NCBI RefSeq assembly: GCF_003073045.1
Contig: NC_037594.1
Span: forward strand, 23,442,927 to 23,506,926
DNA from: Pomacea canaliculata
Taxonomy: Eukaryota > Mollusca > Gastropoda > Architaenioglossa > Ampullariidae
DNA: 64,000 bases
Direction: 5' to 3'
Shown here: positions 1 through 64,000 of the stretch, one piece after another
Numbering within the stretch: the stretch's first letter is position 1
How the letters are laid out: the number at the start of each line of letters is the position of its first letter
Notes under the pieces: model-generated
What the model was told of the DNA's origin: nothing
Databases searched by the model: none
What the model saw: the letters and a program-made list of their open reading frames with translations, nothing else
Program-made: the position numbers and the translations under genes

Positions 1-1
1 T

Positions 2-2598
2 TCCTTTGAAGAGGCAGAGCAGAGGATTGATCGACGATTCCAGCTTTTGAATATGTATGAAAAACAGGCATGCAGCGGGCAGATGCAGCACAGAAAATCC
101 TCAGAGAGGAAGTGGTCCGTGATTTTAAGGCAGAATTCGTGAGGTTAGGATATATGCATACAGAAGCCCAAGAGCTGGCAGAAAGGAGACTGTTTCTTTT
201 AGACAAATATCAAAGAAAGGGGTTTTCCCCAGAAGAAGCTAGCAAAAAATTAATTGCTGAGGAATTGGAAGGAAGAGATTCAGATGCTTTAATGAGGCAA
301 AGGCAAACCACAGTTGATTACAACCACTGTACAGAAGCTTTAAATTACAGACCAAACATTTGGCCAGATCATAGTTCTCATATTTCACTTCAGTCCTTAA
401 CAGCATGTGGGAGTGGTGAAGCAGCATCTACTTGTGCCCCGGAGGGTTATTCTGCTGACTTTCAAGAGAGGAAGAGCATGGAATCTTTTTCTCCGACCCT
501 AGTGTCTCGACTTGTCAAACGTCTGGCAGATTATCGTAGGTTGAAGGAAGAGGTAGAAGTTGTAACACCCACAAAGACCTTAGAAAAAGATCCAGAGGAA
601 GCCATTACTAATCGTATAGGTAAGCTTCTTCAAAAACTTGTTTCTCAGAATGTCACAGTAACTCAGGCAGACAGAGAGATTGAAAACTATAAAATAACAG
701 AAAAGGTTTCTAACAGTTTCCAGCCAAAAGATTTGCGAAATATGTCGGAAACAGAGAGAGAGCAGCTGCAAGAGGAGTTTGAAAGGAGCTGCAGAGAAGA
801 AATTCAAAATCTGTTTGCACTGCTCTTGGAACATCAAGTTCCATCTGATGAAGCCAAGGCTAGACTGCAGACTTTGAAGGTAGCGCATGAAAACAGAAGG
901 CAAGCTCTTTTCTCAGCTGACTTCATCAGAGATAGAAACAGGGAAAAGAGTGAGAGAAAGCATGGCTTTCAAAAGGAAACTTGCACTGGACATAAGGATA
1001 CATTGTTATCTGTAAGCGAACCCAGTATTGAATATGATAAAAGCCACTCTGCAGATTTTACCTTGGATGGACATTCCATTTTTCAAAAGCAAGATCAGAG
1101 GCAGAATTCTCAAGAGCAAAGAGAATTCTTGAGGTCTTCTAGTAGTGATGTCATTAGCAACAAACATCTCAGAACTCTGAGTACATGTAGCAGGAGTACT
1201 TCAGGAAGTCCAAAGAGAAAGAGGACACACTTGGACAGTAGAAGTCAAAGCAAGGAGAGTAATGTATCTCAAAAAAGCTTCAAAAAATTGTACAGTAAGA
1301 CAAAGTCTCTTGGTGCATTAGATTTTTTTGAACAAATATTGAAAGGTCCTACTGTTGGTACTAGCAGGGTTAAATCTCCTTTGCCGAGCTTAGGGCGTTC
1401 TCAGAAGAGAACTGATTTTCTGTCTTCTCCTTCGAGACCTGTTTCTTCATTTACACACAACAGATCATTCTCTCCATATTCACGAAATCGGTCAAGATCT
1501 CCACGGTCAAGAACAAGATCCTCATCAAGATTTTCATGGAGAGGAAGCAGGCAGAGATCTCGTTCCATTCAGCGTTCTAACTCAAGAGAACATTCCAGAA
1601 CAAGATCACCTGCATTTAAGTCACAGCATTCAGATAAAGGACATAATCTATCAGCTGTGGGTCATTCCAGGCTCTCTTTCAGCAGCTCATGCCGATCAAG
1701 GTCAAGATCACCAAGGTCTAGGTGGTCAAGACAAAGGGAATATTCATCAAATGAGAGAATCAAACACTCATTCAGGAGAAATAGGGATGCTTCTTGTTCT
1801 TCGGAAAGACCCTTTTTGCAGGGTTCCAGACATCGCTTTCGCACCAGATCACCATCGTTAAGATCCAGACAGTCTTTTGCAAACAGGTACAGTGAAAAAT
1901 CAGATGGCAGGAGAGGAACACCATCGCCCAGGTTACGAACAGTCTCACCACCTACTCCCACAGATCATTCTCCATATAGGAGAGTAAGTGACGAGTTGCA
2001 ATACAGAAGACATTCTTCAGGAATGAGAGATCAATTCAGTTCTCACTCTGAACAGTTCAGAACTCAGTCAAGAGATGTAAGCAGATGGAGGCAACACCCA
2101 ATGAGGGGGGATTTCTATGGTGACAGACTATCAGTAGAGAGACATGAAGGAGAGCAAACAGAGTCTAGGCGTTCTCGAAGGCCTGTATTTCATGATGAGA
2201 GGATCAATCCATTGGATAATTCCGCTGAGTTTCATTTCCAGAGCGGTGTGTGGTATGATTCAGACCTTGAGAGTCTTTCATCTCTCAGAAGCTCACCAGA
2301 AAAAGTGTTACTTCCAGAGCAAGGACCTAAATCTAATCAATCTATACACAGCATAAATCATCCTGATAAAGCAAAGAGACCCTTGAAAGAGCGTAAGAGA
2401 ATGCCATCAATGGAAAGCATATCTTCCTGTGATGATGATGAAGTGTTTGGTGTTAAACAATCTAGTTCTACAATGAATGAAGCGGTAAAAAGCGAAGCTT
2501 CACCAACAGATGATACGAGAAACTGCATACACAGGAAGGACAGGGTTTCACCGGCAAGTGATGCACACAACTATAAAACTTTACTTAAAGAAAAATGA
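2..2598 (+). CDS. SR-rich protein with ~26-residue helical repeats, 3' part of gene
   Basis: The gene enters from the left edge, so its N-terminus is missing. The visible protein (about 865 residues) opens with copies of a helix-turn-helix unit whose core reads G-x4-EA-x3-L/I (for example GFSPEEASKKLIAEEL), then a lysine/glutamate-rich stretch, then a long Arg-Ser domain (roughly window 1380-2200, many RSRS, SRSP and RTRS runs), and ends at the TGA at 2596-2598. RS domains are typical of nuclear splicing or RNA-processing proteins; a nuclear RNA role is inferred, not shown. The same unit recurs in the next gene downstream, so the two look like tandem paralogs. One frame break lies near base 68: upstream codons (ending NMYEKQ) and downstream codons (MQRADAAQKI) are in different frames, and one extra G in the short G run restores a perfect repeat unit. 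That makes an assembly error likely. No zinc finger is visible in this part. I do not recognise a named ortholog. Confidence 0.75.
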
Positions 2599-4498
2599 TT
2601 GCATTCCAAATGCAATTTATCAAATGGAAGTGATGGGGACCTCTTCAAACCCCAGTTTTAAGGCAGCATTGACTAGCAGATCTAGCCTAAAGGACTAGAA
2701 TTGTTGTTCAGCTGCAAGGTGCAATTTGCCTGAGCTTTTGAAAGCGTTGAAAGTTTAATGCACTTAAACTGGATATTTCACTTACCAGCATCTTGATAAC
2801 AAGCCACTTTCTGCACTTATTGTTGCTTATTTGTTTTCGTGGCGAATTCTGTGATGAATAAATTTACATCTGTATATAACAGAGTAGCTCAGCAGCTTGT
2901 CATATAGATCAGATCCAGTTAGTGTTGTGGTCAAGAGCTTATATGTTTGCACTTGAGTAGCTGATACATTTGCTTTCATGCTTTTTTATTATATGTTTGC
3001 TTTCCGATAGAATTGTAGTTTTACCTCATTATTGCAGGGCCCCTTGTGACTAAGAGAATTCATTAAAAAGCTAGGAAACACCTCCCTTGCAATCACCATG
3101 CTGAAATATGTCATTACCTTTGACTGTGGATATGTAAGCTATTAAACCATTGTATAAGTGAGATGATAACAGGTGTGAAAGATGTTGCTGTGTAGGTTTC
3201 TTACATTGGTGATTGAGCAGGCAGCCTATACTGTAAGGGAGGAACCATCAATAAAATATATCTGTAACCTTTTGTTTGTTTGTTTGAACAAGGACCTATG
3301 ACAAACAGAGCCTGTTCATTGAGTTCCTGTCTTTTGCCTGCACAAGGCAGTTAATGAATCTGTTTAAATTAGTGAAATCATTTTGTTTCTAGTCTAATTA
3401 GCAGTTGCATTAAATATTCATTGTAGATTTACTGAAGTTACCATGTACAATGTACATTGTACTGACGCTCAGAATCATTTTAATTACTGGGTCAACTTCA
3501 ATACAAGGTACTAATTCCCAGGATCATAGCATAAACCCAATCCATTTACAAGAGATTAGCATTTTCATGTATAGGTGGAGTTTTGAAGTGCCGAGAATAT
3601 GCTGAACATATGCTCCTTGCTGTTCTGTTGGCTGCTACCGTAACAAACCAACACTTATGTGAAATTATATTTTTCTGTGCATGGCAATATTTTTGAAGGT
3701 TTGTATCTTGTAAACAGAAAACTCTTTGGTTAGGTCTTGGGAGGAGTTGTGTTGAAATAAAAATAAGCTCAACGAATTAAGAAAGAAAACAGTTTATTAC
3801 AGATCTGTCTCCAAAACCATTTGCTGTTAATGCTGTGTCAAAAGTATTTGCTACATACTTGTGCAATAATAAGCTTAAACTGTACTTGCTGATTTGGGAA
3901 AGAATCTTCATGAGAACTGTGTATTCCATATGCAGTTTTCTTTAATGCTAATGACAAAACCAAAGTAAGAAAACAAAATGGAGGAATTTAAATGCAGACT
4001 GTTAAAATCACATTTCTTGTTTTGCTTACAAAGTGTTGAACTTTAAAAAATAAAAATTGTATTAAATGTATGGAACATTTTCTTGAATAAAAAAAACAAC
4101 AACAAATAATTACTTGTTTGACAGAACTATTCTTGACAAGATTTTCATCTAGTTTGTGTACTCCCAGTAGTAAATAGCTATTAGCAAAAAAATTATGTAG
4201 CCAGTGTACTGCAGTGCCAGGGTAATTTGCTTTCAGGTCTTTCTGACTTTTTTCGGGATGTTGATTCTTGAACAGCATTAACTCATTTTAAACCCTGGAT
4301 CCCCAGCCTTTCCCCTGAACTATTCTAAGAACTTTTTTTTTACTTGACTTCCTCCACCCCCCTTAAGTCCCATGACATAAATATTTGCAATTGTAGCACA
4401 AAAAACTCTTTATATGGTCATGTTGATGCTACACAAGGATGTATATTATTGCTTGTTAAACTACCTTTTAGACAGAGCACTGTCGTCTGAACCTAGAG

Positions 4499-4712
4499 CA
4501 GTGGTTCTTAACCTTGTTTGAGGTACCGAACCCACAAGTTTCATATGCACATTCACCGAACCCTTCTTTAGTGTCATGCACATTCACCGAACCCTTCTTT
4601 AGTGTCATCACGAATTGCGGGTGTATCTTGACGTGGCGGAGGCTCCGCCAAACCCCTGAGACCGACTCACCGAACCCCTAGGGTTCGATCGAACCCTGGT
4701 TAAGAACCACTG
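4499..4712. mobile_element. hAT-type MITE, 214 bp, with 8-bp target site duplication
   Basis: The ends are perfect 15-bp inverted repeats, CAGTGGTTCTTAACC and its complement GGTTAAGAACCACTG. The flanks are an exact 8-bp duplication ACCTAGAG (4491-4498 and 4713-4720). CAG...CTG ends with an 8-bp duplication are the hallmark of hAT elements. The element has no coding capacity and so is non-autonomous. Inside, a 31-bp unit is repeated in tandem (4545-4575 and 4576-4606). The undamaged ends and duplication suggest a fairly recent insertion. Confidence 0.9.
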
Positions 4713-6319
4713 ACCTAGAGGCATACCAATTTGGTACATGTGTTGTGCAGCAAGCTTTTTTCTCCAGGTCGCCCCAGGAATCGGTACCAGACTCCACAGA
4801 GGGTTAGGAAAATGTACAACAGCTAGAGAATAATAACTATAGGATCTGTATAGTGCATTTAAAGGGGACGTGTGATGTATGTCACAATCGAGTACAAACA
4901 AGCACATTTTACAAAACCCTTGCCAGCATCATTTAGAAGTAGACTGCCTAAAAAAAGGTCTAGACCCCAGCCTCTTTATATGACTGCCCTTGCGGTATTG
5001 CGGAAGTAGGTATTTAACTGTATATGGTATTGTGTTTGTAGTTTGACCATGTAGGTGTACATCAATAAAGATCTCAAAACAGTCATACTGACAGATATAA
5101 CTCTTCCATCAATAGTAAAGAAACTAAACTATGAAAAACTTGTCTCCCATTTATTACAGTCATTATAGTACAAAAAGTAAACATGAAAATCAGAGATGAT
5201 ATAACGATCAATGGTTGAAGGGGTGAGTTATTTGAAAATTGCAAATAAGTAAGCATCAAACAGGAAATAGCTTGCATATAAAGTGATACAAAGGAATGAT
5301 ATCTTTCCTTTTCGTGGTTTTTCGCGCATCAGCATTTCTTCCGCCGTACTCTTGAGTCTACAAGATCAGCTATATCCGATCTCAGGGGAACCATAGACCA
5401 AAGAGGATCAACTGGGCATTCTAGACTCCCAGTGTTTAATGGAAGATCAAAGGGAATCACTTCACATGGACAGTTGAAATAAATTTGAGAACCATATGGG
5501 TATGAGTAGTGATAATCTTTCAGCTAAGTGTCTCTCAATCATTTTATTAAAAAGATAATGATTGAGATATCTGCTGGTAACTTAGAATACCTGTATTGCT
5601 AGTTAAACATTACTCAGAAATTTGTGCCAAAGATATGATTGTCAGGTACAATGCGTTGTCCGGGTGTCATGATGGGTTTTAAAGACGTAACGAAATGATA
5701 AAACATTTTGAAAAATGTTTCCCATGCATGCCTAATAAATGTTCTGGTGGAATAAAAGAAACTGATGCTGAAATATTAAAGCATGTATAAATGATGTATA
5801 ATGGCCTATTGAAATCTGAAAAGGGAAATATAGTCCTATCGTTTCAGAAGGTTGAATGTACAGCTAGAGACGATACTCGTGTAACTAAATTTTTCTTTGA
5901 TGTAAAAGCAACCTTTGCTTCTGCATTACATATACGAGGTTAAACATAATTTAAACTTAAAATAAAGAAGGAATTTTTCTTCGGCCACTGGACATTCGAT
6001 CAGTCGAATAACTGCAGTGAGCTTCATGTTCTACATATTTTATTATTACAAATTATCAGAACTGCTGAAATTACAATATTTTTAATAAATTAGTTTTTTT
6101 TTTCAGTCTGTGCCGTGAGTACCAAAGGAACGCGTTTGGATACGGATGAAACTTTTTAGGAGGAATAGACGAGATCATGATTTGAACTCCAAGTATTAAA
6201 TACCTACTGACTTAAAAGTGATAGAAAAAGTATGCTAAAATATTACGTAGCATTTTTAATGATGCTAATGGTACTATAAAACTTTAAAATTTAAGAGGTT
6301 GGTTTTTTTTTTTTTGGTA

Positions 6320-6453
6320 GAGTCGCGTCATCGATGTTTACTTTTTACTCTTCATGAAGTTCAAGGTCATTACAGGCTGGCCATCATGGCGTCAACGTGA
6401 GAACAATTTTCAATGTTTATATCGGTTTCTGTGCCAAGCCATCAAGTTTTAAA
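6320..6453 (+). promoter_or_regulatory. Presumed promoter/5' UTR of the zinc-finger repeat gene
   Basis: Upstream of the chosen ATG at 6454 lies TCAAGGTCA at 6361-6369, an exact match to the extended nuclear-receptor half-site used by ERR/SF-1 type receptors. An upstream ATG at 6386 opens a four-codon frame (ATG GCG TCA ACG TGA), which could act as an uORF. A GTGAGA at 6397 could instead be a splice donor ending a short first exon. No experiment supports any of these; all are sequence matches only. Confidence 0.3.
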
Positions 6454-9400
6454 ATGGATAGAAGATATCAGCGATACGAGGATTATTTTACGTTTCCAGA
6501 TCCTTCTGTTATTTATAACGAGCAAGCTGAACTTGCAGCACAAGTTCCTTTCAATGTTAGCAGAAACGTTGGAGTATCCGCTTCGCTAAATCAAAATGCA
6601 ATGAGCACTACGTCGCGTGAACTAGAATCGTTTGAAAGCGAGAATGGTAGATTAGGCTTGCAGCAGCGAAAGTTTTCAGATATGATACCCCGTATGCAAG
6701 GTATGGGAGGGGACAATATGGAGTCTGAGAACTTAAATATTACAGGATCCCAGATTAGGAATACAACCTCAGGAATGCAAGTCAGAGCAGCAGACGCACA
6801 GTCACATGAGTGGTCAAGAAATGTGGATTTGGAAATGTGCACGAATAAACCTCAAAATACTCAACACGAATTCGAAGACGATAGGTTGGAGAGGGCAGAA
6901 CCATATCAAATGCATAAAATGTCTGTTGAGTACAATGCAGAAGAGAGTTATGATTCTACTTTACCCAGAAGAGAACCGGCATACCAACAAAAGCAGGCTT
7001 ACAGTAGAGTATCAGACAACACTGTATTCTCTGATGATCAGAATATTGAACAGGACCATTTTTGGAGGGATGATTATGATAATACTTTTAATCATGCTCA
7101 AAGGCATGAAGGTTACCCGCAGCTCGGAAGAGAAAGGGATGATGGGTTCTTACCTAACCAAGATCATTATCATGATCATGATATGCATACTTATGGCAAG
7201 GACATACAGCAAGGAGGCTTCAGTAGTTATGGAAAGAGATGGCCATCTCAAAGAAATGAAAATCCTTTTGACTCCAATGAATATAATGCACCACAAGATT
7301 ATCAATCAGATGGTTTAGAAATGCTTGTCCATGAAAGGTGGGATTGCTCCAGAGAAGGAAATTATTCCTCACAACATGAGTGGCAGACTAACAAAGCTTC
7401 TGCATTACAGAGCAGAGGACGGTATCCATCAAGGGAAGAGGGCAATTCTCAAAGAATGGTCAACATTTTAGGGGAGAGGAATTTTCTCGAGGTCAGCGCC
7501 ATCAGAACAAACGAGGAAAATTTCCATCCAGAGGACACACATTGTTACCCAAGCAAAATCAGACAAGAGGACGTGGCAGTCAACGTGGGTCAAGAGCACA
7601 TCCTGGGCAGGGCCGTGGTAGAGGCCGTGGTCAGAACAAGCCAGACCAGTTAAGGAAGCAGCCATATGGTGATAAACAAAAGAGTGCAAGACAAGAGAAA
7701 GCAGCACTGATGGAAACATCATCTAAAGGTCAGCAGAATTTGGGAAATAAACCAGAACATGCTGCATCTAATGAAAAAGAGAAAACTGTGACTTCATCAA
7801 AGGAACTACATATAAAAAACATGGATTTACAATGTGAAAATCCTAACTCTGGTGAGAAATTTGTGGAAGTGGATAAAAAGCAGAACACAGGAGCCTTTGA
7901 GAATCAGTCAGGGTCAGTTAAATCTGAAGAGAGGGATGCTCTTAACAGTGCTAAAGAGGATGCACAGCCAGGTGTGTGTGTGAACTATTTATTTTTGTCA
8001 ATGATAACAGTAGAAAAACTTTTAAAAGTAACTGTTTGCTCTGTAGTCTTGTGGTTATTGTGCACAGTTTCACAGCAGACTTCTGGTCCAGCTGTAAGGG
8101 CAGAGACATGTGAAGTATTATTTTGTATATGGTTTTATTTTTGCTTGCTTTTATTTAAAAGAGAAGAGAACTCTGCTGCACGTCTGATGCTTAGAGCTAG
8201 GAAATGGGTCCACGCCACCCTTCTCCTTTGTTTCCTACACTGGCTTCCCATCCGTTCTCGCATCCAGTACAAACTGCCCGTGCTGTGTTTTAATTTCTTT
8301 GCTGGCACTTGCCCTGATTATTTCTCTAAACTGCTTTTCCCTATGTCCCAGCTACACAACTTCGCTCTTCATCTGATGATCGTCTCCTTACTCTTCCTGT
8401 CACCAAAACAACAACATATAGCCACAGGAATTGTGGTTATTGTGCAGTGAAACAATGGAACTCTCTCCTTTCCATATCTGCAACCTACCCACTACTGAAT
8501 CCACTAAAAATGCACCTCTTCCATAAACATTACTCCTAACAATCTTTCCCATAATACTAGTCCTTTTTCACATCCTTCCTTTTGCAATATCATGTTACTT
8601 TCAGCTCTTGTTCTTGTTATTTGGTTCCTCTTTGTGTTCTCTGTATTTCATTTTATTCTTCATTTAGTATAGTTGTTTATTCTTTTATAGCTCATATGTT
8701 ATTTGTTTTCCTGTCCATGTTACGTTCTTGTTCTTAAGCGCTAAGAGTATGCTCCTTAGGAGTGATTATGCGCTTTACAAATTTTGCGTTTATTATTATT
8801 TATATGCTTTTAGTAAACCCATTCTTTGAGTAAATTCACTTGATAATGAAATGTTGATTTATAGTATTTGTATCGATTTGATAAAACTAATGCATAGCAG
8901 GATGATAACTGAGTTGTTTTTTTTTCAGATGAAAAAGACGATGTAGATGCTGAGGATGTGGGTGAAGAAGATACTTCATTTTGCAAGCTATGTGCAATGT
9001 CTTTTGATTCTTCAGAGGTGAGCATTACAAATGCATATTACATGTATATACAAACATTGGAACAGCACTTGCAAAAGTTTTATATAAAAAAATGTAAAAT
9101 ACTCAACTTCTTTTAAGTTTATATTTTAGGTTCTTGTTTGATTTGGTTGGTAAACGTAGATTTTTTTAAGGTTGAATTTTATAGCAAAGAACTAAAGTGT
9201 CTTATTTTACAGAAGGAATGTAAAGTTTTTATAGCTTAGCAGCGTACCCATTTTTGTTTCTTTATTAGCTGAAAACTAACTTTTTACTCGGTCATCTAGG
9301 TTTTTGCCAGAGACCAGATACTAGTCCCTTTTTTTTTTGTCTGAGCAGAAGTATTTCCGTCATACTCGAGGTCTGCTGCACACACAGCGTCTGATGGCAC

Positions 9401-12400
9401 AAGATACACCTAAACCTGGAGTGTCAGATACTCAAAATATCAACATCACTTTAAAAGAAGAGCCGAGACCTCCTATTTCACAAGTTGAACAAGTTGTCAG
9501 GCAAAAAACAGTCAAACTTTCACCTTCCAGTGTGCAGAAGAATGCTTCAGCAGATACTAGCCAAGGTGCTTTAACATTTTGTTCAGTTTTTACTTGATTC
9601 TGTCTAGTAAAAGTAAGCAGACTACTATTAGCAAACCATTGAATGTATAGCATTGAACTTTTGTTTTCTTTTTGACCAAGAAAATGTCCAAAAGAAGAAG
9701 CAGAGACTTATCCTTATTATTAGTAATACATTGCCATGTCCACCTCTTGTAGTGGATTATCATATCTTCATTTGAAAAGAAAGGTCTGGACACTGATCTA
9801 TGTCACTAACTGAAAAGCAGACCACTGAAAAAAAACAAAAACAATTGAAAAGATATTTGTTTCACATATCTACTTTTGTTCAGGCCTGGCGCTGATAAAC
9901 AGCTCTGGTTTTGACGAAGATGATGAGTTTGAAGAAGAAGAAGAAAATCCAGAAGAGACATTTGCAGAAGATGGAGCAGTTGACAAGGAAGGGGATTTTG
10001 AAGAATTTCGATGCAAGGTTGTAATTGCATTTCTGTACATTTCTAAATCTTATTTGACTTAGTAAAGTTATTGAATAAATGCAGACAAGTTTATCACTTT
10101 TGAAGATTCCCTGCCCAACTGCTTCATTTTATTACAATTGTTATTTTTTTGTGGGGATTGTAGTTGTGTGACGTGAAGACCACTGGACCAGTCAGCATGA
10201 GAGCACATCTTTCAGGCAAAAGTCACAAAATGGTATGTATATGTAGTTGTATTTTGTTTTATGCTTTTGCAGCTTATATATTATAAGATTGTGTAAAATA
10301 TGTTAGCGTGAGGATGTATTTATTGTAAAGAATGATGATGAAGGTTGCTTCTCACATGACTTGTACATACACATTTTTGTTTTGTACATATGCATGTTTT
10401 ATTCATATCCATCATCTGCAATGGGGATAAAATGGGGAAAATATATTTGATACACAACACTTTTTTCCTATTTAAGTATTAAAGATTTGCCCCCAAAGGC
10501 ATTTATGGCGGTGCGAAAAGCTACAAGAAAGTGAAAAGTGCAGAGTGGAGAAAGCAAAAATATTTACGAAGTATTTAATATTAGTCATCTTTTGTATTCT
10601 TATTAAACATTATGAGGGCATTTAAAGTAACATATTGTACCTATAAATAACTTCTTCCAGAATGAACTTCCAGACATGTTTTGTGATATAATGTTCAGTT
10701 GTATTGCATCCTGACTACACTGCATATTGCTCATGATATAGGATTAACATTTGCTTGTTGTGGTGATTCGTAAAGGATTAACTTTGCCCATTTTAGATTT
10801 TCTGAGATATTTAAAACACTGAATGTTTTAGTAACTGGTTAATATAGGCCATTACAGCCACAGTGGACCATGAGCTTGTGTCCACCTTAGGCGATGCTTG
10901 GAAGTAGTGTGTTAAATAAGAAAACTTGGGCTCAGTGCGTGAGTTAGTTGGGCTCAGTACGTGAGTTAGTTGTTTCTGGATACAGTTTTGTTTGAAAAAT
11001 ATATCATTTGGTATGAATCAAAACAATATTTTTGGTGCAGAAAGGCATTTTAACGAAAAGAAAGAACAAAACAGCAATATGACAAGGGCATATGAGGAGA
11101 AGTTCATAAAAGGGGAGAGACGTACAATCTCCAAATGCACAGATACATAAAAAACATATTTGCAAATACCAGTCTATGGCTGCTTCTCTGTACCATTCTT
11201 TTGGAAGACTTTATGTATCCCTTGATTATTGAATACAAACAAGACTTGATACTTTGGTGCTTACCAGAAGACAAAAAAAGACATACCTTTGTCTAACATG
11301 CTTATAAGTAAAGTGTACAGGACTATTGTGGGAAAAAAGAGAAATGACTGGAGCATGTCTGTTGTCATCTATTTTAGGACTTTTGGATATATGATTTACT
11401 CAAAAACAACAATTAGTGGACTTTTTCCTTAATTCATGCACGTCTTGAAAAATAAAGCAGTATTATGATATTAGTGTTGTGTTACTGTTGTTATTTGCTT
11501 ATCCACCCAACAAAACATCTATCACATTAAATTTGCTTATATTGTTTACCCAAACATTAAAGGTCTATGAATTTTTTTGTCAAACAGTAAGTTTTACTTT
11601 TGACTGTACATAGGGATTTTTGCCACTGCACTCCTAGGATTGGATGGAGTGAGAGAGGAGTAAAATTCAGAAAAGTAGTTGTGAAAGAAATGCCAAATGG
11701 CTGACACATCAGCTAGTAGCAAACAAAATCCAAAACAATTGTTCAGAGATTCTGAAACACTTAGATGTCTATTATTATGTGTAGATTACTAATGTGCTTT
11801 GTGGCAAGTTACAAGTCACAAATCATCCTGGTAGAATTCCATGTCTTACTCTAACCATATGCTATCAATATTTCCACAATTTTGTGGCATACCTCACCTC
11901 AAAAGAAAAAAAAAAGGTTACGTGCATCTGAGACTACACCTATCAGTTGCATTTCCTATGTCTTAAAGGAACTGCACTTAACAAGACAAATGATAATGAT
12001 TTGCACACCATCAGAAGTTTGCTCGTCATTAATTGTTTAGAATGCCATATACTCGGACAACTCTGAATTGGATATTTGGCTTTTGATGGAATTTCATTTT
12101 TACAACGCTGATGATTTTCGTGGCAATTACTTTTTGGCAGCAAATAAAGACGTTATGCGCATGTCAACTTTTTTCTGAAGGTAAGTAACCAGACTCTTCA
12201 CACAAATATATATATTTGAATTATGCTTGATAACGTTTTTAGAGGTGTCATCAATTTGATAAGCTTTTCTTGCATTCAAGGGTTAGGGTTTCAATGAATT
12301 ATAGAATTTATGACACATACTTTTTCTTTGTCAAGTAACAGTTAAATCTCATATCTATAATATTTTCATTGCTTTGTTTGCTTACATCATCTTTGATAAG

Positions 12401-15400
12401 AAACTTTGTAGAACAATATTTGTTTTATTTTTAGTGGTAATGTTTGGGAGGAATGGAAAATGACTGCTAGGAAATTACAAATATGTGGCGTCTTAAAGCA
12501 GTTAAAATTATATCTACCCTTTTGTCAACATCTATTTAACATATTTTGTATTCTTCATTACCCCTTCTCCCAGATAAACCAGCCACCATCTCCAGGGCTG
12601 GATGAGATAAAACCAGAATTACTTCTGTCGACCGTATCTTCAACAGTGCCTAACGATCCTGTCTGTTATACCATATCAACTATCAGGAAAGACACATTAA
12701 CTGCATGTGCTTCAGCTGGACTTAATTGGATGTTAGCTGGGATTAAATTTGATGCTGTCAGAAAATAGAAAGCTCTGTAGCACCCTGGAAACTGTATGCT
12801 AAATAAGGAAAAAGAAACTGTTGACAGAAGAAACAGATCTCTATGCCTTGAAGGCCATGTTTCTCTGATCTAGTCAGCATAAATGGAGTGTTGAAAAGAG
12901 GGATAACACTATGTAATAGTGATTATAGAATGTCCTGTTTAGTTTAGTCCTTATTGCTCCTCAAGGAGCATAGGGCCGCAACAACACCTCGCCAGCGAAC
13001 CCGGTTTTGGGCAGCCCCCTTCAGTTGAATATCCTGTAGTTCCCATGTTATTGTCTACTGTCGTTTCAGTAGGCCTTGTATCACAGGTCAGCATTTATGG
13101 TTAACTGCATATACAGTTTTGAAATAGACTGAAAGAGGGATAATATTCTATGCATTACATTTCATGCTGCTGTTTGTGACTGTAACACTGCAGAGTCGTG
13201 AAATGTTTGAATGTGTACATACATTTGAGAATGCATTCTCTGTATTGGCTAAGCTGTACCTGAAAAATTATTAGTCTCATAAGGCAAGCCTAAAATAAAA
13301 GTGGAAATATTATGGTAACCTTGTGCCAAATGTCTTATTGACATTTGCTAAGATAGTGTGGCCATTAAGCAAGGAGGCTCCTATTCCTATGGCATTAAAA
13401 ATAAAAACCAGACTTCAAAGGGTTCCATATACTTGAATAACAAGATTATACTTCCTCATTATTTCTAATTCTTCCTTTCATTCTAAGACTTACTTGTCCA
13501 CATTTTATGCCTATGTTTTTATTGGCATGTGCACTTGCATTTTTAAAAGAATTTGTAGTGAGGTTAATCATACCCATATATATATATAGCAAGATGTAAT
13601 GTGGTTTTGTTTTTGTTTTTGAAAATTTAACTTCAGAACTGTGCATCAAGCTCTTCTGTATATAAATCTGCCTCTTATGTCCATGTAACTACTTTCTCAT
13701 GACTCTTGACTCTTGTTGTTTAATGATCTGGAGATTAAGGAAACCAAAAAATTGAGTGAAGTGCACACCTGATATGGAACAGTACACAGTACAAGTGACT
13801 TTATTATTTAGTTGCAAATTTCCTGCAGAATTTAGATCACGCTGCCCAATCCTGCACACACAGAAGACATTGGGATAGAATTAGCTCCCCGCAGTTTAGA
13901 GCTTGCTTAGTTTGCTAAGTGAACACATTCTTTTGACTAACATGTTTGAGTGAACTTTAAAGAGTTAAATATAATATACTTTGCAGTCAGTGGGTACAGC
14001 AGAATAGTTATAAACAGTTCACTTTTGTGGCTTTTGCATTTTTCATAAACATAGCTTTACTCTGTAACAGCATTGGCATAAATTTAATAAAACAGAGATT
14101 GGTGTGTAATTTTTTTACATTTATCAGTATTAAATTTTGCTACAGTTAAAAGTATTAATGTTTATATGGTTGTTTTCTGTTATATCCTACCTATATGTGC
14201 TGCCATTATTTAATCGAACTTGTAGCAACAGAAAGGGATTTTGAAATGCTGCTGGCTAATTGAGAACATGAAAGAGGTGCAGAGAAGATGGAACATGAAT
14301 TCACAATACGCGTTGAATGTGTGACTGCTGGTGGTTAAATTAACATCTATAACTTAATTTGCATTCTCTAAGTTATGTCTGTATCTGTATGCAAGTTTTT
14401 AGGACTGTTATATTGAGAAGTAAGTTAAAAGTTCTCATTTAGTTTATAATCTTTTACATTTTTAATGGAAAACTTTATGCATTGGCAGCTGACCTACTTA
14501 ACTGCATCTTGGGAGCAGAGAACATGTTTCTACGCCCTTTTACTTTTCATTTTTAGAACATGAACATGCTGAGAGAGACATTATCAAAGTTGTGCTGTTA
14601 AAAGAACAATGACCTTAAGTAAAAGAAGACACATAAATAAGCTATTACACCTCTACATTTCTGAACCAGTGTCTTTTGACAGGCTTTTATGTTGAACCTT
14701 TCCTTCCTCTTCTTAAGTCCCACCTCTTTGCCCCATCCTGATCCTCTTATAAAATTAAGCCTAGTGCTTCACTGAAAGATTGAGTAGCTTTATAATCTAG
14801 ATACTGCTTGGGCACACCAAGATAGAACTGGTTTCATATGGTTGAAACTTCCCTAAGTTTTGAATCTGGTTGTTGTTCAGTATTATATTAACTGATAAGT
14901 TTGTGCAAACGTATACTGGAAGATGTAAGTTAACAGACGGTGCTAAGGAAGTTACTGGAAGTTCTGATGCACATCAAAGTGTCCTAAAAATATTGTTCAC
15001 AGCTGTGCTAGTATGTTGCAGACTTGTATGACAAAATGTATAGTATGGCATCAGTATAAATGCAAAGAGTGAGCAACCAGAAACTTTATTTTTTTTTTTT
15101 TTTTTACCTAATTGCCTTCATAATATTTGAAGTGAAATGAAAACTTTTCTGATCTGCTCCAATTTTACCTGTTTTGTTGATATAAAAGTGACTTGATCAG
15201 CAGACATTCCTCTGACAGGCTTGTAGCCTCTGATATGGAGATTTTTCTTGTTTTGCACCCTGTCGTTTATCTTCTGTTTTTCACTCACCCCCCCCCCCCA
15301 ACCTTCTGAATGCAAAAAATGAGCATATGATAAGGTGTGAGCCATTTAAATCCAGATAAGTACAGTAAGGTGATGTTGATAAAGATGACAAATGATAAGC

Positions 15401-18400
15401 ATTTGTGGAAAACAAGAGAGGAGTATTACAGAGAAAACACTTATCAGAGTTTGGTGATTTTTGTTTGTTTGTTTGTATGGAATCCCTTTTTTATCCGAGT
15501 TTTTAAACTGATTTATTCTTGTTTAAAAACAAATTTGTTTTTGAATATAAGAGATTATGAGACCTTTTGTAGGGCAAAACATTATAAATGAAGCCAGTAG
15601 CAGAGCATACAACTAAAAAATACAAACAACATTATTATAGATAATGCAGTGGCAAACAGGAACAAGGGAAAATAGAGCAGTCAGTCAAGTGTGTGTTGGA
15701 TTTCAAAAGGATCTTTCCAAAAAAATGGGTTTTGAAGCCTGGCTTGAAGGCTTCAAATGTAGACCACAGACGTTATACAGTTCAGCATGATAGGGTTTAG
15801 CAATTCCAAGTAGTGTCTGAGACGAGAAGTAAGCTCTTCCAAATTTGTCCTCTAATGGGTGGATCTGAGCAGGTCAGCACTAGTAGATCAAAGAGACTGT
15901 CATTGGTGATGGGTAGTAGGTTGTGTAGGTTACATAGGGCAACTTGATGCAGCTCGGAGTTATTGGTTTCACAATGCCTGCTTGATATAAAATGGCTTGC
16001 TGAAACAAGTACTGCATGCACATCAGGGTAGTAATGTGCAAAACTATTGTGCAGTATGTCCTTAAGAAAAAACATTGCATTTATAACTTGTTAGCAATAG
16101 CTAACCATTCATGTTTGTAAAGATCCCCACAATCTTTCTGTGCATCTGAACTAAATTGTACGCCTGCCATCTGCTCACTTTTTGGGAATTATAGTTGATG
16201 ATGAAACTAAACTTTTTCAATTTAATTTTGAGAAAAATAATCAACTAAACCCACTATTTCAACAGAAAATAGTGGGGCTGGACAAAAACAAACAACCAGT
16301 CATTGCAGTCCAAAGAAACTGCAATGGCATTCCCTTCATAGCCGTTCCCAGTATCAGGAATCCGAATTTTCTGATAAACTAGAACTTGATGCAATATATC
16401 AGTAGAAATTTAATCAGTCATAAAGAAAGTGTGTTTATAAATGTTTGTATCAAACGGTCAGCGTTTTTCGGGTTTCCTGATGATCATTTGAAAACATTGT
16501 TCAAGGATGGTATGTATGCCTGGTAAGCATATTCTGTTTTAAACAAACTTGGCAAAGAGCATTGTTTTAAATACTATTTATCTTAATTTAAATCTTTATT
16601 TACTTTGATGTATGGTTTTGTGTAACTATGTATTGTGACCTGAATATTCTTAATGGCAGGAGCTATAAAAATGTTTTGCTTTTCTGTTGCAGATTCAAGA
16701 GGCTGTGGAGAAAGGCTGTAAGTGTGTCCACAGAAAGAAAATTGAGGCCACTGCTGCTTTGACATACAGACAAAAAAAAATTAATGTAGCTTTTTATTTT
16801 AATGAATAATTAAGGCCAGAAAAAGTTAGGATAGCTGATTAATACCTACTATGTAAGTAAAAAATAATAAATTCCCTTTGTTTCATTTAAGCACATACCT
16901 TGAACATGCTCAAATGTGGGATCCCTCATTGAAAACAAAAATTACCAAAGATGCCTGATTAAACAAAAAACAGATGTAAGTTTAGACTGCTATCCTTAAA
17001 TGAATCCTTAATGTCAAGGCCATTTTTTAAACACCATTTACAACTAAATTATTTGGATAAATTTATCAAAATGTAATTAAATCTCCTGACCATATGTATA
17101 GTGGATTTGTTTGATGTATCTTACCCAACAAATAAGCATTCATACACATGACGCTACCTACATATTAGTATATATATAATGTATATAAATATATAAAATA
17201 TAATAAATGTATTTTAAAAAAATTATTGACAAATATGATACATTTTTTTGTCCTCCCCACCCTTTCAATGGCATTCTACTTTCAAAATGTAATGTCCCAA
17301 GTGTTTTGAAAGAATAATGTGTTAACAATGAGAGTGATACCCTACTAGTTTATGCCACATCCGTCACTAACTGATCCACTCGTGCACATCTATGTTTTTA
17401 AATAAGAAGTCAATAGGTAACTTTATGTGTGACTCCAAAAGTGAGCCACAGCATGAAGTTACAGAATATCTTATTCAAGTACTGCTGTACTTTTAAAAAA
17501 ACATGAAAACAATATTCTTGTTTTGCAGGGGAAAAATGTTTGTCTATCTGTTTCCCTAAAGTCTTAAAGGGCTTTGTGTTTCATAACAGTGGGTAGAATC
17601 AAATTGGCTAAAACTTTGTCATTTTTGAAATGCCATGTTGGCCACATTATGCATTTTCTACCTAACCAGACCACATTTGAATGTTTCAATAGTATTCTTT
17701 AGTTTGAAATCTATGCTGAGATCTTTAAAAGTCAGAGTGCAAACGTTTTTTTGTCGATCAAATACACCTTTCCTTCTCAAAATGCAAACTTCCAGGCATG
17801 CACAAAAATGGTTTAAAAAGAATGTATATTGCTATGCTTATGATATAAAGTCTGCTTCATTGGATAGCTAGGATCATATATATTTACATATCTGTGGATG
17901 TTCATGACATGGTTTTGACAACATCTTCTACATGGTAATGTTTGTAGGCTCGCATCACAAAAGCAGCAAAAGTAATATATCTGAAACAGTATGTGAGCTC
18001 AAACCAGCTATTTGGGGGAAAACCCCCACTCTTTAAGACCTTTAGTGATCAGACTGAGTACAAACATTTTTCCATCGGAAACCAGTTGATAATACTTATA
18101 ATTTTTGTCTACATGTGGGTGTGTATGTGTCTGTAGGTTTTTTTTTATAGAGATATAGTTCGCTTCTTAACTGAACAATCAGGTTCACGTAACAAATTTG
18201 ATGTCCTGTCATGACAACTGGTCCATCGAGAGTTTTTTTAATAAAAATTCAGTTTTGAAGGAGACAATTGCGAACAAATTTTGCAGTTGAAATGTTTCTT
18301 AAGGATTCAAGTCACAGAATTACAATGCGGTTTATCCCTGTTTGCACATTTTAGTCTTCATATTTTGCAGATAATGTACAAAACATTATTGTCATGAATT

Positions 18401-21400
18401 GTGTGATGTTAAGCTAGTTAACTGTGAACTTGTGTGAGCAGTCCCAGTTCCTCAGAGAGTGTTGAAGAAGATAGGGCCTGATGCACAAGTGCCTCACTCT
18501 GAATACAAGCCTTCCGTGAGCTTAATACCTGTGTCAGGTCCCTCTATACTAGTTGACACTCTCAGAGCTGTCCCTGAGGCAATTGTTGGTGAGTATGTCT
18601 TGTGTAAACCTGTCTGATTTAAAGAATTAGATATTTAATACTTAAATTTTGTGTTTGTTTGAGCACATGTGCATGCACGTGATTATTTTTAAATGAAAAA
18701 CCTTGAAAGGTGTAGGGGAGAACATTTATGTTGATATATGTTGAAAAGTCTTTTTTTTTTAATTAAATGTAAAATAGTATTTTGGGAGATTGTGTTCAAG
18801 TGGTCTCATGAGCGACAACCACACAGCTTATCTAAATAATAAATAGTATTCTTCATGGTATAAATATAAAGAGTTTTCCTCTTTTTCTACATTTGTTCTT
18901 TAATCTCCCACCTAGTTCTCTAGAGGGCTAACAATACCTGGAAATGCTGAATCTTCTAATGTAGCTGTGTTTCTTTTGATGCTGTTTGGCAAATAACACA
19001 TTTTTAACAAAATTATGAAGAAGTCTGCACAGTTAATACATTTATCAGCTCAAGTTGAAGTTATTTATAAACATTAAAGAAGAAACACAGCATGAAACTT
19101 TTTAACAATGCAGTTTATGAGGCTTTCTCTGTGGATTTTGCTGCAGGTTTGCCAGCGGTCAAAGAATACCAGTTAAGCAAGCAGCCATCATTCACCTGCA
19201 CTCTTTGTGATGCTCAATGTGACCTCTCTTCTATACAGACCCACATAATTGGCTCCAAGCACCGCATGAAGTATCTGGTAAGTTCTCTCTGTGTTTTTTT
19301 TTTTTTTTATCTTCAGCAAAGAAAATAAGAATGAATGAGAGATGTGGATTCTGTTCTGAGCACATAGCTGAAAGGCCATCTTATGGTATGACTATGACTG
19401 AGAAAGAAATACCAGCTATTCACCATGTGGATTAATGTCTAATCAAATTCCTAGAAACAAGGGAGAGTTTGTGAGAAGAATAGTTGATTGTAGGTTGAAA
19501 TGCTAATGTCAGAAAGGGAAAAATAATCTATAGAAATCAATGCCAAATAGACTTGTTTCTCATATAAGCTTTGGGTTTCCTTTTTTAAGCCAGTTTTTCA
19601 AAATAACAGATGTAAAGAAAAGCAGCGCTTAGGTTATATTTTGTTTCTACAGCATACTAGTGCTTTCTTTAGTGAAATGTATGCAATGTTTCTTATTTTC
19701 TTGCTATCATTTTCATGCATGGCTTAGTCCTTGGTCATAAAATAATCATATATAAAGGCTTATAAGCTTATTCCGTAGTTTCTGACATGATATAAAAATA
19801 TTGTTACAGTAATCTGCAAAGAATGGCTTGCTTGCTAAATCTAACATAAGCCAAGTTAAATTTAAGTTAAAATGCATGACCATTGCAGAAAACCAATCAT
19901 CCTGATATATATGAGCATGTTAAAGCCCATGGTGGGAAAAAGTCACAGTTGTCAGCATTCCTTGAGGAGGTGTGCAGTGACATTGAATCCAAGGAAGGAC
20001 GTGGTGTGCCTCTGGTTCAGAAACCTGCAGCTAAAGAAAGCACAGAAAAAGAGGAGGGTGGTGAGGCTGAAGATAGCCAAGAGTCAAGCAGAGCTGTTCG
20101 TAAAGAGGATGATAGTGAGTGTTATACAAATCAGCATCATAGACAGCCTTTCCTTTTCACAATTGTTGATATATGGATGAAGTTATTGGTGGAATTATTA
20201 TTCAGCAGACTATAGTTATAAAAATCCTTTAAAACCCCAGTGAAATTTTCAGAAAATCTAAAAAAAAAATTTAAATATGAGGGTGAGTCAATAATTATCC
20301 TGAGTACAGCTATGAACTTTATTTGAATAAAAGGAAAAACTTAACATTATTTTTTCAACATTATCTCTTAGCTTTTCAACGCGCTTTTTCTGTTGTGCAA
20401 AATCTTTAAACCTTCAGTGAAAAAAAAACTTTTGTCTGAACAGTTATCCACACATGCACCACTTTCTTCAGTTTTTGGTCAGAAGTGAATCATTGATGCC
20501 TTATTGTCTCCTTGAGTGGACCAAACAGGGACACTATCAGGAGAGGGACTCAATAGTAAGCAGTGCTTGAGACTGCGAGGTGATTTTTCACCAGCTGGAA
20601 CTTCTGCCCATACTGTTGAAAGCCTGCAAAGCAGTTTGAGATATTGGCTGACATTTCACCTAGCCCTGGTCTCTCCCTTTCAGACTATATTACCTGTTAA
20701 GTCCACAGTGATAAAAGAAGTGCATTGAAAAGCAAGGAGACTGTATTTAAAAAAAAAAATGATGTTATTGAACGTTATGTGTTGTGATAAGTGTTCCATT
20801 TTCTGGAAATAAAGTTTATATCTTGCTGATAAATTATTCACCCATCCTCATAGTAATAATTGAAATGGAACTTTAAAACCAACATTTCTGTATTAAGATA
20901 TCACTTATTTTCTGGGTTTTGCATATGGATGTGTGTGTTTGGGGATTGGGGTGTTTGTGTGAGAGAATAAGCGGGGCACATATTTTCAAATGCAGGTTTA
21001 TACATTTTTTTAACAACATTAGCAGATACAGATATCTGATTGACTATGTCAACTTCCTGAGAACTCTGGATTGCTGAATTTTGACATTTTGAAAATTTTG
21101 TTTCCCCAGGAGGAGCTTCTAGTTCCATCTCATCTGTTTATGCGTAAGCTAAATCTTTTGTTCTTGTGAGCTGTATACACATGCCTGCAGAGAGCTGTCT
21201 TGCAAGAGTTCGCATTTTTAATATAGCAGAAAGTTTTTATTAATGGAATAAGTACTAAGATAAATTAAATTGGAGCAAAAAAAAAACCATAACTGATTGT
21301 TGTGTTTATCATGATATTTATTGTATCATCTCCAGGAAGCGTTTCCCACATGACATCGTTGTTGCGCGTTACAAGGAAGAAAGAAGAAGAGAAATGGATG

Positions 21401-24400
21401 AACAAAGTTTTGGCCACTTTGAAGGAGGAAGAGGGCGTGGAAGATATCCTGGCCCACCTGATGCATTAAGTTATTATGAAGGTGCAAGAGGACATGGCAG
21501 ACCTTATGATGACTACAACTGGTTCCCAGATCGACCTCCCGGTCCACCTTTTGGTGAAAGATGGGGTAGAGAAGGTGACTGGGACAGAGGCTCGGAACCA
21601 CCTTTTTATGGCCCACCCGGACGATATCCATACTGGGATAACCGACCCAGAGGGTTTTCTGATGAGGAAGAACGAATCAGACGTATGTATGAGTATGAAC
21701 GTCATTCATTTTACCATCCAGCTGCGGGAATCAGCCGTCAGGAAGAGCAGCACAGAATGATGTTTGAGTATGAAAGGCTGGGAATTCCCTACGAAGAGGC
21801 ACGGCGAAGAATGATGATGCAAGATGATAGAAGAATGAGATTGTCAGACATGGTCAGGAGTGGCATGCCTATGGATGAAGCAAGACAAAGAATTATGGCA
21901 GAAGAGAACCGAGTCCTGCTGCTACAGGAATACGAGAGGCAAGGCCTGAGTGCCAGGGAAGCGCGACACAGGATCATCGTGGAAGAAGAAAGACAAAAGC
22001 TATTGGATGAATATGAGAGAAGGGGAATAACTGCTATGGAAGCACGGAAGAGAATTGCAGCAGGTGATATCCGACTGCATTTCACCAGAGAGTTTGAACG
22101 ACGAGGTATGACTCTAGAAGAAGCCAGGATGCAGGTTTTGAGAGAAGAAGAACAGCAGCAGCGCTATCTGGAGTTGTATTATGGAGATGTTCAGCCCAGA
22201 AAAACCTACAGAAGGCAAGAACCTCCTTTATCTGAGGCAGCTTTGCTGAAAAGACATCTGCAGCAAGGGTTAAAATTAGAGGATGCTAAGAACAAAGTAA
22301 TTGCATGTTTAAGGGCAGAAGGTATACCAACACATGAAGCCATTCTTAGAGTTGAAAAGATTGAAGTCACACCTGACATGCTGCAGCAAGAAGAAAACAA
22401 AAAATCTTTAGATGACAGAGAGCGTGGCGGTGGGTATAGAGAAGGACCAAAGCACATAGTACCTGCGGAAGATGAAGACAAGATACAAGCAAAGATAAGG
22501 AAATTTGCTGAAGATGATTTGGACAGTATTTCTGTTGATGAAGCTAAGGAAAGGCTGTTGCAAGAGTACATGAGACGAGGTGTTCCTAGAGAGGAAGCCC
22601 GTCAGAGCCTAATCAGTGAGCTCATCCGGCAAGGTGTGTCACCAGAGGAAGCCAGGAGAAGATTTCGAGATCCTCCAAAAGCTTATCAGTCAGGAAACCA
22701 TTCCCCTTCACCAGACTCGAGTCATAAAACAGAGCGACGAGATCGTTCTCGCAGAAGCCATTCACGTTCTTCCAGTGGCAGTAGCAGCCCATCAAGAGTC
22801 AGAGACTATACCAGGAGGTCAAAATCATTTGGTACAGAGGAGAGAGAAAAGGTTCGAAAGTTGTCACGAGAGTCACAGGCTTCAGAAAGATCTAAAGGTG
22901 AAAAACATCATGGCTCCAGAGAGACATATTCAGGTATTTTATGATGGTTGTGTTGCGTTATAGCCATATTTATGCATTATAAATCATTTTGATGAATGTT
23001 TGATATATAGAACACAATTAGGAACTTCTGACTAATTTGTTTTCTGCTTCTTCTTAGAACGGAAGCATAGAGTCCCAGATTGTGAAGATCCACCAACTCT
23101 CACACTTGGAGAAGAGCTGAAGAGGATGAAAATGGTGAGTTTTCCAATATGGTGCGTTGTGCAAGGGTGAATCAATAGTTATCTGTAATACAGCTAAAAA
23201 CATAATAAAAATTATGCTGCTGCCCATGCTGTTGAAACCCTCCAGAAACTCAAATTTGAGGTGTGAGCTCATCGTCTGTAAAGTTCTTATCTTGCCCCTT
23301 CAATAACCATTTTAGTCTACTTAAGGAGATAGGAGTCACCATCTCACTTCAGACCAACAACTGAAGGAAGCAGTGCATACATGACTCAGCCCAAAATTTT
23401 TTAAGAGTGTGACGAAAGAAGCACATTGAAAAGCAGCACAACTATGTCTAAAAATGATACTAGTTTTCAGTTTTTTATGGATTAAGCTTATAGCTGGATT
23501 TCAGATAATCATCCACTTACCTTTGTACAAAACATGAGCTATAATAAATAGCTTTTCATAAGCAGGATTAAAATTACACTAAAATTTTTGTGGTATGATA
23601 TGTTCAATTTAGATTTCCAACTATTCTAATATATTTTGTGGGCAAATTAAAGAGTGGATGTTTGCACAAATTCTTCAGCTTGTACACAAGTGCATGGGCA
23701 AATATTCAGTCCTGGGCTGAACGAGTATGATCATTTTTTTTAAATCTTATACTTATTTTAAAATGCTGCTTTTATAATTTAAGGGTTGATCTGGTTGCAG
23801 AATTATTTTAAGGAGAGTGGGCTCAATTTATTAGAACATACTATTTTCTCGAATTCTAAGCCAAGTCTGTTCTCTTGACGAGACACAGTCCTATGAATGC
23901 CAGTTCTCACCTGAGTTTTGAAAAGAGGTCAGAATCTCAGTTTATATGATGTCACACAGGGTAGGCTTAGTGATCAGGCAGCTTCTTGTAATCATCTGCT
24001 TAAAGTGTTCATGTTGAATACAGCCTTCAGTTATATCAGAAGTTAAAATTATGGTCTATCCATCAAGGATGCCTGACCTTGAGGGTTTAAGATTCCATCC
24101 ATGTGTGCTTTTCGTGAAAAATTTGATTAACAATTTATGATGTAGTTCCGTAACAAACTAAAGATAGCTCTGTTTTGCCAGCAACTTTGAGCTTAGTTTG
24201 ACGTGACTTGGGTTTACTTTTTTAAAGATACTACGTTTAGGTATGATCAGAAAAAGAACTTATACCCCCTTTTAAAATTATCCAGATTTGTTTTTTCATC
24301 GAACGATGTTTCATGAAAAGGCATATTGAATGCTTCTCATGAGCACTTCTGTATACAGCCAGGTTCTCTGTAAATAAAGTCAAATAAATCAGTGTTGCAT

Positions 24401-25374
24401 CCATAAGGAAAACCAAAACAATCCATCGTGGCCAAGCTAGAAGAAAATCCACCTTGCAGTCCGTATGACTTTGGAACTTCAGATGGCAAGCAGTTGCTCA
24501 TGTAGTCTTCATTGTTTCAAAGTGGAATCAATGGTGAGAGTACCAAGTCTGCATTTACTGCACAAACTTTTGTCACTTAATTCTTAAATCTTTGTTTGCG
24601 TGTATACAGAAACGACGGCTTGAAGCCTATGAAAAGGAACTTGCCCAGAAACAAGCAAAGACATCGACCTCTAGTTCTTCTTCTGAAACACCTAGTACCT
24701 CAACATTCAGTAAAATCAAATTACAATCACAACCCAAGACATCATCAAGTGACCCAGGACAGAAAACAGATGTGAAGGAACTCCTGGAAAATCTAGTAAG
24801 TATAATGCTTGTCTTAAAAAAAATGTCTATTTTAACATTTAAAGGCAAAATTGTAAATCATTTTTCAGCATCTTGGCACAAATGTGTCATGTACTAGGTT
24901 CATGAGATCATTTATCCATGTGCATGTCTTTCCATCTGCAGACAAACAACCTCATCTCTAGTGAAGATGATGCAGCTGCAGCATTACAGGTCTCCAAAGC
25001 TTTAACATCTGCTCTTTTGAAATATCGCTTCAAAGCCACCCCAAATGAAGAGGTGAGTAAAGTATTGAACGTTTGGAAGGGTATTACCTGCAAAGAGTGC
25101 ATTTTTTTTTTTTTGGTAGCTAAAAACAGAAAAAAAGATAAATTCCACATTTAGCAGTGATCATTAGCTGATGGCTGCATGTTCTTGAAACTTTCCTCTG
25201 GCCTACATTATGCTGTTATAAGTTCACAATCAAGATGTGATTGTTTTTGTTGCTAGTTTATTGTAGTTGTGCTTTTAGTGTTTCTAACATTGAATGTTTC
25301 AGGCTTCAAAATCCCAGCAATCTTTGGCAACCTTTCCAGAAAGACGAATAAGTGATGTAAAAAAAACTGTTTGA
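6454..25374 (+). CDS. Matrin/U1-type zinc finger protein with helical repeats, RG and SR regions
   Basis: I joined exons 6454-7971, 8929-9017, 9349-9565, 9884-10017, 10164-10232, 18442-18588, 19147-19277, 19889-20114, 21110-21143, 21336-22933, 23058-23134, 24610-24795, 24942-25052 and 25303-25374, about 1,536 residues. Three C2H2 fingers of the U1/matrin type, C-x2-C-x11or12-H-x5-H, lie near residues 526-551, 650-675 and 750-770; two are split by introns. Such fingers usually bind dsRNA or RNP components. Exon 1 ends in an RG-rich stretch (RGRGRG near 7600), exon 4 encodes an acidic run, exon 10 holds at least six copies of a 25-27-residue unit with core EYERRGIxxEEARxRI (about residues 970-1300), followed by an SR-rich tail and a charged helical C-terminus. 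The start ATG is preceded by AAA. Two places need one base to keep frame: near 7440 (an extra G in GAGGGC turns the 3' half into the RG-rich frame) and at 18442-18447 (an extra C). A nuclear RNA-processing role is inferred. I do not recognise an ortholog. Confidence 0.72.
8165..8800 (+). mobile_element. LINE 3' end (non-LTR retrotransposon tail) in intron 1
   Basis: The translated stretch from about 8175 reads ARLMLRARKWVHATLLL, then FLHWLPIRSRIQYKLPVL, the usual C-terminal tail after the reverse transcriptase of CR1/Jockey/I-group LINEs. Further conserved words (AVKQWNSL, LHLFHK) follow in shifted frames. The 3' end is GCGCTTTACAAATTTTGCG followed by TTATTATTATT, a typical simple-repeat LINE terminus. 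Only the tail is present (5'-truncated), and frame is lost at least twice, so it is an old dead copy. It lies in the sense direction between exon 1 and exon 2 of the zinc-finger gene. Confidence 0.75.
12574..12768 (+). CDS. Possible alternative terminal exon of the zinc-finger gene
   Basis: After a good acceptor (CCCCTTCTCCCAG) the sequence is open in exactly the phase left by the exon ending at 10232, for 64 codons (INQPPSPGLDEIKPELLLS ... FDAVRK) to a TAG. Used as a last exon it would give a short protein with two zinc fingers but no helical repeats or SR tail. I see no convincing donor inside it that would rejoin the next exon, and skipping it keeps the long frame. An intronic frame open by chance is the alternative. 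Confidence 0.35.
   Translation: MNQPPSPGLDEIKPELLLSTVSSTVPNDPVCYTISTIRKDTLTACASAGLNWMLAGIKFDAVRK
12935..13085. repeat. Probable interspersed-repeat relic (LINE-like)
   Basis: The stretch around TTGCTCCTCAAGGAGCATAG and GCCGCAACAACACCTCGCC has the look of a conserved segment I associate with RTE-type LINEs of invertebrates and differs in composition from the AT-rich intron around it. It shows no intact frame or ends. The assignment rests on remembered pattern only. Confidence 0.3.
20276..20852. mobile_element. Mariner-like element, internally deleted, 577 bp
   Basis: The ends are inverted repeats of about 23 bp: TATGAGGGTGAGTCAATAAT at the left and the complement TATGAGGATGGGTGAATAAT at the right, bounded by TA as expected of Tc1/mariner elements. 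The interior is too short for a transposase (about 345 codons needed), and no conserved transposase motif is readable. It lies in the intron between exons 20114 and 21110. It shares interior words, for example GAAGTGCATTGAAAAGCA, with the copy at 23160-23526. Confidence 0.7.
23160..23526. mobile_element. Second mariner-like element, ~367 bp
   Basis: The left end CAAGGGTGAATCAATAGTTA and the complement of the right end, CAAAGGTAAGTGGATGATTA, form imperfect inverted repeats related to those of the 20276-20852 element. Interior segments are also shared (CTGCCCATGCTGTTGAAA; AAAGAAGCACATTGAAAAGC), so both belong to one family. This copy is shorter and more diverged. It lies in the next-but-one intron of the same gene. 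Confidence 0.6.
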
Positions 25375-28204
25375 TTCATCACCAAAAACCTAGGGCACAG
25401 TTGTGTTTACCTGAAAATAGTTTCAAAATGTTTTCTAAAATAGAGCAGCCAGATTTTCTTCATCCCTCCATTGTTGAAGAGCAGAAAAGGAGTGGATAAA
25501 TCTGATAGATTTCTGAAATGCTGCAAACTCTTTGGACAAGTCCAGACCTGTGTTACTGAATTCCATACTAGTGCAGGCCAAGGCAAGAGATTAAGGATTA
25601 CTTTTCATTTTATTAAGGGTGCAAAAACATTGTTATGTTGTACATAAACACTGATAAATCTGCATTTATTTTTATTATTTTGTTATTGTTTGCTCTGAAC
25701 TCACTAAAGTCCTTTGCAGAAAACTATAGAGCTAGTGTTCAGTCTATAACAGTTATAACAAATTATACTTTAGAGGAGACATCTGACGATAATATAGCAT
25801 GCAGTATTTTTTTACTTATATCTTTGCTGACAAGGCAGTATTGCTGGAAAGTAGCTAAAATTTAGCCATTTTCTAACCATGCTTCTTATGTACATTAATT
25901 TAAAAAGTAATGTCAGTTATTTTCCTGATAATCCATCCTCTTTGAAAGTCTGTTGTGTTTGCAGTGTAATGAAGTTTATTGCATTGGTTATACATAACTA
26001 GGTTTGGACTTATTCAATGTTCAAATAACCCATGTTCATTTTATTTACTTTTTTATTTTCTTTCTTTTCATTAAACACATATACCATGAGGCAGTTTTTG
26101 TTGTACTTTAAAAGTATCCTTTCAGCTGAATTTATTCTGTTCAATACAGCAGCCTGTTTGCAATTTCCCTATTTCTGTGTTAGCTTAGGAGCACTGTAAC
26201 TTGGAAAGGAAGGCAAATACAACAAAATAGGAACACATTTTTAGTGGCCAGCACAAGTAGTAAGAGTGCATGTGACCTACACTGTAGGTGTAGATGGAAG
26301 ATGTTCTGCTGGGCTATGGAAGTTGTTGGGAGTCAGTGATTGTTACTATCCAGTGGATCAATTTTTAGTTTCTTTGCAACTGTTGTCACACCTGTGATTC
26401 CTGGCATACAGATGACATTGCAGAAAACCAGGTTATGGAAATTAGGTTCTTAAGAAGCATTAAGTAATAGTAATGATAAACATGTGATTTTTTGATAATC
26501 GTGCTCATAAAGGAGCATGCTCTCAGGTAATATCCCACTGACCCAAAGGGAAGAGCAAAGAAGAGGTGGGTGTAGAGTTGAGCCTTTAATAAACCAGTTT
26601 ATCACATGGGCCCACACTTTGTAAAGTCCTGTGACAGAATCTACATATCAGTCATCCCTTGACCGGCACCTGTCGTTGGGAGATCACATGGATAGACGTG
26701 GTAGCTGACAGGACCCACCACTCTTGCCTGTTGTGGGCGATAGCAGGTCCCGTACAGGACCAGTCCACTCTTAGACATTCGTAAGCCAGTTCTTCCTCTG
26801 GCCACCCTCCAAGGTGCCTCAGAGGGATAGTCTTGGATAAGGTGTTTGTGCCGGGTCAAAGAAGACCATCTTACGTCGCTCAACTGTTGAAAGTTGAAAG
26901 ACTGGCGTCCTACGAGTGTGGCAATCTTGTTTCTTACAAAGTTGTTGGTCTTATTAGGCAATTGTTCTTGAATGCCTGGATTATCCCGTCCATTTTGGCA
27001 GTCCACGTCGCGTCTGTGAAGCAGGATCTTTACTACCAGGGATTTGTACAGCTTGTGAACCTTATGGCTATTCCACATCCTAGCCTAGCCAGTGCCACTG
27101 TAGTAATCCTGATGCAGATATCTAGCATGGAGCTGCTGTCCTTGGAGAGGGTGGCTCCCAAGTATTTGAAGCTGCTTACCTCTTTGAGCTGTACATTTGT
27201 AGCGATCTCTGCTTTGATCACTTTGCTCTTTTCAATTCTGGTCTTCGTTCCATATGAATTTGACTGTTGGTGAGGTCCTGCAGTTCTTTGTTAGTGCCTG
27301 CTAACAGATTTGTTGTCTGCAAATGGTCTTTCTCCTATTGAAATGGAAGTGTGATAGTCGCGGAGAGCTTCAAGCATGAAAGCTCCTGTTTAGTTATTCA
27401 GCAGTACTGAACTCGATGACTTGAACGAGGCCTTCTCCAATGTCAAATTTTTTAATCACATGCTGATGCTTTTCTATGAGAATGTGACAGCTCAACTGTG
27501 CTTCCACTTGGTCTTAAGCCAGCCTCCCTTTTTATCAGCTCTTCAGTATCAACTTCAGCATGACATTGTGTGGCTGACAAGGTTTAAGAGTTTGGAAGCA
27601 CATTGGTTGAATAAAGCACCGACAGCTCCCTCGGAGTCAAAAACTCATACGCTCAATCTTTAGTAGTAGCATTGTTATTAACCCAAGTCAGTTTTGTCAT
27701 ATTTTATTACGTACATTTTTATACTCTTATTTCATTACATGTGACTGAACATGCTTTGTGTCATGGGGTAGTGTTAGCCAGTATTTTTAAAAAATTAAAT
27801 CCAAAGTACTTCTCATATTGTTTGCATGATAAAATATGCAAGTTCCATGTTTACCAAATGCCAAAAACATCTCACATCCACACTTTGCATCCAAGACAAC
27901 ACACACTTAAGGCTGTCTGTAATGAAAACTGGTATCTGTTAAGATTTATTTAAGAAAACTGACTTTTCTTTAGTGCTTTTTATTCACAAAGCACCTCTTT
28001 ATTAAATAGAGTCCTGTTCATATGCTCTGCAGAATCGCCAACCAGCACCTTGTAGCTCTAAAGGATGCGTGGGTTTTTGCCAACTTTTAGGGCCACTAAT
28101 ATCAGGTCACAAATGTACTTAAAACAATCTTTGTAGTGAAACTATGGTTGCTTTCAGGCATATAGTGCTATTTTAAAAAGTTAATACTCTAGAAGAGACA
28201 ATGG
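25375..28204. other. Intergenic DNA between convergent genes
   Basis: The zinc-finger gene and cytochrome c converge here. The first kilobase is presumably 3' UTR. A LINE fragment fills 26640-27440. Two AATAAA signals on the minus strand (27979-27984 and 27998-28003) could serve cytochrome c. I see no other gene. Confidence 0.5.
26640..27440 (-). mobile_element. RTE-type LINE fragment (reverse transcriptase C-terminus)
   Basis: On the minus strand the order of motifs follows the 3' part of RTE-clade reverse transcriptases: HTSISIG, a degenerate FADD-like site (RPFADN), LLAGTNKELQDLTN, SSFKYLGATLSKD, then KLYKSLVVKILL, KTNNFVRNKIATLVG, LTRHKHLIQ and a terminal GQGMTD. The parts fall in several frames, so the copy is dead. 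The 5' portion (endonuclease and most of the transcriptase) is missing, the usual 5' truncation. It lies 3' of both flanking genes. Confidence 0.8.
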
Positions 28205-29639
28205 TTATTCAGTAGCCTCCATAAGATATTCTATTAGATCTGCACGCTCGCTCTCTTTCTTGAGACCAGCAAACACCATCTTGGTGCCAGGAATGTATTT
28301 CTTCGGATTCTCAAGGTATTCAAACAGGGTTTGCCTGCCCCATGTGATGCCTGCAAAAAACAAATGATAGGTTGGTCACTTAGAATACATGGCAGCATTA
28401 GAAGTATTTTATCATTCTGTTGAAAGTTTTTCTCACTGAAAAATTAATACCATCAGAAGTTGGTTTCATGACAAAATCAAGATGAACTTAACATGAGCAT
28501 AAGCTTATCTTTTTGGGTTTTACCCTAAACTTGTTGGTCTGAAGTAGCAAGCCAACTACTCATCTTCCACATAAGACCAGTAACTTTATTATTATACTTA
28601 TTTTCAAGACTCTACATGAAACCTATTTCAATTGCATTACACTGTTTTTAGCCTACCCTTAAAGGTTTTAGAGAAATTTCAGGTGCAACTGCAAGCCATG
28701 AAACTAACATTTGCTGGCCAAGCAAGTCCCTCTTTTAAAATGCAGAAAATTTCAAATATCAGAATGATAATCGAGTTAAATGTCGCTTTTACATCATGAT
28801 GTTTCTTTCTTTTGGACAACTCTGTTTTTAAAAGTCGATAAACAGCAAAATCTGCAGTGTTAAATACAAAATATTAATTTTCTTTTACTTAAGGAATATG
28901 CTGTGCTAAAGAGAGAGAAAAAAATGCAAATTTTCTTAATTACATAGAGATGACAAAAATTCACAATAAAACCTTAACCGCTGGTGCACTCTAAGTTTCC
29001 TTCTGCATTTTTAAATTGGGTTATAACTGTGTTTCTGTAAGGAGCTTGTGGTGCCATAGTTTTAAGGTGCATGAACAGAAGTAGTGGGTAGAGGCAAATG
29101 GAGTGTGCCCCTAACCCTATGAGTACCACATAAAAGTATAAGTATTATAAAGACCGGCTAATAACAGAAGACCGAAGAAGACAGTGGGTGGAGTTTTTTA
29201 AATATCATTACTTCTGCTCTCAGGTAAACAATTAGACCAAGAAACCTATACATTTTTGAAATGGAGAAAGTTTGAACTTTGAAACTAAAAGTAATGAAAA
29301 TTTCCTTCCCCGGCAAAACCAAAACCCATATTGCCCAAAGGGTTACTGAAATTTTTGCCTTGCATCAGAATTTGGCGTGAATTATGGCACTGTGTGCACT
29401 TTCCATAAACATAGTTGTTCCAAAACTGCACCAAGCACCAATAATTAGTAACTACCTTTACTCTTGTTGGCATCGGTGTAGGAAAATCCTGGGGCTTGTC
29501 CAGTTTTACGTCCAAACAAGCCATGCAGGTTTGGACCAACCTTGTGCTTGCCCCCTGCCTCAACAGTATGGCACTGTGCACATCGCTGCACGAAGAGTTT
29601 CTTCCCCTTTTCAACGTCACCTTCAGGAATGTCTCCCAT
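28205..29639 (-). CDS. CYCS: Cytochrome c
   Basis: Two coding exons, 29639-29456 and 28350-28205, encode 109 residues. The protein starts [16 protein letters not shown], carries the heme-binding CAQCH (Cys-x2-Cys-His), the [18 protein letters not shown] segment, and the axial-methionine loop [14 protein letters not shown]. It is the soluble electron carrier between complexes III and IV in the mitochondrial intermembrane space, and a trigger of apoptosome assembly in many animals. The intron (GTAGTT...TTGCAG) falls in phase 1 within a Gly codon (KSKG/ITW), the same place as the coding intron I recall in vertebrate CYCS. The short N-terminal extension before GDVEKG is common in invertebrates. 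The frame is intact and nothing suggests a processed copy. The next gene on this strand, ZNF622, lies upstream of it and is unrelated. Confidence 0.96.
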
Positions 29640-29650
29640 TATTTCACTTA

Positions 29651-30620
29651 TCTATTTTGAAATAAATGAAAAAGTATAAAATATGTACGTATTTTTAAAC
29701 ACTTTGGGCTTTTTCATCTAATATTTCATAAGATATATATTTTTTCCACTGATCGAATTTCGCAGAAAATCCGTTAATCAATTTTCCCATTAATTTCTTA
29801 TATAAACCAGCGAAAGGTGAAGTGGCGAAGGACCACTGTACTCGTTTAAGTAGTGGGAATATTTGTGCTTAAACTGTTTCTCTGATATGATATCGAAAGG
29901 TCAGATTCACACTGTACCATAACCGCAAGGCTAACCAAATACATTCGAACACTGATTACTGATGATAGTTTGACTGACAATTCTTTAAGCAGACATGTTT
30001 CTTATAAGCAAACTAAAGAGGTTAGTCATAACATTTTCTATGTAAGAAAAGTGGTGTAGTTGATTATATATCCTTGTAGTCGCATTACGTGTTTCGATGC
30101 AGCTGTATGTCCTTGCCCAACTTCACTGACCTTCAGTGCGAGAATTCACTTAAATTACTCTTTCACGTTGTAAGAATTCTACGTGAAGTTTTCGAAACGC
30201 CCAAAAGTTTTACGAAATAAAATTTTCACCGTATAGTGTCATGGTCTTATGAAACTAAACTGCTTCACGTGGCTTTTCTTTCTTCTCTATACATTATGAG
30301 AACGGTGTTAACAAACCTTAACGTTCTATCGCATTTTCTAGCGAACAAAAAAAAGAAGAAAGACTTCGTACTAGATTATTATTATGTGAATACAATTAAC
30401 AGATACAACTAGTTTAGCGATTTTCATTCATAACAAGAGAATACACCATTCACTTTAAACAACCGGCTTCTCTTACGTTACCTTGCGAACGTGCTTCTAC
30501 GTAGTTTGCCGGGGCGGAAGATGCTGACCTACCGAAGGGCAAAATCTCAACGTCATCTCCGGGAGGGTTGATCTATTCCCGCTAGACCAAAAGGGGAGGA
30601 AGGATAGAAATCGATTATTC
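29651..30620 (-). promoter_or_regulatory. Cytochrome c 5' UTR intron, untranslated first exon and promoter
   Basis: Just upstream of the ATG on the minus strand is an acceptor, CAAAATAG/ATAAGTG, with exon sequence resuming at 29651. About 830 bp further up is a clear donor, CGCAAG/GTAACG at 30482/30481, ending a GC-richer stretch (30483 to about 30560) that looks like an untranslated first exon. Around 30500-30580 are CTTCCGCCCCGG (GGCGGAAG on the other strand, an ETS-like core) and a TGACGTT half-CRE. Untranslated first exons and CRE/ETS-type sites are usual for animal cytochrome c genes. The transcription start is not determined. Confidence 0.5.
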
Positions 30621-32611
30621 GCTTGATTTTTTAGAATATCACATTTCCCAAATTATCTCTCATTTATAGTCCATACTATCTTTTAATGATGAAAATTTGC
30701 ACATTATTACAGTTTCTCTTTCACGAATTAACCTTCGACCCATCTAGACCATTTGCTTCCCCTTTTCCTCATTGGTTGAATATTGTACTTGTCCAAACGT
30801 CAGTGTAGATTTATTTTCAGTTATAGGTTTCGTGTAATACTCATAAATTAGAAAAGAACTTCTACAGCGACAACCTTTTTGTCATTAACGCAGTGAAAAT
30901 AACATTTAAAAAGTCACTCTACATAAATTATGTTCATTCAATAAATTATTTAAAGTCATAGTAAGATATATAGTTTTCAATTATACACTTTAATCGTGAT
31001 TAATGACAAACCATTGGCATAGATAAGACTCGGCATACGCAAGCGTGTTGGCATGTTGCTAAGCACCAAGTATGCAGGGCCATAATCCGCGGAATGTTGG
31101 ACATCAGAACTACCTTCATCGAAACCTACCGGTCATATCAAAGACCATTTGTTTATGCTATTATAAATTTCCTAGTAAGTCTTGTGAACAGAATTGAGCA
31201 GCTATTTCTAAACATCGAAGCTCATTACGAGAAGAGATAGGGGTAGGGGTGGGGGTGGTCATTTCGCCCCACAGACTATAAGTCAATTCGTACCAGGTAT
31301 ATCATTTCGTCCAAAAGACAAATGCCAATATCATGCAGGGCTTCTGCTTACGCAAAAAATTGCGTACAGTACGCATTAAAAGTTCGGAGGAACCCTTCAA
31401 TTTTCGTCAATTGGGTCCCATTCAAATTTGGGCGAAGAACAGGGACCCCTTAAAAATCTGAAGAAGGGGTCCCTTGGACCCCAAAGAATTTAGCCTTAGC
31501 AGAAGCCCTGTCATGGATACTTGTTTGTTACATGATAAATTCTACTGGCTGTGATCTTGTGCTAGCCTGAGGTGACGTAAGTCACCGACTGTATCTACTG
31601 TTGCTGGGAATGTGATAAATTGTTTTAACATCTATAAATACATGCATTATCTAGTACAAGTATGGTCTTGAATTGCCCTTGTGGAAAAAATTGTATTGTA
31701 TTGGTCTAATCAATCTCCCTCCTATCTTCTTTGCACATGCATCCGTAACTGATCTCTCTTTTGGCCCTGGGACGGATTTGACTTTTCAGTATTAAAATGA
31801 AATGGACATAGCTAAAACAAATTGACTTGGGCTGTGGGGCAAAATGACTGGCGACATCATTATCTGATTTCCCATCATTTTCCACTTAATCTTTTTTTAA
31901 CAAGATTATGTTGCTTTTCACTTTAAGGACACAGAGTTTTGTATGCTAATGGGGATTAACTACTACACTATTCATGAGCGAAAGAAAACTAAATTGTATA
32001 TAGCACCACAAATACAAACACCAGCAGTGATAAAGACAGCTAAGTACACTGGATACAGCCTTGTTGAAATGCAAACATTTGACACAAACACTTGTAATCA
32101 GTTTATTCACATTTTGTCATGTACATAGTGCAGACAGGCTCATTTTTGCTTGGATAATAGCTTCAAGCTGAATTTTCAGGTGATGAAAAAAAAGTCATCT
32201 ATTTGACTTTTTTAAAAACTAAAATGTGTCACAGGGATATCTTCTTAAAGGTTTGTTAGATCCATGACTCTGTGTATTGAATACATTATATACAGATATT
32301 TCATCATTCCATCAAAGAAAGATCACATTACTTTTGGGAAAGTAAAACTCCCAAGAATGTATACATGTTAATATTTTTTTTTTAATTTGCTTAAAGCCCA
32401 ACAAAATTTTCGTCAAGCTTGTTTGCCCTAAAATTTGGTGGGGAAGGTTGGGGGTGGGGGGTATTTAAAAAAAAGGAAAAAAGAAGAAGAAAAAGAAGGA
32501 AATAACCCAAACAGAGCTGCCTCCTTCCAGCTGAAGTGCCAAGAAACTCGTGGATATTTTTCATATGTTTCTGTCCACACTCTGTCATCCAGCAGTACTT
32601 TGACTCGGCTT
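30621..32611. other. Intergenic DNA between cytochrome c promoter and ZNF622 3' end
   Basis: No coding exon is seen. It contains the 175-bp MITE at 31336-31510 and, at 32370-32480, A/T and purine runs that probably belong to the ZNF622 3' UTR. Nothing else is recognisable. Confidence 0.5.
31336..31510. mobile_element. MITE, 175 bp, with 5-bp target duplication
   Basis: The ends are inverted repeats CAGGGCTTCTGCT and its complement AGCAGAAGCCCTG, perfect over 13 bp. An exact 5-bp duplication TCATG flanks it (31331-31335 and 31511-31515). There is no coding capacity. Near the left end is a small hairpin, TACGCA...TGCGTA. CAG/CTG termini with a 5-bp duplication fit the hAT5-like branch of hAT elements, but other superfamilies are possible. 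A partial copy lies at 33357-33431. Confidence 0.85.
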
Positions 32612-35600
32612 TCAAGCATTTTGGTCTCTAAAGTGCGTTTGGAGACGGTTGGCCTTTAAACCAAGCTGCATATGGTGCTTGTTTTTAAGTCGTTGCAAAA
32701 AGTGGAAATCTTTGGCTCGCTGCTCAACCTGTCCACCTACAGCAAAGTGAATGAGAATGCTGACCTAAAGTGCAAGAACAGTAAGCCGGCCTAATGAATC
32801 ACAACCATTTCAAGAAGGGTTATAACCACTAATGCCATGATGAAATAATAAATACTGTAGACAATAGAGTCTACTGCTTGACAATAATCAGAATTAAATG
32901 TCTACTGCAAAAGCATTTTCCTTGTAATTAAAAATTTGGTTACTAAATTTATTTTGTAATACCAAGGGGAAAAAGCTCCTACAGAAGAAAATAATGTTGC
33001 CATCGGAAATTTTTTTTTACAAGGGGACACCAAGATTTACAAAAGAAAATATTTTCTTAAATAAAATATGCATAAAAAGTAAGAAGAAACACTTTTTAAA
33101 TTTATGACTGGATTTCTGGGAGCTTATCTTCTTGGCTGATAGAATCTTGTGCTCACAGCTGCATTGTTTAGCTTGTTAACGATTAGGAACCCCTCACCCC
33201 AATTTTTGCATCCTTCTTCATCAGTTATTCTTCCATAACTGTACCAGACGATTTAAATAATTCAACAAGTTCTCATATCTGATCATGCATTTGTAACATT
33301 ATACGCTTGGTGGAGAAAGCGGAAAATAAATTTTTTTTTTATTCTTTGCTACCAGTCAGGGCTTCTGCTTACGCAAAAAATTGCGTACAGTACGCATTAA
33401 AAGTTCGAGTACCCCTTCAATTTTCGTCAATGTTACTAATTTTTAATTTTTAATGTTAAGTTAAAAAAATTCGATACAAAAGAAGCATGATTTTTATATG
33501 ATAGCATTAAAAAGATTATTATTAAGGATCAATACATTTTTTAAAAAGTGCAGGAGTAAAAGGTTTTCCTTTTGTCCATGCATACTGAAAACTGAGGTAC
33601 CTGTGCATCCAGTCCAGCCAAGTGCTTTATACTTTGCCAGTACTTTGGGCAAGATGCTTTTTACTTCTTTTCGTTTTGGAGGCAAGTTTTGGTTGTAATA
33701 GCGAGCCAAACTACGATGCCCAATAGTTGATCCTGCAAAGAAAAGACAGCAACATGAAAAACGCAGAAGACAGAATACCATTAGCAGCAATAAATGTCAG
33801 TTCATGCAAAAAGGCAGACATACACAAAATGTTTGTTGTTTTCAAAGACAAATAGCACTGTAATAAGCAATTCTTTAAGAGATGTTGAAGATATTGACTG
33901 ACCTGATGGCAGCACAAGCTCAAAGCCATCATCTATTAACTCCTGAGGCTTCAAAGTAGCTGCTGTTTCTTCACCTTCTCCAGCTGCTGCTTTTTGATCT
34001 GCATCAGGATAACTACTCCTGTAAATGAATAAAAAAAAATTAAAACCCATGCAAAAAGAGGTTTCTGCCACCAGTGAGGAATCAACGCAATCCGGCAGTA
34101 CCATACTTTTACTTGCCATTGCACCTTCGAAAATTATAATTTATAATCATTATCATGTTCATGATGAAAAAAAAAAATTTTCTTTGAGAAATCAATGCTG
34201 GATGACATAAAAGTTATAAATCAAAGTTACATAATATAAAAAAGAGTGGCAATGATGTTGTTATCTATTAAATAACTATTGTGTACACTTCTTGCTAAAA
34301 GAAAAAGAATGCTTTGAGGCAGAGCAACCAGCGTTTGTTTTCCGTGTGATGTAAAAATACCTGTAATCATAGAAATCTGCATACTCATACATGACCTGAT
34401 CGTCATGCTTCATCTTGCAGTGTCCTTTGTCTAACATATGCTTTTGGACATCCCTGGTATTGTAGAACATCTTACTCCGCTCATTGCACCAAAGGCACAT
34501 ATGGCCTTGACAGATTTTCTCTCCTACAATTTGTGAGAAATCCATGAATAATTACAGTTCTTTACATCCCTCAATACTTTTTATCATCATTTTTTGCTGC
34601 AGCATTGGCTCAGCGAAAGCAATTAATATGATAACTAAGAACGGAGGAAGAGATGATGAAAGTAAAATAAGGCAGTGACTGAACTATTAATTTCTTATTA
34701 ATTTTCCAGAGCATGTTGTACACTTATAGGTAAAAATAATAACAATGACTGTTTTCAGAAGAAGTAACCACAAGCAGAAACCAATTCCTTGAAGAATAAT
34801 GATTACCTAAGTAAACAATAAGTCCCTCCAGATCACTAATATATTCTGCATCTGGAAGAAAGAAGCTGTGTTTTACTGTCATATGCTCCAAGTTGGTCTC
34901 TAAAGAGGAGCTGACATGGGAGCAGAACAGACACTCCTCTATTCCCATTGACTCTGTTCCATCCCAAGACTCAACATCTGAATCTGCAATGATAAAACAA
35001 ATTGTCCTTAGTAATTTTGAATATCAGGATTGAAAAACAAAAGGCAAGTAGGATACCACTGCTAAAGATTCAGCTCTGACAGATAAACAAAATCAAAGAA
35101 TACCTGTCTCATGAATTACACACAAACACATTATTTTTATTTCATTTTACTTATTTTTAAAATTTTACTCCCAAATCTTTAAAATAATGTATTAGCAAAA
35201 AAAAAAAAAATCATGCTGTTGTTGCAGATTTTTCAATAAGTATTTATGTCATTAATTGTGTACAAGATGCATCCCTTGCCTTCTAATAAATTTTCTAACA
35301 AATAAGTCAGGTATTCTTAGGAAAGTGGTTCATTGTAAAATGCCACCTGTTAATTAAAGCCTATAACCTACTCTCTAAAAAAACACCTAAATATGTTGGT
35401 TAAGTTTTAAAAAATACCGGATTGGAGAAAATCAGCTGCATAAGTAAAAATATATGTACAAGCATAGGGAATTAACTCATTTGATGTGGAGTCATCAATG
35501 CAATTGAGGTGTAGTTATGAAGATGTTCGCATCTGAGGGCACAAACTGTATAGGAAGAATTAAAATGAAGAATGAATCAAAAAGGACCTTCTTCGCTGGA

Positions 35601-37166
35601 TTCAGCATTCTCCTTGCTTTCCTTGCAGCTGGTTTTGGTCACCAGCTCTGATTCTGTGATAATGCCACGGTTGATTGCTTTTGCTTTTATCTCCAGATGC
35701 TTTTTGGAGCGCATATGGCTTTCAAGAGCATTTTGAGATCTGAAATGTTTGTTGCAAATCAGACAGTAGAGATCTGCTGGCTGCTTCTCATCTTCCTGAA
35801 GCTTTAGAATATACAGAAAAAACAAAATTGTGAGACAACTTACTTTTGACTAGATTAACACAATAAGAGCCAACTGTCAAAACTGCACCTTATCATGAAA
35901 AACAAATTAAAGCAATTTTAGCAAAAGTCCATACATCCCCCATTCCCCCTCAATTAAAAAAAATGTTACAGCCTGTTTTGAAAAAACAAAATTGTAACAA
36001 CATGTGAGTTGATTTTTTTTTCAAGTTTTCTTTTGTGAAGAGTTCATATAACTTAGGGTATGGACTTTTATTAAAGAGACATCTACTCTAAATCTGATTA
36101 AACCACTTTTAATGTTGGCATTTTTTTAAAAGTAGTACAGATAATGACTATCAGTAAAAGAGGATCTAAATGAATTTCAGAATTGAAATCGCCCATTGGA
36201 AAATATAGTAAAATGCCATTCTTGCTGATAACAGTCTTGGAGTCTCTTTTTAAAAGTTGTAACAAATAGTTCAGGGTCTCCAACACTTAAATTATTTTCC
36301 AGACATGCCTGAAGCCATAGAGATACAACAAAAAAAAAAACCCCAAACAACCACATAGAAGCCCATGTTATCATGTTTTACACTCTGCAAGTTTTAAGCA
36401 GCAGTGTGCTTGAAGTCATGCTTAAAATACATAGCCAATATTTAATACTTTTTACAAATATAGTCACATGTAAGAGGTATCTTGCTATTTCTCCCTAAAC
36501 TAATGTATTAGGGGTTTGTAGTAGACTCCCAAAAATCTTTTCAAAGCAAATGTGTGAACTGTTTCTATTGGTTGTAATTGAGTGGGTAAATATGGAATTC
36601 AGTTAAATCCAGATATCCTAGAAATATTTATTTTGCTTTTTTTAAGATGATGTGGCATTAATTTTAGATACTTTAATTGGTCGGCAGAATCAGCTTAATG
36701 TTCTAAGAGATATGTCCTATAAATTAGGTTTAGAAGTTAATTTAGATAGGTCTAACACTGTAGCATTTAGATACTTTCCATGATGATGTATACAGCAGAA
36801 CTATGGGGTGTTGTTGCCAATTTTAAACCAACAGAAATGAAAGGGGAAGAATGATGTTCGGTCAAGTTGGTTATAAAACACCATGTGATGTACAACTCTT
36901 ACCATTCAGTATTACATTATACATAAAATTCTAAAGCGGTTCCTTTCAAACAAAATTCAACAAACCACAAAATAGTCATTCCATCGGAGGCCTACCTGTG
37001 CCTGTCTTGATAACACTTTTTCCTTGAAAACTTCTGCTGTGACAGGAGGCATTTCAGCAACTTTGCGCTTTAAGTTATATCGATGCCAGTCTGTTTTATA
37101 ATGATCTCGTTGTCTGTCAGGATCAGTAAATGCCACACGGCAGGTTAAACAGGTGTAAAGGGCCAT
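32612..37166 (-). CDS. ZNF622: ZNF622 / Rei1-family 60S ribosome maturation factor
   Basis: Seven coding exons: 37166-36996, 35801-35588, 34983-34807, 34523-34361, 34018-33903, 33732-33601 and 32736-32612, 365 residues, all junctions GT...AG with matching phase. Motifs in order: N-terminal finger YTCLTCRVAF...H-x5-H (with DWHRYNLKRKVAEMPPV), second U1-like finger LYCLICNKHF...SHMRSKKH, CLFCSH...EHMTVKHSFFLPD, CLWCNERSKMFYNT...HM, the ADFYDYRSSYPD block, LPSGSTIGHRSLARYY and ALGWTG, all hallmarks of ZNF622/Rei1. Yeast Rei1 acts in the cytoplasm late in 60S maturation, helping release Arx1; human ZNF622 also binds pre-60S particles. The protein is shorter than human ZNF622 (477), mainly lacking its long acidic middle. 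The ATG at 37166 (GAAAATGG) is preferred; an upstream in-frame GTG is not needed. The second exon has two in-frame acceptors (35801 or 35795). Confidence 0.95.
33357..33431. repeat. Truncated copy of the 31336 MITE in a ZNF622 intron
   Basis: The first 75 bp, starting CAGGGCTTCTGCTTACGCAA, nearly repeat the left end of the MITE at 31336-31510, after which similarity stops. The right end is missing. It lies in the last ZNF622 intron, about 1.9 kb from the complete copy. Confidence 0.85.
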
Positions 37167-37988
37167 TTTCAGTAGCACTGCCTCTGCTGATGATAAAAAA
37201 TTTATTTATTTTTCTAACATATATTTCTCAGAAATTAAAAAAAAAAAATTATACCCACAAGCAGTGGAAATAAGGAATGTTACTACCTAGATTTCACTTC
37301 TATAAAGTTGTGAAGGACAACCCCAAACCACTCATAATAGTAATTAATAAGTATCTTCATCACACTTCCTGGTTCAATACTAATGACTAATCTTCGACAT
37401 TGCTTGAGTGATTTTAATGTAACAATTTAAGTCCATCCCAGATCCGTCACAACAAATTTGGCCATTCCTTTTTAATACAGAGGCAAAGTGACTATAAGTT
37501 AACATTTGTATCGTTAAGTAACAATACATTTTACACAATTTTACTATGCTATGTAAACTGAAACAACGGAAAATGTGAGTTGTATACGCTAGGGACCAAC
37601 TTAGGTACTGTTTATGTGTGCGTGCTGTATCTTACAAGAAAGAATATGGACAAAAATGGTTTACAGTTTCAGAATTGTCGGCCTTACAATGTTATGCTTT
37701 ATTCTAAAAATTGTATCGAGACTACGTAATGCATTAAGTTCTTAATAATATTAAATCAGACAATTCCTTTGAAACAATTACTTAGTCAAAGTAGATTTGC
37801 CTTTTCACGCAGGTTTAAGTTACTGTTCTACGAATTCTGTTGTGTAATAGCTGGCAACTTCGGAAAGAACCCAGATCGGCAACAATTATGTACACACATG
37901 TGATTGTAAACCGGATGTGCAATAGTCGAGCTACGCATGCTCACACGACGGTTCGGGGCTTACTTCCTTTTCCGCTAAAGCTTGCAAA
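37167..37988. promoter_or_regulatory. Head-to-head promoter region of ZNF622 and RPL37A
   Basis: Only 822 bp separate the two start codons, which diverge. On the RPL37A side, a pyrimidine run TACTTCCTTTTCCGC at 37961-37975 sits about 15 bases before the ATG and fits a 5'-terminal oligopyrimidine (TOP) start, as for most animal ribosomal protein genes. About 25 bases upstream is CTACGCATGCTC (37931-37942), a partial NRF-1-like palindrome, and CCGGATGT (ETS-like) lies near 37912. On the ZNF622 side an acceptor-like CATCAGCAG precedes the ATG, so an untranslated first exon nearer the middle is possible. Confidence 0.55.
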
Positions 37989-40975
37989 ATGGTAAGGAGC
38001 GTGTGAAATATTTCAGAAACATCTTGGTCAATCGCTTTCTTGTATTGAACAGACGCACGTAAATTGATCATGGCAAGTCAAACTTAATATGAATGTCTTA
38101 AATTCTTTTCTTTTGGAGTTTCTTTATTATCAGATGTCTGAACTGTGGTTCATGCTTTCACTTTGTACTGTTACATTGACGGGTTCAAGTCAGTGGACGT
38201 TATTAGATTATTGAAACCCAATGATGTTTCATTTTGCAGGCAAAGCGCACGAAGAAGGTCGGAATCGTAGGAAAATACGGAACCCGTTATGGCGCTTCTT
38301 TGCGTAAAACCGTGAAAAAGATGGAAATCACTCAGCACAGTAAATACACATGCGGATTCTGTGGCAAGGTAAGGCATTTTCTTTTTGTTAATAAAATGTT
38401 CATTTTTAGCACTAATCCACCTACCCTCAGATACTCAGGTGTAGATTGCCCATTTATAAACATGACAGTCAATGACACCTGCATAGTACATTAAGTGACA
38501 TGATATTTAGACCTTTTGTAAACTCACAGCTTCAATCGCTGTCTGATGGGTCTGTGTAACAGAATGAAACTAGCAGTACTAAACGTCTCGGTTCAAGCTT
38601 CCGATGGATTAGTAAACATTTTCTTGGTTTTATTTATCAAAACCAAGTTGTGAGTTGCATAATTTTGCTTTTGCAATGTTATTTTATTTCTTATGCCCTG
38701 TAATGTTTCGTCCTTTACTTTTATTTCAAGTAAACTGCCAATCGAAGATTCACTTGACCGATAGGCTTTATTTTTCTTCACTTCTTGACGAGACGTTTGG
38801 TTTCGCTGCTGTGCCTTCGAATAGTACGCTGATATTTTCAAAATATGCTTGTATAATTCTGCTTTTACTATGCTATTTTATATCTAGCAAGAGCCAAGTG
38901 GAAAGTATTTGATGTGGTGCCCTTATTTACCCAGATTCAGCAATAAAGACATATTTCAGATGGAATTCCAAATTCTTAGTTTACTTTCCCATTGTCAAGC
39001 AGCTCTAGCATGTAACATGAGTTATCATTAGGTATCAACATGCGTTTTACAATTTCATTCACTATCAGTAACATGCGCAGACTATACTGAGACGTTTAGT
39101 ACTGCTGGGAAGTTTCATCCTGTTACACCTGCAGTTACTGAAAGATTAGGTATATTGTTTTTAAAAAAATAGTTAATGAAGTAACTGAAATTTCAGGACT
39201 CCATGAAAAGGCAAGCAGTAGGTATCTGGGCTTGCACAAAGTGTCGCAAAGTTGTTGCTGGTGGAGCCTGGGTTTACAGGTATGTCAGTATAGTTTTTAT
39301 CGAAATATTTGGTACACCTTTTTTGGCAAGTGTCAGAAAGCATGTTTAGAAATTCAGATACAATGGTACCTCGACATAGGAGTGCCCTAACATATGAGTG
39401 TTTTGAGATACGAGCCGCCGAGCGAGCGAGCGATATTTGCTTCGAGATGAGAGCAAGATTTGAGAGATACGAGGAATCGCACACTACACCGCTGCACACG
39501 ACCCCAACATGCGGGCGGATGTAGCGTCTAACAGTTTCTCCCACCTCAGACTGACCTCAGTCTGTGCTTGTTTCCCTCGTGTTCGAATTTTTGATTTGCA
39601 TATTTACATTATAGAGAGACGTGGAGTTGCAACTCAATTCCGTTCTGCGGGTGAAAAAGGCGTGACCAAAAAGCACAATGACGAAAATAAGCGCTTAAGC
39701 TTCTTGTAAATACATTTTCATTCAAAAACTTAACAAAAACAACTGAGGTTGTAATTGGGAGCTGAACGGAATTAATGGCATTTCAATTAATTCAATGAAA
39801 GTTGCTTGAGATACGAGCAGGTTTTAAACTCGTAATACACTGTCTTTTCACTGAATAGGTACCTTAAGTGTACTCCTTATCCCTCACAGAATGATGAGCC
39901 ACAATCATGGCTTTGCCTTTCAACTCTATTCAGTTTTTACTTCTTTATTTCTATAAATACATTATTTCTTACGTTGCTCTTGATATGAAGAACTTTTTGT
40001 TGTGTAAATAATAAGCTCTAGTATCAAAATAAAGTACAGGCAGCCATGTAGTATCTAAAGCTGATCGGGTTATCTCCCTTTTTCCAACTGGTTGAAGATA
40101 ACTTTTTTCTACATCATCTTCATGCTGATCTCACCTGACTTACACTTCTGACAGCATTTTTCCTAAGAGAAACTGGCTATCGCCATATTGTGTGCTGTTG
40201 TGTTACATCACTGCTTTATCTTCCCTAGTAATGCACTGAGCTTTTTTATTTTTGCTGGCCAAAAATACTATACAAGTGCACTCTATTACTGTACTGTAAA
40301 GGACTGCTGTTGCTGGAGAAAGGCGCTATGTAAATGTGTCTTAATTATTTCTCTCTGCTGGCAAACAGCCTATATGTGTACTGCAGGATGTGTACCAAGA
40401 GGAACTTGTACAGTGTGTATTAGGTAGCAAACCTGATGGTGTTTAATTTGGCAGCTGCCATATTTGAAGATGATAAGTCCACAGGCCATCTGTTTGCTTT
40501 GGAGGACATTTATAGGACCTTGTACAGGTTCTTGCAGCATACATTATATCAGTTTAGTACATTGGTGCTTTTGTGAGAAAGTGGCTATTGTTGTATTTCA
40601 GTAGTTTTCAAAGTGTGGTCTGCAGCTGACAGTCATTTATCAGCAAAGTGATGTTTAAATTGCCAGATATGTTAATTAGTTGAGGTATTAATTTCACACG
40701 AGTTTTAATTTTATCAATGCCGAACTGCTCGTTCACATAAAGTGCTCGATTTACCAGCTATGTCACAGTGCATGTCCTTTTAATTTTTGTGTGTACTTTG
40801 CTAAGTATGTTGTTTTATTTAAACCTATTACTATACTGCTGTCACATAAAACCCAGAAAAAAATTTGTGTTCATTCCAGTGTTTTATTTCCAGTTTTTTT
40901 GTATTTTGCAGCACTACAGCAGCAGCCACTGTGAGGAGTGCAGTTCGACGTCTTCGTGATATGAAAGAGTCTTAA
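37989..40975 (+). CDS. RPL37A: 60S ribosomal protein eL43 (RPL37A)
   Basis: Four exons: 37989-37991 (ATG alone), 38240-38368, 39197-39279 and 40912-40975, encoding 92 residues, the usual length of the family. The sequence begins [20 protein letters not shown] and keeps the four zinc-ligand cysteines in two pairs, CGFCG and CTKC, followed by VVAGGAW and an Arg-rich C-terminal helix. It is a structural zinc-ribbon protein of the large ribosomal subunit. A first coding exon made only of the initiator ATG is common in ribosomal protein genes. The start is preceded by a TOP-like pyrimidine tract. AATAAA at 40981-40986, six bases after the stop, is the likely polyadenylation signal. The third intron carries a Tigger-like element. 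Confidence 0.97.
39361..39842. mobile_element. Tigger/pogo-like non-autonomous element in RPL37A intron 3
   Basis: The left end CAATGGTACCTCGACATAGG and the complement of the right end, CAGTGTATTACGAGTTTAAA, are diverged inverted repeats. Both ends contain the words GAGATACGAGC and CTCGTATCTCA typical of Tigger-like families. TA precedes the left end. About 480 bp long with no transposase frame. Divergence between the ends suggests an old copy. Confidence 0.55.
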
Positions 40976-43900
40976 AATCTAATAAACAAATTGACCTGCT
41001 TTGGTGGAAGTCATTTTTTCTGCTATGAGCACAAATGCTATTCACAAAAGGAGAGGGGGGATTCAACATAAACCTCTTTCTTAAAACTAATAGCAGGCAC
41101 AAATTAAAGACTTGTCCATTGGAAAGAGAGCAGATGGTTACTCCTCTAAAGTTGTCATTCACGGTTTTTACATTGGATAAGCGGGGAAAAAAAACCACAT
41201 CCTAAATTAAGCAAATTTGTATGGTTCCACCTTTGGGTCTTACTGGAGGGGGGACCCCGACGGCTATACCTGCGAACAGTAGTGACCCCAGAGCCTCTTT
41301 GCTGTTGTGCATTCAGAAGAAATTCTTAATGGACAAAACAGACTGCTCGGGCACATTGCAGTATTGTGTGCAGCTGTCTAAAAGACCAAATGGCAGATAT
41401 TAACTCGCCAGGATCCCATCCAGCACACTGATACAGATGGACCTTCTTACCAGACTGGAGGAGGGAGGGAAAGGGGATTAACTGTCGCAGAACCTGCATT
41501 GGAAAAAATAATTTCATAGCGGTCATAATAATAATTGGGCCCCATGCGCCACATAGGAGCAACCAGGAATAAACAAATCAATAATAAACACTTTGATACA
41601 TGTAGTGCTTTCCGATGAGTGCTTTCCAAAAGTGGTAGACCATGGTATTCGCATAAACAGATGCTGACACTTGTACAATAGACATAAAAGATAAAGACAT
41701 GCAGGCCAGGGTTGCGGTGAAGTCTGTTCTAAAAAAAAAATCGTCTGAAGTTTGGGCTTGTATGTTTTAAGAGAATCTGAGTGACGAGGGCTGACGGGTA
41801 ATCTATTTCACATCTATGATGCTCGTCTTATTCAGATGCATGAAATTGAGGTTTTAATGAAGGTACGTCAGCATCAGTTTACAAAATTGTCAGTTACTGA
41901 TCCAAATAACTCAGAAGAGCGCAGAAGTCTAGTGTATATGACAACGAAAATGCTTATATATGATGTCTTGCACAGTGATTTGGGAAAGTTGAGAGACCTA
42001 GTTGCTTGCCATGGGCAGGTGGCAAGGTACACTGATTTTTGAGCAAAACGTATGCGCGGCTGTCAGAATGTTTTGACTTGGGGCGTCAGGCCGCACGCAC
42101 GTGAGAGCGGCGGAAAGAGTAAACATTATTTTTGCAAAAAAGGTACAGAATTTTCTAGAAGGATATATGGACCTCTTGATATAGTTTTAGACCATTGGCA
42201 ACATTCGCGCGTCCAAGCTACGCAAGTCAGTCGAATTAAGTGTTTGATTTTTGTTAATCGTATTTGCTGAATATAAACGACGTCAGCACAGACTCGCTGC
42301 AGCACAACCGTCGCCGGCCGTTACAAACGTGGAGGAGTAAAAGAGGATGTAGTTATGGAAACGAATGTGTCACTTCGTCTGCTGCGCCTACCTAGTCGAT
42401 ACACTAATCCTAATCCTTAAAACTAAATCCTGTGGTGCGACTTTACAAGGCCCGGGTCTATTATCTAACCGATAAGGGGAAAAAAATCCCTAAAATATCC
42501 CTGTCACACTGTTCGTTAACGGATGGTAAATTATTTCTCTGGAATTGATGTCCCATGCCCCTAACATTTAGTGTTAAGATTAGCGTCTTATTACCTGTAA
42601 TCTTTATAAAGGTACTATTTAGCATGCATCAAGGCGGAGGTGAGGTGAGGCAACAGACTTCGTGATTCATCCACAGGCCGGAGCAAAGACCCGCCCGAGA
42701 GTCGACGAATGTTTCGTGTTGCAGCAAAGATGACAACACCAAGATGTAACGCCCACATCGAGTGATAGTGAGCTCAGCAACGTCAATCGTCAGACATTTG
42801 GCTTGTGTATGTATTCAAAGGCAACATTTGTTTTGTGTGTGTGTGTTCAGAGGATGCCGGTTTCCGAGTGAAGACGTCGTTTTTCAAACGAATGGCAAGT
42901 CGTAAAGCTATACGGTCAGTGAATTCATTCCCCCTTTAGCCATTTAACACCACATAAACATATATCATTACAATGACTGGCTTATAACTGATGACTATGA
43001 AGACGACAGGAGATGAAGTGTTTTTCTTATTATTGCTGCCTGAGGTAAACAGAACAAAAAACCTATGCATTTTTGGAAAGGAGAAAACGTGAACTTAAAA
43101 ATAAAATGAAACACAAAAAGTAATGAAAATAGCCCTGGACACAACACTGTAACAGGTGGACCAAAAAAACAAACTCCCAACTATTCCTATCACCCGCTTC
43201 ATTAAAGGCACACAGCTGCACACCTCACGCCCCCTCAGTTCAATCTGCTCAGCTCTACTCTTCCTCGTACCCAATATCTCTGCTCAACCACAAAAATGAA
43301 ACATATTCGATTTGCCGGTAACAGCTGTTGATCGTCTGTCGCAACCAATACTGGGGGCGAATCTATGCCAATGTCTCCATTCATCTGTTCTCCGTCCACT
43401 CAGTTCGACGAACAGCATCCAAGAATTTCCAGAATTTATCATTACCTTCGTCACACAAATCACTCCCGAAATACTTCAAAACGCTCCATAGCATCAACAT
43501 AACAAGTCTTGTATCACTTTCATCCAAAATATACTGCTCAAAACATTGGAAAGGCTACTTTCATATTTTCTACATTTTTTAATTATCGTGTTTGTATAAC
43601 AGTGAGCAATTCTTTCAAAATCCTTTTTCGTGAATTTGTTGTGGGTGAACAGAACGTGAATCTGATGACAATCCAGTTTGGTCTTGCTCATGCTTAGTAC
43701 AGTAGTCCAGCAAAAACGTCATTAAGTCCACAGAAAATGCGTGCAATGGCAACTCATCCATATGACAAAGCAGAACTGAACAGTAGAAAACATGCAGTGC
43801 ACGTGCAATCCTTGTCCATTGTCAACAATAATTTTAAAGCCATTGGAGGGTTTACTCCCGGGTTCTCTTCGCCTTTTTAATCAATCCTCAGAAACAACGA

Positions 43901-44000
43901 GCAAGGACTGTCGACCAACTGAGGGTCATTACACGGCTGCAGGAGAGCGCAGGTGCTTGATTGAGAGTTGCTCAGTTTGTCATTCAAACTGTACGAGGCC

Positions 44001-44301
44001 CAGGGCCGCCGAGAGCCAGCCCGGGCCCCGGGACAGACGACCTCTCCGAGCCCCTTGTACTTGTAATTGTAAATTATTTTCCCAGTATATAATATATGTT
44101 TACAATTCGAATCTCAATATCTACACTCAAACTCAACTTCTGCATGTGTAATGCTTGGGTGTTCTGTCCTTAGACCTTTCTTTAAAAGAAAAAGAAAAGG
44201 AGAAGAAGAAAAAAAAAATCCACTGACCAAGGCCGGGCCCCCTTGACAGCCGCGGGCCCGGGTACACTAGACCCCCCTGTCCCCCCCTCTCGTCAGGCCT
44301 G
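44001..44301. mobile_element. hAT-type MITE, 301 bp, GC-rich, with 8-bp duplication
   Basis: It begins CAGGGCCGCCGAGAG and ends CTCTCGTCAGGCCTG, imperfect inverted repeats. An exact 8-bp duplication ACGAGGCC flanks it (43993-44000 and 44302-44309), as expected of hAT. The ends are rich in CCCGGG-type words while the centre is AT-rich and non-coding. The sequence just right of the duplication is Tc1-like transposase coding. Confidence 0.85.
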
Positions 44302-44510
44302 ACGAGGCCTTCAGATCTGAATCCCATTGAACATATGTGGGATGTCCTGGGACAGCGACTTGGAGCCAATCACCCCCAGGCAGTTGACCACAATCAGTTG
44401 TATCAGTTTCTTTAGCAAGAGTGGCAAGCAATGCCTCAAAAGACTGAGAATATTGGTTCAGTCCAATTGTGCCTTGCCTGTATTCAGGCCAATAGTGGAC
44501 ACACTCGATA
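44302..44510 (+). mobile_element. Tc1/mariner transposase C-terminal remnant
   Basis: Translation from the duplication gives RPSDLNPIEHMWDVLGQRLG, the DLNPIEHxW block around the third catalytic acidic residue of Tc1-like transposases, followed by QEWQAMPQ and a terminal NSGHTRY, with an in-frame stop and at least one frame change between. Only the last 70 codons or so are recognisable, and I could not find matching upstream transposase or terminal repeats, so this is a decayed piece of a plain DNA transposon. Confidence 0.75.
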
Positions 44511-45452
44511 TTGACTTTCATTTTTCTGAATTTTGAAAACACTTTTAGTCCAAGCTCAAATTCTTGTTGTTAAAAATGATTTGTTTTAATGAAATTGACC
44601 GAATATGTTTCATTTAATGAATATAGAAATACTTCGATTTTATGTTATGGTCTGTGTGTTTTTTATATCACGAAACGGAATTTGCTATACAATTGTCCTT
44701 TCCCTTGTTTTGAGCAGTATAAATCCTTCTTGAAGATACACACCACGTAGTTTTTCCCCTCCGCCGCTCAACAGTACATACATCACTTCCACCTCGTTCG
44801 TCCGGCAGACAACTTTGTATTATCTGCGCCCTCTCCCCATATAAACCATAACCTAGCTGACGTAATAAAAACCACCACTGGACGGAAACATCACGTGACA
44901 TGCAATACAATTAAAGGGTTTCACATTTACTTCGATAGCCTAGTGTAGGCCGAAGTGCCCCTCGTTGCTGACCCCCTCAAATCAAATTTGAACACATGAT
45001 TTGCATTTTATGTACATATTTGTTAAGCGGCGAGTCAGTCAGACTGCCGGATTCATAACAAAATTCAAAATAAGTAAAAAAAAAAGCCCTCATCTCTCAA
45101 GCTATTAAAAAGCTGATCATTAATGCCCCTCACACTTTTATATTTTAAGGTATATTATGTATTAAACATTAAACAAAATCCCGAGAACAAAATGTATTTT
45201 ACCCTTTTCAGTGCATTTCCAATACAAGTATGTTCACATTTTTTTACTTGTTTTATTTAAAATTGATATTCTTTATTTTAGTTAGATAATTCAAAGGATG
45301 GTGTATGTAAAGTTTGCTGCTGGAGTGCAATTTTGATTATTTATGCTTTATGACAGGGACTGCAGCTATAGTTACCCTTGAGTTGTGCGAAAGAACATGC
45401 AAATGTCTGTCTGCGTGCATGATTGAGACCAGACTTAGAGGACTGTTGTGAC

Positions 45453-45610
45453 AGGGTTTAATGGGCGGTCGACTGTGGAGCACGAAATTGCTCGTTCAGC
45501 AAAGGCGAGGCTTGCTCGTCCTGTGGTGCGACCTCTCCTCTCCCGCCGCCAAAACCACTCTGCCTGTCTAGCAGCTGTCCAACAGAAATGGGTGCACATA
45601 CAGAAATCTG
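45453..45610 (+). mobile_element. Possible Tc1-like transposase relic
   Basis: An open stretch reads GFNGRSTVEHEIARS, then ARPVVRPLLSRRQNHSACLA, resembling the linker of Tc1-like transposases before the catalytic core (a pattern like RRPVVRPLLTRRHR-x-ARLA). It is GC-richer than its surroundings and runs into a stop at 45620. It lies 3' of, and so is not simply the missing part of, the remnant at 44302. Assignment is weak. Confidence 0.3.
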
Positions 45611-48600
45611 TGGACATATGATTGATCAGGGAAGGTGAAGTCAGCGGAAGGAAATGGTTGGGGTCTGCTTTTCACAGCCACTGTTCACACGAAGAACGAG
45701 GTACCTTCGATACAATTACCAATTACATTGAACACACAAAACCCCGTTTTTGTGAATGGTGCAGTTTGTCGGTTCAATTATGGGTAGTAATTATATTTGA
45801 CCATGCATGCGGTTATCACCTACACAGTTTTCCAGAGCTCATTTTCATGGTCATAGATAATTGACCCATGAGTAAAAATGCTAAAACTAGGGTAGGGAAC
45901 CAACCCGACAGGCAAACTAACTCTCCGATTCATGAGCACTGAGGAGGTGGTTACCAGCACCACGAATTTGTATTACTGGACTGCTGGCAGACGGTTTTTT
46001 TTTCCAGTTAACTACTAAAACGAGGCATGCTACTACAAAGCTTCCGTTTAGTCACATTCTTTGTTTGAGCTCGCCGAGACTAACAGCGGAGAACTTCGCA
46101 AGAGGCTAAGCGTTGGTCTCGGCAGACAGCAATCCACCTACACACGTCCATGCCAGCACTGCGGGGATTCCCGATTTCTCGAATAAAGGACGTCACTGCG
46201 CATGCGTGTTTGGTTAGCGGGTGAGGCGTGACTTTTTACAGCTAAAACGAAAAACATTTTTTTAAAATGTTAAACGCAAGGTAAAAAGCTGTCGAAAGCC
46301 GAACCTATTCATTCTGACAAAATGATGCTCATCGGGCATGATGGCTAAAATATTAATTTCTTTCATTTTGAAACAAATTACCAGCGGAAAAAACTGATCG
46401 ACCATAATGTCGATTGCAAAAGTCATTTTCGTTTTTCTTACGGTGTCTGCTCCTCTCAGATTACGAGTTCAATAAAAAGGATATTTGTCTTAAGTTCTGT
46501 ACCATTTTATATGTCCAGTTTATTTCTTAGTTCTATAGAAATTTAACATACCTTTCTGTTGAACTAAATCATGATCTCCGCCATATATTTACCTTCGTTG
46601 CGAGAAAGTTATCGGAAGGAGACAACTCCGATAAAATAGTTTGGATTAGCCTACTCAGAGTCTATGAATATAGGGTGTCAGTTGAAATATCTAGGGCCAC
46701 ATTCACAAAGTGAGGATGAGTCGTGAACCCTGGGCAAAGTGGGTTAATCAAGGAAAAGCGTCTCGTCTCCATAGTTCCTATGCACCGTCAGGACTACGCG
46801 GATTTACTTCATTTTACTTTACCTCAGGGGATCTTTGCCACTGATTTATAACCTCCGTCCAAGGGATAAAGCAACGCCCACCGAGTCCAGACACCATTGT
46901 AAAAATACAATTCTTTTATGCTTACTAAATCGGTCACAGTTCACATTACCTTAAATTTGTCGTACTCAGTGTTTTCCAATGGCACATGATAGTGTTACAG
47001 AGACTCGTCTAGACGCTTGCTTTTGAATTACCGGGATGAGGACTTACCTTTCCCTCATGAAAATGGCGGATATACCCACCTTGGGTAATAGCACATCATG
47101 AATGAGGATGCTTCTGAAATATTTTAATAAGCGAGAGAAACATCCCCCTGTCATGCGCTGTAGCGGCTGATCACGCCCTCGCGCACACAAACACACGTAC
47201 GTATGCACAAGCGGTTAAAAGGCTTCTAGACCAAACAGTGCTATGAATTTGCCAACATTTCAATTGTCCGTGGCCGTGATTTGTCTGCACGCTGGCATCA
47301 GACCGGAAGACGAGCGCCGGTACGTGCACGCTCCCTCCCAGCAGGACTCGCGCAGGCAGGCCCATGGAAACAGGAACGGTGCCTGTTGGTGCACACTTTC
47401 ATGTTGGTCGGCGACACTGGCAGAGGTCTTCCTATAAAACGCAGTTTTTCTTTAATTTTACTGGCATGTTTTTCAATTAATTTCGTGGTTGCTGGAGTGA
47501 TCCATCGCATAAAAGAATTGTAGAAATTTAAAACCTTTGTGATATTTGTGCGAACATTCAGCTTGAGCTTTATAATCAGGATTCATTAAGGTAAGTGTGT
47601 ACGATTTTTGTTAGAAGTTTTATTCGTAACCTTCATTTTTGATGACATGTTAAAATAAATATGGTCAGCATTCTTTTCAAGACACAGAAAAGATAATACG
47701 TTTGCAACCGTTAATGTAAATATATTTTATCTGGGATTATCTTCAGGTCCTATGAAACAAACTTGCCGATGAATTCATGTTTTAAATGTTTGTATTTCAA
47801 GTTTGGATACACTACGATACATAAAATCAGTGTGATGATACAGCAAATGGTAGGGAACTGCTTTCAGAAGTCGGTGACTAGCCATCAACCCGATTTGGAG
47901 GCAGGTGTTATTCTCATGTTTACTACATCTGTCACAGTTCACATGTACATGAAAACTTGCCGTACTCCGTTTTGCCAATGGCAGGAGATAGTGCTATGAA
48001 GAGAAATAAAGAATGGCAATGATCGTGTATATACTATAATTGGACATCGATTTTCGAAATGAAGTCCCTTGGTTTTTATGGGTCCAATCAAGCAATCCTA
48101 TTCCTAAAGTGAAAAAAAGAGAGCCAACCTTGTTTGTCAAGAGGCCAAAAGTTGCTGCAAAAAAAGCTTGTTCTGTTTGCATTGGAAGACTGTAATATTT
48201 ATTTCTTAGAACTATTTAAAAGGAAACAGGAAACAAACATTTCTGTTTGAAGACTGCCGAGTGGTGAACTAGTTTTTACATTGTTTTACCATTTTCCTTC
48301 TCCGCCTCTCTCTCTCTCTGTTTATTTCTGCAATAGTTTCTTAGAAGCTGATGAAAATTTCAAAAAGCAACACATCACTAATAGAAATTCATAGAAAAAT
48401 ACAAGAAAAAATTTAACTTGTACGAAAATCCGAAGTACGATAGTAACGGACCTTTCTATGCCTTGTCTCCCTGGTAAGGGAAGCGCTGGCCGGCGACGAT
48501 TCATTATATTGTCTTCTCCTTTCTAGAGTCTTCCCTCTTTAAAAAAAACAAAACAAACAACCTATTACTCATTCAACAGGTGCAGCTTGGAAACCCGATC

Positions 48601-50129
48601 TGTTCCGACTCGTTAACGTCATTCACCTTTCTGTGACATCTTCCCCCATCCTTACAAAAAAAAAAAAACCCCACCATTTTGTTAAAACCGTTCTTCTCTC
48701 TTTCTCGTTGTAATCTATCTCTAATCTTTCTCTCTCAGTTTTTTCTTTTTATCTTTGAGAGATGAGAAGAATTTTTTTCTTTCTCAAGCATCTCTGGTCT
48801 TCTAATTCTCGCTCAATTCTCATATTTCTCTACTTGCTGTACAATGTAGGGAGAGCATCACGTATCAAGTCTATTCTCTCCCCTTGGCCTTTAATCCTTT
48901 CATTAAATGGTTAATGCCTGCATGAAATAAAAAATGGGCAAAAATAGGAAAAAATATCTACGAAGAGAAACTTATACTCTAGCGCAGAAAAATACAGAAG
49001 GATGAAGAGAGCGGGGATAAAAGAAGGCACAGGCAGGCAGACCATTCCCTCACTGTGGGGGACGAAAACTGTACACCCTGACAGACCGGTATAACTAGAG
49101 ACGGAAAGAAGCAATTAACTGAACAATGCCTAATCTCTCCTCAGCGCGAGGAAGACCAAAAAAGGCAATTACCAGCTTTCTCACCTCACAGAAAAGTCCG
49201 CGCGAGGCAGATTACAGCGGGGGTCACGTTGGGGTCAAGAAATATTAAGCCGACGCTCACTCTCAGAAAATCGCCTTAATAAAATACATACGATAATTGT
49301 TGACAATAACTGATTCTTAATACACATTCAGAAAGTTACTACTAATTATTCAACAACTCTAATTATCAAATATCAACAAAACAGATGAAAGTGATTACCA
49401 TCTTGCTTGTTTTACTATCCTCACTTATGTTAAAGACAGAGCAGTGTAAAATCTGGACTGCTGGACGATTTTTCGCCATCTTTTCATCTACCAGTAGCCA
49501 TCGATTCCTTCCAAGTCTTCGAGAAAAAGTATAATAAATTTTTTCATGACTGCAGCTTGTGCATAGGATAACAGTGAAAACATGTGAGGGTAAAAGTAGA
49601 AAATGTTAAGGAGGGGTTTTTTCCCAGTAAAATGAAAAGATGGAGTAGATCGTCTAGCGTCTCTTCTCCACCGCTGTTGTTGCTGCTGGCTGTCAGTGAT
49701 AGCGACGACGACGACAAAGGTGTTGGATCTTTTGTTCCCTTTGCTAGACGGGCAGAACTGACGTCAGAGACCAAAGAGTTCCTCTCACGAACATTTCAAT
49801 TCTTGGCACGATCTGATCAGGCCTTAACCCTCCCCTCCACCTATTCACGCCATGAAGGGTCTTCCCCAGGTATTTGCTGCAATCTTTTCCCTCTCCCTCC
49901 ATTGCATCTTGCGGGATGAATGCAAGCACACGAACAAAAGCTAGCGTCCCTCGTGGACTGCTGCAGGGCTTTGCTGTGGTGCCGGAGATGGCAGACACAC
50001 TTACGCACGTTTGCACAAACACGATACAGTTGCATTTTTTCTGCTCGATGTCGGTGTCTGTGTTCTGGAAGACAATGAAAAAACACGATTTGTGGGGACT
50101 ATATCAATGATACCGCAAATGAAAGTTAT

Positions 50130-50270
50130 GAGTTTTTTTCTTTTTTGGTTAAGTTTGTTTAGTTTTGTGCTTTTATTTTGCTTTTTGTGGTTTTGTTTTG
50201 TTTGTTTTGCTTTTTGTACTTTTGTTTTGTTTTGTTTGCTTTTATTTTTGTTTTGTGCTTCTGCTTTGTA
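50130..50270 (+). repeat. Low-complexity T/G-rich tract
   Basis: About 140 bases made almost only of T and G, with recurring TTTTGTTTTG words and near-tandem TTTGCTTTTTGT segments. Any open frame through it is an artefact of composition. Confidence 0.7.
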
Positions 50271-52505
50271 ACATGCCCTATAAAGAAGATTCACGGCTGG
50301 TGACATTCTTTTCAAGGGGAATGTATTCTCACACACACATTCCACCTATATCCCCTTGACTTTCTTGTGTACTCAAGTTGCAAGCATCTGTGTGCTTATC
50401 GACGGTGGTGGATGGGGAAGATGTTTAAAAAGTCGAATTGCTCAAGGGTGGCCATCAGACTCCTAATAGTCCCAGCTCCCCCTTCTAGTCCTTCGTTTAG
50501 AAGTGTTTGTGGTAAGGAAATGGACGAGGCAAGTCGATGACGACGGATGACTCCAGCTGCTTGTCTGAAAGCCCTCGCAATCGCCTCCGTTCTGACAATA
50601 AATATTTATTAACCTGTCGCTTTCATCAACGGACATTGTACTTAAAATGTTTATTAACTTGTCACTGCATCTCCCCGTGTCTGCAGGACTGTTCTGGCCG
50701 TGTGCCTCACTAGCTACACTCCCTGTCCCACTCTTTTATTCTACAGTCTGACCAGTGTCTATCCTGTCTACACTCCCTTACCTTCTAACTGCCCCTCCCT
50801 ACCAGTACCCCTGACTACCTCGTCCCTCTCCATTTTCAAAATTGCGGACTGACAAATTCGAGAAGAAATTGCTTGTAGTAGGGTGCAATTATTCCAACAG
50901 AAAAAAGACCATTCGTTGAGGAAGTGGGGAAAAGGGATGAAAGGAATAGCTGTTAAATAATGTCTTCCGGGGCTTGTAGTCTACGACCGCTGTAGCATCT
51001 GATGACAGGAAATAATGTCTACTGTTCTGAACTCCGACTGCAAAGCAACAGTGTTTAGGCCTGTAATCTGGACACCGTGTCCATCCCGTTCTGTGCTTCA
51101 CTTTCTCCCCTTGCCTCCAAATGTGTGAGAAGACCTCCCTTCGCTAGAAAGATGGCTTCAACACAGATGTGATCATTCAAATAATTGACACTATCTCCAC
51201 ACAAAGAACATGCAAGATTTTAGTAACATGTTTTTTAGAAGCCGATATGATGTTCTTTTATTCATAAAAGATGAAGAAAATGTTTCTCAAGGTAGTTATT
51301 CGAAACAAACATGAAACATGAGAATTACTTTTAATTTTGATGTTTATTGCTTTTTTTTTTTTTGCAAGATTGTTTACCAACATGTGCAAATAAACTCTAA
51401 AGGGTCTGCATTATTTTATTCACAAGCACAGAATAAATGCACTAAATATTTTTGTAACCTGATCTGAACTTTCATTCTGTAGGATATTTCAGTTTTAAAA
51501 AACATAAACAGGCTCGTCAAAAGCGCGTGTCCTGATCTCCTCAGCTTTTTTTCAAATTCAAAACTTTCAAACATTGGTGTTGCTTGCAAGCGAAAGAAAT
51601 AAAAGTCTATCCCCCAAATCATATCTGTCATCATTTGTAGAGAATGACACACAGTCTTTCCTTCTGAAGCCCTCACTATCCTTCCTCGTATCCAAGAAGC
51701 CCACAAGGCCTCGTTTGGAAAGCCGGAAGAGGGTCTAACCATTCGTCTGCGGAAATCCACGTTCAGCCTGCGTCTTGGCTGTAAATGGCAAAGATAATGA
51801 CTCATTCAGTGTTAAAATGCAGACCGCTGTCTCTAAGATGATTATTTTGCACGGAACTTCTTTTTACAGCTTTTACAGTTTTGACAGATTCTCGATTTGC
51901 TGTTGTTTTGATTTCGTTTTAATTCCAGAAACATCAAACAAACAAATGAACAATCGCGAGGTCACATGGAGAGCAGAGATAACATCAATGCGGCATACCA
52001 AACAGGATTTTAGCAAATGTGTTGGCAGGACGGGAAAAAGGTTAATTAGCTTTGGTCCAGCAGCATTGTAGTTGCCTCCGGGTCCCATGGGATCCGAAGA
52101 GAAACATTTTCTGCTGGAAATGCTGCCAGCAACGGGAAGGTGTTTAGGCACCGGAATACCTCACCTTCCATTTTCTTGTTGTTTTTCTTATGTCAGGCAG
52201 TTTCAGCTACGCGGCCTGGAGCAAAATTTCATTCCTGCGCATTCTACTTGCAGGTCACTTTGATGTTGCCTTGGGAAGTATGATATTGGGAGTGGCACAT
52301 GTTATGCAACATGTAGTTAGGCGACGTGATGTCACACAGCAAGAAAACTATATCTTCTGAAAAATACCTTTTGGGTCGAGCTTCCATCTTCTCAACTTGT
52401 CACCAGTGCATCGAGGATGGGCTATCCTATGTTCAGAATTTCGTCTCAATATTAGTCTATTAGCATGGCCGGCTTCTTTGTCGTGATGCAGCCTTAGTTG
52501 CTGGC

Positions 52506-52645
52506 GAGATTCCACTGTAAGGTGTTCGAGAATACACTGTAAGGTTGGAGATTCCACTGTAAGATGTTCGATTACACTGTAAGATGTTCGATTTCACAGT
52601 AAGATGTTCGATTACACTGTAAGATGTTCGAGATTACACTGTAAG
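52506..52645. repeat. Minisatellite, 20-bp unit x about 7
   Basis: Tandem copies of a unit close to GATTACACTGTAAGATGTTC. The central copies (about 52551-52630) are nearly identical. The outer copies vary (GATTCCACTGTAAGGTGTTC at the left edge) and carry an extra AG or GAG at the junction. Non-coding, about 1 kb upstream of the GPCR exon. Confidence 0.85.
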
Positions 52646-53614
52646 CCGCTGTTTCGCTCGTCGCAGAGACCCTTGTGTTATCACTTGCTTTTTATACCCA
52701 CGATGTAAAATTGGGATCGAACTGATTAAATACTGGTAATTTATCTGAAAATCCTGATGCGAAATTTCGACCTCATACTGCTGTCAGCACATTTTTTCTT
52801 CGTATCGCTTACATTAATATTCGTCTTTGGAATTTAGGCATTTGCCACTTGGAAAGCAGATAATTCTTAATATTCTCCTGCCTTTTTCAAATTTACCGTT
52901 GCGACAGTTTATAATACAACAGTGATCTTTTTCACACCTATTACATTCGTATGTCTCGGTTAAGGTAACTGAATGGCTAACAGACAGACCCCAGCTTCCG
53001 CTTGAACCACCTACGAGCGCGAACTGCGCATGAGCTGAATAATTGAGGAAATGCCCCCATTCCATGCCCCTTCGTTGTGGTCAAGTCGAGAGCAGCCCTT
53101 GCTGTTTGTGTGCGTGCTTGTGTGTGTTTGGCTCAATTAACTTTGTCTTTTCTTGCTGTTGGTTTCGCTTAACTTTTTTTTTTAAACGAAAAGGAGCAGA
53201 TGATGACGATGGGGCTAACGACGAGGAATGTTTTTCTTTTAACGAATAAATAGATGAAACTGAGCTAGCAGATTTGAAGGGAAACTGAACTTGCATGCTA
53301 CATTTTTACCGGAGCTGGTTTGTGAAAGCGCACATAATGCTTTTTAATACAGAAAAGTATCCTTAAATTCCAGAATGAATAAGCTGTATTTCTCCAGAAG
53401 GTTTCAGGTACATGTTTTCAGATACAAAGTTTGAGATGTTTTGAGATTAATTATATAATTGAGATTTAGTCAAACTATTTACAGTTGAGGAATGGCAGAA
53501 GAAAGGACGAGATCAGGATGGGGGAGGTATGCGGAAGAGGAGAACTAAGAGATCGTTTACCAATAAAAAGTCAATGAGCCGTGTTCAGGAATTCGTTTGA
53601 CTGCTGTGTTTCAG

Positions 53615-54809
53615 ATGGTCAACGCCAGCCACACGATGGAGATAGCCGTGGCAGAGCAAGACCTGTCGATGCTGGCGGAGTACAACCTGACCATGGATCA
53701 GCTGCTGACCTCTAGCGGTCTTTATGCCGACAGCCGCTGGTTCGAACCCTCCACCGAGATATGCATCGTCGTGGCCTTCTGCGCTGCCGTGGGCATGGGG
53801 TTGCTGGGAAACGCCCTCGTGGGGCTGGTGCTCCTGCGCAAGGGCAACCTCCGCTCGCCGCGCAATTGGTACGTGATGAACCTGGTCCTGTCCGACCTGC
53901 TCATCTGCGTGCTCTGCATCCCTTTCACGCTGCTGCGCCTGACCAGGAAGAACTGGCCTCTAGGGGAGGTGCTGTGCCGCGTGGCCCCGACGCTGCAACT
54001 GACCCACGTCTTCGTCTCCATCTGACCATCCTCTGCATCGCCGTCGACCGCTACTGCGCCATCGTCTGCACTGCGCGAACCAGGCCCAGCCAGCAGGCTC
54101 ATGCACGGCTCGTCATCCCGGCTGTCTGGCTCCTCTCCCTCGCGCTGTCTACCCCACTGGCTTTGACCCATCGCTTGCAGCACGTGCGTAACCTGACCGG
54201 CGACGTGCTGCTGACATTATGCGTGGAGCATTGGGAGTCGGATGCCTTGCTGGGCGTCTACACCGTCTGCGTCCTTCTCTTCCAGTACGTCCTACCCGGC
54301 GCCACCGTCGCGGCCTTGCATCTCCTCATCTGCCGCTTCCTGCGCACTCACACGCACCTGCCGTGCGAGGCCAAAGGTCAGCCGCCGGAAGCTGCATCGC
54401 CATCGCAAAAACATGGCGCTGTTGAGCGTCATCTCTCCTCACCTTCTCCCTGGAGTGGCTGCCCATCACCATCGTCAATATCCTCGCCGACTTCGACTAC
54501 TCCGTCTTCAGGTCTGCCGAGCAGTTTTGCCTCGTCTACGCCCTGTGCCTGCTGTTCGCGCTTATCTCTGTCTTCGTCAACCCCGTCTTGTACGGTTTGT
54601 TCAACTCCAACTTCCGGCAAAGTCTGCGCAGCTGCTGCGGTCGTTGTACTACTGCTGCTGGTGGTGGTGGTAGTGGCAGGAGCAACACACGGCGCGGCAG
54701 CAGGGAGCAGACGGTACAGTCTGCCCCGACCATCTCGGCTTTCCCACAGAATAGGTGGGCAACGGCAACCGAGGACTGTTGTCGTGAAGAGGCAACTGGG
54801 GTTAAATAA
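53615..54809 (+). pseudogene. Neuropeptide Y/F-type GPCR, single exon, frame-broken
   Basis: A rhodopsin-class receptor of about 397 residues is spread over three frames. It begins at ATG 53615, right after an acceptor-like TGTTTCAG. Visible parts: N-glycosylation sites (NAS, NLT), TM1 with GNALVGL, TM2 NLVLSDLLICVL, the WPLG motif and Cys before TM3, LCIAVDRYCAIV (DRY), TM5 FQYVLPGATVAALHLL, TM6 FSLEWLPITIVNIL, TM7 FVNPVLYGLFNSNFRQ, and a Cys/Gly-rich tail ending at TAA 54807-54809. The HVFVS-x-LT run, WPLG and NPVLYGxxNxNFR point to the NPY/NPF receptor family, plasma-membrane peptide receptors that usually couple to Gi/o. Frame changes fall near 54021, 54378 and 54437. Every TM is otherwise well kept, so either it is a very young pseudogene or a functional gene with assembly indels. 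AATAAA follows the stop by two bases. GC content is far above the flanks. Confidence 0.75.
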
Positions 54810-56644
54810 CAAATAAAATTTGAGGTCTAGTGGGGTACAAGGTTTTTTCCTAATGAAGGGTAAAGCTGAACACAATATAATATTTCTCCAAATTTTGGTT
54901 AATGTTCCTTTTTCGTTTTTTAAATACTAAACTACAAACATCTGCTCGATTGTTTTCAAATTCCTAGATCCTTCTCTCCGTATCGGGAAGCAGAGTCCAC
55001 GTTTCATATCAGGTTCGGTACTACGACGGACTTACTGTATTTCGCAGTGAATCTCGTGTCATGGCTGCGACAGATTCTGTCTGTTGCCAGAGCCGCAGAC
55101 TGATGCGGATATCTGTCACCGTGGGGTTGCCATCATTGGAGAGAGTGGCCAACTATGTACTTAAAAGCTGTTTACCGTTTGGAACCATATTCCGTTCAAG
55201 ACAATAACTTTGCTCTTGCCAGTGCTGATCTCCATTCCATATGTGTACGAACTGTCAGTCTCTTGGTAAGATCTTGTAGTTCTCATTCTGTGCCTCCCGT
55301 CAGGCCGACGTCGTCTGAAAAGTGAAGATTGCATATCGGACTTCACCGATGGAAATGGAAGTGTGATGGTCGTGGATGGTTTCTCGCATAATGTTCTCCT
55401 AAAATATTTCGAACAGTACAGATTGTTAGAGGCACCCTTTACAGATGTCTCCCATTTGGCTACCCAGTACTACTGCGCCCCTTGAGCTCTTACACAGTGC
55501 TTCGATGATTTGGACGAAACACTCAGAAACATGATTTATCACGCATTTGACTGAACTTTTGTGCTCTTTGCACAGGCTTATATAGCTGGTCAAAATTCTT
55601 TGGATGCAAGAGACAGAAATATTCCATTACACGCAACGCATATCTTTCGACCATTACAGGCCCTTATGACTTTAAATCCGTGATTTAAAGGAGAGTCTTT
55701 AAGTCCAGTATGCCCAGTCTACCAAGCTATTTATCCATCAATCCATCCATCCATTCATCCATCCATTTACTGACAACCGAGTAGAAAATCCACGAAACTG
55801 ATACATACCTGTGCAGAAAAAAATAACAAAAAAGTTCCAAAAGTCAGTACAATTTATATACAGTCTTTATAAAATAGTCTAAAGTACGTCTGCATGTCAC
55901 TGAGCTTTCTTGAATCCTTGTTTACATCTCAGAATATAACTCTTTTGCTGGCATCAAGAGTTTCACAAACGCTGAACTGCTAAGGAGGATGTACGGTGCG
56001 GAGAAGTATTCTTCGCTGTGTTTTCCGAGACAATGGACAAAATGCGACGCTTTAAAACGTTTCACTGTTATTCTATTTCGTAACAATCATGAGGTAAATG
56101 TGCGATGATTTAAAATGATAATTTCATTGTCGTGATTCTTGGCAAACATGACTAGCTCTCAATAAGTTCCACTTTCCTCCCGTTTGTCCTCCAAGCCTGC
56201 TCTTTGACGAACTTGGTCACCTGAGTACTCGAGCTCATGGTGCCCGTTGGTCAGTGCGAAACGTTGGCGGTTTGTTAGTCGTTGGTAATTTACACCGACG
56301 TATATAAATGTGTTAATTCAACCACGCAAACTGGTGCCAAAATGTGAGAGAAGCTGCTTGTGTCCGAGGCAAGATACAAGGGCATGTCCCAGGATACTTT
56401 ACTGTGTTTGTGACTGCTGCATCATGGGACCGCTTGTACAGAACATGGATGTCACTGGGGTTTGAGAGGGATGAATGGACAATAAAAGTCAATAAAAGAG
56501 TTTTCTACTAAAATCACCTCCAACTTCTTGTGGTGATATAATAAGGTGACTGATTAATACTTGAATCATGACTAGACTCGAAATTTATTGCCTTCTATAC
56601 TGTGAACTCGTAGAGAAAAATAAACTAAAGACGAGGTGGAAGCC
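54810..56644. other. Interval between GPCR and aldo-keto reductase gene
   Basis: No exon is recognised. It holds an RTE LINE fragment (55150-55460) and a short degenerate (ATCC)n microsatellite at about 55732-55767. The rest is unremarkable AT-rich DNA. Confidence 0.5.
55150..55460 (-). mobile_element. Short RTE-type LINE fragment
   Basis: On the minus strand it reads HDHHTSISIGEV, a decayed active-site region, and YGMEISTGKSKVI, which are neighbouring blocks of RTE reverse transcriptases. It overlaps in content with the 26640-27440 fragment (both contain CATCACACTTCCATTTC-like sequence) but is shorter and broken by frame changes. A dead, truncated copy. Confidence 0.7.
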
Positions 56645-62352
<5,708 letters not shown>

Positions 62353-64000
62353 CTGAGTGAGCGCGCGCATCATGACAACATTATTCAATCAACAACACCA
62401 GAATTAGTGTTATAAGAAGGGAAATAAAGTAAAACCTAACACTAGGACATAGATGTTTATCTGTAAACTGAAAACTTGGGCAGACGTATATGTTTCTAGC
62501 AACAACTATAACAGTAAAAACAGGCTACAACAGCAATGCATGTTATTAGCTTGACAATGTCCAATCACAGTATATTAAAGGTCAAGGTCTTATTAAAATA
62601 AATAGTCACCAATATTATGTTTTATGTTAAATTTTATGCTTGATTTGTAAACACCCTTTTGCTTAATCTGAATAATAGCATACGCTATTGTTGTGTTTAT
62701 TTGAATTTTGCGCAACAGCAGACAAAGAAAAGACGTACAACACGAAATTCCGGTGATCTGATGTTATGAACCCTACCACACTGTAAAGTTTACACAGCAA
62801 CTGCACTTGCCAGCTTTGAGCAAGACCAGATGAAAAATCTCTGTCACAGAATCAAGTTACACAGAATCTTTGTGCCAGACCTAGAGAAACAACTGATAGA
62901 AGTATATAGAGTTCGTCTGGTTTAGCACTTTCCCTGCCTATCACAGTCATCATGATTAATTTCGGTGACCACAGGGCACGCAGTATTCTACTTTATTTTA
63001 ACAGTATGTATGAAACATTACCAACTTAGTTTCGATTCTAAAGAAAAAGACTGGGAGGCTAACACGATAACATCATCTTCGTCCGAGCTTATTGGTATGA
63101 TCCGATCCCTTTACTTTGCGATTCTGACACCCAAGCCTGAAAATAATATATAATTTATAGCCTCAAAACTCCTACAAGAAGCTTTGACGAACAGGGGAGG
63201 GAGGACCCCCACTTTTTCTCCCTGACTGCAGTAAGATAATTGGATAGCTTTCTCCGCTTCTGCTGTCGACATGACCTTCTCTTCTCAACCCCCTATTCTC
63301 TCTCCCCTCCCCGACACCCGCTCTTTATCATCTTACCACCTATCTACTGTCGGCGCTTAGTAAGACATTCTGACCTCCTTGACCTCCCTCAGTCCTGCTT
63401 GATTATACACGTTTCCTTTGAGCTTCTCAAAATTCCAATTCTCGTCAGCAAGGATGAGTGGTCAGAGGGCATAGCTAGTGCTCACCCTGCAAAACCTCTT
63501 ACACCGACTGAGGGAACACATGGGTAAAGTAGGGGTCAAAATAGGTCGCAGGTTTGCAGCCACCCTGTAACCAGATGACTGTTTGCGGATTCTTGGAAAA
63601 GTGGTAGCACACGAAGGGATTTCAGCGTGACGTATTTTGAAACGCTCGTAACTTAGTCAGAGGCCATTTTGGTTTACCAGCTGTCCAAAATGTGTGATTA
63701 ACATGCTGCTCGAGTGTGTTTATGTTTGGTCTTTTAAGTATACGCGCTACTGCTTGAAGTCAATAGAAACTGAGGTATATATTGATTACCATGAGGACAT
63801 GAAGGACGATGTCATCATACGATGATTAGTCGCTCAAAAATTTCATAAGCTTCCAAGAAGGCTTCTCTTGATGTCTCGGCTACAGTCTTCTTGTTGGTCT
63901 CGGTAAGTTCACACTGTGCAAACTGAAACCCACGCGTTGCGCTTGTACCCTTCCTCCCTCTTTATTAATATTTTTTTAAAACTTCATAATATTGCAAAGG
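62353..64000. other. Right-edge interval, no gene recognised
   Basis: Expected to be intron of the aldo-keto reductase gene on the minus strand, but no exon matching the N-terminal half (for example the LGLGTW or DLYLIHWP blocks) is seen. A pyrimidine-rich patch lies at 63240-63380. A short minus-strand open stretch near 63830-63905 is discussed among the rejected items. Confidence 0.4.

Follow-up and report, generated by a model that had tools for sequence, protein, structure and literature searches.

The SHOCT domain, as described in PMC3581485, is a unit of about 30 residues with two predicted helices and a strongly conserved Gly and Glu; in 89.2% of the proteins that carry it, which are mostly bacterial, it sits no more than 50 residues from the C-terminus. 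Fingers of the U1/matrin type, with C-x2-C-x12-H-x5-H spacing, are covered by Pfam models such as zf-met (PF12874) and zf-C2H2_jaz (PF12171), the latter called dsRNA-binding by Pfam. The locus analyzed here lies in a 64,000-nucleotide stretch of Pomacea canaliculata contig NC_037594.1 (the window), and holds two neighbouring genes on the plus strand. Their predicted proteins have a common core, in which a divergent zinc finger of the U1 type is followed by a short conserved stretch, then by the array of helix-turn-helix units and finally by an S/R-rich tail. By description, the snail unit may resemble SHOCT in being a short two-helix unit with Gly and Glu. Unlike the C-terminal SHOCT of that account, the snail array is tandem, internal and found in an animal; it is followed by four further exons in gene 2 and by the S/R-rich tail in gene 1. 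The zf-met and zf-C2H2_jaz models, unlike the gene-2 protein, do not include a helical array.

Gene 2 (6454-25374) was modelled as 15 exons with hand-chosen GT-AG splice sites. Exon 1 (6454-7971) provides the start codon, a polar N-terminal region and the RG region that had been noted in the first-pass annotation (~7460-7650), whose 16 RG/GR pairs in 95 residues are reached by none of 2000 shuffles. Finger 1 (exons 2-3, 8929-9017 and 9349-9565) and finger 2, which is accompanied by an acidic stretch (exons 4-5, 9884-10017 and 10164-10232), are both split by an intron and have the C-x2-C-x12-H-x5-H spacing. Exon 6 (16693-16717) is a frame-preserving micro-exon of 25 bases, and exon 7 (18442-18588) holds the motif VSLIPxS, which by eye is also seen in the first exon of the gene 1 model. 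Exons 8-9 (19147-19277 and 19889-20114) carry finger 3, with x11 in place of x12, and then the conserved stretch; finger 3 is homologous to the gene 1 finger, which has the x11 spacing as well. Exon 10 (21110-21143) comes from the splice model, and exon 11 (21336-22933) encodes a G/P/R-rich stretch, the helical array and an S/R-rich stretch. Exons 12-15 (23058-23134, 24610-24795, 24942-25052 and 25303-25374) form a C-terminal region that ends with the stop at 25374, gives no Pfam match above cut-off and has no counterpart in gene 1 as modelled. No Rfam family matches within the window at gathering scores.

Three U1/matrin fingers had been proposed for gene 2. At Pfam cut-offs this holds for finger 2, which passes zf-met (27.3 bits vs. 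a cut-off of 21.2) and carries the best stretch of the zf-C2H2_jaz match that the whole gene-2 protein passes. Fingers 1 and 3 were identified by their Cys/His spacing, and neither they nor the gene 1 finger have a Pfam match over cut-off. PF17003 (‘Actin_micro’) on finger 3, at 21.9 bits under a cut-off of 27, was set aside. In a sequence comparison of the fingers with the PDB there is one weak match, to speckle-targeted poly(A) polymerase (E 0.29).

The coding start of gene 1 was modelled at window position -4629, some 4.6 kb beyond the window edge, using a splice model that joins an upstream stretch (L003) to the window. A candidate additional exon at 7244-7322 of L003 was dropped, as its inclusion breaks the frame. 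The last exon begins at -242 and fills 1-2598 of the window, with helical units followed by the S/R-rich tail and the stop at 2598; its reading frame is open from 61 to 2598. The first-pass annotation had described the genes as differing in their accessory domains. Since the zinc finger of gene 1 lies upstream of the window, hidden by its edge, the genes do not differ in the way first described, and what gene 1 as modelled lacks is the RG region, counterparts of fingers 1 and 2, and the C-terminal exons.

SR regions had been assigned to both genes, and this was overstated. SR/RS pairs number 44 over the whole 559-residue S/R-rich stretch of gene 1 (against a mean of 32.8, with 35 of 2000 shuffles as high) and 10 over the whole 96-residue stretch of gene 2 (8.2, reached by 542 of 2000). 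Taken whole, these stretches have SR/RS pairing that seems largely to reflect composition, with little beyond it. SR proteins by definition carry an RRM domain; Pfam gives no RRM match at E up to 10, in a scan that covered the gene 1 tail as far as ~1059 and gene 2 exon 1 as far as ~7432.

At least six repeat units in gene 2 and three or more in gene 1 had been claimed, while nine (v1-v9) and six (u1-u6), respectively, are counted here. The turn common to the units is approximately G-[ILMV]-[STP]-x-x-E-A, recurring at 18-, 24- or 27-residue spacing. In gene 2, units v1-v5 (21745-22149) follow one another at exactly 27 residues, and v6-v7 (22231-22365) and v8-v9 (22543-22677) form two pairs at 18, the full series of turn-to-turn distances being 27, 27, 27, 27, 54, 18, 86 and 18. 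In gene 1, the distances alternate (24, 27, 24, 27, 24); u4-u6 are at 31-264, and u1-u3, at -193 to 40, fall outside or across the window edge. The turn Gly is present in all nine gene-2 units, which were selected for it, and a Glu follows five residues later in eight of them (Asp in v6). It should be noted that the nine units were selected by the turn pattern, so their fit to it is no evidence alone, and the profile tests serve as the control on that selection.

In leave-one-out profiles, seven of the nine gene-2 units exceed all 1000 of their own shuffles, while v6 is reached by 1 and v7 by 2 of 1000; because nine residues overlap within each pair, v6/v7 and v8/v9 are not fully independent. 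A profile built from five of the six gene-1 units, with u4 excluded on account of a frame break inside it, gives 7/9 gene-2 units a score higher than any of 1000 shuffles and does not recover v6 and v7, the weakest pair. The proposal of a repeat unit common to both genes is thus upheld. Furthermore, when the 166-residue core of gene 2 is compared with itself under BLOSUM62, the score per residue is highest at offset 27 (1.40) and next at 54 (1.20), against a maximum of 0.22 in 500 shuffles. For gene 1, the 103-residue piece before the frame break peaks at offsets 51 (0.67) and 24 (0.61; shuffle maximum 0.43), and the first 70 residues after the break do not rise above shuffles (0.13 vs. a shuffle maximum of 1.14). 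A third repeat-like stretch of gene 1 (window 592-960) is not significant, its value being reached by 8 of 200 shuffles; against the profile it scores 2.7 bits, under the gene-2 shuffle maximum of 5.6.

The helix-turn-helix look with regular spacing that had been remarked upon agrees with these offset peaks and with structure prediction. AlphaFold2, run on the single sequence of the gene-2 array, gives seven helices, five of which are 23 residues long and separated by four-residue turns, at a mean pLDDT of 79. A model of a 344-residue region has the same pattern, its main array containing four helices of 23 residues and a fifth of 22. Helices of about 14 and about 20 residues would be expected at the other spacings, an estimate that draws on both the model and arithmetic. 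With pTM values of only 0.36 and 0.52, the two array models leave the helix packing uncertain. Searched against the PDB with Foldseek, none of the 11 and none of the 15 matches listed reach E ≤ 0.001, although at such low pTM a weak match does not mean a different fold. The top-ranked entries are de novo designed helical proteins, which like the array consist of helix rows with short turns; none is significant (8etq, E 0.20-0.39; 5cwc and 5cwg, E 2.6-9.9). Among the matches listed in a viral fold library (50 of 71 at E ≤ 10), none has E ≤ 0.001, and the gene-2 repeats have no PDB match by sequence at E up to 10.

Such an array could also be a low-complexity E/R-rich single alpha-helix or coiled coil, similar to caldesmon or trichohyalin, with no fold of its own and with its spacing a trace of expansion rather than a sign of function. 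Charged residues make up 43% of the gene-2 core, and the mean hydrophobic moment of v1-v5, taken at 100 degrees, does not exceed that of shuffled sequences (p 0.64), which counts against a simple amphipathic solenoid. The low pTM also fits a single helix, as does a very weak Caldesmon match to a two-unit piece (E 0.77, 8.9 bits vs. a cut-off of 50). Against this, the turn motif comes back at set distances, a profile recognizes it across diverged paralogues in seven of nine units, and the single-sequence array model interrupts the helix at each turn, with a block-mean pLDDT of 81-94 over residues 21-130. We consider the single helix a doubtful explanation, though one that keeps some weight.

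Each gene contains one frame break: in gene 1 at about window 60-69, in the turn of u4, and in gene 2 within exon 1, at ~7440-7470. Real breaks would mean damage to one gene or to both, which could then be read as decaying pseudogenes. We regard this as improbable, given that 14 of the 15 exons of gene 2 (exons 2-15) can be joined at GT-AG sites without a change of frame, even if the sites were chosen by hand. An unrelated 7TM receptor gene in the window is also spread over three frames, which cover 7tm_1 positions 1-73, 74-185 and 209-260; its third piece is under the cut-off (17.8 vs. 30.5 bits), and there is no profile gap at the first break. According to PMC6129957, the assembly was built from PacBio reads and corrected with Pilon. 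The frame breaks of the 7TM gene in such an assembly point to indel errors as the likelier source, and both breaks in the repeat genes are probably assembly errors.

It is slightly less probable still that these units belong, in diverged form, to SHOCT, UBA or the prokaryotic permease prefix domain 1 and were multiplied within a snail protein. The first-pass annotation had likened the unit to UBA or SHOCT and had known of no named family with this architecture. For SHOCT, the likeness would lie in the length, the two helices and the Gly and Glu cited above; Pfam returns neither SHOCT nor UBA at E up to 10, a range in which HMMER filters drop most matches above ~0.1. No Pfam model exceeds its cut-off on the repeat, and the absence of a named family stands for the Pfam, PDB and fold searches. 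It is qualified by NCBIfam perm_prefix_1 (NF038403), which exceeds its cut-off of 30 on the gene-2 region (E 2.5e-9; the region as a whole scores 36.8 bits, through five short stretches). The best of these stretches spans only 17 of 59 model positions (27-43), mainly the turn; the gene-1 units have no NCBIfam match, and in the genome search the single match is below cut-off (15.2 bits, E 8.25). DUF6972 was rejected for the repeats at 14.9 bits, under a cut-off of 27. A sequence pattern matched 125 stretches in GTDB genomes and one stretch in IMG/VR viral contigs, none of which was confirmed as a relative. In the literature, no paper on such an architecture was found among those listed, which look unrelated by title and abstract opening. 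ZNF318, considered as a possible family name, yielded nothing usable among the papers listed. The repeat may therefore be called new in a limited sense, as absent from the libraries searched, with animal genomes lying outside them.

Judged from the gene models, the two genes are tandem paralogues, the locus being a tandem gene duplication, because the finger sequence, the exon length and four intron phases agree. The finger and the stretch that follows it align between the genes with a local score of 133, the maximum being 81 in 2000 shuffles with Cys and His held fixed. The finger exon is 131 bases long in both, and four introns have matching phases (1/0/1/2, derived from exon lengths). The genome yielded no third copy. 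That the assembly has cut one gene in two is highly improbable: the loci share a strand, lie 3.9 kb apart (gene 1 stop to gene 2 start codon) and each have a frame break, but the series of finger, following stretch and repeat exons is present twice in order, the part in common, with 36% identity (25 of 70 columns in the alignment), is no continuation, and gene 1 has its own stop, with an AATAAA at 2857 that, as one of 11 between the genes, is merely compatible with a gene end.

The original observation is therefore confirmed, in a stronger form than first stated, and its interpretation is partly supported. The joint reading that we tentatively favour, at a little short of an even chance, is that of tandem duplicates with a shared core, an array of discrete helix-turn-helix corners and a role as a nuclear RNA-protein scaffold. 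Each turn, preceded by L and Y/F and followed by a hydrophobic residue, A and I, would form a small hydrophobic corner, while the charged, E/R-rich helix middles would act as rigid spacers; the array would thus be a rod or open superhelix with several similar docking sites. The fingers and RG region may hold RNA, the S/R-rich tail may direct the protein to nuclear bodies and the array may gather partner proteins, which would together make an RNA-protein scaffold in RNA processing. The proteins may thus help to organise RNA in the nucleus, gene 1 possibly in a narrower role, given the parts that its model lacks.

A further and rather unlikely possibility is an undescribed animal helical-repeat family with one fixed turn and three set helix lengths (18-, 24- and 27-residue spacing), whose shape is tuned by charged insertions in the helices; the 27-uniform and 24/27-alternating paralogues would then be RNA-protein scaffolds that share an ancestor but differ in shape. 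Should the repeat belong to a named animal family outside the libraries searched, the locus would be an ordinary gene duplication. If the fold is real, it would be a natural type of helical repeat, with its pitch set by helix length, joined to RNA-type fingers, and the pair of paralogues would be well suited to testing how spacing affects shape and partners.

The two genes of the tandem pair, both on the forward strand, were modelled separately. Gene 2 was pieced together manually, joining open frames at GT-AG splice sites; this splice model has 15 exons, running from window position 6454 to a stop at 25374, with a single frame through exons 2-15 and one frame change in exon 1, placed near 7440-7470 by codon usage. 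The coding exons of gene 1, the upstream gene, were joined from L003 (the genomic stretch directly upstream of the window) and the window itself. The splice model places them, on the plus strand, at -4629..-4557, -2530..-2400 (zinc finger), -1910..-1739, -1421..-1370 and -242..2598, where negative positions lie upstream of the window. Translation is taken to begin at the earliest in-frame ATG in the first modelled exon. Additional exons may lie farther upstream, and the 5′ end is probably bounded by aldehyde dehydrogenase exons found closely upstream on the opposite strand (L003 1519-1887 and 3193-3459, minus). A single frame change is present in gene 1, near window 60-69, within the turn of repeat unit u4.

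The second modelled exon of gene 1 encodes a C-x2-C-x11-H-x5-H zinc finger, which scores 21, 41 and 99 against the single gene-2 fingers 1, 2 and 3, respectively. The alignment with finger 3 extends past the finger and reaches a score of 133; the highest of 2000 shuffles with every C and H left in place scored 81. In addition, the finger exon is 131 bases long in both genes, and the four introns around the finger exons have phases 1, 0, 1 and 2 in both, as derived from exon lengths. Judged from these sequence features, genes 1 and 2 are tandem copies rather than one gene split by the assembly, an option that the first-pass annotation had left standing. Fingers 1 and 2 at the front of the protein, an RG region and the last four exons, which encode the C-terminal region, are found only in gene 2 and are absent from gene 1 as modelled, reflecting either loss from gene 1 or gain in gene 2. 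By eye, introns of both genes hold similar non-coding stretches (window 8100-8800 and L003 8850-9540) resembling copies of a single interspersed element. Between the genes, at window 4545-4606, 31 bases are perfectly duplicated in tandem.

An unrelated rhodopsin-family 7TM receptor gene (window 53567-54806, plus) lies in three frames, its pieces matching positions 1-73, 74-185 and 209-260 of the 7tm_1 profile, the third only weakly (17.8 bits; cut-off 30.5). These frame shifts are probably assembly indels. The assembly is described as corrected with Pilon (PMC6129957). At the first break the profile passes from position 73 to 74 with nothing missing, and the three-frame gene suggests that indel errors remain locally despite this correction. 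It also suggests, short of proof, that such errors account for the frame breaks of genes 1 and 2 as well. Also in the window, all on the minus strand, are a cytochrome c gene exon (29448-29651; Cytochrom_C, E 3.9e-10), an aldo/keto reductase gene exon (62194-62388; E 3.1e-6), and open stretches within 34279-37205 that together resemble a ZNF622/REI1-type gene, two having zinc-finger matches (34279-34551 and 35580-35849) and one being without a Pfam match (36960-37205).

The repeat unit reported in the first-pass annotation is present in both genes. A search of gene 2 with the pattern G-[ILMVF]-[STPK]-x-x-[EDA]-A gives nine turns, in keeping with the at least six copies first counted. The spacing is 27, 27, 27, 27, 54, 18, 86 and 18 residues in gene 2 and 24, 27, 24, 27 and 24 in gene 1, the spacing classes and the alternation being based on 13 intervals from two genes of one species. 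Of the 25-27-residue spacing originally proposed, 27 holds in both genes, but 24 also occurs in gene 1 and 18 in gene 2. In gene 1, Ser replaces the Gly of the turn in u3, while u1, u2, u4 and u5 deviate from the pattern at other positions. An offset test supports the repeat in the gene-2 core and in the first gene-1 piece but not in the second gene-1 piece; with leave-one-out and cross-gene profiles, seven of the nine gene-2 units pass, v6 and v7 being weak. The gene-1 region 592-960 fails both kinds of test.

Pfam was run on the spliced pieces, covering gene 1 up to ~1059 and all of gene 2 except exon 1 from ~7432. Zinc-finger models match on finger 2, and no model exceeds its cut-off on the repeats; DUF6972, SpoVR_C and Caldesmon match weakly, below it. 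The suggested likeness to UBA or SHOCT has no backing in Pfam, neither being among the matches at E up to 10. PF17003 ‘Actin_micro’ matches finger 3 together with the region following it (window 19147-20030) below cut-off (21.9 bits; cut-off 27), which is odd given that this is an actin-like family. On the gene-2 region, NCBIfam perm_prefix_1 scores above its cut-off (36.8 bits, E 2.5e-9) through five stretches, the best of which covers 17 of 59 profile positions, whereas the gene-1 units have no match to it and the genome search places it below cut-off. We read this likeness as a short turn in common and not as family membership. Novelty of the repeat can be claimed against Pfam, NCBIfam, PDB, BFVD and the literature searched for the architecture, which, for animals other than this snail, means the animal entries of Pfam and PDB.

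Two protein sequences covering the gene-2 repeat region were folded with AlphaFold2, P0004 together with two gene-1 pieces and P0005 by itself. Both runs predict helix-turn-helix units. In P0005, helices 42-64, 69-91, 96-118, 123-145 and 150-172 are 23 residues each, with four-residue turns between them, and residues 21-130 have a block-mean pLDDT of 81-94. The pTM of the two models is only 0.36 and 0.52, so the spatial arrangement of the predicted helices is not fixed by them. Foldseek gave no PDB match at E ≤ 0.001 for either model (0/11 and 0/15), the designed protein 8etq ranking first in both searches (E 0.39 and 0.20). A fold search of a viral library likewise gave none at E ≤ 0.001 among the matches listed (71 in all).

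In genome searches, the gene-2 array finds its own locus and gene 1 (two matches at E ≤ 0.001), and the gene-1 query finds its own array and two places in the gene-2 array. A further place on another contig, C14 (E 4.5), is taken as chance. The finger query returns two gene-2 exons and the gene-1 finger (E 0.048); a further place at C5:30224381, on the contig of the window (E 0.23, two stops), is also taken as chance. These searches score best candidates only, so a diverged third copy may still exist.

Finger 2 belongs to a class described by Pfam as dsRNA-binding. Of the RG and SR regions first described, the RG region of gene 2 is above chance, but the S/R-rich stretches show little or no excess over composition. 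Our best guess is that these proteins would contribute to a nuclear RNA-protein scaffold, in which the helical array may serve as a docking rod.
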